From NCBI RefSeq assembly GCF_036370855.1, contig NC_088111.1:24835501-24899500 (forward strand): DNA of 64,000 bases. The letters run 5' to 3'. Numbering within the stretch: the stretch's first letter is position 1; each line of letters starts with the position of its first letter. The position numbers and the translations under genes are program-made. The stretch comes from Dromaius novaehollandiae (Eukaryota > Chordata > Aves > Casuariiformes > Dromaiidae). Under the pieces are notes generated by a model that was given only the letters and a program-made list of their open reading frames with translations, was not told the DNA's origin and searched no databases. This document shows positions 1-64,000 of the stretch, piece after piece.

Positions 1-1565
1 GTATAAGACACTGAGGCTGCTGTGACGTCACAAGCAAAGCCAGCAGCTGTGGGTCTGCCACTGGCCTGTGAAGCACTGAGGCTGCTGTCACCTCACAAAA
101 ACAGCCAGCACCCAGAATCCTGCCACTGGCCTACCAGTCACTCAGTCTGCTGTGACCTCACAAGCACAGCCAGCAGCCAGGGGCCTGCCACTGCCCTATC
201 AGGCAATAGGACTGCTGTGACCTCACAAGCACAGCCAGCAGCCAAGGGCCTGCCACTGCCCTATGAGGTATAGAGACAAATGTGACCTGAAAACGTGGCC
301 AGCAGCCAGGGGCCTGCCACTGCCCTATAAGATACTGAGGCTGCTGTGACGTCACAAGCAAAGCCAGCAGCTGTGGGCCTGCCACTCGCCTATAGGGAAT
401 GGAGGCTGCTGTGACCTCCCAAGCACAGCCATTGGGGACTGCCACTGCCCTATGAGGCACTGAGGCTGAATGACCTCACATGGACAGCCAGCAGGCATGG
501 GCCTGCCACTGGCCTTTCAGGCAGTGGTACTTCTGTGAGCTGACAAGCACAGCCAGCAGCCAGGAGCCATCCCACTGGCCTATCATGCAATAGGACTGAT
601 GTGACCTCACAAGCACAGCCAGCAGCCATTGAACTCCCACTGGCCTATCAGGTAATAAAGCTGCTGTGACCTCACAAGCAAAGCCAGCAGACAGGGGCCT
701 GCCACTGGCCTTTCAGGCCGTGGGAGTGCTGTGACCTCACAAGCACAGCCAGCAGCTATGGGCCTGCCACTGCCCTATAAGACACTGAGGCTGCTGTGAC
801 CTCACAAGCCAAGCCAGCAGCTGTGGGTCTGCCACTGGCCTAGGAGGCAGTGAGGCTGCTGTGACCTCACAAGCAAAGCCAGCAGCCAGGGGCCTGCCAC
901 TGGCCTATGAGGCTATAGGACTGTTGTGACCTCACAAGGACAGGCAGCAGCGATTGGCCTCCCACTGCCCGATGAGGTACTGACCCTGTTGTGACCTCAC
1001 AAGCACAGCCAGCAGCTATGGGCCTGCCACTGCCCTATAAGACACTGAGGCTGCTGTGACCTCACAAGCCAAGCCAGCAGCTGTGGGTCTGCCACTGGCC
1101 TAGGAGGCAGTGAGGCTGCTGTGACCTCACAAGCAAAGCCAGCAGCCAGGGGCCTGCCACTGGCCTATGAGGCTATAGGACTGTTGTGACCTCACAAGGA
1201 CAGCCAGCAGCGATTGGCCTCCCACTGCCCGATGAGGTACTGACCCTGTTGTGACCTCACAAGCACAGCCAGCAGCCAGGGGCCTGCCACTGGCCTATGA
1301 GACACTGAGGCTGCTGTGACCTCACAAGCACAGCCAGCAGCTAAGGGCCTGCCACTGGTCTATCAGGCACTAAGGCTCCTTTGACCACACAAGCACAGCC
1401 AGCATCCATGGGCATCCCACTGGCCTATAGGAAACGGAGGCTGCCGTGACCTCACAAGCACAACCAGCATTCACTGGCCTGCCACTGACCTATCAGACAC
1501 GGTGTCTGCTGTGATCTCCCAAGCACAGCCAGCAGTTATGGGCCTGCCACTGCCCTATGAGACAT
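1..1565. repeat. 65-bp minisatellite array
   Basis: About 24 head-to-tail copies of a 65-bp unit, spacing measured between successive 'cctcacaagc' cores (for example 741, 806, 871, 936, 1001). Each unit has a 'tgacctcacaagc' core, a 'cagccagcag' core and a 'gcctgccactggcc' core. Copies differ by scattered substitutions. The array starts before the window, so its full length is unknown. Its right edge is abrupt at about 1570, where LTR-like sequence begins. Short open frames on both strands (22-273, 158-460) arise from the repeat and are not evidence of a gene. Confidence 0.95.
741..1260. repeat. Two copies of a 260-bp higher-order repeat
   Basis: Positions 741-1000 and 1001-1260 each hold the same four 65-bp units in the same order, with near identity (one visible difference is cagg versus cagc near 951 and 1211). 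Neighbouring single units differ much more from each other. This shows a recent duplication of a four-unit block inside the older array, as expected from unequal exchange or replication slippage. Confidence 0.9.
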
Positions 1566-1570
1566 GGAGG

Positions 1571-2105
1571 TGTCACGAACACCGCTCGTGGCCAGCGGGG
1601 TGACTTGTATTTTTTTCTTTAAACGCTTCACTGACCAAACAGCCAGGCGGTTGTCAGGTTTCAGATATTTATTAATTACACCAGTATCCTTAAGCAAGAG
1701 AGTTTAAACAATATAGCAAGTTCCGTATTTAACAGGGTAAAAATAACACACTACACTACATACAGAGCAAGCAGGGGTAATACGAGCAAGCAGGGGTAAT
1801 ACGACCTGTTCCATGTCAGGCGAGGGTCTCAAGTGTGCAGGACGCAATAAGGGGGCAGGGTCCCAGACCAGCTAAGAGGGAGCTCCAAAGAGCTGTTGTT
1901 ATTGTCACATTTTATATGCTTCTAAGGTGCATGTCTATTGTGATTAGGTTTCTTGACATCCTTATCAGTAGCCAGAACCTATGTCACTCTGACACACTCC
2001 TCTGGGCTCAACCTGCTGACTGGGTTTTCAAAAGGGAAGGGAAAAGAAATTAATGAAAACTTGTGACAAAGGTTTCCACCCTTCAGATTTAGAGAACTAA
2101 ATAGT
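1571..2105 (-). mobile_element. LTR-like retroviral fossil fragment (uncertain)
   Basis: The minisatellite is cut off at 1571 by sequence beginning tgtcacgaac. Read on the minus strand this segment has a polyadenylation-type AATAAA context about 90 bases before a terminal ...gtgaca, as in the R-U5 end of a retroviral LTR. A 19-bp motif is tandemly doubled near 1767-1804. I could not find a convincing second end or target-site duplication, so the boundary near 2105 is a guess. It could be a broken solo LTR of an endogenous retrovirus. Confidence 0.35.
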
Positions 2106-5100
2106 GGAGGCCCCCCATCATGGGTTCTCATGCCTGATCAACATGTAGTTGTAGATATTAATTCCCCTTTTCACTTGATTTATGAGGCAGCTTTGGTGTG
2201 GGTCAGGCTCTTGACATTAGTTTAGGCCGCAAGTGGTTGGTAGCGGATAATAGCGGAGGTGGTGACAAAGGCATTGTCATCATATCCTGCACAAGCTGGG
2301 GCGTGTGTCCACGGGCAGGGAGAGACTACCCGACCTACGCCCGGTCCCACTCCCCATCTGTGAACAGTGATACCTTCCCCTCTTCAGCAGGCCTTTGGAA
2401 TAAACAGTGCCTTGTCTGTTCTCCACAAAGCCAAACATCATTCTTGAAATGAAAACCTAATAACCCCAGCTGATAGCTTACCAATATGCCTTTTAACTAG
2501 AGAGGTGCAAAAGAAAAGTATCTTCTATCATTCCACTTTAATGTCCAGAGCAGATATTATATCATCTACTATATTGGAAGTGCGCAGAATCTTCCAGATT
2601 GCCTACCCTGACTAGTTTACGTAAGTCTTTAAAAATACTTCTGTGAGTAAGATTAACAACCACCCAGGGCATCTCTAATTTTCATAGTTTATTAATTTGC
2701 CATAATCCCCTGCAATTCAATACTGGAAGCTTTTGATTTAAGATATTACATGCTGATGAGACCACTATAATGAAATTGATTATACTACTTAAAGTGGTTT
2801 TAAGAATACTTTTAATTAGGACAAAACTAAAAAAAAAAAAAAAACTTTAACAATCAAATTAGACTATTCATAACTTAGAAACATCCACTTTTCAAATAAC
2901 CTGCAATTTAAGACAGTCTACAGTGGTGTAATGAATGGCAAATCCACAGTATAAGCACCATTCATCTTAAAAACAGATCTCAGAGGTAAGATTTGGAGCA
3001 CACACACTCTCCCTAGTGGTCCTGCATCCCTCCTACTTGCTCAATGGAGGTAGGTAATTTAGCCTTTGATTTTATGTCCCATTATTACTGATTTGTTAGC
3101 AACCTACACACTTAAGCCAGGAAGAATTCCAAGTTCTTTTATTTCCTGTAGCTGCGTCTCCAGTCGCCCGTTGGCAGTGTCCCTCAGCACCTCCCCAGGA
3201 CGACTCCCCAGGCACGACTGTCCCCCACTCCCCACCAGAGGCAAGCGGATGGGGCCCTTCTGGGAGCACTGATTTGCCTGCTGTATGAAATGAGCAGCCC
3301 ACTTTTTCTCTTGGTCAACAACTTTGGAAGAGCTGCTGTGTCACAAGGACGCTACAGAATTAAGTCATTTTTCCAAAGGAATAAGTGGCCAACAGAAGAG
3401 TCCTTTGTGGTTTATGCAGCTAAAGAACCATTGACCAAACTCCCGAGCTAGGTCTAAGCTGGGGTACACTCTCTGGCCCCAAGGAGCAGTGTCAGAGCTG
3501 GGTTTATAATCACACAGATAACACTATCCCACCTTCGTTCCAATGCAGGACAGCTTCTGCTGTATTGCTTGTTGGGAGTGATTCCTGCTCTGTGCCATCC
3601 CCCTTATAACCATGTCCAAGCATTGCCTGAGGCAGTCCAAGCTGGTATGAGCCAAAATCGTGCCAAGAGCAAGCTAGCAATTACCCAGAGCTCAAGCCCT
3701 TCCTTGCTGCTGTTCAGATTGCTGGCTCACAGGCTGCCTTTCAGACTCTGTTTTCTTGGGGAGGGGAAGGTTGTTTGTTTTGGTTTGGGTTTTTTTCATA
3801 AGAAGAAGACATTCCTCTCTGTGCTGAACGATTATTTACCTTCTTAAGGGAAATTAAAGGGAAAGAAGTAGGAGTCTATTCCAATGGCAGCCAGATTGCA
3901 CTCACCAGTGGAAGAAGCTCTTCAAAGCCAAGAACCCATCAGCAAAACCTCCACAGATAACAGACCTGGCTGGAAAAGTCAGAGAAACTGAGTAGCTCAG
4001 GAACTCTTGTGCTTTCGGTTTTTGTGTTTACAACAAGAATTAAAGACTGGGATGTTCCTGAGAAAGCATGACCTAGACTCTTACTACAATGCATAATTGC
4101 AAAAAGCAGTGCTCAGCAGATTTGTTACTATGCTTAAAGGTTAAATCTCAGTCATCTCTATTTACGCACACTACAGTCTGTGTCAGCAAAGCTGCATATC
4201 AAGAAACATGTGAAGGTAGTTATTAAAAATAATATTGGAAAAGCTCCAAAGCTAAACAAATGCATAACCTCAATTTTTAGCGAATCAGGAGGATGATATT
4301 CAGCATGGGGATATAGGCAGGAAGGATAATGAGGTTGAAAATTTGGAAATAGCAATGACCAGTGAAAGGGGATACTTACAAGTCACATCCCAGAATTTAG
4401 TTCTTTTAAACAGAGAAATTTATTTATCCTAGATAAATCAACACCTGCTTTTCAGCCTGCCTCATCTAAAGTAAACAATTGTTTTTAAGCAGCCATCCAT
4501 TATGAATCCAATTACTAATATCATTTCCACAAAAGCATTTAATGTAACACAAGATTGCCTTTTAAAACTTCACAAGAGGAGAACATGATGCCCAAGGGGG
4601 AAATTTTATTGTTTAAAATAACCTGCGTGTTAAGTTGATACTCCAGTTTTATTATAATTTATATGAGAGGATTGCACTGAATTTGTTTAAAAGCAACAGC
4701 AATAACCATATGGCATAACAATCAAAGGGCTGAACTACTTGAGTAGTGCATAAAATGCCTTTACTATGCAAAACATAAATAACCACTCATGCAGCAGCAA
4801 AAGTATCTTCTAAAATGCTACAGCAAGAAAAAACTCATGAGATACATTTTCACCTCCTTTTCTACCAGCTGACCTAAAGCCTTTGAAGGCTGTGCGGTGA
4901 CCAAAGTGCTAGTGCTAACAGCAAAGACACCCACCGTGGCCATATCGCTTACGGAAATGTAAGGGGAAGGATGTGGTCCCTGCAGAAGCGGGTGTCCATC
5001 TGGGGTGGAGATGGGACAGGAGATGCTGCGGCGCTCACCAGCAGCAGCAGCCTGTGGATGCAGCCGACAGACGCAGCAGCTTGCGCAGCGGGGCATGAAG

Positions 5101-5319
5101 AAGGGGTCCTCATCTCCTCTCCAGGCAGCGTGCACGTTCTCGGGGTGGCTGTGACACACAAGGTGCGCTCCCCAGCAGCTGCTGCAGTCACCGTCCCTAC
5201 CGCGTCAGAGTTTCCACCCAGACAGACCTTCTGATGGAGGATGCAGCTCTGCAAGCCTCAGGCTGCAAGCAGTGGCCGGGGCCTCTCCGTGACCTGGGGC
5301 TGACGGTCATCTTTCCTGC
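2106..5319. other. AT-rich intergenic DNA, no gene seen
   Basis: Moderately AT-rich single-copy-looking DNA with a short poly-A run at about 2829-2844. Open frames are short and lack domain features. Around 4950-5300 it becomes GC-rich with CAG/GCAG runs and could be the 5' part of the retroposon scrap that follows. I recognise no host gene, RNA gene or intact element. Confidence 0.6.
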
Positions 5320-5424
5320 AGCGGGTGTGCTGCTGCCGGTGAGCTGCGTTGCCAGGTGAAGGAGTTAGAGAAGGAAGTCGGCTGGCTGCAGAGCACCAGG
5401 GAGGACAAGTGTTCTTTAACTTAG
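5320..5424 (+). other. Possible LINE (CR1-type) ORF1 coiled-coil remnant
   Basis: One frame from 5320 to a stop at 5422 encodes about 34 residues with a short charged heptad pattern (a QVKELEKEV core followed by WLQSTRED). From memory this resembles a coiled-coil segment often seen in the ORF1 region of avian CR1-like LINEs. The segment is too short to prove the family, no 3' CR1 tail is present nearby, and the surrounding frame is interrupted. A chance coiled-coil-like frame is possible. Confidence 0.3.
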
Positions 5425-5429
5425 ATCAG

Positions 5430-8400
5430 CAAAGACAAAAAAATCAAAGTAGCAGAAATGCACACAGGAGCTCTTCATGGCACGTAACACCAGCTCTATC
5501 GTCTGGTGCAGGCAATCTGATGCCTCTATGACTAGTTCTTACTCGTGCTGATACTGCCTTTCCCAGGCAGCTTTGCCAAATGTACAACACCAGAGAACAG
5601 AAATGATAGGTGACAGGGAAAGATATTGTGCAGATGAAAGAAATCCCAACAGTGGATAGACAAGTAGTATCTTGAAGTCCAGTGATACTCTAATGTATTT
5701 CAGAAGGATAAAATACATAAAACTTTCATAAAACACTTTTGGTTTGACAAAGGCACAAAACCAAGTACAGAATTTGGATGAGTAATAGAGGCTTGACACT
5801 GGGCAGGGCTGTGCAATCTCATGGTCACTGATGCCTGCAGGGACCTGGAAGTGCTTAGTCCTTGCATGACTGAGCCCCTGCTGAGAAAGGGACAGTGAAA
5901 TATTTTAAATGTTAAAGACAGAACTTACTCAGGATATTTTCTGAGTACATCTAGGCACACTGAGTTATATTTTGCTTTCCAGGTGAATGGATATGAATCT
6001 ACCCAAGTGAGCAGCATCTTAAATATATCTGAAAAAAATTTACCTACATGAGCATTTGTCCTTGGTCTAATATCCCCTTGACCAAGGGGACATTAGAGGT
6101 ATGTAGGATTCTAACATGGGATGCCTTCTCTCCGATACTCCAAAATTCATCAGGAAGTATTTAATGCAGTTATTACTGGGTCAGAGTATGTCACCCATAC
6201 TGTGCAGGAGGCCAATGATCGTAACATTAATGTTCTCTTCTTGCCTAAAAGCTGCAATACTGCTCCATACTCTTCTGAACTTGTCCAGCATATAGGTGAT
6301 TGATTCATGTGATCTGTTATATGCTGGAAAATATGTGGTTTAAATACATCTTCCATACAGTGTTCAATGTTGTTTAAAACTGTAGAAGTGGATTGTGACT
6401 TACAGCCAAAACTAAATTCATCTAAGGTCTTTTCATATAAATGATTAGCCTAAAAATACTTTATTATTGTATGCAATATAGCTGATGACAGTTATCATTG
6501 ATTTCTCTCAGTTTTTCTGTTCTATTGCTAAGGGTCTTTGTTTGGTTTGTTTTTTTAAGAAATAAACCATGTCTTATTGGACATTAAAATAAGGAAAATC
6601 TTTCAGACACAAATCATCTGTATATTTTCAAGCCACACACAAAAAATACTCATATGTAAAAATCAGCTGTTTACTTGCCTTGCATGATCAAATGCATGCA
6701 AAAGGGTGTGCTCTGGTAATGAGTTCAAAGCTGGTATGAAAGTTTGACTCATAGCCAGCATTTTCATAATCTAGGCTTAAATTTAGGCCCATACATTTGA
6801 AAATATCTTATGTTAAATCCACAAAAGATGGAACTATTTAGACGAAAAGGAATATATTTTCACTACTTTCTTAAAGATCTATTCACTGTTTTTCATTTTA
6901 TATTTTTAACTTTGAATATTCTTTTTTGTTGAAGAAGATTTTATACCTAGATATTTAAGTCATGCTTTCCATGACAAATCACCAAGACAAAATGAATTTT
7001 AATGACCTGGACAAGCTCAGATAGGTTTCTGCTTATTCAAATACAAAGTCATACATCCAGGAGAAACAGAATGTAGACTATACTAAACTCCAGGTGATGG
7101 CTATCCAGGATGATGATTATTCTGCAAAAGATACTACAAATAATCAAATGAATATGAACATCCTGAATAACAGTGTGTCTAAAAGGAAGAGGAAAGGTAT
7201 ACTACTACGAAACTGGCAGTTTCTACTGGAATACTGTTTGCAGTTCTAAAAATCAGAGATGTTTGAGCAGTGAGACATAAGAACAATTAAAGTATGGAAG
7301 AGTTATCTTATAGCGAAAAGTTAAAAGAAATGAATCTGTTTCAGTTACTAAGGAGAAACTTGATCTCTGTCTATACGCATGCATATTGGAACAGAAATGG
7401 GATGACAGAAACTGTTGGTATAATACAGTAGATAAGGGAATAGCACCCAATGCTACTTGTGAGAGCAAGCAGAAAGCAGACTATTCAGGACAGAAATAAC
7501 ACCTGTTTTTATACTTGAATATGTTAGGTTATATGATTAAAAAGCTCACCCATGCACACACACACAAAGGAGCAGAGGAACAAGGGCAGGTGGGGGAACC
7601 TGAGTAATACCCTGCCCCAGCTGCTCCCAGGACCACCGCAGGAGAGCCGTCAGCCCACAAAAAGCCAGACTGAACTGGCACCAGAGCAGACACAGTGCCT
7701 GCAGACACATTTCTAGTTAGACCGCACTTCTCAGACCTTTCTCATGTGCTTTTCTTTGCTATTCCTAACTATTCCCATGAATAAGATTTGCATTTTTGGC
7801 CAACATTCCAGGAAAATTGTTCTTAATCGCTTGGCATTCAAATGCAAACATAAGTACCAGTCTGTAATTAGGAATGCTTTCTGTTGTTCTATTTATGTAC
7901 AGTTTTCAGTCCTCCACTCACGGTAAAAAGAACACAATGACTGAAACGAACAATCAACGAGAATACTAAACAGCAAGAACCAAAGTAATCACAGACACTA
8001 AAATCTGTTCTCACAAATTGTCTGCAGAACATGTAGATAAATATTTTGTCATTTATTACCCGCTTTAAAACTGACAAAAATGTTTAATTAAGCAAGTAAC
8101 TTATTCGCTGTAAAATATGTATACTACATTTGCTTCCAGGCAGATCCCTAAATAGGACAGACATATTTTGGAAGCACCACCAATTATTACCTTCCAGAGT
8201 TACAAGTGGAGAGGAATTTGGATTTCTTCAGAAAGAAGGGCTGCACTTGTCAGACTGAGTATCTGTCATCAACAGAAAAAAACTGTAGCGCAGGGTAAAT
8301 TCTGAGAAACAGTTAATTTCTGAATTGATGGGTGATTCTCTTTCCCATAAATCTAAGTGGTTTGCCTGGACTCCCACGCCCCTGGCAAAAGCGTCTTCCA

Positions 8401-10970
8401 CCTATCCTAGTGAAAAGCTGTTCACACCTAAGGACTGCCTCCACCAAGGGTGAGCCAAATGGACACTCAAGAACCCCCCAGGGGCAGGGGAAAAACAGCA
8501 CAATCCCAGTGTTAGATACCCAAGAACCCTTTCTATATTGCAGTTGCATTTGACAGGCATTATTCAATGTAAGTAATTTGCAGTGCAAACAAGACTTAAC
8601 CGAAGTGAGTGAGACTGACCTTTATAAAGGCAGAACGCAGAACACGTATGCTTTATATTCATAAATGACAGCAGAGCACTACATTTACAGGTGTTATCTT
8701 TACGCTGGCAAGCTTTTGGACCTGTTGAGCAGATATCAAACACTCTAAGCATCTGTCCAGGAGCAGAGACATCAACCATATAGAAACAAGGGACAGCTTT
8801 CAGAAATATATTTTTCTCCTGTACTTTCCTGTTCATAAGATACAGAAATTCGATCAGCCACTATCACAAGAAGGAGACTGTTGTACCAAACCGTTGCGCA
8901 CCCTCTGATATAAGAAATGGTTCTGGATTGCAAACTTGTCTGCACACAGCCCAGCCACAGTGCAGCTGCAACCCACCAGCGGCATTCTGGATACTGGAAC
9001 AAAGCAGCCTCGTCTGCTCGGCCTCGCTGCCCAGCACTAGCACTATCGTTACAGGAAAGTAAGAAACTGCTGAAGCCCTGGGAGACACCCAGCAGGAGAT
9101 GCTTTAAGAAGAAAAGTTAAAGTTTGGGAAGCATGAACAGTAAGGCAGCAGCCCCATCAGCAGGAGAACGTCTGCTTTCCTGACAACGGCCAGAGACAGC
9201 TCTGCTGCCCACGAGCACAATTTCTGATGCCAACAAGCAGCGGAAAAAGCAAATTCTCTTGAGTATCAGACGGGAATTCTGGATACAGAGACTGTCTACT
9301 GCTGAATGAATTAAAGTAATAGTAATGTCTTCCAAATGAAAAGAATAGTTATATTGACCAGTAAATTAAAACTTAAATGAAAGAATGAGAAATTGTTAGT
9401 CAATCTTTGAGATTGGTAGTCCCTACTCATTATGTTAGCTTCTGTTAATGAGGTGGCAAAAAGTAAAACAACAACAGAATTTGTTCTCTACACTGAACTG
9501 AAGCCATATCAGCAGAAGTAAATTACTTAACGGAATTTTATCATTAGTACCCTTGAACAATGCACCATGCAAAATGTTATTTTTACTAAGGTTTATTGTA
9601 ATCTTTAGAGCAGCATGTTATAAAAATGCTTTAAATACTTTGCCTGAGGCCTATACCAACCATCTTAATAATTAAGTGATCCATTCATCATGTGTTCACC
9701 ATGTTCATGACATGAACTATAAGTTAAATGGTAGAATTTACATTAAAGAATGAGTTTTAAAAGCAAATTCTAGTCACATATCAACTTCTGAGCCTAAGTC
9801 TCTTTCAAAACTTAACACATTTTCAAAGCTTAACACTCTTTCAAAGCAATTACATATTTCACATGTATTACAAGTAGCATATCATTATGGCAGTGTTAAG
9901 CCTGCTTCACTGAGTTATTTGAGAGACTGCCGGAGAAAAAATGTTTCATAAATACATTGAAATTTAAGGGACAGTTGCTCTTTGTTATAAGATTCCCTCC
10001 AGTTGTGCTTTTCAAAAGATAACTAATGTCAAAAATGACCAGATTCCACTACTTTTAACTCACAAATACAATTATATTCGATTAAATAGTGCAAAAGCCA
10101 TTGAATAGTGTAAAGCCTCCTGTAAAGTACCAAGTCAAAAACTCCTGGGCTCCCAAGCACTCTGGCTGCAGGGACAACATTGGTCCTGCTGGTAAACCAT
10201 AAAATTGGCTGCCGTTATCTCTAAATGTTTCCTCCTGCAAATGCTTCAGATATAAAAAGTTGTATGTCCTTCAACTGAATTACATTTCAGCACTCTGCTC
10301 TCCTGAGTAACAATGAAAACCTCAGATGAAGTGTCCATGCCAAACATGTCTGGGACAGGCAGCCCAGCTCAGCTCCGTGGCCTTCACCACCACGCAGAAG
10401 CAAGACAAACCACGCCGTAACAGCGTCACCCAGCAGCCCAGGAAAAACAGTATTGCCACTGCTGGCAAGAGGCCACAGGACTCAATGCTGACTTGCGAGG
10501 CCCCAGTCCTGGCCTACTGGACCTGTTGCCAACTTGTTAGGAGAACTTGCTGTGTGAATCAGAGCTTGGTATCAGGTGTCTCTTGTTATGATATGATCTT
10601 TAAGCCTGAAATAAAAGCAAAGCCCTTGAAAAAATGGGTGCAGGTTGAAGGCAGTGGCCCCCAGGGCTATAAACAGCTCATTAATGGTCAATTGCTGGTC
10701 ACAGAAGAAGCACAAGCTCAAGAGTAGGGGAAAAAAGCTGCTTTGAACATAACTAAGAAAAGAAGATGCTGAGTAAAGAAAAGACACCCCCCCCCCCAAA
10801 AAAAAAAAAGCACCAAAAAAACAGCTGAGCAAAAGGACAAGGACTGATGTGGCCTGGGAAAGTAACACTCTCCAGCATCAGAAAGTACACATAATTCAGG
10901 GTTCAGAGGCCAAAGGCAAAGACTAGCTTAGAAACACAAGTATCTTACAAAAGGACAAGATCTTAAATGT
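5430..10970. other. AT-rich intergenic DNA, no gene seen
   Basis: Single-copy-looking DNA, low in CpG. The longest frame is 133 codons on the plus strand (10326-10727). It begins with a Cys-rich stretch, has no recognisable domain, no paralogue in the window and no visible splice context, so I do not call it a gene. A C-run followed by an A-run lies at about 10787-10809. No transposon ends, tRNA or other RNA genes were recognised. Confidence 0.55.
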
Positions 10971-11104
10971 AGAGAGAGATGGTTGTTGTAGGATCATCGT
11001 GGGATCTTACGGCTGTGAGTGGGCCACATCTTCCGATGACCCTGGCTCCTCAAGGACTTTTTGGCTGGCCAGGCAATCATCCAGGACCACGTACACCAGT
11101 ACAG

Positions 11105-12300
11105 GTGGTCTGGGGTGGTGGGCTGGGGGCCCAATTCTGTGCGGAAGAGTGGTCCAGAGTGCACTAGAGGGGTGCTAAAGGGTCTAGATTGTCAGGAAAT
11201 GCCTCTGGGGAAGCAGGAAGTAATCTGGAGGGGTTAGGAGAAGACTAGAGGGTGCCTAAGGGGTCTGGGGGCCAGAAGAGAGGTGGGGGCCCAATTCTGT
11301 GAAAAAGAGGGGTCCAGAGTGCACTAGAGGGGTGCTTAGCGGTCTACATTATCAAGAATTGCCTCTGGGGAGCAAGAAGAAATCTGGAGGGGTTACGAGA
11401 AGAGCAGAGGGTGTCTAAGGGGTCTGGGGGGCCAGAAGAGTGCTGGGGGGGGGCAAATTCTGTGGATAAGAGGGGTCCAGAGTGCACTAGAGGGGTGCTT
11501 AGTGGTCTACATTACCAAGAACTGCCTCTGGGGAAGCAGGAAGAAATCTGGAGGGATTGTGAGGAGACTGGAGGTGTCTAAGTGGTCCGGGGTCCAGAAG
11601 AGAGCTGGGGGCCCAATTCTGTGCAGAAGAGTGGTCCAGAGTGCACTAGAGGGGTGCTTAGCAGTCTACATTATCAAGAAATGGCTCTGGGGAAGCAGGA
11701 AGAAATCTGGAGTCGTTAGGAGAAGACTAGAGGGTGTCTAAGGGGTCTGGGGGCCAGAAGAGACCTGGGGGGCCCAATACTGTGGAAAAGAGGGGTCCAG
11801 AGTGCACTAGATGGGTGCTAAGGTGTCTAGATGGTCAAGAGATGGCTCTGGGGAAGCAGAAAGAAATCTGGAGGGGTTGCGAGCAGACTAGAGGGTGTCT
11901 AAGGGGTCTGGGGGGCCAGAAGGCAGCTCTGGGGTACAGCAAGCACCCCAGGAGATTTGTTCTGAGCATGCCAGGAGTCCAAAGGGGACTAGATGGCCAG
12001 AAACCCGACTATGGCAAACCAGGGTGATATCTGTAAGGTTTCTGAGGAGACTCGCTGTTCCCTAAGGGTGCTGGGGGGCCAGAGGCCAGCTCTGGGGCAG
12101 TACAAGCACCCCAGGGTGGGTTCTGAGCAGAGCAGAGGGCTTCTAAGGGCCCTAGATGGCCAAAATACAAGACCTGGGTAACAAGGAAGACCTCAGGAGG
12201 TGCTCTGAGGGTACAGGAGGGGAATGATTTTGAGCCAACTAGAGGACACATGGAGGTATGTGAGGCACAACAAAGGAAGATAGAGGAGTCTTGAGGGGAC
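11105..12300. repeat. 160-bp tandem array at outer end of left arm
   Basis: The phrase 'gcactagagg' recurs at 11161, 11321, 11483, 11642 and 11803, giving a unit of about 160 bp. Each unit holds 'ggggtctgg', 'gcctctgggg' and 'aagaaatctggagg' cores. After about 11960 the copies become divergent and shorter. The mirrored array in the other arm is at about 46500-47250. Frames such as 11502-11741 and 11734-12027 are products of the repeat. Confidence 0.9.
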
Positions 12301-12960
12301 TAGAAGGAAAGGGGAGCAGAAGGAAAGGGGATCTGATGGGATAGAGGGCACATGGAATGGTCATAGGGATAGGGCAGAGAGGATTCTACAGTGCAACCAA
12401 TGGAAAAGAAGGGCTGTAGGGCACACTGAAAGGGTGTAATGAATGCATAGGGTTCTGGGGTACCCCCGAGGCAAACCAAGGCGTCCCGAGGGGAGCGTGT
12501 GGCATTCAGAGGGGTTCTGATGGGGCTAAAGGGCTGGGAGATGGACCCTAAGGGACTCAGAGGGCAAACAGGCATCCTGAGAGGACTAGAGGGCAAAAGC
12601 AAAGGCTCTGAGATGCACCAATGGCAAACGGAGAGGTTTTGAGGAGACTAGAGGGAAAAGAGGGGGGACTTAATAGGACAAGAGGACAAACATAGGAGTC
12701 TTGATGCTACCAGAGGGCCTACAGACACCAAACGGCAGAGTAATCTTGCAGGAACTAGAAAGAAGCAAAGATTTTTGAAGGGACAAGAGAACAAATGGAG
12801 TGCCTTGGAGCACACCTAGAGGCAAATGGATTGGTCCTGAGGGAGCTAGGGAGCAAATGGGGGAGTCCTGGGGTGACACAGGGAAAAACTGAAGGTTCTG
12901 GGGCATTAGCTCACCTGCCATAATCTTCCTGCTTGGAGCCTGCCTCTTCCCTCTGAGAAG
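12300..12960. repeat. Degenerate short-unit tandem repeat, left arm
   Basis: Diverged repeats of a 'gactagagggcaaa' type unit of very roughly 55-85 bp, each with a variant of 'ctagagggcaaatggagg'. They look like older relatives of the neighbouring array. The mirror copy is 45620-46240, and related units reappear inside the arm at about 16240-16510 (mirror about 42870-43120) and beyond the right arm to about 48330. No gene is seen in it. Confidence 0.75.
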
Positions 12961-13814
12961 CTGGCCTTTGCTTTCATTGCACAGGCAGCTGTGAGCTGTT
13001 GTGTAGTCTTGGCAGACAAGTTGAGGATTGCTGCCCAGGCAGTCGTGACCTGCAACACTGCATGCTCAGAACAGTTCTCAGGAAGTCATGCATACTCATA
13101 ACCTGAAGAGCAAAAAACAAGTCTCTCTTAAGGTCAGTTTTTATTTCATGGTAGGAACAATTTTTTCCTTCTTCTGCACTGTACTGCCCCTAACAGCACA
13201 CCTTCCTCATCACCATTTTCCCCTGCTCCTTTCACTCCTCTCAGTTGCCCCTGCATCTTAGACCTCTAAAGCAGCTGTTTCCCATCCACAGATACTTTCC
13301 TGTCCTGTCACCAATTCACCCCCATTTGTCCTATAGCAAGTAGCTGGGAGACCTTGGCCTAGTTCTTTGCTGCACACACCTTTTGATCTGGCAAGCAGCT
13401 CAGACAGAGCAGAGGGCAGCAAGAAAAGTGGATCTGAACATAGTAGGCTTGGGCACCAAGCAAGATGGAAGCAGCAGCAAGGCATCAAAGAGATGACATC
13501 TTTGTAAAGAAAAGAGATATAGATCCAGGCAACTGGGGATTCTCTGTACCTGTGGCCAGGTCTCCTGCAGGCTCTTTCCACACAGTTAAAGGCAGCTGAA
13601 TGCAGTGCCTTTGGGAGGCATGGTGTCCCCGGTACTGCTGTAGGGTGGCTGTTCCAGGGTCTCTCAGGCTGTTTTAGGATCCTTGGACAGAAACAGTGCT
13701 GTTCACATTTCCCTGAGGACTTTCCCTTGTGCTGCACAGCAGGACAGCTCTGCACTGTGCCCTCCCAGCACTGCTGCTCCTCATGGCTGCTGCCTAATTG
13801 GCCCCAATCCTGAG

Positions 13815-14320
13815 CAAAGCTACAACTCCCAGGAGCCCGCACTGCCCCTCCTACTCTCCCTGCCCTCCCCGTTTCCCAGAGGGACAGCCCCAGCCCCTGG
13901 GGACAAGCCTGCCTGGTCACACCAGAGATGGAAAATGCTTCCTGCCCTGTACCAGGGAAAAACAGGGAAATTCCACTGTCCCCAATGACCTACAGGGACT
14001 CTTGTGTGAGCAGCACATGTCCAATAAGGAAAAGACCCAGCGGGCCACTGCTGCAGGGCTGAGAAGGCACCGGCACCTGGAGGTACAACTCCTGGCCTGC
14101 CACAGAGCACGACGCGGCCGGCTGGTGGGAGCCCCGCTGGCAGAGAACTGCCCCTCCGGCCACCTCGAGAGGCACAGCATAGTCTCCCAGAAGCCCAATA
14201 CGGGAAGACTACATCTCCTGGCATGCCGTGCAAACAAAAATGGCCTCCCGGAAGCCCAGTGCCGGAAGACTACCGCTCCCGGCATTCCAGCGGCACCGCC
14301 CCCCCCGCCCGCAGCGCTAG
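13815..14320 (+). promoter_or_regulatory. Promoter-like block with ZNF143/ETS-type sites (left arm)
   Basis: CpG-containing DNA with several sequences close to the SBS element bound by ZNF143/THAP11, consensus ACTACAAnTCCCAGnnnGC: ctacaactcccaggagcccg at 13820, actacatctcctggcatgcc at 14209 and actaccgctcccggcattcc at 14269. GCCGGAAG (ETS-like) stands directly before the last. The block around 14190-14290 is a doubled unit of about 60 bp. It ends at a textbook splice donor, gctag|gtgagt, at 14320/14321, so a first exon transcribed rightward is plausible. No TATA box is seen. The same block is mirrored in the right arm and degenerate in the spacer. Confidence 0.55.
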
Positions 14321-14949
14321 GTGAGTTTTGACCCTCTGGAGATTCCGTTCCTTTCCGTCCCGCCCCCGTTCCCCTTCCCGCCCTGTCCCCCCGGAAACCA
14401 CCGCAGAGCCCCGAGCGCGACCCCGCGATCCCCAGCACCGGCCTGGGGCTCCCCCGACACCGCCGCGGCCAGCTCTGGGTCAACTCTGACGCTGCCCCTG
14501 CCCCCCCCCCCCCGACTCTCCCTGGGATCACTCCTCCCCCTCCCCGACACGGTCCCGAGCGGACATAGGAGACCCCCCCCCCCCCCCGCGCTCCTCCAAC
14601 CGCGCAATAGACCGCACCACAGCCCCAGCGGATCGCCTGCCTTCCCCCCCTCCCCCGTCCTGGCCCACCCCCCTTCTTCCCCCCCAGCACCACTGCAGAT
14701 CCACTGCACCTCCTTCCTCCCCACCCAAACCCCAACGCACCCCCTTACTTCCCCCCCCTCCCCATACCACCATAGCCTCGGCGCACCCCCTTCCTCCCTC
14801 CACCTCCATGGCCCCGGTGCACTGCTCTTTCCCAGCACGTCCTCAGCCCCCACCGCCGCAGCACACTGCCATCCCTGGCCCTGGTGCACCCTGGTTGCAC
14901 TGTGCTGCACTGCCCAGGACACTCCCATCCACCGGGACCTGCAGCCCAC

Positions 14950-15012
14950 CTCTTCCATGGGGCAGCCGCCGTGCCGGTCCCAGGCAGCAGCACTCAGCAG
15001 CAGCTCCATCGT
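14950..15012 (-). other. Diverged copy of a 63-bp exon-like unit
   Basis: Minus-strand relative of the unit at 15172-15234: 21 open codons with the same MELLL...WDRHG.CP.EE pattern. The donor side is GAG|GTGGGC, weaker than in the other copies, and the base pair before the unit is GG rather than AG, so the acceptor is lost. It lies about 220 bp from its nearest relative, showing an older local duplication inside the first large copy. Confidence 0.4.
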
Positions 15013-15171
15013 CCGGAACCAGCCCCAGCACAAGCTTCCCCCAAATCCAGCCCCAGCCCCGGCATGTGCCTGCCCTTGCCATCAGCCCCACCTGGGATGC
15101 TCCCATCCACCCGGACCTCCAGCACACGTGGGACCCACAGCTTGGAGCACGCCTCCCCTGGCCCCACTCAC

Positions 15172-15234
15172 CTTCTCCACGGGACAGCTGCCGTGCCGGT
15201 CCCAGCCAGCAGTGCTCAGCAGCAGCTCCATCAT
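15172..15234 (-). other. 63-bp exon-like unit, copy A
   Basis: On the minus strand, 'ctggttccag' precedes 21 open codons that begin with two methionines (MMELLLSTAGWDRHG, then SCPVEK) and end at AAG|GTGAGT, a full-consensus splice donor. The length is a multiple of three, so the unit could be a phase-0 exon. The same unit with intact splice sites occurs at 15796-15858 and, in the right arm, at 43510-43572. I do not recognise a protein family. Its other strand is part of the Pro-rich open frame. Confidence 0.4.
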
Positions 15235-15795
15235 CTGGAACCAGCCCCAGGACAAGCTTCCTCCAAATGCAGCCCCAGCCCTGGTGTGTGCCCACCCTTG
15301 CAATCAGCCCCACCTGGGGCTTGTCCCACCTGTCCCAGCCACAGGGCCCCACCTGGGGCCTGTCCTGTCACCCAGCTCCACCTGGCATTCAGCCCAGCCC
15401 CAGGGCCTGCAGCTGCAGCCATGCAGGAACTGGGGAGAGGGAATGGCCATCAGCCCCATCAGGGACAGCAGAGGCACCCCTTCTTCCCCCCCAGCACCAC
15501 TGCAGATCCACTGCACCTCCTTCCTCCCCACCCAAACCCCAACGCACCCCCTTACTTCCCCCCCCTCCCCATACCACCATAGCCTCGGCGCACCCCCTTC
15601 CTCCCTCCACCTCCATGGCCCCGGTGCACTGCTCTTTCCCAGCTCGTCCTCAGCCCCCACGGCCCCAGCATACCACCATCCCTGGCCCCGGTGCACCCCG
15701 GTTGCATTGCGCTGCCTGGGATGCTCCCATCCACCCAGACCTCCAGCACACGTGGGACCCACAGCTTGGAGCACGCCTCCCCTGGCCCCACTCAC

Positions 15796-15858
15796 CTTCT
15801 CCACGGGACAGCTGCCGTGCCGGTCCCAGCCAGCAGTGCTCAGCAGCAGCTCCATCAT
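15796..15858 (-). other. 63-bp exon-like unit, copy B
   Basis: Second copy made by the ~807-bp tandem duplication. The visible exon-like 63 bases, the ccag acceptor and the gtgagt donor are the same as in copy A and as in the right-arm mirror unit. Which copies, if any, are transcribed cannot be told from sequence. Confidence 0.4.
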
Positions 15859-16914
15859 CTGGAACCAGCCCCAGGACAAGCTTCCTCCAAATGCAGCCCC
15901 AGCCCTGGTGTGTGCCCACCCTTGCAATCAGCCCCACCTGGGGCTTGTCCCACCTGTCCCAGCCACAGGGCCCCACCTGGGGCCTGTCCTGTCACCCAGC
16001 TCCACCTGGCATTCATCCCAGCCCCAGGGTCCACAGCTGCAGCTCATCAGGAACTGGGGAGAGGGAATGGCCATCAGCCCCATCAGGGACAGGTGGGGCT
16101 ACCAGGGCAGCAGAGGCACCCCCACTCCTGAGAGCAGCTTGCTGAAAGCTGAAGGGAGAGTCCTGGAGTGTAGAGAGAGGAAAGGGGAGTATGCAGAGGA
16201 CAAGAGAACAAATGGAGAGCTCTGGGTGCAACAAAAGTAGAAAAAGGCAATGACAAACAGAGTGACTCTGGGGGCACCACCAAGAAGCACCCAGAAAACT
16301 CTGGGACAGGAGAGAAAGCTAAACAGAGAACTTTGCAGTGTGCTGCAAAACAACCACAGGGCCCAACAAAAGGCACACAGAGTCCTTGGGGGCAACCCAA
16401 AATGTGAATTGATGCCCTCAGGACCCCTCAGAGGGCAAATGCAGGGCTCTGAGGCAAAGCAAAATACAAATGAAGGGTGTTGGGGCACACCAGAGGGGTC
16501 ATAAGGCATGTCACAGGGCTCAGTGCAGCTGACAGGATGGTGCCTGCAGGCTCCCCCCATCCCCATGGAAACTCTATCTCCCTACTCCTGGCACGCAGGC
16601 CCTGGCCCCAGACCCACAAGGGACACTGGGGAGTGCTGAAAGCAAATCCAGAAGCAGTCTGGGGACCTCACATAGCCCTGCAGGGGCCCTGGCTGCCCCC
16701 ACAATGATGGGAAACACCCCCAAGAGCCCAGGCAACGCAAGGGAAATTCCCCACAGCTCTGGGAACAGCACTGGGTTCCCTGGGAAGCGCAGGCACTCCA
16801 AAGTACAAGGGACTCGGGGACCAGCTCCCAGCCCCGGACACAATGTGTAACCTCCTCCCCTGGGCATCATCTTCAGGCAAACCGACAGCAGGAACCACAG
16901 AGATGAGTGCAAAG

Positions 16915-16933
16915 AATAAAGCAACTGTTTATT
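16915..16933. promoter_or_regulatory. Back-to-back polyadenylation-type signals, left arm
   Basis: AATAAA on the plus strand (16915-16920) is followed after 7 bases by TTTATT (16928-16933), which is AATAAA on the minus strand. The pair is kept in the right arm at 42442-42460. This could serve two converging transcripts, one from the promoter-like block near 14.1-14.3 kb and one from the inner part of the arm. AT-rich hexamers occur by chance, so the evidence is modest. Confidence 0.3.
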
Positions 16934-18784
16934 GCTTTACTGCGCAGAAACAACAGCTGGAAGCAAGTCTGCCATGGAGCTCAGTGTCAGCATGCTTCCC
17001 CTTACCTGTGATGCCTGAAGAGTCATCACCACACCAGCATCCATCCGTCCGTCGGGGAAGGGTCAGCTCCTGCCGCTGCCCTTGACATGGCAGGTGTCTG
17101 AGTAGCCGACAGCCTACTCCTCTGCTTTTTCCTTCAGGCATAGGATTCATCTCAGAGATGAGAGGAAAATGCCTGATCACACCTGTCTGCACTTCTGCCC
17201 TACCCCAGACTAGAGCCCTGCAAGACACTTCCACAGCTCTCAGCTCACCTGTCACATTGCCAGTCTCAGTGTGACGGGCCTGCGCCATATCAAATCCAGA
17301 ACTCAGGTCAGTGCGCAGAGCTGAATGCTGGGTACAGGGGAAGGTTACAAACCCCATACAAGGGTTTGCAGCCTGCTGCTTAGGCTTCAGGGCTTACAGT
17401 GTATTATCTAAGGATTTAGCCCCTCTCATTTCTCAGCAAGTCATAAGCCCTGAACGCTAAGTGACAAACCGCAAGCCTCGGAACCCCAGTGGTTGCCGAG
17501 GCTATAAAATTTAGGGATGAGGTTGGATTTTAAATTCTGCGCCCCGATCGCTACATGAGCAAACTGTAAAGCCTGACTGATAAAGACTGAGCCCCACAAA
17601 AGAAAGGAATAAACTGTAACTCCTGGGTGAGAGACCTCAGCAGCAAGCTAAACAATAAACCTTAAGTGAAAAATTCCAAACCCTCAGCTTTAAGCAACAA
17701 GCACCAAAGCACCCAAAGCTGTTTCCAGAGCCTGGAAACAGTCAGGAGAAGCCAAGGAGTTTTGCCCGCAGCTTAGGAAGTTTCCCCTTCCTTTAGAAGT
17801 ACAGCAGAACGGGAAGACACGCACTAGAATCATGTTACAGTTGCTGTTTAGAGGCTTGGTTTTAGCCACCATTCAAATGTGAGCACGTGCAAGCGTCACT
17901 CCATGGGACTGCACTAAGCTGCACTTGCACTGGACCTACCTGAAAGCCTGCAAGCACTAATTCATCTCCAGGTCAGACAATTAGTATGTTTGGTCCTCTC
18001 AGCTCCGTGGGCAAACATCCACAGCCAGCGGCACCAGTGACCACACCTAGGGGGACAACCGCCTCGCACCTCCCAGCCCCGCTCACGTACGATGTGGCCC
18101 AGGACTTAGCTGTGTCCACGCTGCAAGTCAGAGCTCATCCTCCACAGCCGGCTGCGCATCTCCGCAGAGCTCCCAGCTGCGACGAGGCTCCTTCGACTGC
18201 CCAACTGGGCTTCGGCACCTGCAAAGAGGCCACAGCGGTTACTGAGAGGCCAGGCAAATGCACAGCCCTCCTACTAGAACTGCTTCCTAGTCCAAGGCCT
18301 GTGATTGTTCCCATAGTCGTGACCGACCCTCCGTGCTGCTTCTGTCACCCTCTCTGGCACCATTTCATCGCAAAGATGTCAGAGCGGCTCTCACGGACAG
18401 GCAGGCTCGCTCAGGCACCCGGCCACCTCCAGCCTTCGCTAGATGGTCCTCTGCAGGGAAACTCTGCCTCTGACAGACACTCTCAGAAAGCACTGTCCAG
18501 CCAAGGCAGGACAAAAACTGAGGCCTCCAAAACCTCCAAACTCCAGAGAGACGGAGCTGATGGGCTATGGTAGGTTGTGGTTTTGCTGTGTACTCTGGCG
18601 CTGTTGCTCGTACACACATAACCCCATTTCTCTGCTATAGCAAAATTACTTTTGTAGCTGGCTCCTAAAAGAAACCGTAACTTGTGACAGCAAAAATCCC
18701 ATCTGAGGGCGGTGGTAACCGGTAGCTCTTCACAGAAGCATATAGTCATTCCCCGAGGTTCTGAACGCCTAGGATTAACGCAAT

Positions 18785-19039
18785 TTATAAATACAAAAAT
18801 ACTGCCGCTACAGGGTGTAAAGCCAAGCTAAGATTTCTGCAACCGAAAAAGAAAAACCTCTTCGTGTCTGACAGAACGAGCCGTACGCACCAGCGCCTAT
18901 AGCTCAAGCGACCCCTCCCGGGCAACATTCTTCTGGCAGGCTGCGGATCCGAACTCCTCCCGTCTTGCCTAAGAGTCTCCATTGGGACACAACAACTTTG
19001 CCAGCCAGTGCCTGTTGATGGAGGCAGAGTAAAATCCAT
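18785..19039 (-). other. Short frame conserved between arms (left copy)
   Basis: An 84-residue minus-strand frame beginning MDFTLPPSTG. On the right arm the mirrored plus-strand frame (36981-37250) gives an 89-residue product that aligns along most of its length before a length difference in a T-run shifts the C-terminus. A good acceptor (T-rich tract then 'ttttgcag') lies four bases before the ATG in the right arm. Many differences are C/T or G/A changes at CpG and many alter the protein, so purifying selection is not evident. No family recognised. Confidence 0.25.
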
Positions 19040-20075
19040 CGCCCTGCAAAAGTACAGAGCAAAGAAAGAGAGAGAGGAAAAAAAAAATCAAAGCTCTGCA
19101 GAAAATCATAAGAATCCAAAGTTGTTTGTAAGCACAAAAGCGGACCTAATACGCAAACGAGCAAGGTAAACGAGAATACGCGAGCCACGAATACCGCTTC
19201 CCCCAGCCCCTGGTTTGGAAGCTACGGCGACAGTCGGGCTTGCCGTGACAGGGAAGTTAGACTAAGCAGGCGCTAGAGATTAATCTTTCAGAAATCTTCT
19301 GCATCCACATTTTTGGCACAACCGTGTTCTGCCCCTCCATCCATTCAGACGCACGCGAGAAGATCCACTGCTTGTAACACTTGCACAGTAACCACCCCTC
19401 TGCCCCCGCTTGTTAAGATTAGCACCCGCTGTGCCACTTGGATAGATGATACTCTGCTGTCTCTTCATTTCCCTGACTTTACTACTTTAGAAGGAACTGA
19501 ACAGATTGGATTGCCCCTGTGCGATCAAAGCTAAAAGTCTCAAGGACGGTTATCAGCCCAGATTGCTGCTAAACAGTCTTTCTCACAGCCGAAGAATTTT
19601 TGTTCCGGCCCCAAAGGGGACGTAAGGGTGAGGCTAGTGGCACTCACTTTCCTTTACCACCATTTTCTAGTGGTGCTGCTCCCATGGAGTCAGCAGATGT
19701 GGAAAGCATTACCGAAAAAGGCTTTCCTTGTCCTGGGAATTAGAGGGCAGGAGGTTTTACAGCCACTTCTCCCAGTTTAGTGAAAGCAGCATCACGTTCC
19801 TCGTCCCAGCTCCATTCATGACTCCCTCCCAGTACTTTCCACCACCGTCTGCTGATACCGGCAAAGCCACGCTAATGCTGCTGGAGGAATTTAATCTTCC
19901 TAAAATTGCTCCAAGTTGGAACTGATGAGAAGGAGCCTTAATTCCACAAGGCTTTAACCTTTCTTCTATCCACCGTCTTCCTGTTTCCCCAAATACCATT
20001 GCCAAGTAACTAACCCGGGGCTCGCACTCATCGAGCATTCCTGAAATTGATCTCTTAGTTTTACACTTCAGACAC

Positions 20076-20098
20076 CTCTCTCTCTCTCTCTCTCTCTC
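20076..20098. repeat. (CT)n microsatellite
   Basis: About 11-12 CT units close to the inner end of the left arm. The mirror position in the right arm (about 35917-35935) has an interrupted GA/GC run instead, so the repeat expanded or decayed after the arms separated. Confidence 0.95.
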
Positions 20099-20146
20099 GC
20101 TTCCTCTTCAGTAAATCTGGTCACTTGACTACCATTCCCCTAAGAT

Positions 20147-22235
20147 AATAATTTGCTGTCTCGCAGCTCTTAGAAGTATGATGCTTCACAGACATGTAAA
20201 GTCACACACAGAGATGAATGTACGCAGCACACGTCTTGTAACGCGTACAGACCTTCTGTTATATGTTGGTGATCTATTATTTGGATCACTATTAACGGCG
20301 ATCCTTCCTCGCCAGGAGGAACGGGCTTTCCCTTTTTCTGGCAGAGGGAGACAGCTTTCACTTGGCTCCATTTGATTTTAATACTTCAGCTTGCTTATAT
20401 TCATATATAGTCTCTTCAACTTCAGCCGTGGCAATTAATCTAAAAAAGTAAGCATTCTATCTTTCCCTTTCCATATATGCATGTACGGTAACAAAACAAA
20501 ATAGAAACAACCAAAGCAAAACTAAGGGCAGATACAGTTAACAATAGCCACAGGGTAGGAACGGGTTACTCAGTCCTCAGCGCTGCCTCTGGGAGGCCGA
20601 AATAACTACTAACAGTCATTAGCGATAGTTACCTTAGTTACCCGTGCCAGAACGCCTCCTCCTGTAGCAGTTCCTGGCGATATCGAGGGGCCGCTGCATT
20701 TTGGCTTGTTTCATCCCGTCCCTTAGGTATTAACCACAAGAAAACGCTTGTCCATCCCTTCTCTTCATCAGCATTTGCTGTCCTTGGTGCCATCTCTGTA
20801 AGAAAGCAATAAACTCACGTTTTACTTCCAGTGAAACACACTGAATTATGCACGTTTTTTTCTCTTTACCGTGCTCCTTTTTTTTTCCCCCCTCTTTTTT
20901 TTCTTTTCTTCTTCTTTTCCTTAAGGGAAAGGTCTTAATACAGCACTTTGCATCATACGTTACAGGGTAAACAGTCTGGAAACGTTACACACAGCAATTA
21001 GGGCTAGGTTATTAGGCAGGCGGGCATGTTGCCTAATACCCACCTAACGCCATCTTCCGTGAAACCTTATTTTTATTCTGCTTCAGTATTACTGTTATTG
21101 TTCTCAGACCCTTGTAGACGCGCACTTAACCGACAACTCTCTCAGTCTTTAACTATGTGGAAGAAAGATAGCCCTCGATTTGCCTGTCTCCGTTTCAAAC
21201 CTATTACCTTTTCAATACAGCTCCTAGCTTCCTCTTATGCTCAGATGCTGGCCTCACAGGCGACAACCAAAATGAACCACCGGATCCCGAGGTCTTGCTG
21301 CTTCTCTTCGAGATGTCCCCCTTCGGTGGGCTACCCTGCCAAACAAACCAAAAAGACTGCCGAGGCCGCGAGGGTATCAGGTGTTTGGACCACTTCTCCG
21401 AGGCTTTCGGGGTGACTGACGTCACCGCTTCGCTTCACGTTACTCACAGCTACCTTCATCTATTACTTAGGGCTAAACCTGTTCCTATTTGCAGAGGGGC
21501 TTGTTGCTTGTTTAAACTCGCCATATAGTCCATAACCTGCTCTGCATGCTCCCTAGTCCCTTCTGCTTTCGCAACACTTGTGGTAATTCAAGGCAGTAAT
21601 TAAGAGTCCCCATTGTCCCATAGGCTGGAGCGAGACATTGCTGCTGCTCTGAGGAGGTGCCTAAAAGCCACGCTGTTTTCGCTAGCATCACTGGGGCTTC
21701 CCAGAGCCCATCGGTGTTCTCTTTGGCTTCTCCCGAGCCTTTTAGGTTTTTTAGGCTATTCCTTAGCCCGCCATTTTAGGGCAATGTTCTCCTTAAGCAC
21801 TGCGCACAGCACGATTATCCCAGATCAGCCACATCGTGCACATACAGAGGCTTCTGAGAGTCGGCTCAGAAGAAAAGAGAGAAAAATCTCTTTGTCATCC
21901 ACGCATCCACCCATCAACACTCTTCACCAGGAAGTGCTGTAAGTTCCTGTTTCTCTAAAGCGGGACTGAGTCGAGGCGGAGACGCAGATCGCACCCCATC
22001 TTTGTTAGAATGCCTCACTGCTGCGGGGACTGGGTCTGGCAGCAGTTTGAGGAATGTTTGGGGCCTTGGACAGAGTGCAGGGGAAGGTCTGGAGTCAGTG
22101 ACAACATTGCGGCAGGGCTCGGAGGCGTTTTGGGGCCTGTGGGGGCGTTGGGGCAGGATTCGTGGGTGGTTTAATGGCTTTGGGGGGGTGGTTGCAGGAA
22201 GGGTGGGACTGCGGGGCCCTCAGGGTGGGGGTGCC
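20147..22235. other. Spacer, first part: no gene seen
   Basis: Single-copy-looking DNA just inside the left arm. It contains a pyrimidine tract at about 20876-20932 and scattered short frames (for example 21026-21415 and 21613-21942) with no recognisable domain. No mirrored counterpart exists at the right-hand side of the spacer. Confidence 0.6.
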
Positions 22236-22239
22236 ATCC

Positions 22240-23480
22240 CAGATGCGTAGTGAGCGCATAGGGGTGCCCCACGTGGCTGTCAGCTCAGCGGGAGGAGCCA
22301 CCGGTCTCCCACCCCACCAAACAGGGGGGCGGCGGGGGGGGGGGGGGGAGGAGGTGGAGGGAACTATGAGCTCGCAGAGAACGCCAGAGGAGGCAGCAGG
22401 GAACTCACCAAGGGCCCCGCATCCCAGAAGAGCTGCAGAGGACCCCACGTCCAAGCCGAGAGGAGGCATCAGGCTGCCGTGCCGCTGCTGGAGACATCCA
22501 GACCCCCACGCAGACACCCCCCCACACTCCTCCAGGCCGCATCCGCAGGGGCGAGCGCACGCCCCGGCCCGCGCTGGGGAGGAACTGGGGCCCTACAAGC
22601 GACACACGCAAAAGGGAGACTCAGAGCCGCGCTCCGGCAGACCCAGCGCGGCGCGGCGCGACGCCGGGCCCGACCCCCCCCCCCCCCCGCCCCGCCGCCT
22701 CCACGCAGCGACGGTCCCGGCTGGCAGGACACAGCCCGACACCCGCGGCCACCCGAAGGCACACGCTCGCCTCACCAGGGCCCCCACATGCTCGACTCCA
22801 GGCAGCCCCTGCCTTCGCCCGCCGCCGTCCAGCGAAAACACCTGCCCTGCTCGCCGCCATCTTGCCCGCCGCCGCACCGTGCATGCGCCGGCCGCCCAGG
22901 GCGCGCGCCGCCGCACCGCGCGTGCGCCGCCCAGGACCGCGCTGGGGGAGCCGGAGGGGCGGGGGAGCGGAGCGCGAGGCAGGCGAGACCCGCAATGGCG
23001 CCTCCGCGTGGTCGCAGCGCCGCACTGCAGCCGGCCGGCTCCCGCGCGCCAACCGCAGCCCGCCGCGCCACCCCGGCGCTCAGGCCGAGCAGCGAGCGCC
23101 CCGAGGCTGCTCTGCCCGCGCCCGAGAGAGCGGCGGGCATCAGCGAGCAGGCGCTGGGGCTGCCCTGGGGAGAGAGTGCCGCGGAGCAGCTCCGAGACGG
23201 CACTGCCCGTCCCTGCACCCCCAGGAAGCACCGAGAAGGAAAAGCCCTCTCGGGAAAAGCGCTCCCGGTCCGTGAGCACCGGGCAGGGGGCACGAGCGCG
23301 GCCCCTTCGCTTACCCGTCCCCGAGACAGCGCAGAGTAGCGGCGAACACGGCGACCGGCAGCGCGCACGTGTGCGCCGGCTGCCTGCCACGGTCTTCGTA
23401 CGCAGCGGTGGCCGCCGGCGGCTGCAGTGCTGCCTTGTCGACACGCGAGGGCAGCCGTGAGCGCGCCGGAACGCAATGCG
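22240..23480. promoter_or_regulatory. CpG island, TATA-less promoter-like, in the spacer
   Basis: Very GC- and CpG-rich for 1.2 kb. It contains gccgccatcttg at 22853-22864, which matches the YY1 element of TATA-less promoters, and NRF1-like GCGCATGCGC variants: tgcatgcgcc near 22881, gcgtgcgccg near 22921 and aatgcgcatg near 23475. The first two NRF1-like sites lie in a doubled unit of about 45 bp. Runs of ten or more C or G occur at about 22674-22688 and 23490-23511. Such an island normally marks the 5' end of a widely expressed gene, but I could not identify the transcript. Long frames on both strands here follow from base composition. Confidence 0.6.
22995..23339 (+). CDS. Possible first-exon open frame in the CpG island (doubtful)
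   Basis: The first ATG after the YY1/NRF1-like cluster (22995, context cgcaATGG with G at +4) opens 114 codons to a stop at 23337-23339. The product is Ala/Pro/Arg-rich with a MAPPRGRSAAL start and no recognised domain. Other frames on both strands are equally long here, so base composition alone could explain it. It is listed only because its start sits where a first coding exon would be expected. Confidence 0.15.
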   Translation: MAPPRGRSAALQPAGSRAPTAARRATPALRPSSERPEAALPAPERAAGISEQALGLPWGESAAEQLRDGTARPCTPRKHREGKALSGKALPVREHRAGGTSAAPSLTRPRDSAE

Positions 23481-24298
23481 CATGTGCTTCCCCCCCCCCC
23501 CCCCCCCCCCCGGTGTGCAGTACCGCTTTCCAGACACGCGATGGCAGCAAGGAGCAGGGCGCAGCGCTTTCCTGCCCCCCTTGCAAAATACTCGCTAGAC
23601 AAAAGTGGCTTGGGCTCCTCCCTGTCGCTTACCTGGCTTCATTACTACAGCTATCAGGAACCGAAGTGCATAGCCTTCTAGAAAAGGGAACGACCGTCCT
23701 TTCAAAACTTCCCGTGACTCCCCAGAATTGTCACTGCCTTGCATCAGCAGCCAGCTTCTTCCAACCCAGCCGCAAGAAACATTTTGCCTTCCAGGCAGAA
23801 CTTTTTGTTCCCCAGGGTGGTCCAAAGGAAACCGTCATTCACTACTGTCTGTCAAAACCTACCAGAAGCCCTCAAATACAGGACAAGACACCTTCTCTAA
23901 GGAAGCTGACTCCTAGGTCTGCTTCATGGCAGCTTTTCCCCAGTATCAGGGTCCACTCAATAAACAAAATAGTCCGAGAAATGTTTTAATCTGCTCCAAG
24001 TGCTTTCGTAGAAGAGAACGACATCAAAATGAGGTGGTATTGCATTTAGTCTCCACTACACGTGCTACCCCAACACCATGGACTTGCTTTAAAGGATCAG
24101 TGATGTACGCGGTCTGGCAGTAATTAATATTCACAGAATGAATACGCACTCGATCGAGTACGGGTGTTCATAAAAAGCTTTGCCAGTGCGTCACTAGGTA
24201 ACAAACCTAGACAAGCAGCTATTTGCCCTGATCCTTCGGCTTACATTTCTTCTGCCGGATGTAGTCAAACATACCTGAACGCAGTGGCCTTGCGAGGC

Positions 24299-24581
24299 AG
24301 TGACACGGTGTCCGTGGGGTGGCTGTTCCAGAGTCTCTCCGGCTGTTCCAGGGTCCTCGGACAGCAACGGTGCTGGTCGACTTTCCCTTGTGCTGCACAG
24401 CAGGACAGCTCCACACCGTGCCCTCCCAGCACTGCTGCTCCTCATAGCTGCTGCCTAACTGGCCCCAATCCTGAGCAAAGCTACAACTCCCAGGAGCCCG
24501 CACTGCCCCTCCTACTCTCCCTGCCCTCCCCGTTTCCAAGAGGGACAGCCCCAGTCCCTGGGGACAACCCTGCCTGGTCAC
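24299..24581 (+). repeat. Third copy of the arm promoter block, part 1
   Basis: Collinear with the left arm from about 13625 to 13919, in the same orientation, with many substitutions. It keeps the SBS-like gctacaactcccaggagc (24480) and the 'cctcctactctccctgccct' stretch. The match stops at 'gcctggtcac' (24572-24581) and resumes at about 25160. It is a dispersed duplicate older than, or less homogenised than, the palindrome arms. Confidence 0.85.
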
Positions 24582-25157
24582 GCTGCTGTCCGAAAAGCGG
24601 ATTCGTTGCCCGCTGTGCACTAAGCCAATAATGACACGCTCAGGAGAGACATTTGCTTATTTATTTCAGAGTTGTGCAAGCCTGGCTGCTCGGTGTTTTC
24701 CCCACAAATCAAGTGCACCCCCCCCCCAGGCTTTCCAAGTAGCATTTATACAAGTTGCAAGGTCTGCAACTTTCCCTCTTACACCGGTTGGTTAGTGATT
24801 TACATACAATTATAATATTGCTTACACACCATTTTACGACTACGCATGCTCAGGGGAGGGGTCTTCACCCAGGCGCGGGTCTTTCTGACCTACGGGCATG
24901 ATTTTCTTGTATTATAATGAGGACAGTTCAGTTAGGGGATACCTCGAATTCCTTTGCTAAATTAGCAACGTCTACATAGAAAACAAAACATTTTGATTTA
25001 CTGTTTCTTTAAGGCTTTAGCAGTTCTAGGATGGCCTTGATTAAAGAATTATTTCCTCCCAGGAAATTGAGAGAGAAAGAGAGAGAGGTTCTCCTCATCT
25101 GCCTAGTTTAAACAGCAGGAACACTCTTTCTGAGCTTCCAAGGTTGTCTTGCAACAC
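24582..25157. mobile_element. ~575-bp insertion splitting the third copy, family unknown
   Basis: The flanks 'gcctggtcac' and 'ggagatggaaaa' are adjacent in the palindrome arms but are separated here by about 575 bp of AT-richer, unrelated DNA. The piece has a 'tttatttattt' near 24656 followed by a 'gttgtgcaagcctgg' phrase, reminiscent of the U3/R part of a retroviral LTR read in reverse, and a (ga)n run at about 25070-25086. I found no clean target duplication or paired TG/CA ends, so its class is unproven. Confidence 0.5.
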
Positions 25158-25470
25158 CATCGGAGATGGAAAACGCTTCCTGCCCTGTACCGGGGAAAAA
25201 CAGGGACGTTCCACTGTCCCCCGTGACCTGTGGAGACTCAGGCGTGAGTGACACACGTCCAGTAAGGAACAGACCCAGCGGGCCACTGCTGCAGGGCTGA
25301 GAAGGCACCGGCCCCTGGCACTACAGCTCCTGGCCTGCCACGCGGCCGGCTGGTGGGAACCCCGCTGGCAGGGACCTGCCGCCCCCCCTCCCCCCCGGGG
25401 CCACCTCGAGAGGCGCAGCATGGTCACCCAGTAGCCCCGTCTGAGAAGACTACACGTTTTGGTGGTCGCC
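25158..25470 (+). repeat. Third copy of the arm promoter block, part 2
   Basis: Resumes the match to the left arm at about 13924 and runs to about 14220, including 'ttcctgccctgtacc', 'ctgctgcagggctgagaagg' and the SBS-like actacagctcctggcctgcc at about 25329. Past 25430 the SBS-like core is degenerate (actacacgttttgg), and the doubled unit and splice donor of the arms are missing. It may be a decayed promoter copy. Confidence 0.8.
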
Positions 25471-25867
25471 ATCATGGTGCCTCCCAGGTTTCCCCATTGG
25501 CCTGTCGTCCTGGTCGGCTTTGGCTTCTGGCAGCTCGCCATCAGGGACTGCAATGACATGCGGTTCCCCATGTTGAGCAAAGGGGGATGTGGGGAGGAGG
25601 GGGGGTAGGGGTCCCTCTGAGCAGGGCCCCACACCTGGGGTCACAGGACATGCTGCCTCAGGGGCAGTTGGTGGCCCTGGCACGGCCAGCAACCCTGCCA
25701 TTCCCCATGTGGCACTGCACAGCTCTCGCCTCCCATGTGCTGCCCCATGGCAGCCCTGTTATGCTGCACGCTGCCCCATGAGAGCCCCGTTGCCCTGCAT
25801 ACTGCCCCATGGCGCCCCGTCACCCCACAAGGTGCCTCACAAGAGGCCTCGTCACCGTTGCCTCATC

Positions 25868-26830
25868 CCATCTGTGTAAGAGGAGCACGCTAGGGCCAGG
25901 CACAGCACCAGCATGTCCCACTGTGCTGAGGAAGGGCTGGGGAGTGGGGAGATAGGCAGCTTTGGGGGCATGGCAGAGCCCTGAGGGGCGAGTGGGGAAC
26001 CCATGCTACCTAGCCACATGGGGTGGGAGCCACAGTGCCAGTGCCAGGCGCTGCAGAAAATGGGAGTAACTAGTGGGTCTCTACCCACTTCTGGAGCTAA
26101 GGTGAGGATTAAGTCAGAACATTCTACATCTGGAGCAAAGGAGTGGGCTAAATCAGAATGTTTTAGGGTAAACCCTGCCCAGCGCTTTGGGGCAGTGAGC
26201 AGGTTTATTTCCAGCCTTCCCCATGTGCCGAGACTGTAATTCTCTTTCTTCTCTGAAAGTGCCATAAAAGGCTCTTCTGAGCCACTGATGTGACAATTTC
26301 TAATTTTGCAGACTCTGGAGCCATGCAGGATGTGGCTCCCAGCCCACAAACCCAGCGTGAAGAACGTAAGTGCTGCTTGCGGGCCCCATGCCCTCACATC
26401 TGGCCTGCTCTCCTCCCAGGCAGAGCTTGGCCAGAGCTTGAGCTTGTCTCTGCAGTGACGGGGGCCCCTGTGGGGCACCGAGCTGCTGCTCCCCAAAGCA
26501 ACATCCTGTCTGCGTAAGAGGAGCAGGCTGGGGCAAGGCATCGGGACAGCAAGTCCCCGCTGCAACTCCAAAAGGGCTCAGGGAGTGGAGGGAAGGGAGG
26601 CACTGGGGGTCCCACAACCCCTGGGGGGGGTCATGGACCTGTGAGCCCCAGCCATGTGGGGTGGGAGCCACGGTACTGGGTGTTGCTGGAGGACGGGGGG
26701 TTGTTGATAGGTCTGGACCCACTCCTGGAGCAAAGGGTTGGGCTGGAGCAGGGTGTTTTTGGGGTGGTCCTCAACCCCACTGCCTTGGTTGGTGAGCAGA
26801 TTTTTGTCCAGCCTTCCCTATGGCCAGAGG
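25868..26830 (+). repeat. Tandem duplication, ~640-bp unit
   Basis: 25868-26240 matches 26512-26830: both start at 'taagaggagca', share 'ccatgtggggtgggagccac' (26017 and 26651), 'ctggagcaaag' and 'gtgagcag.tttatttccagccttcc'-like strings. Identity is moderate, so the duplication is old. Between and within the copies I see no convincing gene. Confidence 0.75.
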
Positions 26831-26839
26831 TCAATAGCC

Positions 26840-28745
26840 AATACAAAAGGAGGGTTTCACTCCCTTCTCCCCCACCCACAAGCAGCACATCGGCATCCCA
26901 AGGATGACTGTCCCCATGCAAGTAGTTAGGAAAGCCAGGAGTAGAGGAGGTCCCCCCAGATGCTGCTGGGAAGGTGGATGTTACGTGCAAGGTGCTGGTC
27001 CCCTGCCTCGTGCCCATGCAGAGCAGGAGTAGGTAAAAGCCTTAATTTTGATGGGGCCTGCCAGAGAGACACCAGGAAGACGAGGGACATGACCACGCAC
27101 CCCAGGCCAGCTGCTGTGCCAAGTCCTGCCAGGAGCCCACCGCCCATGCTGGAGGGGGCAAGGAGCCCTGAGCCACGGACCTGCTCGCCCCTGCCCATCG
27201 CCATCAACACCACACCACCGACAACGCCCGCTTTGGACACCGTTGGCTGCTGGACCCAGGACATCACCCAGAGCCCGGAGAAGCCTTCAGCCTCGTGGTG
27301 GGTAAAGGGGGTTCCCTACCTCCATCGGGCAGGTGGGCAGGCAGCAATGCATGGAGGGGACTGGGACACAGTGGAACAGCCAGGCCCCAGCACCCCGAAC
27401 CAGCAGAGCAAGCGGGGAGAGGAATGGGAGCAGTTTGGGGTGAGTCCTCACGGACTAGGGGGGTCTTGGGGCTGTTTGCTTGGGATTATTCCCTCGGGGT
27501 TTTACTCCCTTGGAGGTATTCCCTTCAGGTGGGATAGGCATGTTGCCCCTGGGAGCTCACTGCCAAGCTCCAAAACGGCCAAAGAAGGCTCCTTCTGACT
27601 CACTCTACCAAATATTTCTTCTTTTCCAGACACTGCAGAGGATCACAAACCTCATCCCAGCCCCCAAAGCAAGCAACAACAATGTAAGCACCACTCAGAG
27701 CCCCCCACATCCTCACTCTTGTGCTGCTCGCTCTCTCTCCACGCGTAGCCTGGCCAGGCTCTGTGGACGAGTTGCTTTGTGCAGGTTTCCCACCAGAACT
27801 GAAAAAACAGGCACATTCAAAACAGTGAGAAAAATCTGGGCTCTGCACGTGGTCTCCCTGTTAGACAGCAGGCAAGAGCCAACACTCCAGCCCACACTGG
27901 CAGAGTGTCCATACACGTGGGCAAGGGCTCTCTTTTGGGGTGATGTGGCCAGGCCCTTCCCGATAAGGGCGCTCAACCCTTTTCAGCGTCCAGCTAGAAG
28001 GGTGCAGCTGGCAGTAGAGCCCTCTTGTGCTGGGTGCCCCCAAACCGGGCCAGGAGCAATGCATGCTCCGCACAACTGAGTTTTCGAGGGGATACAGCAA
28101 GGCAAGGTTTCCTGCCAGTTCCTCCCACACCCCCTCTGTGCCCAGAGAGCTGGCCATCCTGCTGAGCATACCAGGGCCGCTCCATTGCGTGGCCATGCTG
28201 GGACCCCACAGCATGACTAGCATCAGGTTTGGAGGGGACACACATGCCCCCTGAGCAGGACCTGCATGTCCAGAACGTCCGTCCCCTCTGCAGGCCTTGT
28301 TCTGCCCCCCTCCCCCCCCGTCCCCAATGCTGTTGGGGACACACCAGCACCTTCCCCTCACTCCCCTGTGATGCTCCATGACAATCTGCCCCTCCTGGCT
28401 TTGCAGGCAGCGCGCAGACAACCTGCCACCAGGGCCAGGGAGACTCCACGGAGGCTCCCCACAAAGCGGCGATGTGGATCGCCTTCTGCAGAGGACACAC
28501 CAGAGCCAGTGAGGCCTTGGGACAGGGCAGCACAGGCCCCATGTGGCCCTGGGCATCCCCACAGGCAGAAAGTGCCCTGTGCCTCAGGGAGAGGGGATTC
28601 CTGGCAGAAATTAACGGGGGATGCTTGGAAGCACAAAACTTCGTTGCAGCTGGTGACCATCCTAGAAGAGTTTCCCAGCCATGATGTTCTCCATCCCTTT
28701 TTACCCTTTCCGAGACGTGGTGTCTCTCTTCTGCATCATGATGAA
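26840..28745. other. Spacer, GC-rich, no gene identified
   Basis: GC-rich DNA. A minus-strand frame (26926-27267) has one hydrophobic stretch (AGLGCVVMSLVFLVSLW) that could be a membrane segment, but no signal peptide, domain or clear splice context supports it. Other frames are short or shadowed. I see no RNA gene. Confidence 0.45.
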
Positions 28746-28749
28746 TGGT

Positions 28750-31540
28750 GATTAGAGTTTTCTGTCCGCTGTTTTGGGTGTGTTCTAGCAGGCAACACAA
28801 ATCATCACATTGTAGTAGTTTCTTTACTAGTGTAAGATTCATTCCAATGGGGGTAGGTAGTAAATTTTGGCTCAATGTATAGTTGGATTGTAACAATTGA
28901 TAAGATCTAATAGGAGCTGAATAATTAAAGTCGCATCCCATAATTTTGGTAAAGTTACAAACACAGATATTTGAGTGATTACTTGTATCTACAACAATGT
29001 TATCTCTGAATATAAGATTACTGCCCTATACATTCTCTCAGAGGTTGTCGAGCTGCACCCTTCGCAGCAGTGTCAGCTAAAGCATTTCCTTTACTAATTT
29101 CTGTAGTGTCTTTAGTATGGGCTGGGCAGTGTATTACAGCAATTTCTTTGGGCAGTTGGACTGCTTCCAGCAAATTACGTATTTCTTCTCCATTAGCTAT
29201 TTTCTTTCCTGACGATGTAAAAAAATCCTCGTTCTTTCCATAACATCCCTGTTGCATGACATACTCCAAAGGCATATCGAGAGTCGGTGTAGATGTTAAC
29301 TCGCTTTCCTTTTCCTAGGTGTGCTGCACTTGTCAAGGCTACTAGTTCTGTTCCTTGTGCATTCATTCGTGTGGGAAGCAGTTCGGCCTCTATTACTCGT
29401 TTTTGGCTGATTACAGCATACCCAGTTTGTCGCTGTCCCTGCAGCTAGTAGGATGAGCTGTCTACAAATAGAATTAGATCCGGGTTTTGCAAAGGAACAT
29501 CAATTAAATCAGTCCTTGGCTTACTTGAAATGTGCATTACTGGCTCACATTGGTGATGTTTTTCTCCATCATCAGGCAGAGGTATTAGGGTTGCTGGATT
29601 CAAGGTAGTGCATCTTTTTAGGATTACATTATCTGCCATTAGGAGGATCAGTTTGTAGCTGTGTGTCCATTGTGGCGATAATGCTTGGACTGCATATTGT
29701 TTTAGCAGAATCTCCACTTCATGTGCGACATAGACTGTTACACGGTGTCCCAGAATAAGAGGGCGGCTTCTCTCTACTATTGCCGCTGCTGCCACCACAG
29801 ATTTAATGCAGGCTGGTGCCCCTGCTGCAATCGAATTTAGCTGAGCAGCATAATATGCTCCTGGTTTCTGGTGGGGTCCTAATTTTTGCATTATTACTCC
29901 GCTGGCAATCCTCTTACATTCGTACATACAAATCGAAGGGCTTTGTATCACCTGGGAGCCTGAGAGCAGGTGCAGATGCCAAAGCTCCTTTTATAGTTCT
30001 AAAAGCTTGCTCTCTTTCAGGGCCCCATGCAATGGGTTCTGCTTTTTCATTTCTAGTTGCCTCTGTCAGGGGTTTTGTTCATGCTCCCAACCCAGGAATT
30101 CATGGTCTGCAAAATCCCACAGCTCCAAGGAATCCTTGTAATTGTTTATGTGTTACTGGACGGGGGAGTTTTATTATAGTATCTACTCTTTCTGGATCTA
30201 CTAGCTGTTACCCTTCTCTTAGAATGAACCCCAAGTATTTTACCTCTTTTTGACACAGCTGGAGTTTAGACGGAGATGCCCAGTAACCTTTTCTCTGCTA
30301 AAGTAGTACCTAGATGTACAGAGTCTATTATACAGGTATCTTCATTTTTACTTGCTATCAGTAAATCCTCTACATATTGCATGAGAGTTGACCCACCCAG
30401 TAATTCTACCTCTTTTAAATCATTCCTTAGTATTTGTGAGAAAATTGGGGGAGACCCTGCAAACCTTTGTGGGAGGCATGTTCACATCCTCCACTGCCTC
30501 TCCAGGGTCGCCGGGGTTCCCTTCTTCTTGTTATTCTGAGGGATTGTTTCCACGGGCTAACTCTTCACGCTTGTAACTCCTCCCCCCCCCGCAACTATCC
30601 CTTGCAGCTGAAAAGAACACGTTCACCACACATGTCCTAAGTTTTTACAGTAATAACATTCTCTCCTTTCACTTCCCTGCAGTCTTCTTTCTTTCTTTTA
30701 CTTTTTGGTTTTCCTCTCGACCATCATAAACGAATACTGCTACAGTTAAAATCTTTTGTAAAGCCTCTCCTTGACAGCCTGGCATATGCTCTTTAAAATA
30801 CTTTTGTGTATCAGGGGCTGCTTGATCTATAAAAACACTAATTGTGAGTGTATCATTGAAGTTTTGTGGGGTCATTCCTCCATATTTTAGCAGGGTTTGC
30901 CACAGCTACCCCCAGAAGTCACTGGGGTGTTCATCTAATCACTGTCTGCATTCTTGCACTTTAGTCCAATTTACTTCTGACTCTCTGCATACTCTAATTG
31001 CTTCTACTAAATTTCCAAGTCCTGTTTGACACACGGCTCTATCTCCTGCATTATTATAATCCCAATTTGGATCATTTGCTAGCCAGGGGTTTCTGTTTCC
31101 CCCAGCTTGCTGCGCTACTTCTGCATCTTTGTTAATTATCTTATCCCGTTCATTTGGTCAAAATAGTTCCCTGAAAAGAATTTGAGTATCGCTCCAGTTT
31201 GGGTTGTGCTCAGTGCATATATTAGAAAGTAACTGGACACATCACTCTGCATCTTCTCTTAGTCTCGGCATTTTACCCCCCCATAAGGCAAGATCACTCG
31301 GGTTCCAGGGTTGATTAGTAAGTACTTGCAACACAGGCCAGGGCCGGGGCGGGGGGGAGGGTTGGCCCCTCCCTTTCGCCCTGGCTGTAAAGCAGCAGGG
31401 TTAGTCAGCACATTGGAGATCACAGCATAGAGTCCGGCAGCCGGCACAGTAGAGGGAGGAGGAGGAGGAGGAGAGGTAATGACAGATAGATCATCAGGCA
31501 TATAAGGTGGAGCAGAACCTCCCAAGCATGCTGATGTAAA
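28750..31540 (-). mobile_element. Endogenous retrovirus fossil, class I (gammaretrovirus-like), broken
   Basis: Minus-strand remnants in viral order: a gag capsid-like part at about 30669-31525, reverse transcriptase thumb and connection parts within about 29445-30550 (a WGPEREQAF core and an SPQ.THSYKLILL core typical of class I pol), and an RNase H C-terminal part at 29018-29275. A piece at about 28754-28941 may be envelope-derived, which is uncertain. It is broken many times (more than five interruptions) and parts of gag, most of pol's C-terminal half and env are not recognisable. I could not identify paired LTRs at its ends, so age cannot be estimated from LTR divergence. The decay suggests an old insertion, in the spacer only. 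Confidence 0.85.
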
Positions 31541-31544
31541 AAAG

Positions 31545-33440
31545 AAGAAAGGAAAAAGTCTGTTGTCTTCATTGTCCGAGGGATGGAGCTGTTACTGTAG
31601 ACTTGGGTGGAAAAAGCAGGCCTTGGAGTTGAATGTTGTGCGATTGGCTGTGTAATGGGGAGATGCCTCCTGGGCTGTTAAGTGGTGTTTCCTCTGACCT
31701 CAGGTCCATCTGAAATGCCTCCTCTCTGTTTGCCTTGCACCATAGTTGCTGCTTGAGGCAGAAGAGTGTCAGAGAAAAATGGTGGCTTTTGTCCAGAGAA
31801 GTTCAAAATGCAGAGAGAAACGATGCAAGACCAGCAGGCCAAAACTACGGGTTCTCTCTCCCTTCCCTGTGCAGAAAAGGAGAAGAAGTGACCCAGGGGC
31901 TGGAGATGCCAGGACAAGAGTAAGTTTATGCCAGCTCCTGCCAAGGCCCAGGAGAGTGCAGCAGCATGGACTATTGCGCTGCAGGGTCATGGATCTTGAG
32001 GCCTGGGGTGGATGCGGCACCCTCTGCTTTCCCTGCTTCGGGGATGTGCTGGGTTGGCCCCTGATGCCTGTGTCTCTGAGCAGCCCCAGGCAGTGTCCGA
32101 TGCTGATGCTGCACTGAAGGGGGCGGAGGATGGCAGTGGGAGCGTGTGTGCAGAGTCTGTGGGCCGGCTGGGGCAGGCAGGGACTCAGCCAGGGTGTGAG
32201 AGGGAATTTGTCCCTGCCAGTGTAGCATCCTGTGAAGACAAGCAAGCCGGGCTCTGCAAAGGCTGGAGCCATCTGAGGCCAGCCCGAAAGAGTGGAGGAG
32301 GTTGGAGGCCAATGGATGGTGGAGAACGGGCCAGCAGCCTTTGCTCTGGTAAATGTCTCCAGATTTGAGTGGCGTTTCCCCTCTGGTGTCCAGCAGGGCC
32401 AGGGTGGCAGGGCCAGGCTGTCCCCGCCAGCAGGGCCAGGCTGGGCAGCGGCAGCCTCACAGCATGGGCCGGACACTGGGCCCAAGGTGCTTTGCGGGTT
32501 GGACATAGGTCCCATCCACACTGGGCCTGCCCTGGGCACGGGGTCCCTGTTGCACCCTGGGGTGCTGCTCTTTACTGCTGTGACATCGCCCTGGGCATGA
32601 CTTGCAGTGCACAGCCAGGGGGATGGAGAGAGCCACCAAACTGGTACAGCTTGGTGGGTGCCCGTCCCTGCCCGAGCTGGGGCTGGGTAGAGCCCTGGTC
32701 CAAAATCCAGCACAGGACACTGAAACGCTGCGTCTCTTATGCCATGGCTGTTTTGTAAGTGACACCCTCCACCCCCCCAACTCCCCTGGCAGGTGAGGAA
32801 TAAATATCAGAGTCCAGCAGCTCTTGCTGGACACACAGCTGGGGCCTCTTTGGCAGCTGCAGCCTGCTGTTTCGGAGGAAGCAAGCAAATGGGGACTTCC
32901 AGAGATGTTTAACACCTCAGGGAAGCCTCTAGGACTGCGCTGGCTGATGAGATAGTGGGTGGCCTAAACAGACCAGCCTGCAGTGATTCACCCCCACAAA
33001 AGCCTGAGCCAGGAAAAAGGGTCATGTTGCTCAGCAGACATGCACAAGGCTTTGTTTTGCTCATGGGTATGAGGTTCCCAGTGGCAGCTGCTTTGCAGCC
33101 ACCTGAAAGCAAGCAAAACCTTTGCGATGTGTAGGGCAGCTCAAACTTCCAGAGCAAGTCCTGGGCTGCAGGAAACTGTGAGCAAGTGTGGTGGTGTCCT
33201 TCAAGTAGCATGCAGTTACTGAAGGTCTAACTAGCTCCTGTTGCTTCCCAGTGTTACAGGAGGCCCCAGTTCTGAAAAGGAATTGCGTTTGGGATTTGGG
33301 CCAAGACCGCCAGGGCCATGACAGGGCAGAGACCAAGGCCAGTGGGGCCAAAGGGAGATGGGGACAAAGCCCACTGGGGCTGTAGCAGTAAATAAATATA
33401 CTGTGTGAAAAAGGAGTTGACATGCTTTGGCACGTGGTTG
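31545..33440. other. Spacer, no gene identified
   Basis: GC-rich single-copy-looking DNA. Several long frames on both strands (for example 31769-32713 on minus) overlap each other and have no domain. Short repeats of 'cagggccaggctg' occur near 32395-32450. No transposon ends or RNA genes are seen. Confidence 0.5.
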
Positions 33441-34020
33441 GGTGGTCCCAGGGAGGGAAGAGGAGGATGTGGGGACATGGGGGAGGTTCCAGAGGACATG
33501 GGGGATCCCAGAGGATTTGGGGGTGTCCCAGAGGACATGGCAGGGGAGGGACCCCCGGGGACATGGGACTCCCAGAGGTGCCCCATGGGGATATGAGGTT
33601 CCCATGGTGTACTGGAGGACATGGGGGAGAACAGGGGACTTAGGGGGTCCCAGGGCTGCCCTGCAAGATGTAGGGGGTGCCAGAGGATATGGGGGAGTCC
33701 CAGGGATGGGGAGAGGGGACCTGGGGACACAGAGGTGTCCCAAGAGATGTGGGGGAGGGGTTCCAGGAGTGGGGGGCAGGAAATGTGGGGATTAGGGAGA
33801 TTCTGGAGGCATGGGGGGGGCTAGTTGGTGACAGGGAACATGAGGACATGGTGAGGGTCCTAAGGGCTGCTAGGGGGTGCAGGGGGCATGGGAGCAGCAG
33901 AGGTGTCCCAGAAGACACAGGGGTGCCTGAGGGGACCTGGATGGGGTCCCAGAGGTGCCCCGGAGAATACTGGGGGAGTCGCAGGGCTGTCCCAGGGGAC
34001 ATGAGAGTGGGTCCCAGAGA
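33440..34020. repeat. G-rich minisatellite
   Basis: Irregular tandem repeats of roughly 25-35 bp built on 'gggacatgggggaggtcccagagg'-like words, common in GC-rich avian DNA. The long frames on both strands here come from the repeat. It abuts the exon-like segment at 34040-34275. Confidence 0.8.
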
Positions 34021-34039
34021 GGACACAGAGATACTGGCA

Positions 34040-34275
34040 GTGTCCAAGGCCTTTATTATCCCGCACCGTGGCTCTGGGGGCACTCAAGGCTTTTCTTGCC
34101 CCAGAGGGAAGCCTGGTGGGCCCCAAGAGGGATCCTCGGCCCTGTGGCCTCTCCAGGGACACCAGGAAAGCCTCAAGCTGGTCCTGACCACACTGGATCC
34201 CCGTATCCACCTCCTGGCACAGCCCCTGAGCCACCTGGGCCAGCTCAGCCACTGCTACCTCCCACCCTGGGGACC
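34040..34275 (-). other. Exon-like segment, possibly TAF9-like C-terminal part
   Basis: On the minus strand a C-rich tract and cag acceptor end at 34276, followed by one frame that is open to beyond a polyadenylation-type AATAAA at 34052-34057. The product has an amphipathic helix-like part (AELAQVAQGLCQEV), then GIQCGQDQ, then FLVSLERPQ, then a GPTRLP...LSAP part. From memory this follows the order IQCRADQ, FLLDIARQ, GPRLPP...LTAP in the histone-fold transcription factor TAF9. No stop codon occurs before the poly-A signal in this frame, so it may be a decayed or mis-framed exon. The resemblance is weak and unverified. Confidence 0.3.
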
Positions 34276-34289
34276 CTGGGGGCAAGGGC

Positions 34290-35140
34290 ACTCAGGTCAC
34301 AGCATGGCACTAGGGAGGGGGGGAGCAAGGGACAGGGGGAGGCAGGGCTCGGGGCCTGGCACCAGGGAGATAGGGGACACAGGGCCCTGGCTGGGGCCAA
34401 GGAGGGGATGGGAGGGAACAGAGCTCAGGGCCTGGAACTGGGGACCTGCAGAGGATACAGGGGGACAGAAGCCAGGGTTTAGGGCTTGGCTCCAGGGCTA
34501 GGGGAGATGCTGGGCACACAGGAAGATGTGAGGGGTAAAGCAGAGGCCTGGCACAGAGGCCAGGAGGGACAGGGTACACAGAGGACATGTGTCAGGGCCT
34601 GGCTCCAGGGACACAGTAGAGACAGGGGTTAGGACATAGCCCCTGGGGACAGGGAGGGATGTGGAGAAACCCTGGGGACAGGGGACCATGGGGTGGGGCA
34701 GAGCCTGCTCCTGGGGGTTCCCAGGGCCAGCCAGGGTCCCAGCCCCATGATCCCAGGGTGACCCCAGCCCTCCTCTGGGACGCCAGGCTGCCCTCCAGAC
34801 CCCTTCCAACATCTCCTGACACCAAGGTGCTCCTTTGATTCCCACCAGACCACAAAGCATCCCCCATGACCCTCGCCACAACCCCAAGGTGCCCCTTTGA
34901 CACCATCACACTACTGGGTGCCCACATGAACCCCGGGTGCCTCCCATGACCCTCCCCATGATTCCCCAGCCCTCCAAGACCCCAGGGTGCCCACCAGATC
35001 CCATAGTCTCCCCATCATTCCATGTTCCCCCCAGCCCTCTGAGACACCGGGGTGTCCCCCATGACCCTGAGCCAGGGAGATTCCACCTGTGTTGGGGTTC
35101 CTGGGGGTTTCCCCTCCCTCCTCCTGGGCAAGGGCAGGCT
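34290..35140. other. GC-rich low-complexity DNA between exon-like segments
   Basis: Repeated 'gggacagggcctggctccaggg'-type words at 34310-34660 and 'cccatgaccctc' words at 34860-35070. One or more exons could be hidden here, but no frame stands out. Confidence 0.45.
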
Positions 35141-35276
35141 CAGGGCCTCACAGGTAAACCAGGGTCAGGTCAAGGCAGACCTGCGGACAAGGACAGAAGC
35201 CACGGGGGATGCGGTCAGGGCAGGCTTCACATCACACACCTCACTGCACACCTACCTCTGACAGGCCCAAGCTCAC

Positions 35277-35393
35277 CTGGGGTGTGAGGGCGTAGGCATA
35301 GACCTTGGCATGCCAAAGGACTGTGTCGAGGACATAGGCTGCCACACGGGCCACCTGGCTTGGCCCAAACACAGCCACACTGGCTGGGGGGCA
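35277..35393 (-). other. Phase-0 exon-like segment, possibly histone-fold (TAF9-like)
   Basis: The segment is 117 bp, exactly 39 open codons, between an acceptor (pyrimidine-rich, then ctgcag) and a full-consensus donor CAG|GTGAGC. The centre reads VARVAAYVLDTVLWHAKVYA, which resembles the histone-fold helix of TAF9 ([20 protein letters not shown]): same spacing of the T..L..AK.Y core. A further acceptor at 35181 would lead to a short frame VCLDLTLVYL and stop (35148-35180). TAF9 is a TFIID/SAGA subunit; if this gene is real it is highly diverged or a pseudogene. No upstream coding exon was identified. Confidence 0.35.
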
Positions 35394-35765
35394 CTGCAGG
35401 GATGACACCATGGGCAGAGGCGGGCAGGGGCTGGGCAGTGGGCGGGGAACGTACAAGGGGAGGGGAGCATACAAGGTGCCTGTGGGCATAGGGGAGAACG
35501 GGAGCAGCATGCTGGTAGCATGCAGGGAAGAGTGCAGGGAGCATGTGGGGAGTGTTTGGGTCCTGGTAAGTGTGTGGGAGGCAGGCAGGGAGTGTGTGGG
35601 TGCACACAGCTGCATGGGGATAGTCTGAGGGCCATGTAGGCACCCATAAAGCCTGCAGGGAGTGCTGGGGCACTGAGAAGTGTGTGTGCAGCATGGAAAG
35701 CGTGTGCAGGGAGCATGTGAGGACCATGTGGGCTTTGATAAGCATGCAGAGAGCATGTGGGTTCC

Positions 35766-35870
35766 ATATATATATATATATATATATATCCATATTATAT
35801 ATATATTATGTTATATATATTATTATATATATATATTATATATATTATATATATTATTATATATATATTA
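35766..35870. repeat. (TA)n repeat at the inner edge of the right arm
   Basis: About 105 bp of almost pure TA with a few interruptions. Homology with the left arm stops exactly where this run begins (ccattcccctaa in both arms, then TA only here). Such runs are self-complementary and prone to breakage, so this may mark the original rearrangement point. Confidence 0.95.
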
Positions 35871-36980
35871 GGGGAATGGTGGTCAAGTGAGCAGAGCTAC
35901 CGTAGAGGAAGGGAGAATTAGAGAGCGAGAGCGCAAAGTGTCCGAAGCGTAAAATGAAGCGATCGATTTCAGGAGGGCTCGATCGGTGCAACCCCCGGTT
36001 AGTTACCTGGCAATGGTATTTGGGGAAAGAGGAGGACAGTAGATAGAAGAAAGGTTAAAGCCTCGTGGAATTAAGGCTCCCTCTTGTCGGTTAGAGCAAT
36101 TAAGTCTCCCAACTTAGAGCAATTTTAGGAGGATTTAATTTCCTCCAGCAGCATTAACATGGCTTTGCCGGTATCAATAGACCGTGGTGGAAATTACTGG
36201 AAGGGAGTCGGGAATGGAGCTGGAATGAGGAACGCAACGCTGCTTCTGCTGAACTGGGAGAAGTGGCTGTAACACCTCGTGCCCTCAAATTCCCAGGACA
36301 AGGCAAGCCTTTTTCGGTAACGCTTTCCACACCTGCGGACTCTGTGGGAGCGCACCATTAGAAAGCGGCGGTAAGGGAAAGTTGGGTGCCAGTAGCCTGA
36401 TCCTTACATCCCCTTTGGGGCCGGAACAAAAATTCTCCGGCTGTGAGAAAGACTGTTCAGCAGCGATCTGGGCTGTAACCATCTTTGAGACTTTTACCCT
36501 TGATTGCACAGAGGCAATCCAATCTCCTCAGTTCCCTCTAAAGTAGGAACGTCGGGGAAATGAAGAGACAGCAGAGTGTCATCTATCCAAGTGGCACAGC
36601 GGGCGCTAACCTTAATGAGTAGGGCAGGGGTGGGGTTGCTGTGCAAGTGTTACAAGCAGTGGATCTTCTTGTACGTGTCTGAATGGATGGAGGGGCAGAG
36701 CATGATTGTGCCAAAAATGTGGATGCAGAAGGTTTCTGAAAGAATAATCTCTAGCGGCTACTGAGTTTAACTTCCCTTGCACGGCAAGCCCGACTCATCA
36801 TAGCTTCCAAACCAGGGGCTGAGGGAAGTGGTATTCGTGGCTCGCGTAGTCTCATTTACCTTGCTCATGTGCGTATTAGATCTGCTTTTGTGCTTACAGA
36901 CAACTTTGGATTCTTATGATTTTCTGCAGAGCTTTGATTTTTTCTTTCTTTCTTTCTTTGCTCTGTACTTTTGCAGGGCA

Positions 36981-37250
36981 ATGGATTTTACTCTGCCTCC
37001 ATCAACAGGCGCTGGCTGGCAAAGTCGTCATGTCCCAACGGAGACTCTTAGGCAGGACGGGAGGAGTTTGGATCTGCAGCCTGCCAGAAGAATGTTGCCC
37101 GGGGGGGGTTGCTTGAGCTATAGGCGCTGGTGCGTATGGCTCGTTCTGTCAGACGCGAAGAGGTTTTTTTTCGGTTGCAGAAATTTTAGCTTGGCTTTAC
37201 ACCTTACTACCCTAGCGGTAGTATTTTTTTGTATTTATAGATTGCGTTAA
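36981..37250 (+). other. Short frame conserved between arms (right copy)
   Basis: ATG at 36981 follows a T-rich tract and a cag acceptor ending at 36976. The frame runs 89 codons to TAA at 37248. The start is MDFTLPPSTG and the C-terminal half is hydrophobic (LTTLAVVFFCIY). The left-arm mirror is 18785-19039. It may be exonic but not necessarily coding; I recognise no family. Confidence 0.25.
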
Positions 37251-37719
37251 TCCTAGGCGTTTGGAACCTTGGGGAACAGCTGTATGCTTCTGTGAAGAGC
37301 TACAGGCTACCGCTGCCCTCAGACCTTTGTAAGTTGTCACATGTCAAGAGTGGCTGGGAGAATCCAAATGCCGGTGGAAAGGTTCTCTGCCTGGTCCTGA
37401 TGAGGAGCCTTCCGCCATAGGAAGGTTGGCCGCGTCCCTACTGGACTTGTGAGTAATAAGCCGCAATTCAGGGACCGGCAAAGGAGGGGGGGAATAGCGA
37501 CCGGTAGCCCGGTCACTATGGTGTTGCTGTTGCTAGCAGGGCCACGAGGTCTGTGTGAAGCCTCACCTGCCTGTTTGGAGCTCTGTTTTGGTCTGTTTAC
37601 CTGGAATAACCAGTGAGGTCTAAAATAGGAATTTTTGTGGCTAGATGGGTAAGCCGTGAGCCCACCTGTCTTTGCCTTGCTTTGCTGCTTAATGTCGTAA
37701 CGGCAACTTGGGACCGCAG

Positions 37720-37765
37720 AATAAAAACTGCTACAGCGCTTCAGGGAGGAGCTGCGTTTGCCCAG
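37720..37765 (+). other. Exon-like segment 1 of the right-arm-only block
   Basis: 46 bp after an acceptor 'gggaccgcag' and before GTTAGG, a weak donor. Read so that it ends at a codon boundary it encodes 15 residues (IKTATALQGGAAFAQ), in phase with the next segment. Alone it would not be convincing. Confidence 0.25.
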
Positions 37766-37874
37766 GTTAGGGAGCCATCATTAAAGCTTGGGGGGCGGGG
37801 TGGGGGGTGGGGGAGAGACGAGAGCTCTAAAACGAGAGTCTCCCCGTGACCTTGGTGGTTTGATTCATTTGCAG

Positions 37875-37958
37875 GATACTGTTCTGAGGGCCGGCAGCTC
37901 GAAGAGGAGCAGCTCAGCCCATTTTGTTGGTTTCGGTGATGCTGTTTTGAGGAAGCAT
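37875..37958 (+). other. Exon-like segment 2 (84 bp, phase 0)
   Basis: The acceptor is T-rich 'tgattcatttgcag' and the donor is AT|GTAAGT, full consensus after the junction. The 28 codons are open and include an SSSAHFVGFGDAVLRKH part. The length is a multiple of three and the frame agrees with segments 1 and 3. No known family was recognised. Confidence 0.35.
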
Positions 37959-38181
37959 GTAAGTACAGAAGGGGTCTGGAAGGGTTTTTCAAACAAGATG
38001 GGAAAGAGCAAGGAAGAATTGAGGGTGCGGAAAAACTAGGTGCCACGCGTACTGAAGTTGTTAAGGGCATTTGAGGTTAAGCGTCTGAAAGGGGCTAACG
38101 TGCATGGAATAGTAAAATACCGTGACCGAACGCAGGGTTCCTCCCTGGCCTGGGCCTGTGCGCGCGCCCTTGCTCTTGCAG

Positions 38182-38276
38182 ACGCAGACGCCCTGGAGCC
38201 ACAAGGAAACGGGCAAGCAGGCCCACGAGCGGGCTTTGGGCACAGTGGCGTGCAGCGAGCTCTGTGTGCTCGGCAG
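38182..38276 (+). other. Exon-like segment 3 (95 bp)
   Basis: A pyrimidine-rich acceptor (cgcccttgctcttgcag) and the donor GGCAG|GTGAGT, both near consensus. Following on in phase from segment 2 it gives 31 open codons and two leftover bases. A further acceptor at the end of the pyrimidine tract (ccgtgtccag, ending about 39161) would add a short frame ending in a stop. The function is unknown. Confidence 0.35.
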
Positions 38277-38324
38277 GTGAGTGGGGTTGGAGCGTGGCGA
38301 GGGCTGTTGTGGGCTGTCTGGATC

Positions 38325-39165
38325 CATCCGGTTCCGCTCCCTGTCCCTCTGTCCAGCGCTCCATCTTTTCCTTTCTTTCCCCGTGGCTCCGTCCGGTGCC
38401 CCATCCCTTTATTTAGCCACTCCTTCCTCTGCCCGGCTCCCCATCCCGCTTTTACTCTTTCCATCCTTCTGTCGATATCTCCATCCCTCTAACTGGCTGT
38501 CTATCGCTCTATCCAGCTCTTCATCGTCCTCTTTTTCTCCCTATCCCACTACCTGCCCGCTCTCCTTTTGTCCTGCTCCTCGTCCTTCTGCCGCTCTTGT
38601 CTGTCTCTCCATACTTCTCTTTGCCTTCCCAGCCCTCTGTCCGCCCCTCCAGCCTTCTCTTTCTATTTCCATCCCTCTGTTCAGCTCCTAAACCCATCTA
38701 TTTGCCTCCCTCTCCCTCTTTTCCCCTGTTCTATCCCATCTCTCTATCTGAATTCCCTTCCCTCTTTTTCTCTCTCCACCTTTCTGGCCAGCTCTTCATC
38801 ATTCCCATTCTCTTCCCATCGCTCCGACCGGCTCCCTGTCGCTCTTTTCTCATCCCCATTCCTCTGCCTGGTTCTCCCCCCTTCTCTTTTGCTTCCTGTC
38901 CCTCTGCCCACCTCCCCTTCCCTCCTCGCCCCTCTCTATTCTTCTGCCCACCTCCCCTTCCCTCTTTTTCTTTCTTCTGCTCCCCGGTCCTCTGTGCAGC
39001 CCTCCCTCCATCTGTGTGGCCCTCTCTCCCTCTCTTTCTATTCCTTTGTCCAGTACCCTGACCCTGGGGCCAGGTCTCTATCCTTCTCTTTCTTTCTCCA
39101 TCCCTCTGCCAAGCTCTCTACCCCTCTTTTCTCCTGTTCTGCTCCCTGTCCCCGTGTCCAGCTGG
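38325..39165. repeat. Pyrimidine-rich minisatellite
   Basis: About 840 bp almost purely C/T on the plus strand, built from variants of a 'ccatccctctgtccagctcc' type word with a spacing near 30-40 bp. It lies only in the right arm. The frame 38568-39356 is a by-product. If the flanking exon-like segments are real, this would be an intron with an exceptionally long polypyrimidine tract. Confidence 0.85.
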
Positions 39166-41587
39166 AGGTCTGTCATTGCTGTGTGTTTTGGCTGGTGCGG
39201 CGGGTGTTGAGAGGCAGTTGGTGCTCAGCAGAGCTGGTGATCAGCAGCGCCCAGAGGGTGCCATCGATCGGCCATGTTTGGGTCACGTCAGACACCTCCG
39301 CAGTGACTCTGCCTGCGGAGGTGCGGGGCTGCGGGTGTGCAGTGGGGGAGCACTAGTGGGCTAGAGATGCCATGGGGTATGTAGTCAACAGCGAAGAGGC
39401 TCCTGAGAAAGGTGTCGCAGAGGCAGAGAGCAGCAGAGGCTCCGAGTCCTCGGGCGTTAGGACAGGCGCTCACGGTAGGGCGGTCTGGAGCTGCTGCTGT
39501 CGTCTGTCCTACTCGTCAGCGCGGTCTGCAGTTACGGCCTCTTGTCTGCCCGCGCGCAGCCAGGGCTGCTGCACGGTGCAGCTTGACTCGTGATCGTGAC
39601 GCTGGCATCGAGCCCACTTTTCTGTCAGGTCTGCCTTTATGCAAACTGGTGTCTTCCCTACGTCTACAGCTCAACCCGTGTCATTGATTTAGTGCTTCCT
39701 CAGGGGCCATGCTGTGCTGTCAACACCTCCGCCCCCCTCTCCACTGTCGCTTCCTGATGAAGGATGCTTTGAGTTTATCTTAGTAAATGCAGTCGTTTAC
39801 GTAGCTTCTGGCTCGTTTCTTTCCTTGGAACTCCTTGCTCTTTGTTGTTCTGGTCCCTCCAAACAATTTCTGCTTCTAGTATTATTAATGCTGGGCTGTA
39901 AACCTTCCAGAGCTTCCTCCTTTGAAGTCCAGGAGTTCAAGGGGTTCCAGTATTGTTTGTACTTTGAGAGTAAAGGTCTTTCACAACTGATGTCTTAAGT
40001 ACGCAACTGTCTTACCTGGGATTTTTGTTTTCGCAAGTTACAGTTTCTTTCAGGAGCCAGCTACAACAGTAACTTTGCTGTAGCAGAGAAATGGGGTTAC
40101 GTGTGTACGAGCAACAGCGCCAGAGTACACAGCAAAACCATAGTCTACGGTGCCGGTAGCACGAGTCGGTTTCCCATCAGCTCCATCTCTCCGGAGTTTG
40201 GAGTTTTTGGAGGCCTTAGTTTTATCCTGCCTTGGCTGGACAGTGCTTTCTGAGAGTGTCTGTCAGAGGCAGAGTTTCCCTGCAGAGGACCATCTAGCGA
40301 AGGCTGGAGGTGGCCGGGTGCCTGAGCGAGCCTGCCTGTCCGTGAGAGCCGCTCTGACATCTTTGCGATGAAATGGTGCCAGAGAGGGTGACAGAAGCAG
40401 CACGGGAGGGTTGGTCACAACTGTGGGAACAATCATGGGCCTTGGACTAGGGAAGCAGTTCTAGCAGGAGGGCCGTGCAGTTGCTCGGCCTCTCAGTAAC
40501 CGCTGTGGCCTCTTTGCAGGTGCCGAAGCCCAGTTGGGCAGTCGAAGGAGCCTCGTCGCAGCTGGGAGCTCTGCGGAGATGCGCAGCCGGCTGTGGAGGA
40601 TGAGCTCTGACTTGCAGCGTGGACACAGCTAAGTCTTGGGCTGCATCATACGTGAGCGGGGCTGGGAGGTGCAAGGTGGTTGTCCCCTAGGTGGTTACTG
40701 GTGTCTCTGGCTGTGGATGTTTGCCCACGGAGCTGAGAGGACCAAACATACTAATTGCCTGACCCGGAGATGAATTAGTGCTTGCAGGCTTTCAGGTAGG
40801 TCCAGTGCAAGTGCAGCTTAGTGCAGTCCCGTGGAATGACGCTTGCACGTGCTCACATTTGAATGGTGGCTAAAACCAAGCCTCTAAACAGCAACTGTAA
40901 CGTGATTCTGGTGCGTGTCTTCCTGTTCTGCTGTACTTCTAAAGGAAGGGAAAACTTCCTAAGCCGTGGGCAAAACTCCTTCACTTCTCTTGACTGTTTC
41001 CAGGCTCTGGAAAGAGCTTTGGGTGCTCTGATGCTTGTTGCTTAAAGCTGAGGGTTTGGAATTTTTCACTTAAGGTTTATTGTTTAGTTTGTTGTTGAGG
41101 GTCTCTCACTCTGGAGTTACAGTTTATTCCTTTCTTTTGTGGGGCTCAGTCTTTATCAGTCAGCGTTTACAGTTTGCTCATGTAGTGATCAGGGCGCAGG
41201 ATTAAAAATCCAACCTCATCCATAAATTTTAAAGCCTCAGCAACCACTGGGGTTCCAAGACTTGCAGTTTGTCACTTAGCGTTCAGGGCTTATGACTTGC
41301 TGAGAAATGAGAGGGGCTAAATCCTTAGATAATAAACTGTAAGCCCTGAAGCCTAAGCGCCAGGCTGCAAACCCCTGTATGGGGTTTGTAACGTTCCCCT
41401 GTACCCAGCGTTCAGCTCTGTGCACTGACCTGAGTTCTGGATTTGATATGGCGCAGGCCCATCACACTGAGACTGGCAATGTGACAGGTGAGCTGAGAGC
41501 TGTGGAAGTGTCTTGCAGGGCTCTAGTCTGGGGTAGGGCAGAAGTGCAGACAGGTGGGATCAGGCATTTTCCTCTCATCTCTGAGAT

Positions 41588-42221
41588 TGTTAAAGAATAG
41601 TGAACTGGAACTGTCTAGAAATAGCTGCTTAGCACAACTTATATAAAACTTCCTTAGCATGAGTAGCTAAATTTGCTGAAGCCTTAGGCCACACTTGGGA
41701 AAAGTAATAAACCTTTACCTAGTTTAGTTAAAAAATAGTGCCTCAGAGCTTGTTCAGGCTGGGAAAATAAGGAAGCCACACGCAGTCTGCGTTCCTGTGT
41801 CACCCACTCTGAAAGGGAAGACGTCAAAACAATTGAAAAATAAGACCTTGGGAGACAACCGCCAGACCCAACAAAAACAGAGGTACAACCTTCATCAGAG
41901 ACCGCAAAAAACAAGAATAAGGAGAAAAACAGCTTGCCTCAGAATGACGATGAGACCCAATGAGGAGCAGGAGACCCCAGACCAAAAAATTGCTATTGGT
42001 CTAACTACCACATGAGGGGCGGGAAATGTAAGTTGAAAAAACTATAATTGCCCAGGATTTGTTTACGTTAGGGTCCCTCTTTGGAGGCACCCAGCTCAAG
42101 CTGTAATTACGGCATGCGTGTGATTACAATTTAATTTGTTTTGATTTGGCTCTGAACTTTACTTGCGGGAACCTAGGGTCGAGCGCTGTTATGGTGGCCG
42201 ACAAGCCTAATTTCCATAACA
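41588..42221. mobile_element. Solo LTR of an endogenous retrovirus, right arm only
   Basis: A 634-bp segment starts tgttaaag and ends ccataaca, so the ends form the TG...CA inverted repeat of a retroviral LTR (TGTTA/TAACA). It is flanked by a perfect 5-bp duplication, gagat (41583-41587 and 42222-42226). The left arm has the unoccupied site near 17155 with a single gagat, and the coordinate offset between arms changes by exactly 639 bp (634+5) here. No internal viral genes remain, as expected after recombination between two LTRs. A 5-bp duplication fits several retroviral classes, so the class is open. Confidence 0.9.
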
Positions 42222-42441
42222 GAGATGAATCCTAGCCCTGAAGGAAAAAGCAGAGGAGTAGGCTGTCGGCTACTCAGACACCTGCCACGTCAAGGGCAGC
42301 GGCAGAAGCTGACCCTTCCCCGACGGACGGATGGACGCTGGTGTGGTGATGACTCTTCAGGCATCGCAGGTAAGGGGAAGCATGCTGACACTGAGCTCCA
42401 TGGCGGACTCGCTTCCAGCTGTTGTTTCTGCGCAGTAAAGC

Positions 42442-42460
42442 AATAAACAGTTGCTTTATT
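42442..42460. promoter_or_regulatory. Back-to-back polyadenylation-type signals, right arm
   Basis: AATAAA at 42442-42447 on plus and TTTATT at 42455-42460 (AATAAA on minus), mirroring 16915-16933. Conservation between arms at this point is high overall, so it is not independent proof of use. Confidence 0.3.
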
Positions 42461-43509
42461 CTTTGCACTCATCTCTGTGGTTCCTGCTGTCGGTTTGCCT
42501 GAAGATGATGCCCAGGGGAGGAGGTTACACATTGTGTCTGGGGCTGGGAGCTGGTCCCCGAGTACTTTGGAGTGCCTGCGCTTCCCAGGGAACCCAGTGC
42601 TGTTCCCAGAGCTGTGGGGAATTTCCCTTGCGTTGCCTGGGCTCTTGGGGGTGTTTCCCATCATTGTGGGGGCAGCCAGGGCCCCTGCAGGGCTATGTGA
42701 GGTCCCCAGACTGCTTCTGGATTTGCTTTCATCGCTCCCCAGTGTCCCTTGTGGGTCTGGGGCCAGGGCCTGCGTGCCAGGAGTAGGGAGATAGAGTTTC
42801 CATGGGGATGGAGGGAGCCTGCAGGCACCATCCTGTCAGCTGCACTGAGCCCTGTGACATGCCTTATGACCCCTCTGGTGTGCCCCAACACCCTTCATTT
42901 GTATTTTGCTTTGCCTCAGAGCCCTGCATTTGCCCTCTGATGCCCTCAGGACCCCTCAATTCACATTTTGGGTTGCCCCCAAGGCCTCTGCGTGCCTTTT
43001 GGTGGGCCCTGTGGTTGTTTTGCAGCATGCCACAAAGTTCTCTGTTTAGCTTTCTCTCCTGTCCCAGAGTTTTCTGGGTGCTTCTTGGTGGTGCCCCCAG
43101 AGTCACTCTGTTTGTCATTGCCTTTTTCTACTTTTGTTGCACCCAGAGCTCTCCATTTGTTCTCTTGTCCTCTGCATACTCCCCTTTCCTCTCTCTACAC
43201 TCCAGGACTCTCCCTTCAGCTTTCAGCAAGCTGCTCTCAGGAGTGAGGGTGCCTCTGCTGCCCTGGTAGCCCCACCTGTCCCTGATGGGGCTGATGGCCA
43301 TTCCCTCTCCCCAGTTCCTGATGAGCTGCAGCTGTGGACCCTGGGGCTGGGATGAATGCCAGGTGGAGCTGGGTGACAGGACAGGCCCCAGGTGGGGCCC
43401 TGTGGCTGGGACAGGTGGGACAAGCCCCAGGTGGGGCTGATTGCAAGGGTGGGCACACACCAGGGCTGGGGCTGCATTTGGAGGAAGCTTGTCCTGGGGC
43501 TGGTTCCAG

Positions 43510-43572
43510 ATGATGGAGCTGCTGCTGAGCACTGCTGGCTGGGACCGGCACGGCAGCTGTCCCGTGGAGAAG
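43510..43572 (+). other. 63-bp exon-like unit, right arm
   Basis: Mirror of the left-arm units at 15172 and 15796: the ccag acceptor, 21 open codons beginning ATGATGGAG, and the AAG|GTGAGT donor are all intact. This is the single copy in the right arm. The family is unknown, and a leader-like hydrophobic run (MELLL) is too short to call a signal peptide. Confidence 0.4.
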
Positions 43573-44220
43573 GTGAGTGGGGCCAGGGGAGGCGTGCTCC
43601 AAGCTGTGGGTCCCACGTGTGCTGGAGGTCCGGGTGGATGGGAGCATCCCAGGCAGCGCAATGCAACCGGGGTGCACCGGGGCCAGGGATGGTGGTGTAC
43701 TGGGGCCGTGGGGGCCGAGGACGTGGTGGGGAAGAGGGGTGCACTGGGACCATGGAGGCGGGGGGAGGTGGTGGTGGCATGGGTGGGGGGGGAAGTAAGG
43801 GGGTGCGTTGGGGTTCGGGTGGGGAGGAAGGAGGTGCGGTGGGTCTGCAGTGGTGCTGGGGGGGAAGAAGGAGGGTGCGCCAGGACGGGGGAGGGGGGAA
43901 GGCAGGCGGTCCACTGGGGCTGTGGTGTGGTTTATTGCGCGGTCGGAGGAGTGCAGGGGGGTGTCCTATGTCTGCTCGGGACGTGTTGGGGAGCGGAAGG
44001 AGGGATCACAGGGGAAGCCCCAAGGAGCGTCGTGGGGTGGCAGGGGCAACGTCAGAGTTGACCCAGAGCTGGCCGCGGCGGTGTCGGGGGAGCCCTGGGC
44101 CGGTGCTGGGGATCGCGGGGTCGCGCTCGGGGCTCTGCGGTGGTTTCCAGGGAGACAGGGCGGGAAGGGGAACGGGGGCGGGACGGAAAGGAACGGAATC
44201 TCCAGAGGGTCAAAACTCAC

Positions 44221-44726
44221 CTAGCGCTGCGGGCGGGGGGGGCAGTGCCGCTGGAATGCCGGGAGCGGTAGTCTTCCGGCACTGGGCTTCCGGGAGGCCA
44301 TTTTTGTTTGCACGGCATGCCAGGAGATGTAGTCTTCCCGTATTGGGCTTCTGGGAGACTATGCTGTGCCTCTCGAGGTGGCCGGAGGGGCAGTTCTCTG
44401 CCAGCGGGGCTCCCACCAGCCGGCCGCGTCGTGCTCTGTGGCAGGCCAGGAGTTGCACCTCCAGGTGCCGGTGCCTTCTCAGCCCTGCAGCAGTGGCCCG
44501 CTGGGTCTTTTCCTTATTGGACATGTGCTGCTCACACAAGAGTCCCTGTAGGTCATTGGGGACAGTGGAATTTCCCTGTTTTTCCCTGGTACAGGGCAGG
44601 AAGCATTTTCCATCTCTGGTGTGACCAGGCAGGCTTGTCCCCAGGGGCTGGGGCTGTCCCTCTGGGAAACGGGGAGGGCAGGGAGAGTAGGAGGGGCAGT
44701 GCGGGCTCCTGGGAGTTGTAGCTTTG
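44221..44726 (-). promoter_or_regulatory. Promoter-like block with ZNF143/ETS-type sites (right arm)
   Basis: Reverse complement of 13815-14320 with almost no differences. The SBS-like sites, the GGAAG (ETS-like) motif, the doubled ~60-bp unit and the gctag|gtgagt donor (44221/44220 on minus) are all kept. If active, it would transcribe toward the spacer on the minus strand, mirror-symmetric with the left copy. Confidence 0.55.
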
Positions 44727-45619
44727 CTCAGGATTGGGGCCAATTAGGCAGCAGCCATGAGGAGCAGCAGTGCTGGGAGGGCACAGTGCAGAGCTGTCCT
44801 GCTGTGCAGCACAAGGGAAAGTCCTCAGGGAAATGTGAACAGCACTGTTTCTGTCCAAGGATCCTAAAACAGCCTGAGAGACCCTGGAACAGCCACCCTA
44901 CAGCAGTACCGGGGACACCATGCCTCTTAAAGGCACTGCATTCAGCTGCCTTTAACTGTGTGGAAAGAGCCTGCAGGAGACCTGGCCACAGGTACAGAGA
45001 ATCCCCAGTTGCCTGGATCTATATCTCTTTTCTTTACAAAGATGTCATCTCTTTGATGCCTTGCTGCTGCTTCCATCTTGCTTGGTGCCCAAGTCTACTA
45101 CGTTCAGATCCACTTTTCTTGCTGCCCTCTGCTCTGTCTGAGCTGCTTGCCAGATCAAAAGGTGTGTGCAGCAAAGAACTAGGCCAAGGTCTCTGCTGCT
45201 GCTTGCTATAGGACAAATGGGGATGAATTGGTGACAGGACAGGAAAGTATCTGTGGATGAGAAACGGCTGCTTTAGAGGTCTAAGATGCAGGGGCAACTG
45301 AGAGGAGTGAAAGGAGCAGGGGAAAATGGTGATGAGGAAGGTGTGCTGTTAGGGGCAGTACAGTGCAGAAGAAGGAAAAAATTGTTCCTACCATGAAATA
45401 AAAACTGACCTTAAGAGAGACTTGTTTTTTGCTCTTCAGGTTATGAGTATGCATGACTTCCTGAGAACTGTTCTGAGCATGCAGTGTTGCAGGTCACGAC
45501 TGCCTGGGCAGCAATCCTCAACTTGTCTGCCAAGGCTACACAACAGCTCACAGCTGCCTGTGCAATGAAAGCAAAGGCCAGCTTCTCAGAGGGAAGAGGC
45601 AGGCTCCAAGCAGGAAGAT

Positions 45620-46500
45620 TATGGCAGGTGAGCTAATGCCCCAGAACCTTCAGTTTTCCCCTGTGTCCCCTCAGGACTCCCCCATTTGCTCCCTAGTTCC
45701 CTCAGGACCAATCCATTTGCTTTTAGGTGTGCTCCAAGGCACTCCATTTGTTCTCTTGTCCCTTCAAAAATCTTTGCTTCTTTCTAGTTCCTGTGAGATT
45801 ACTCTGCCGTTTGGTGTCTGTAGGCCCTCTGGTAGCATCAAGACTCCTATGTTTGTCCTCTTGTCCTATTAAGTCCCCCCTCTTTTCCCTCTAGTCTCCT
45901 CAAAACCTCTCCGTTTCCTATTGGTGCATCTCAGAGCCTTTGCTTTTCCCTCTAGTCCTCTCAGGATGCCTGTTTGCCCTCTGAGCCCGTTAAGGTCCAT
46001 CCCACTGCCCTTTAGCCCCATCAGAACCCCTCTGAGTGCCACACACTCCCCTCAGGATGACTTGGGGGTACCCCAGCATCTGATACATTCATTGCACCCT
46101 TTCAGTGTGCCCTACAGCCCTTCTTTTCCATTGGTTGCACTGTAGAATCCTCTCTCTGCCCTATCCCTACGACCATTCCATGTGCCCTCTATCCCATCAG
46201 ATCCCCTTTCCTTCCGCTCCTCTATCTTCCTTTGTTGTGCCTCACATACCTCCATGTGTCCTCTAGTCGGCTCAAAATAGATTCCCTTCTGCCCCTCAGA
46301 GCACCTCCCAAGGTCTTCCTTGTTACCCAGGTCTTGTATTTTGGCTGTCTAGGCCCCTTAGAAGCCCTCTGCTCTGCTCAGAACCCACCCTGGGGTGCTT
46401 GTACTGCCCCAGAGCTGTCCTCTGGCCCCTCAGCCCCCTTAGGGAACAGCTAGTCTCCTCAGAAACCTTCCAGATTGCTTCCTGGTTGGCCATAGTCAGG
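45620..46500. repeat. Degenerate short-unit tandem repeat, right arm
   Basis: Mirror of 12300-12960 and onward: recurring 'ccctctagt.c.ctcagga.c.c' and 'tttgccctct' words at irregular spacing. No gene seen. Confidence 0.75.
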
Positions 46501-47250
46501 TTTCTGGCCATCTAGTACCCTTCGGACTCCTGGCCTGCTCAGAACAACTCTTCTGGGGTGCTTGCTGTGCCTCAGAGCTCTCTTCTGGCCCCCCAGACCC
46601 CTTAGGCACCATCTAGTCTCCTTGCAACCCCTCCAGATTTCTTCCTGCTTCCCCAGAGCCATTTCTTGACCATGCAGACACCTTAGCACCCCTCTAGTGC
46701 ACTCTGGACCACTCTTTTCCACAGAATTGGGCCACCCAGCTCTCTTCTGCCCCCCCCCCCCCCCCCCAGTCCCTTAGACACCCTCTGGTCTTCTCGCAAT
46801 CCCTCCAGATTTCCTCCTGCTTCCCTAGAGGCATTTCTTGACCGTATAGACGCCTTAGCACCCCTCTAGTGTGCTCTGGACCCCTCTTTCCCACAGAATG
46901 GCCCCCCCCAGCTGTCTTCTGCCCGCCCCCCCCCCGACCCCTTAGACACCCTCTAGTCTCCTTGGAACCCCTCATTTCTTCCTTGTTCCCCAGAGTGTTA
47001 TTTTGCCCACACAAACCACTCAGAAGCCCTCTGGTGTGCTCTGGACTACTTTTTCAGCTTTCCTTGTTTCCCAGAGCTGTCTTCTATCCCCGTTAGGAAT
47101 CGTCTGGTTTCTTTGCAACTTCTCCAAATTTCTTTCTTCTTTCCCAGAGTCATTTGTTGGCCTCGTAGACCCCTTAGCAGTCCTCTAGTGCACTCTGGAC
47201 TACTCTATCAGCCTTCTTTGTGCCCCAGAGCTGTGTTTTGGACATCTAGA
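46500..47250. repeat. 160-bp tandem array, right arm
   Basis: Reverse-complement units of the left array: 'ctctagtgcactctgga' recurs near 46692, 46865 (as ctctagtgtgctctgga) and 47184, with 'cccagagccatttcttg' words between. A C-run of about 17 bases lies at 46751-46767. Copy number differs from the left arm, so exact pairing of units is not possible. Confidence 0.85.
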
Positions 47251-48330
47251 CCCCTTTAGGACCCTGGTAGAAGCCTCAGAATCCCTCTGGAGCCTTTCTT
47301 CGTACTGTGGTGCCCTGTTTTGGCCCTGTACCACATTTAGCAGCCCTCTATTCTGCTTTGGCCTAATCTTTTGACCTTTTATTTTCCCCGCTACAGAGCT
47401 CTCTTGGCCCTCTAGACCACTCATCACCCCTCTAGTCCCTTCAGCACCCTTCTAAAAGCCTTTGTCGTGCTCCAAAGCTGTCTTTTGGATCTCGAGTTCC
47501 CTTAGGACACCTCTAGTGTACTCAGAACCCCTCTGGAGGCCTTCGTTGTGCCCAGAGTCCTCTTTTGGCCATCTGCATCCCATAGGAGCCTTCCTGTCCC
47601 CTCAGAGCACCTCCTGAGGTCAGTCATGTTAGCCAGTTTTGTTTTTTTTGCCATTTAGTCCCCTTAGGAGCCCTCTGGTCTGCTCAGAACCTCTCCTGGG
47701 GTGGGGCGCTTGTTGTGCCCCAGAGCTGCCCTCTGGCTCCACAGCCCCCTTCAGAACCCTCTAGTCTCCTCAGAAGCCCTCCAGATTTCTTCCTTGTTCC
47801 CCAAAGTCATTCCTTGGCCATGCAGGCCCCTCAGCACCCCTCTAGTGCACTCTGGACCACTCTTTGGGCTTTCCTTGTTCCCTAGAGCTGTCTTTTGGCT
47901 CTCTAGCTCCTTTAGAACTTCTGCAGCGTTCTCGGAACTCTTCCTGAGCCCTCTCTTATGCCCTGGAGTGCTCTTTTCATCGTTCAGCTGCCTGAGTACC
48001 CCTGTTTTCCTCTGAACCTCTTCAGAGGCTTTGCTTGTTCTCTTCTGGCTTCTTTTAGTTGCTCTCTAGTCTCTGTAAGAGATGTCTAATCTGCTCTGGG
48101 TTCCTCTTTAGAGCTTTGTTGTGCTGCATAGACCTCTGTTGGTCCTGTAGAGCCCTGAGGAACCCCTTTATTTTACTCTGGACTACTCTGTCAGCCTTCC
48201 TTGTTGTGCCCCCAGAGCCCTGCATAGGTTCTCCAGCCCTCTTAGCATCCCTCTTCCCTCCTTGTGCCAGTCCTCCACTTAGAAATACAGAGCTAGTACT
48301 CCCCTGGGGAACTACCCATTCCACCTACTG
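47250..48330. repeat. Diverged continuation of the tandem array beyond the arm
   Basis: More 'tagagccctctttggccctctag' type words with heavy divergence, including another 'ctctagtgcactctggac' near 47840. This part has no clear mirror on the left, where the array stops at 11105. It ends by about 48330. Confidence 0.7.
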
Positions 48331-48334
48331 ACCC

Positions 48335-49840
48335 CTTTTTCTGAGCACTCTAGGTACTATACAGGAAGTACACCTCTTCAGAAGTACTCACATTACAGAA
48401 GCAGCCTTGTTCCAGGAGTTTATTCTGATATCTTGGTTTGCCCTAGAGGAAATGCTGTCCTGCTACAACAGCTGTATTATATGCAGGTCTGAACCAATTA
48501 GAGCACTGTGGTGTAGTGTTCCCTTAACAGGTTATGTTGAATCTTGTAGCTTTCTTTCTAAGCATAAGCAGAACTGATTTTTAGTTTTTAGTGCAAAGGC
48601 TAGTGCTAGTTTGGGTAAAAAAAGCTTAATAACATACCTCCTGATATTATGGATACAGTATATGAAGTCTTAGTAACAAAGAAGATGGTCCATTTTATCA
48701 CAGGTCTGTTTAGCCTTTCTGTGCTCTGTAGCCCAGCTACCAAGTGGAAGCAAAAGCCTTGCTCCTACCCATCCCTCTGCCTTTATGGCTGGCAGTGGTT
48801 TGCCCCTCCCCTTCCCGGGGCTTGTGGGTAGGGCAGTGGGTGAGGCTAGGGTTACATAAACCCAGGGCATTCATACAGTCTCTGCTCTTTTTGGGGGTAG
48901 TGCTGTGGAGCTGCCTTGGGAAATAACAGCATTTGTGGAAGTGAAACTATCCAGAAAGACTTATTGCTGCATTTAGAGAAGCAAGGGCCATTCCTTAATG
49001 TTAGAGCAATGAGATGGCTGAAGGTGGAGTTGTGAGCATGCCAGAAAATTGCTTATAGCAGGCAGTTTTGGTTTTGTGTTGGTATCTTGGTGTGGGGTGT
49101 TCAGGGGTGGACGAGGGTTTCTGAGTGTGCAGTTGTATCCTCTGTTAATTGTCAGTATTGTTTTCTGGTGTTTGTGTGTTTACTGTGGAAGGGGCCTAAC
49201 TTCCTCACTGGGCTCTTTGAACATGCTGATGCTTGAGGCATTGCTTGTGCCTCTGCTGGACTGCAGACAAGAGAAGAGAGCAGGGGTCCTGGGAAAACAT
49301 TTCCTTCTACACTTACACCCTAGGTGGTGGTTGTGTGTTTTATCTCCAGTAAGGTGGATCTGTGTGAGGTATTGCTCTCATCAGCTAGTCTGGTTTCTGG
49401 CTCGCTGGATGTTTTGCTGCTCCTCAGAAATACTGTCAGCCCTGTTCAGGGAGAAACTGTGTGGGGTTTTTCTGTAGTATGCAGACTTGTAGAAGAGTCC
49501 AGATTTTGTATGAAGAGGGAAGGAAGCCTTCTCCCTTCCTGTAACTGCAGTAGGATGAGAAAGGAAGTCACCTCGTCGGAAAGCAAAGCGGACTGTGAGT
49601 AAGCCCATGTGCCTGAAGAGCTCAAAAACCAACCTCCCCTCAGCTAATGAACTCACCTCTCTTCTTGCCTAAGCCTCAGTGCTGAGAGAGAAGAAACGGT
49701 TGTACTTCTCGGAACCACCAGGAACCAATTTGCAGTCTTGCCTGGCAGCTCCTTTCTTATATCCATGCCTGTGAACCTAGTGCCACCTGCCCTTCTGTGG
49801 CTCTGCTTCTGACCCCTACCCTGGCTTCTGGGGCTGCCTA
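48335..49840. other. Unique DNA, no gene identified
   Basis: Single-copy-looking DNA of intermediate GC. Frames such as 49049-49477 lack domain features. It may contain the upstream exon of the mini-exon cluster that follows, but I found no start with a compatible splice phase. Confidence 0.5.
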
Positions 49841-50930
49841 CTTTGCTTCTTCAGGTACTATGTCGGCCCTTTGCAGGCATGGCTGAGGATTTCAGGTGAG
49901 GTAGAATGGGTGATCAGAATGGTGTTTCAGTTGTTGTAGGGCTGGTCAGCGCTACCTGGCAGCATAGTAACTTTGTCTTGGTTTTCCAGGTGCCATGGGT
50001 GTCCCCACAGCAATGATGTTGGAGTCTGGAGTTGGTGCGGCACAGGTGAGCACAACATCGGTGGCGCTTTGGTGGAGGGTGCTCTTCAGCTGGAGCTGGC
50101 TGGCATGGGGGTGATCTCCCGTGCTCTGGTTTGGCAGGCAATGAAGGCGAATGTGGTGACCGAAGGAAGATCAGAGAGGATGTGGCTGCCATTGAGGATG
50201 CCTCTTGAGGACCAATGGTGTGACGCACAGCACTGCAAAAGCTAAGGTGAGGAGCAAAGTGTCAATGTGTCTTGGGTGTGTGTGCTGACATACAGTGTAG
50301 TATGGAGAACTCTTCTGGATGAGTGCTGTGTGTGAGGCAGAGGCAGTGGGGTGTGCATGGCAGAAAGTGAGGGTGTGGTAGGCAGAGCAGCTCCAGCCTG
50401 TGTCTGTGTTGTTGAGTAGTTTATGGGGTGTGTGTTGTAGCTGTGGTATCTTTTGCTCAGGTCTTGATGTCGCTCTTGTTTGCGCTCAAGGAGCGTGGCC
50501 CATGCTCTGCAGCGCTAGCGCGGCAGGCATCCATTGTCTTTTGCCTGGCCCGACTCATCAGCATTGTGCTAATGGATAGCACCTTGTTCTGTGCAGGCAG
50601 CTAAAAGGGGTGGCGTGTCACTCTGGTTTTGCATCGTGGCCATTTGCAGCCATCATTGAGGCCTCCTTGGCCGTTCCTCTTCTGAGGCCGCTCTTGTTTT
50701 GCACCTTCCTGGCATCCTTTCAGGATTTTCTTCCCTGCATCGTCAGAGCCTCAGGTCTTCCTTGCTGGCTTCTTCTGCATCACTCTTCCCAGCTTTGCTG
50801 GCCCCTTTCCATCACAGGCAGTAGCGTCTGACTCTTCCGTGGGCTCATCCGGAGCATCAGAGCTGTGTGGTTGTGGCATTGTAGGGCTTTTTGGCTGGCA
50901 GCATCTTATGCATGGGAATAGTTCTTTTTG
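49840..50930 (+). repeat. Tandem duplication, copy 1 (offset ~1.79 kb)
   Basis: Matches 51630-52760 with offsets of 1778-1790 bp and roughly 85 percent similarity by eye. It includes the exon-like modules (49855-50246) and a downstream part (about 50390-50900) with 'cttttgctcaggtcttgatg' and 'ttgttctgtgcaggcagctaaaa'. On the minus strand a short frame ending KKPARKT (50751-51083) has a counterpart ending KRPARKT in copy 2. Confidence 0.88.
49855..50246 (+). other. Mini-exon module set, unit 1
   Basis: Three exon-like pieces with good splice signals: 49855-49895 (41 bp, tcag before, gtgagg after), 49990-50045 (56 bp, ttttccag before, gtgagc after) and 50138-50246 (109 bp, ttggcag before, gtgagg after). 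Read in one frame (phase 0, then 2, then 1) they stay open and end at a TGA at 50206-50208. The pieces read VLCRPFAGMAEDF, then RCHGCPHSNDVGVW, then a charged tail REDVAAIEDAS. Unit 3 has the same structure and stop position. No upstream first exon was found and no family is recognised. A non-coding spliced RNA is also possible. Confidence 0.4.
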
Positions 50931-51230
50931 CATAGGGCTTTCCTTCATGTTTGTGTCTGTGTGTCTGTTTGGGGCTGGAGCTGCCTTGCCTGTGGGTGTT
51001 AGGAATGATAGTGCGTGGAGTGTGTCAGTGATGGGCTGGGACAGTGATTGGTCAGCATCTGTGTGTTCCATTTTACATTGCATTTTTGCAGATGCGGATT
51101 AGTGTTTGGATCTCTTGAGGGAGATGGAGGAAGGAAGGGGAATGCCGTAAGAAGGTGAGCTAGAGATTCCTTGTTGGAAGGAGTGTTGTGGTCAGTGGTT
51201 CCCTGGTTAATTTTTGCTTTGTGCTTGTAG

Positions 51231-51551
51231 GTGTGGAGCCTTGTGGAGAGCAAGTTGCTTGCGTCCGGGAGGAGCAGGGCAAGGTGAGTGTTGGTCTGAG
51301 AGAGGAGGCAGAGCCCAGTGTAGGGCTGTTGTCTCGTTGGCGCTGTTCTGGTTTTACAGGTGCCTGGTGGGCCTTGGCGTGGCGGCCAATGGCCCAGCAG
51401 TCAAGATGGGTGAGCAGAGCAGGCAAAGGTGTTGTAGTGAGGTACTGTTGTGGTGGGGTGTGGTTTTGGCATCACCTCAAGGTGTGGTTGTCTCAGGTTT
51501 TGCAGGAAGTTGTGAAGAGGAGAAGTAGAGTGCTGAGAAGAGCCCGAGCAG
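51231..51551 (+). other. Mini-exon module set, unit 2
   Basis: Three exon-like pieces: 51231-51283 (53 bp, gcttgtag before, gtgagt after), 51360-51409 (50 bp, ttttacag before, gtgagc after) and 51506-51551 (46 bp, tttgcag before, gtaaga after). Introns would be 76 and 96 bp. With the same phase pattern as units 1 and 3 the frame is open until a TAG at 51526. The first two pieces share the GT.TGG and GTGCC starts with the corresponding modules of the other units, suggesting an older third duplicate. It lies between the two copies of the large duplication. Confidence 0.35.
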
Positions 51552-51644
51552 GTAAGAGGGGGAGCTTGTTGGGTCAGAATCTGATGGCGTGGTAGGGTGA
51601 TGCCGGGTTGCCTCTTGGTGATGTCTTTTGCTGTGCTTTTTCAG

Positions 51645-52026
51645 GTATGGTGTGGGCCTTTCCCAAGCGTGGCTGAGGATTTCAGGTGAGCGGATTGGTG
51701 TTGGGCATTGTAGGGCTGGTGAGCGCTGCCTGCCAGAAGAGTGGCTTCATTATTTTGTTTTTTCCAGGTGCCATGGGCTTCCCCCCAGCCAGGATGCTGG
51801 TGTTTGGAATTGGCGCAGTTCAGGTGAGCGGAGCACCCATGGTGCTTTGGTGGAGAGTGCTCTTGCAGGTGAGGCTGGAGCCAACTGGCACGGGGGTGAC
51901 TACTTGTGCTCTGGTGTGGCAGGTGAAGGCAAATGTGGCAAGCAAAGGAAGATCGGAGAGGATGGGTCTGCCATTGAGGATGGCTCTTGAGGACCGATGG
52001 TGATGCAGAGCACCGGAAGAGCTAAG
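51645..52026 (+). other. Mini-exon module set, unit 3
   Basis: Pieces 51645-51685 (41 bp, tttttcag before, gtgagc after), 51768-51823 (56 bp, tttccag before, gtgagc after) and from 51923 (gtggcag before). The same frame as unit 1 is open and ends at TGA 51988-51990, homologous to the unit 1 stop. Between units 1 and 3 most differences in the first two pieces change the amino acid, so there is no sign of strong purifying selection. The donor after the last piece (gctaag|ttgatg) has lost its GT. Confidence 0.4.
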
Positions 52027-52056
52027 TTGATGGGCAAAGGGTGTTGGGGTGTCTTG

Positions 52057-52059
<3 letters not shown>

Positions 52060-52095
<36 letters not shown>
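52060..52095. repeat. (TG)n microsatellite
   Basis: About 18 TG units in copy 2 of the tandem duplication; copy 1 has no comparable run at the matching place. Confidence 0.97.
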
Positions 52096-52097
<2 letters not shown>

Positions 52098-52764
52098 GCG
52101 CAGGTGTGTGCTGACGTTCAGTGTAGAGTGGAGGGTGGTTTGGGATGTGTGTGTGCATGAGGCAGTGGGGTGTGCATGGCAGAAAGTGAGGATGTGCTAG
52201 GCAGAGCGGCTCCAGCCTGTGTCTGTGTTGTTGTGCAGTCTGTGGTGTGTGTTGTAGCTGTACTCTCTTTTGCTCAGGTCTTGATGTTGCTCTTGCTTGT
52301 TGTGCTCAAGGAGCACAGCCCGTGCTCTGCAGCACTAGCATGGCAGGCATCCACTGTCTTTTTGCCTGGCCTGACTCGTCAGCATTGCTCCAATGGATTG
52401 TGTCTTGTTCTGTGCAGGCAGCTAAAAGGGGGTGGTCTGTTGCTCTGACTCCACATCGTGGCCGTTTGCAGTCAGTCATCTTTGCAGCCATCATCGAGGC
52501 CTCACTGGCCACACCTCTTCTGAGCCCGCTCTTGTTGTGTGTCTTCCTGGCGCCCTTTCAGGGTTTTCTCCCCAGTGTTGTCACAGCCTCAGGTCTTTCT
52601 TGCTGGCCTCTTCTGCATTGCTTTTCCCAGCTTTGCTGGCCCTTTTCCGTCACGGGTGGTGGCATCTGACTCTTTCATGGGCTCGTCCAGGGCATCAGAG
52701 CTGCACGGTTGTGGCGTCATAGGTCTTTCTGGCTGGCAGTGTCTTCTGTGCTGCCATTTTTTGT

Positions 52765-53525
52765 GTGTGTTTGGGGGGGGGGGGGGAGGAAGTTGGGGGG
52801 TGTGTAGTAATGGCAGTCACCAGAGCAGAATAATGTATCTATGAAACTTCTTGGGGGGGTTTCAGTAAGAAGTAAAAGTATTCTTTTCTTTAAACTCTTT
52901 TTTGATTGAGTGGCCATTTGGGGGGATTCTTATTTAAGCCAGTACAGTGTTACCTTTAAAAAAGGATGGAAGGAGATGGTTCTGTTAGTAGGGGTGATGA
53001 ATGGCTGGGGTGGGAGTGAGTGGGCAGTTGTTTGGTTGTTGGGTGGGGTTGTTAGTGTGTCTAACCTTGTATGCATGTTCTTTTCTTTTTTCAGGTTCTA
53101 GTTAGAATTTCTTAGATTTTTTTTTTAAAAAAAACAAACCAGACAAAAAACCAAAAAAACCCAACCAACCAAACAAAAGACCCACACAGCTGGGGTTCTG
53201 CTCCCAGCTGGGTTTCTTTTCCCCCCTGAGTCCCCAATGCTCTGCGAGGTGGTGATCAATCATTGCCTGCGTGGGTGTGGAGCTTCGGCTCGGAGCTGGG
53301 TGTTTTCTAGGCAGGGCGGTTTTTGGAGGCGCTTGGTCACCCTGTTACTGGGAGCTGTCCAAAAACCTGGAGGTGCACTTGCCTGTTTCTGCAGGAATGT
53401 AGAGTATGTGCTGGCTGATGTATTGGTGAGATTAGAGATGGATGCTGAAGAGTATGTGCAGGTGATGTAGAGTGTGGGCTTGTTTGTTACGTTTTGTGTG
53501 TTGTGAGGATAGAAGCCCAAGAGTT
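52765..53525. other. Low-complexity-rich DNA, no gene seen
   Basis: A G-run of about 14-16 bases near 52774-52790, then an A/C-rich stretch (53117-53185) of the 'aaaaaccaaccaaacaaa' type typical of avian genomes. One small exon-like piece (53395-53423, ctgcag before, gtgaga after) is too weak to call. Confidence 0.5.
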
Positions 53526-53529
53526 GCTG

Positions 53530-53705
53530 ATGATGCAACGACGAGTGTTCTGCTCTGCTCTCTGCTCTGTGCGCTGTGGTCTGTAATCTCTGTGGTCTGC
53601 ACTTTGTGCTTTGCTCTTTCTGCTCTCCGCTGTGCTCTTTGCTTTTCTTCTTTGCTCTTTAATCTGTGCTTTGCTCTCTGTTTTCTTCTGTCTTCTTTTT
53701 CTCTA
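53530..53705. repeat. TGCTCTG-type simple repeat
   Basis: Degenerate repeats of 'ctctgctctgtgctttg' words, pyrimidine-rich on the plus strand, ending in 'ttttctctag' directly before a perfect hairpin. Confidence 0.85.
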
Positions 53706-53714
53706 GCATACCAG

Positions 53715-53771
53715 CTGGGAGTAAATAATTATTACTCTACAATTAAAATAAAAAAAATTATTTACTCCCAG
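53715..53771. repeat. Perfect 16-bp inverted repeat (hairpin)
   Basis: CTGGGAGTAAATAATT at 53715-53730 and its exact reverse complement at 53756-53771, with a 25-base AT-rich loop. It could be a relic of a small DNA transposon or simply a structure-forming site. No target duplication was seen. Confidence 0.9.
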
Positions 53772-53989
53772 ATAGTATCCTACTCTTGCTAATGAATTCA
53801 TTAAATATGCAAATTAAGCCTTCCCATACTTATTTCTTTTTAGACACATATACAAATAATAAAATGTGTATGCACTGTATATATACATACATACAGTCAT
53901 ACACATATACACCTTAGGCTTAGAGAGCTACCCTTAGCAGGTTACATAGCCAGTTTAGGGGTGACAGGGCAAGGAGTAAGGGTGACTAC

Positions 53990-54290
53990 AAGTTCAAGGT
54001 AGCAGGTCAGAGGTTGGGGTTACGCTCAGAGCCATCAAGGCAGAGTGGGAGGGTTAGGGTTAGAGCCATTTAGGGTTGGGGTTGGGTTTGGGGTTAGGGT
54101 TGGGATTAAGAGTTGTTAGGGGTTGGAGTTAGGGTTTTAGGGTTAGGGGGTTTAGAGGGTTGGAGTCAGGGCCATTAAGGGTTTAGGGTTAGAGGGTTAG
54201 GGTCTGCCATTTAGGGTTGTGGTTAGGGCTGGTTGGGCTTAGGTTAGGGCCAGTTGGGGGAGGGGGATTGGGGTGGGGTTGGGGGTTAGT
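53990..54290 (+). repeat. Degenerate interstitial telomere-like repeats
   Basis: About 300 bp rich in TTAGGG and close variants (ttaggggtt, tttagggttgg, ggttagggttgg), all in the same strand orientation. Perfect hexamers are mixed with 5-8 base variants, so the tract is old. It stands at a change of character: GC-rich duplicated DNA on the left and AT-rich single-copy DNA on the right. Confidence 0.85.
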
Positions 54291-54601
54291 TAGTAGGCAA
54301 AAAATGTATTGGTAACTGCAATACAGAAAGAAGCACTAGTGTTTCAGAGTGCTGTTGTTGCCTTTTAAATAAGCTATCTCATCTTTCTGGGCTTTCTTAT
54401 CTGACCTGAAAAATAGGAACAGTACTCCCTTGTATCACAGGTCATTTCAATGTGTAATTAAAGAAGTCTGGTCAGAAGCTATGATGAAAATGCCCCATAC
54501 TTGTGACTACTGAGAAAATAAATTGTGTGTTGCCAGTTTCCCATTACTTCTAGGGGTTGAATCAGTTTCTTGTTGGGAGATAACACGAGTGTGCTACCAG
54601 C

Positions 54602-55595
54602 ATGCCTGAGAGGAATCACTATGAGGCCATTGAGGTTTATCCTCTCTGGACTAACAAAGCCAAGAGGTGAAGGTGACTTGCTTTTTTTTAAGCACATTAA
54701 TAGGGAATCTTGGAATGATCACGCAGATCAAGGTTGATCCCCCGGCTTCATACACAGCGTACCTTTTCCTCGGTAGCTTGGCTTTTGTGGCTTTCTGTTA
54801 CTGCTCAGCTATCTCCCCAAGGTTGCTGGTGAACTCTTCAGCAGTGAGGAGAGCCATTTCAATCAGTGCCTGTGTGGCACAGCTATTCACTTTTCTCCTC
54901 GTGGCTCGTGTTAAGTGTCTCCTGCTGGCAGTAATGGCATATGACTGCGCGTGGCTGTCTGTAACCTACTTTGTGCAAGTGCATGGACAAAGCCAATGAA
55001 ATAGGAAATGATTACCATCTGTGTATAGGCTTTTGAGGACATGACAGTTGCATAAACTATCTCCACCTTCACATCCTCTTTCTGTGACTCCAGTGTTATC
55101 AGTCATTACTTCAGTGACTTTCCCTCTATGATCTAGCTTTCATGCTCTGACACCTATAGCAATGAGATTGTACTTCATATTTTTGGTATATTTCATAGCA
55201 TCTTTGCATCTCTGGCAATTCTAATCTCCTGTATGTATTTCATCTCCACCATCTTGAGGATCCACTTCTCCAAGGGCAGACACAAAGCCTTCTCCACATG
55301 TGCCACCCATCTGAGAGCTGTCTTGTTGTTTTATGGGACTACTGTTTTTATGTATGTTAGGTCAATATCCAGCTACTCACTGGACTGAGATAAATGGGCC
55401 TCTCTGTTCTATACAGTGGTGACTCTGGTGCTGAATCCTATAATCTACAGCCTAAGGAATAAGGAGGTGAAGGATGCTCTGAGGAGAGTTTTAGGTCATA
55501 GTAGAGAAAATTCAGAAGAATTGATAGAAAGAGAACTTTGGGGAAAATTTATCAAAACCTTGATACAAAGAGTAGGACTTCCAAGGAAGACTTGA
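54602..55595 (+). pseudogene. Olfactory receptor pseudogene, class II (family 5/8-like)
   Basis: An intronless seven-helix odorant receptor relic. ATG at 54602 starts a short N-terminus with an ERNH glycosylation-like site, then FILSGLT in another frame, LIGNLGMIT (helix 1), LAFVAFCYCSAISPRLLVN (helix 2), CVAQLF, LLAVMAYD (helix 3; the usual MAYDRY has C in place of R), then after interruptions [20 protein letters not shown] (helix 6 start), SSYSLD and [18 protein letters not shown] (helix 7 and tail). The stop is TGA 55593-55595, later than the usual end. At least one frameshift near 54633, loss around the PMYFFL position, a stop at 54997-54999 and a stop after SSYSLD make it non-functional. 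The family assignment rests on the SYSLDQDK-like and FCYSS-like patterns. Confidence 0.93.
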
Positions 55596-55599
55596 TCAG

Positions 55600-58500
55600 C
55601 TTCTAAGGGTGAGATTTGGAAAGGTACTTAATTGTTAGAAGTGATTTTAGGTAGACTTTTAACTGGTTGTATCTTCAATTTTTATCTTGAAAGATTGTGT
55701 TCCTCTGCTACTGAAACCTGGAGGAATCCTTACTTTTAACTTCCAAGTTCCAAGCACAAACAGGACTCCTGGCTGAGGAGTGTGTGGCACAGCATTTCAG
55801 TTCTCTGTTCTATTAGGAACATTCACCCTTATAGGAAAACCACCAGTCCATCAAGATGAGAAAAAGCTTTCAAAGATATTCAAGAGGAGAAAAGAAATGT
55901 GATTTGAATTTTATGGCTGTTTCTGCTATGTTTTCAGTATATGAAAGGAGTATCCTCTTCCAGTGTAACACAAAGAACCTGAAGTTCTGGAAAGGAAATC
56001 TTAGAGAATAGACACCTGTGTTTTCACCCCCCAAACACTAGGGAAAGTAACTCTCCCTCTTCTGTCAAATCTCTCTCTCCTGTCAGTCATGACTACCTCC
56101 TTTTTTCCTATTCTGCCTGGAAACATGAAAAAATTACAGAAATTCGAAAAAGGTTTACTTCTAATTTTGCTACTATTGTAAAGTAACAAGAACTTATTCC
56201 TGCTTTTCACCTCTACATATCATCAGTTAACTTGAGGCAACTGAGTGAACTGGTAGTTATTTTAAGGACATTGGACATAATTTGAAATTTAAGCAAGCTG
56301 AAGTGTTCTTTCACTTACAATCTTATTTCAGTATTTTTTTTTTTTTTTGACTTACCAACTACACATCTGTCATCAATGTGGTTTTGAGAATAAATGCAAA
56401 TCATTTCTGGAAGTTGAGAAAGTTGGGAAAGGCTTTGGAATCCTTTTATCAATTCAACTAAGCTAGCTCTAGGGATAGGTGTTGTGTCACTAATAGATGT
56501 TCCATCCCTTCTGGCTGAGTTTTTGAATATTGTCCCTCAGTTGGCAGAAGGAGTTTAAGTCTTTATTGAGCTGAAAGTGATGGAATGAATCTCAGACAGG
56601 TGAGAGGTCCCTGCTTCTGCATGAGGCTTACAGTCAAAGTGAGATGGAAAGAGGTCTTGCAGATTCCCTTTGCATTCCACTGCATGTCTGTTAGGGCTTT
56701 TATTTCCCCTGACTTTCTCTCCTTAAAGCTGTGCATAGAGATAGCAAAGATTGTGTCCCTGTGATCATCTGTGGCACACTAAAGAAGGATTTTACAAGTC
56801 TCTTTTTGTCAGACTGCAGCCAGCATATTTTACACTGAGAGGTAATGTGACTGAGAAACATAATTATTTTTGCCCAAAGACACATGGCTAAGGAGAAAAC
56901 TTATCTTCAGTATGTTATAGTCTGAATTTTGATCAAGCAGTGATGATTAAAGGTCATTGCTATCTCAGAAGCCATTTATTTCAATATTGCTAAAATTAGA
57001 ATATGCACAGGGTAGTAAAAACATTTGGACTATGTGCACTATTATCCCACTGGCCTGACAGTCCTAAAAAGTAGGAAAAAGTGTGTGACAGTATAACCTT
57101 TTGGTCCTGCTATTTGTCATCTTTCTGTTGCTGCAGAGGCTGAAGCTCAAGGTTTATCTCTTGTTTCTGATTATTAAGTATCATCAGATATGTGAAGTTC
57201 ATAGTTTTCATACTTCTCTGTTCAAGATAAGGACAGTGCAACATTGATATGTGAGATTTTTTTAAGCCAGATTTCTGAGTTGTCCAAAATTGTCTTTTTC
57301 AGTGGACTGCCAGCTCAAAGGAAGGAAATAGCTTGAAAAGAAATCACAGACATCATTTTATTTTACTGTGTATATTTAAAGGTCTCTGGGAAGAGCAATG
57401 TACAATACTACTCTTCTAGAAAAAGACAGGTAGATGGTCATCAGAGAGCTTACCTCCACAGCAGTGAGTCATATCTGCACACCTTCTCTCTCTGTGCTGA
57501 TGTTTAAGATATTGAAAGCCATCTAGCAGGTTCAGTTTCCTCCTCTGTGCTACTTTCATGGCCAAACCAGTGGCTTTTTGTTCTCTAAGAGCCAGCTCCC
57601 TGAGTCAGATGTGATGTGATCCAAAATCAGAACTCAGGGTAGGATTAAATTGCAGTAGTGTAGACTTGAAATAATTCCATAAATCTGAGCTGGTCACTCT
57701 ACATTCTTACTGTAATTCATAGATATAAATATATACCTGATAATATATATCAGCAGCATTGGGGCAGTCACTGATATTTGTGGTGGAGGCTGAGCTCCAA
57801 AGATCTCTCATCTTTGGGCAAATGATACTTCTATTCAGTGGTGAATTCCTACTTCTCTAACCTGCCTTCTGCATTAGAGAGAAATGTTGAAACACTGAAA
57901 TGTCTTCCTGGTCAATTATGCTAAATTTCAATCGAGAAATCAAAATGCTTCATTTTGAATCATTAATTTCTTTATTGAAATTAAGATATTTTTCAATATG
58001 TATATCATAGACATTGTAATACAGTCATATAATATGTAATAATATAGTGTATTTTGAGTTAAATGAAACTAGACAAAGTTCATATGAAACATGCTTTTGA
58101 AACTGGAAGTGCTTCTCAATCTAAAATGTAACAGTGGATCAAAGTCAAACTATACCAGCTGACTAGCTGGGCAGTTGGTTTAAAAGGAAGTCCTAAAAAC
58201 ATGGGAATAGAAGCACTTACAGAGCTGGGTTTTTTTGGTTTTTTTTCTCTCTCCTTGGAATATGTGCTGGAAGAGGGAAGGGAACCCATGGGAAAATGGA
58301 GGCACTGTGGGATGTGTGGAGGAATACTGGGGCTATTAAGGTAGTGGTAATTCTGCATGTGTGTGTCCATCGCATGCATCTCTAAGCACACAAGATTTAT
58401 CAACTGAAAATAATTGAGTATGTAATTACCTCCCAGGAACAGCTTTTGGGAAAGATGTCTTCAGATCTGCATGGGGGTGAGAGCAGACTGAAATTGCAGT

Positions 58501-59916
58501 GGTGGCTATGGCCTAAAACTGGGGGGGCTCATCTGGACTTCAGGGAGAAATAACAGAATGGTGAAAACAGTGAATTTAGGAGCAGAGTTAGCCATCTACA
58601 AACCTGGGACATGTCTGCAGAGGATGTCTAAATGACTTTTTTGTAATTTCTGATCACCTCACAGCCTGTTATTGCTTGAAATAAGATAAAGCCTGGCCTC
58701 AGCTCAGTTCTGCCATTATGAGCATTCATTCATGTCATTACCTGTGGAGGCTAGGTTGAATGCCAGTCTGGACTTCCAGCTGTTTGAGTTTATCTAGGTA
58801 GCGCCCTAAACTGCACTTTTGATGCTCACTTTTGTCACTTGCTCCAATTATTCTTTTCTTCTCCTGCCACTAGGCTGAGTCACGTCTCCTTTTAGTCTCC
58901 TACTCCCTTTCTTTGCCTTCCCTCCATCCAGAGTCAGTGTTCTCACGCACAATCTAACCAGGCCACCACAGTGGGACTATTTTTTTTCCTCCAAACAGCC
59001 TCTGGAGTCTTTCTCAGCTGAGTCCCTTGCTCCATGAGTTCAGCCAGATCTTGGCACTTACCTCACAGACCCCCTCGGTGTTGGCTGTAGCCTGTCTGGC
59101 CACCAACACATACAAGTTCCGCCACCTCCTGGACTATGCCTTCAGCCATAGCCTTGCAACAGCAGCCAGCTTATCCTCAGTTCTGAGATTTTTTTCCAAT
59201 CTGAAAGGCAGTGCATCATAATAAAGTTAGAGCTCATGTTCACTGGTGGGGGCAAGTGGTATCTCTGCGTGGTCTAACATTGTGTGAAAATAGTCTGGGA
59301 TGCCAAAGGTCTTTCCAGGACAGGGGACTGAGCTCTGTATTTCCAAGTCTGTAGGTAGCAGCCTTCACTTGGGTCTGTGAGTTGATGCATATGGGGGAAC
59401 TGGGATGGAGGTATTCTTGATCTTTGATATAGTAGGGAACATGGCAGTGGAAAATAGAATTTGGCATCCTTAATGGAACTGTGGGGTGCTTGTCGGGCAG
59501 GGTTTAGGATAAGAGTTGCACTGGCAGAGCTGAAGGGTTGGCTGACAGGCTTCTCAGCAGTTGAATTTTGTTGCCAAACCTGAAAGTAGGCCACAGAGTT
59601 GTGCAGGGACAGCCCTGAAGAGCTGGAATTTATTGCTCGCTACTAAGGATATGGAAAAACAAGGACACAATTGCCAATTTTTGGGAGGGGGCTGTTCTTC
59701 CCTGTCCTACTCCTTCAGTAACCACCTCCATTTATCCCCCACTGAAATTTTCCAGGATTCTGCTGTGTTGGGGTCTTGGCAATTTTGCTGTCATTAGTAA
59801 TCTGTTGCCCAAGGCAACCCCTCTGCTCTGCCTAATAACCTGAGAGAGGTGGCAGGAGAGAGAACAAATTGGGCTGGATTATGTATACTGTCAAATTTCA
59901 ACTATTTTATTTTAGA

Positions 59917-59951
<35 letters not shown>

Positions 59952-62900
59952 CCCCCAGAAAGGGAAACCTGTTTCATAACCTGTGGCAGTGATGGACTTC
60001 AACACTGGATTTCTCAACTGCCAGTTTGATTTCTCTCAGCATGAAGATGTGTCCCTCTAAGAAGACATTTTGTGCTGGTGAGGCAAAATGGAGAGACTGT
60101 GGAAAACAGGCACATCAGGCTGATACTTATTAACTGATGACTAGTAATATTTGATGGATTCTAACATAGCCATAAGACCAAAAGTGTGGAATTTCAGATT
60201 TTTTTAAATTGCTTGATCTGTAATTGTGAAACTGTAACTTCCTGGTTTCTTTTTTTAAGCTCTACCTTTCCTCCAGGGGAAACGTCTGTGACTTTTTTGC
60301 TTTTCTATGAGGAAACACTATGCAGATTATTGCATGTATTGATTTGAAATAATCACTCTGACTATGACAGGGAAGCCAAATACAAATTCCGAGTAGGTTA
60401 CAGTTTTAAAAGGAGCCTGTGTCTAAAGACTCACAGCAAGCAATTTAATATAATTGGTTTGTCTTTCCAAGAAATTACTTAGGATGATTTTAATAAGGTC
60501 TCAGTAGGTACAGTTAAAAAACTTGTGCCTGACAAGTTGCAATGATGCAACTTGGCAAATGAGTTTGCAAGTGTGTTTAAATTGGCTCCAGTGTGCATCA
60601 TTAAAATCTCAAGTTCTTTCACTCCTCGAAATTCGCAGCTCTCTCATTTTACAGTCAGATTGATTATTGCTCTAATCTAGGGATGGTGAGAAACTGCCTT
60701 AAAGGAAAAGCATCCTGTGAAAACTGGCAGGATTTCTACACTGCTTTTGTTGTATCTCAAGAAAACCAGAGAGACCCTGGTCTAATCTATTTCATTTAAA
60801 GATGATGGGTCAAACAGAGCTGGCTGCATTGCACTATTGAGGGTGCAGTTTTAAAACTGCCTGGACTAAGCTGGTTTTGAACTATTCTGTTTTTTGCTGG
60901 GATGACACACAGCTGACTGAAGAATCTGGTCAACATAGCAAAGGGAGTAAACTCAGGAATGGTTCCTGGCAAAGATAAGGCCAAGTCACAAGTTTCACTG
61001 TCTTCTTCTGTTGTCCCAGGCATCCTACTCTGCAGATTTCTTCTTGCTACTCCATCTTCTTTGCAGAACCTGGAAAATATGGGACAAAGGTTTGATTAGA
61101 AACCTAATTTTTAATTTAATTTTAGAATAAGCAACATTTTGAGGGAGCCTAGCAGTGAGTATGGAGCCCACCTGCAATGTGAGTTGCAATGAGGGATTAT
61201 TCCCTTCCAACAGAACTATCTCAGAGCATCTTATCTCTATGAAACGCAAATGGCCATGAAAGGGAAAAGGATTGTTTTCAGCCTCATGTCTAAAGTCAGC
61301 AGCTAAGTCTGTAATTGGCCTGGGGTATAAGGAGCATCCTTAGCTGGCAAGCTCAAGACCTGACAAAGCTCAGTAATCCCACTATTGGTCAATATCAGAT
61401 TGCTTTGATTGCATTACACTAGGAACATAGTTCTGGTGTGGCATGAGGGGGGTGAACAAAGTCCTTCTCCAGGCAAACAGTTGCCCCTGCTGCCTGTGTA
61501 AACCCCATAGTGACAGATCCTCAGGTATAAGGCTAACGATCCTCAGTGGAAGCACCAGTCTGCAGGGTTACATAATGCAATAGCATTCACAGTGAGGAAA
61601 AAAAGAGGCCTAAATGAATCTTAACAGCAGTATTGCATGCATAAAAAGACTTCTCCTCTCCTTCTGAGCTTTCTATTTGCTTTGAGATCCAAAGCTAAGA
61701 TTCAAAATCTAGGAAAAAAAAACCAGCCAGGAAATTGCGATAATAATGAATGTATAGATTTAAAAATGTGTGGCTGTGCACCAGGGGCAATGGCTGCTTA
61801 TTTGTTCTGTCCTGCTTCCTGCACTGTGGATCAAGATGAAACTCCAGATTTCGGTTCCCCCAAACATCCTGAACTTAGAGACCCTTTTGGAGAGTAGGTG
61901 CCTTTGGCAGGGCAGGAGTTTGGTAGGGAATCTGCAACGTGAATGCAGATTAGACACAATTGAGAGCTGCAGGGTGCGCAGTCTTGGCCACAGCCAGGCC
62001 TCTGAACTGGCAGAGGGAGAGAGACTCTCCCGGTGGGCCAAGAGGGCCAGGGCTAAGTTTTTTGCAACCAAAAAAGCCCCAGAGAGGTGTTGACCTGGAA
62101 AGTAGGGCTCAAAGGAAGAACTATTTTTCCAAGGACTCACGGAATTCAGAGGTGTGTGTTTAAAAACTTTTGATTTAAATTGCTCCCCCAACAGGCCTGG
62201 GATTATTTGGGCCCAGTATATCATCTACTAGTGCACGCATATATTCTCCAAATAGACTCCTAGGATTTTTTTTATTACCATTTCATCATAAAACAGAATG
62301 GAAGAACTGTAACTTTAAAGTGCACATCCTCAATTAGAAATTTCCTGTGGCGGCCGTAAGAAAATAAGCAGGTTGAGTAGTAGCAGGTGGCTTTGGATGA
62401 TAGAGCCCTTTGGATTAATAAGATCTGGAACAAGAATTTTACACTGTACTACATATATCCAGCAAGTTAGGGGTATGAAATAGTAACATTTGAAGGAGTT
62501 GCACCACCCAAGTACTCATAGGTGAAGAGCACTACTTGTGAAATGGGATTTTTACCCAGAGGCAGAATACCCTTTTTACAAGCAATATGTAACATCTACT
62601 TGCAATTGGGCTAAAGGCCTCATTTTTTTTCCTGAGTAATACTTCACAAGTATTGCAGTTATTGCACATGGGCTGAACATTTCAGTACCTAGAATACATA
62701 GAGGCTAGTAGTGCTATTCTTATGAAATATTTCTCTACTTATGTAAAATTCACTAGGCCTTGGTAACCATATGACAAAACTGATAAAAAGAACAGCATAA
62801 TACAGACACAGCTGAGGGAGCTTTCGGTAATTGCCGATATTTTCCTGAGGGCTTGAAGACTGCACTTGCATCTGGTACGTAATAGTGGCACATAGAGTTC

Positions 62901-64000
62901 ACAAGCATCTTGGGAGTCAGTAACATTGTATTCACAAACCTAGACCTTTTTAGTCTTGGGCTAACAACATCACAACCAGCCTGGTTAATTGGAAGGCCTG
63001 ATTAGGTTTGTCTAAGACAATATCTCAGATATTGTCCTGTGTTTCTACGTTTATTTAACCAATACAACTAAGAATATGCCTACAATGACACATCTGAAAA
63101 CTAGATGTGGCATTGAGAGCCAGCAGCCCAAAACTCTCTCTATAGTCATGGGAGAATCTCACCTTGATGGAGCAATGCATCCCAACCTAAAAGAGGTTCC
63201 TGAGATACACGACGTGAACCGCTCATTGAACTTGTTTATACTTGCACATATAACTACACCACTACCTTTTATAAGTGTACATTTTGATGAGATAGTTAGC
63301 TATACCATGTACTTCATGCTGATGGCTAGCAATGTATGGTTTAGCAGAATGTCAGACATTGCATTGTAACAGGATTGGATTATCTGCACTGGGATCTAGC
63401 TGTAAGGTCTCCGATTAAAAGTACCAGAAAGGGAATATCTCACAGGCAGGAGGTCCATTCGTTTGGCTAGTGTTAACACATCATCGCTTGACTATTCGTA
63501 CAGCAATGGATTTTGGAGCCTTGTATCACATAGAGATTTTCATGAAGTATCGCCTTGGCTGTCCAACAAAAGATGGGTAACTCAAAGTTTTCAGTTAGTG
63601 AAGATCCCATTAAGCCAGTTTGGGAAGATGGAAGGGCACAGCCCTAGTTCTGCTGCTAGGTGTACATGAGATTTATCTGTTCACTGTCTATTTCTGGCAT
63701 CTGTTGGGTTTATTACATACTGATTACCTCCATTCTCTGTTTCGTAACTTCATGGGATATGTGATTTCTGATGGTCCTAGGGCTTACTGCAGTACACAGA
63801 AAGAGAACTGGACCTCATGAATTTATTCCAGCTGAAGGTCTATGCAAGCATTGCAGGGGAGACCTGTGTTTGGTAATCCCTAGAGAATCCCAGCATATCT
63901 TCTAACACATATGTGGGAATCTTAATTTTATGAGTCACACACTGCAAACAGAGAACAGGCTTTAGGAGTGACTGATAAACAATATTATCCATGTTAACAC
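55600..64000. other. AT-rich intergenic DNA, no gene identified
   Basis: Single-copy-looking, CpG-poor DNA. Frames are short (up to 154 codons at 61760-62224, minus) and lack domains. Poly-T runs occur at 56335-56349 and 59919-59951. I recognise no transposon ends, RNA genes or exons. Confidence 0.55.
59919..59951. repeat. Poly-T run
   Basis: 33 consecutive T bases followed by ccccc. It could be the reversed A-tail of a retroposed sequence, but nothing recognisable lies to the right of it and no flanking duplication was seen. Confidence 0.95.

Follow-up and report, generated by a model that had tools for sequence, protein, structure and literature searches.

A large imperfect palindrome in the emu genome: an inverted segmental duplication whose core is probably kept alike by gene conversion

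Discussion of large palindromes has centred mostly on gene rescue on non-recombining sex chromosomes, and the locus described here raises the question of what is being kept alike between two long inverted arms, and by which process. Within the window (the whole 64,000-nucleotide stretch of Dromaius novaehollandiae contig NC_088111.1 that we analysed), self-BLAST recovers four arm blocks, in order and inverted, with bit scores of 1,723–5,047, far above chance: 11306–15096 against 47206–43426 (88.8% identity), 15474–17153 against 43878–42222 (95.5%), 17149–18701 against 41587–40017 (93.3%) and 18702–20147 against 37323–35864 (86.2%). The left arm (11105..20147, plus strand) and the right arm (35864..47430, minus strand, its reverse complement) enclose a spacer of 15,716 bp (20148..35863), are GC-rich relative to their flanks, and are the only two full arms in the window. 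This bears out the claim of an earlier note on this DNA that a large imperfect palindrome with a 15.7-kb spacer lies here. The arm positions given there (11.1–20.1 and 35.9–47.4 kb) also stand, except at the outer ends, which lie in a tandem array with a unit of ~159 bp (11122–11922); the left arm begins inside this array and meets the spacer at its inner end, and on the right, matches of the array type that link the flank to the arm, 69–86% alike, extend homology to 48,218, so that it fades out at ~48.2 kb.

Three segments account for most of the length difference between the arms: 2,693 bp found only in the right arm (37324..40016; an insertion there or a deletion from the left), a 634-bp solo LTR-like insertion (TG...CA) also confined to the right arm (41588..42221), which has a 5-bp target-site duplication (GAGAT) and an empty partner site at 17149 in the left arm, and 825 bp found only in the left arm, which form part of a tandem duplication. 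With paralogous blocks that are ordered and inverted, and later changes that are independent in each arm, the palindrome is an inverted segmental duplication.

Divergence between the arms is far from even. Their 7,049 aligned bases include 419 differences (5.9%, or 94.1% identity), with 29 indels besides, and divergence by segment rises from 12.9 kb inwards through 1.0, 2.0, 3.6, 5.5 and 10.3 to 18.3%, the highest value lying beside the spacer. Only one of the seven segments counted reaches an identity of at least 99%: this is where homogenisation in the left arm is strongest (12901..14400, plus strand; partner ~45640–44141), with 15 differences in 1,500 aligned bases (1.0% divergence, 99.0% identity). 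More broadly, the arms are ~97–100% alike at 12.7–14.4 kb and at 15.6–16.4 kb. Both the dispersion of divergence along the arm (12.25, against a maximum of 2.24 in 5,000 permutations) and the longest identical run (470, where permutation gave at most 265) exceed anything obtained by permutation. The Spearman coefficient for the divergence gradient is 0.47–0.63 over five candidate centres, and GC content correlates with divergence along the arm at -0.29.

Two further features bear on how the core came to be so alike. A third, diverged and partial copy of the arm core, ~0.6 kb in total, lies in the spacer on the plus strand (24275..25454) as two pieces, 24275–24581 and ~25154–25454, split by an LTR-like insert (24587–25156) at which no clean target-site duplication was seen. 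In a three-way comparison over 590 sites, the arms differ from each other at 3, and the spacer copy differs from them at 73 and 75 (12–13%). The left arm alone also carries a tandem duplication (14670..16092, plus strand) whose second copy is a mosaic, resembling the first copy up to ~15,655 and the right arm thereafter: among 38 informative sites, the first 21 unite both left copies, and 16 of the following 17 unite copy 2 with the right arm, a switch that none of 200,000 shuffles reproduced as cleanly. Because of the excess heterogeneity of divergence, because of this switch, and because the spacer copy stands so far from both near-identical arms, homogenisation of part of the arms is best explained, on indirect evidence drawn from the sequence, by arm-to-arm gene conversion in the core, although the mosaic could instead reflect copying between the two tandem copies inside the left arm. 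The earlier note's remark that arm-to-arm conversion preserves sequences in such structures is borne out for part of the arms; the inner end is up to 18% diverged. Weighing against gene conversion are the raised divergence on the outer side of the core (5.4% at 12.2–12.9 kb) and, within the CpG island, its second portion (14440–14649), which is 13.5% diverged, partly through C-runs and poor alignment.

The core contains a CpG island that is present in both arms in mirror image (14101..14800, plus strand, 52 CpG; 43651..44450, minus strand, 55 CpG). A motif search places ZNF143/THAP11-like motifs in the left island at 14209 and 14270, with others upstream at 13820 and 14083 (plus strand), and in the right island at 44253 and 44314, with another upstream at 44703 (minus strand). 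The canonical ZNF143 motif, with three or fewer mismatches allowed, has 2 matches where 0.03 are expected; a degenerate ZNF143/THAP11-like pattern has 9 where 0.13 are expected, an expectation that overstates the case, as the pattern was written post hoc; and a short motif core, observed 9 times against 7.18 expected, is no commoner than chance. Paired islands and motifs agree with the earlier description of mirrored promoter-like blocks in the arms.

Such a core might be kept alike by purifying selection on a promoter, without conversion, and the repeated motifs in the island, together with a translated relative of the core in record P0003, would suit that explanation. We consider it quite improbable, given that the spacer copy has drifted from the arms at the 73 and 75 sites noted above, that only 36% is shared with P0003 in the best alignment, which shows a sequence at liberty to vary, and that identical runs also occur beyond the island (13008–13275 and 15738–16121). 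The gradient might otherwise record two or more duplications nested one within another, in which the inner inverted repeat is old and the outer one arose later, again without gene conversion. A more than tenfold range of divergence along the arm speaks for such a history, and the tandem duplication and third spacer copy indicate that DNA here duplicates readily; against it stand the stepwise rise from 1.0 to 18.3% without a single sharp edge and the presence, within one copy, of adjoining pieces with opposite nearest relatives, and we regard it as unlikely.

The inner end of the right arm adjoins a gene fragment that the earlier note does not mention. The spacer contains 3' exons of CFAP119/CCDC189 on the minus strand: an exon encoding the second half of the CLAMP domain (35277..35393, with AG before and GT after) and further exons within 34050..35180, namely 35152–35180 (VCLDLTLVY) and a last exon at ~34050–34275. 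As read here, the splice phases of these last two are incompatible, which means that an exon or boundary was missed there. The assignment draws on the CLAMP domain PF14769 (E = 7.6e-07; 29.9 bits against a cut-off of 22.7), a match to CFAP119 in 9ijj (E = 8.2e-04) and 48 of 50 residues alike in kiwi. The gene is incomplete in the window, CLAMP domain and orthologous exons notwithstanding: the first 94 residues of kiwi CFAP119 have no match there better than E 0.30, and CFAP119 therefore ends at the joint with the right arm, an (AT)n tract (35766..35868) lying exactly where arm homology stops. Relative to kiwi, the exon is changed at 1 of 39 residues and the adjoining intron reading at 10 of 58, a contrast with a probability of 0.006 if neither lineage was constrained and 0.14 if only one was free; this conservation argues, weakly, against a gene cut very long ago.

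As far as tested, the arms encode no protein that is being kept, which accords with the earlier statement that they hold no recognised gene; transcripts or the arm ends could hold one. A six-frame Pfam scan of the right arm at 35.5–45.2 kb found no domain and covered the left arm only through its mirror image; Pfam coverage was by single open frames at 28.7–31.6 kb and by two pieces at 53.1–55.3 kb, and 1–1.6 kb, the left arm proper at 11.3–20.1 kb and 45.2–48.2 kb lay outside the six-frame scans. Both arms share 33 open reading frames of at least 70 codons, and in none of them are synonymous changes clearly in excess. The two highest among these overlapping frames, at p-values uncorrected for their number, are 18052–18510 (7 of 15 changed codons synonymous, p 0.13) and 12673–13065 (4 of 9, p 0.25).

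These results also bear on where the palindrome lies and whether it is correctly joined. The earlier note placed it, by inference, on a sex-linked or ampliconic chromosome, which is not supported: the window shows only two full arms, their identity is low for that class, the right flank carries telomere-like repeats as well as a pseudogene of an olfactory receptor, and turkey CCDC189 is listed within an interval at the beginning of chromosome 19, a gene content that speaks for an autosome. An ampliconic sex-chromosome palindrome preserving a reproductive gene is accordingly very improbable: its size would fall inside the range of the 38 palindromes of 15–346 kb described on the duck W in the available part of PMC7787181, but arms of that class exceed 99% identity, no multi-copy arm gene, domain or clear coding signature was found in the arms where scanned, and the same part of that source reports that a search of the emu W yielded no palindromes. 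The earlier note also allowed for an assembly artefact. Mirrored copies, or one locus assembled twice, are ruled out by the 5.9% difference, the 29 indels and the private solo LTR with its target-site duplication and empty partner site. A misjoin through the (AT)n tract, which would leave the arms true paralogues that do not face each other across the spacer, keeps a small but real probability: the joint falls exactly at that tract, and CFAP119 breaks off at this point, lacking its 5' exons, even though its exon looks conserved, while the absence of any N from the window tells against it.

Classical sex-chromosome palindromes have arm identities far above that found here. Human Y palindromes such as P6, in the portion of PMC3723533 available, likewise combine long inverted arms, a spacer and signs of gene conversion, but are sex-linked with arms more than 99.9% identical, whereas this palindrome is steeply graded, gives no sign of sex linkage and has no gene found in its arms. 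Primate X-chromosome palindromes, as excerpted from PMC8981503, also have arms homogenised by gene conversion, and share GC-rich arms with this locus; unlike it, they are X-linked with arm identity above 99%. Those of the duck W (PMC7787181, in part) are also avian and without a robustly expressed gene inside, but consist of nested repeats on the W, whereas the core of the present arms is a CpG-island unit, and CFAP119 suggests an autosomal location. Another bird palindrome, going by the title of its report, shows gene conversion as here and is W-linked, unlike here.

We therefore favour, as the probable history, an inverted segmental duplication that arose long ago, most likely close to one end of an autosomal microchromosome, and whose core has been kept alike by repeated gene conversion. 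A CFAP119/CCDC189 intron would have broken at or beside the (AT)n tract, and repair by a switch to an inverted copy of the 11–20 kb segment would have given two arms around the 15.7-kb spacer and severed the 5' exons of CFAP119. The arms then changed separately (private LTR, tandem duplication, 2.7-kb difference, inner-end divergence up to 18%), while repeated arm-to-arm conversion probably kept 12.7–14.4 and 15.6–16.4 kb alike. Conversion would be concentrated in the core because, in birds, PRDM9 is lacking and recombination takes place at CpG islands: the accessible part of PMC12047795 describes an enrichment of recombination at these islands in zebra finch and flycatcher, both without functional PRDM9, and names no palaeognath. 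The same source puts zebra finch non-crossover tracts at ~32 bp on average, far shorter than the 470-bp identical run, which weighs against conversion. A more specific possibility, which we hold to be doubtful, is an autosomal palindrome kept by its promoter, in which conversion starts at the CpG-island core, as bird recombination at such islands would suggest, and a recombination hotspot rather than a gene is preserved. If so, promoter-started conversion would leave an identity that falls off measurably with distance towards the spacer, so that the gradient would naturally record how conversion declines along the arm, and promoter-directed recombination alone could maintain palindromes in a PRDM9-less lineage outside a sex chromosome. 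The joint is marked by the severed CFAP119 gene, through which the event can be dated.

In the window, no Rfam family reached its gathering threshold and no tRNA was found, viral contig scans of two stretches gave 0 matches, as did a typical CR1 tail repeat, and a hypothetical five-exon plus-strand gene in the spacer (26.3–32.4 kb) was rejected when none of 65 candidates matched at E up to 10. Probable remains of an endogenous retrovirus pol gene lie in the spacer (29018..29990, minus strand), with RNase H matches at E 1.9e-05 and 4.8e-04, neither of which reaches the cut-off set by Pfam.

Aligning the window with itself by BLAST recovered four inverted blocks, in the same order and at 86-96% identity, between 11306-20147 and 47206-35864, which bears out the large imperfect palindrome with a 15.7-kb spacer (here 15,716 bp) described in the earlier note. 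Its outer ends enter a tandem array of ~159 bp, relatives of which extend rightward to ~48.2 kb, so that the palindrome has no sharp outer limit. On the inner side, arm homology ends abruptly past 20147 in left-arm coordinates, and an (AT)n tract (35766-35868) starts exactly at the right-arm point where homology ends.

Each arm also carries changes of its own. An LTR-like element of 634 bp (41588-42221), which starts with TG, ends with CA and has GAGAT at both flanks, is confined to the right arm; the partner site in the left arm has one GAGAT and lacks the insert. A segment of 2,693 bp (37324-40016) is likewise private to the right arm, 825 bp belonging to a tandem duplication (14670-16092) are private to the left, and the alignment from 12,200 to 20,147 contains 29 indels. 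Because these private changes are independent, the arms are not an assembly artefact in which one is a mirrored copy of the other, a possibility allowed for in the earlier note. The structure is an inverted duplication with later arm-private changes: a real, old and partly homogenised palindrome of an already known kind, whose interest lies in its identity gradient and in the absence of a recognised gene from its arms.

The arms differ at 419 of 7,049 aligned bases, and identity along them is heterogeneous. Divergence is 5.4% at 12.2-12.9 kb, 1.0% at 12.9-14.4 kb, 2.0% at 15.6-16.3 kb, 3.6% at 16.3-17.1 kb, 5.5% at 17.1-18.7 kb, 10.3% at 18.7-19.5 kb and 18.3% at 19.5-20.1 kb; the interval 14.4-15.6 kb (12.5-13.5%) is omitted from these segments, since C-runs and the tandem duplication prevent it from being aligned reliably, yet it is kept in the total of 419 and in the permutations. 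The variance-to-mean ratio of differences in 250-column windows is 12.25 (5,000 permutations: mean 0.90, maximum 2.24), and the longest run of identity is 470, against a permutation maximum of 265.

The spacer holds a third, diverged copy of the arm core, the promoter-like and most alike part of the arms, at 24275-24581 and about 25154-25454 (86% and 80% by BLAST). At 590 ungapped sites common to all three, the arms differ from each other 3 times, whereas the spacer copy differs from the left arm 73 times and from the right 75 times; the core is therefore not constrained so that every copy must stay identical. The second unit of the left-arm duplication (copy 2) is of mosaic ancestry, its initial part resembling the first unit (copy 1) and not the right arm, and the part from ~15,655 onward resembling the right arm and not copy 1. 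Among 38 informative sites from 15,477 on, a count that leaves out gap columns, three copy-2-only sites and poorly aligned earlier sites, the right arm alone deviates at 22 and copy 1 alone at 16; the first 21 are all right-arm sites, the next 17 include the 16 copy-1 sites, and none of 200,000 shuffles was as clean, although 8 copy-1 sites cluster in 16016-16047 and may represent few events. Across the 378 positions of 15091-15468/15715-16092, a single difference separates copy 2 from the right arm, and copy 1 shows 9 and 8 differences from these two; in the preceding stretch there are 10 differences between the two left copies in 236 positions, and 29 in 218 and 23 in 220 between those copies and the right arm. 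Copying between the arms explains this mosaic most simply, but a transfer of copy 1 sequence into copy 2 within the left arm would account for it too.

The palindrome may have arisen by template-switch repair at the AT-rich joint between spacer and right arm, and its arms have probably undergone repeated arm-to-arm conversion, possibly focused at the CpG island. Such a focus of recombination is expected in birds, according to an excerpt of PMC12047795; against it stand the divergence of one part of the island and the short conversion tracts of zebra finch, the latter from the same excerpt.

The mirrored promoter-like blocks reported previously correspond to CpG islands at 14101-14800 and 43651-44450, and two weaker islands (37951-38650, 39251-39800) lie in the right-arm-private part. 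A degenerate pattern close to the ZNF143/THAP11 motif has 9 matches against 0.13 expected, none of them outside the arms and the spacer copy, but the pattern was picked after the matches had been viewed; stricter forms give 2 matches against 0.03 expected, or chance levels. The M4 motif is related to that of ZNF143/THAP11 (PMC5006282, in excerpt). The lack of a recognised gene in the arms also stands: none of 33 reading frames of at least 70 codons open in both arms is clearly coding (the best, 18052-18510, has 7 of 15 changed codons synonymous, p 0.13), and six-frame translation of 35.5-45.2 kb contains no Pfam domain. Among 7,990 candidates scored, an open frame through the right core has one database relative, P0003 (from an ENA record), which aligns to both arms piecewise, with stops and frame changes; the core unit thus occurs in other DNA as well, without being conserved as a protein.

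The minus strand of the spacer carries 3' exons of CFAP119/CCDC189 (PF14769, 7.6e-07; CFAP119 of 9ijj, 8.2e-04; a nighthawk CC189 fragment, 48% identity), with 48 of 50 residues identical in a kiwi (Apteryx rowi) fragment, whose record includes sequence aligning to what reads as intron here. Exons at 35277-35393 (-) and 35152-35180 (-) each have AG before and GT after; the splice phase into the last exon, as read, is mismatched, so something was missed before it. The gene ends at the joint, and kiwi residues 1-94 have no counterpart in the entire window (best E 0.30). The exons (34050-35393) are nonetheless conserved relative to kiwi, despite a gene without its 5' half in the window: 1 of 39 exon residues is changed against 10 of 58 in the adjoining intron reading, a contrast with probability 0.006 if neither lineage was constrained and 0.14 if only one was free. 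There are four possible reasons: a recent cut, in which case the right arm arrived here after the arms had diverged; a misassembled joint; a half gene that is still functional; or chance. The spacer also holds probable retroviral RNase H remains (below Pfam cut-offs) and an LTR-like insert. A CpG island at 22351-23750, the window's strongest with 161 CpG, lies in the spacer too, with no recognised gene.

The kiwi match points to a palaeognath as the likeliest source of the window. Sex linkage, raised previously, is not supported. In an excerpted turkey homozygosity table, the gene list for chromosome 19, 34,288-1,233,014, opens with PRF1 and continues with CCDC189, which places the latter at the chromosome start (PMC8470100), and the duck paper, in excerpt, reports that no palindromes were found on the emu W (PMC7787181). 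In the right flank, 12 exact TTAGGG within 231 bp (54030-54260) suggest a subtelomere or old fusion point, and a frameshifted olfactory receptor pseudogene follows (54655-55540, +), the only Pfam domain in the scanned flanks. The turkey position, the TTAGGG tract and the pseudogene fit, and do not prove, the end of an autosomal microchromosome. Elsewhere, a diverged direct duplication within 49841-52748 (49841-50910 and 51631-52748, 75%) holds short exon-like units in which a search found no Pfam domain, and a 65-bp minisatellite occupies 2-1561 (24 copies, 78% match).
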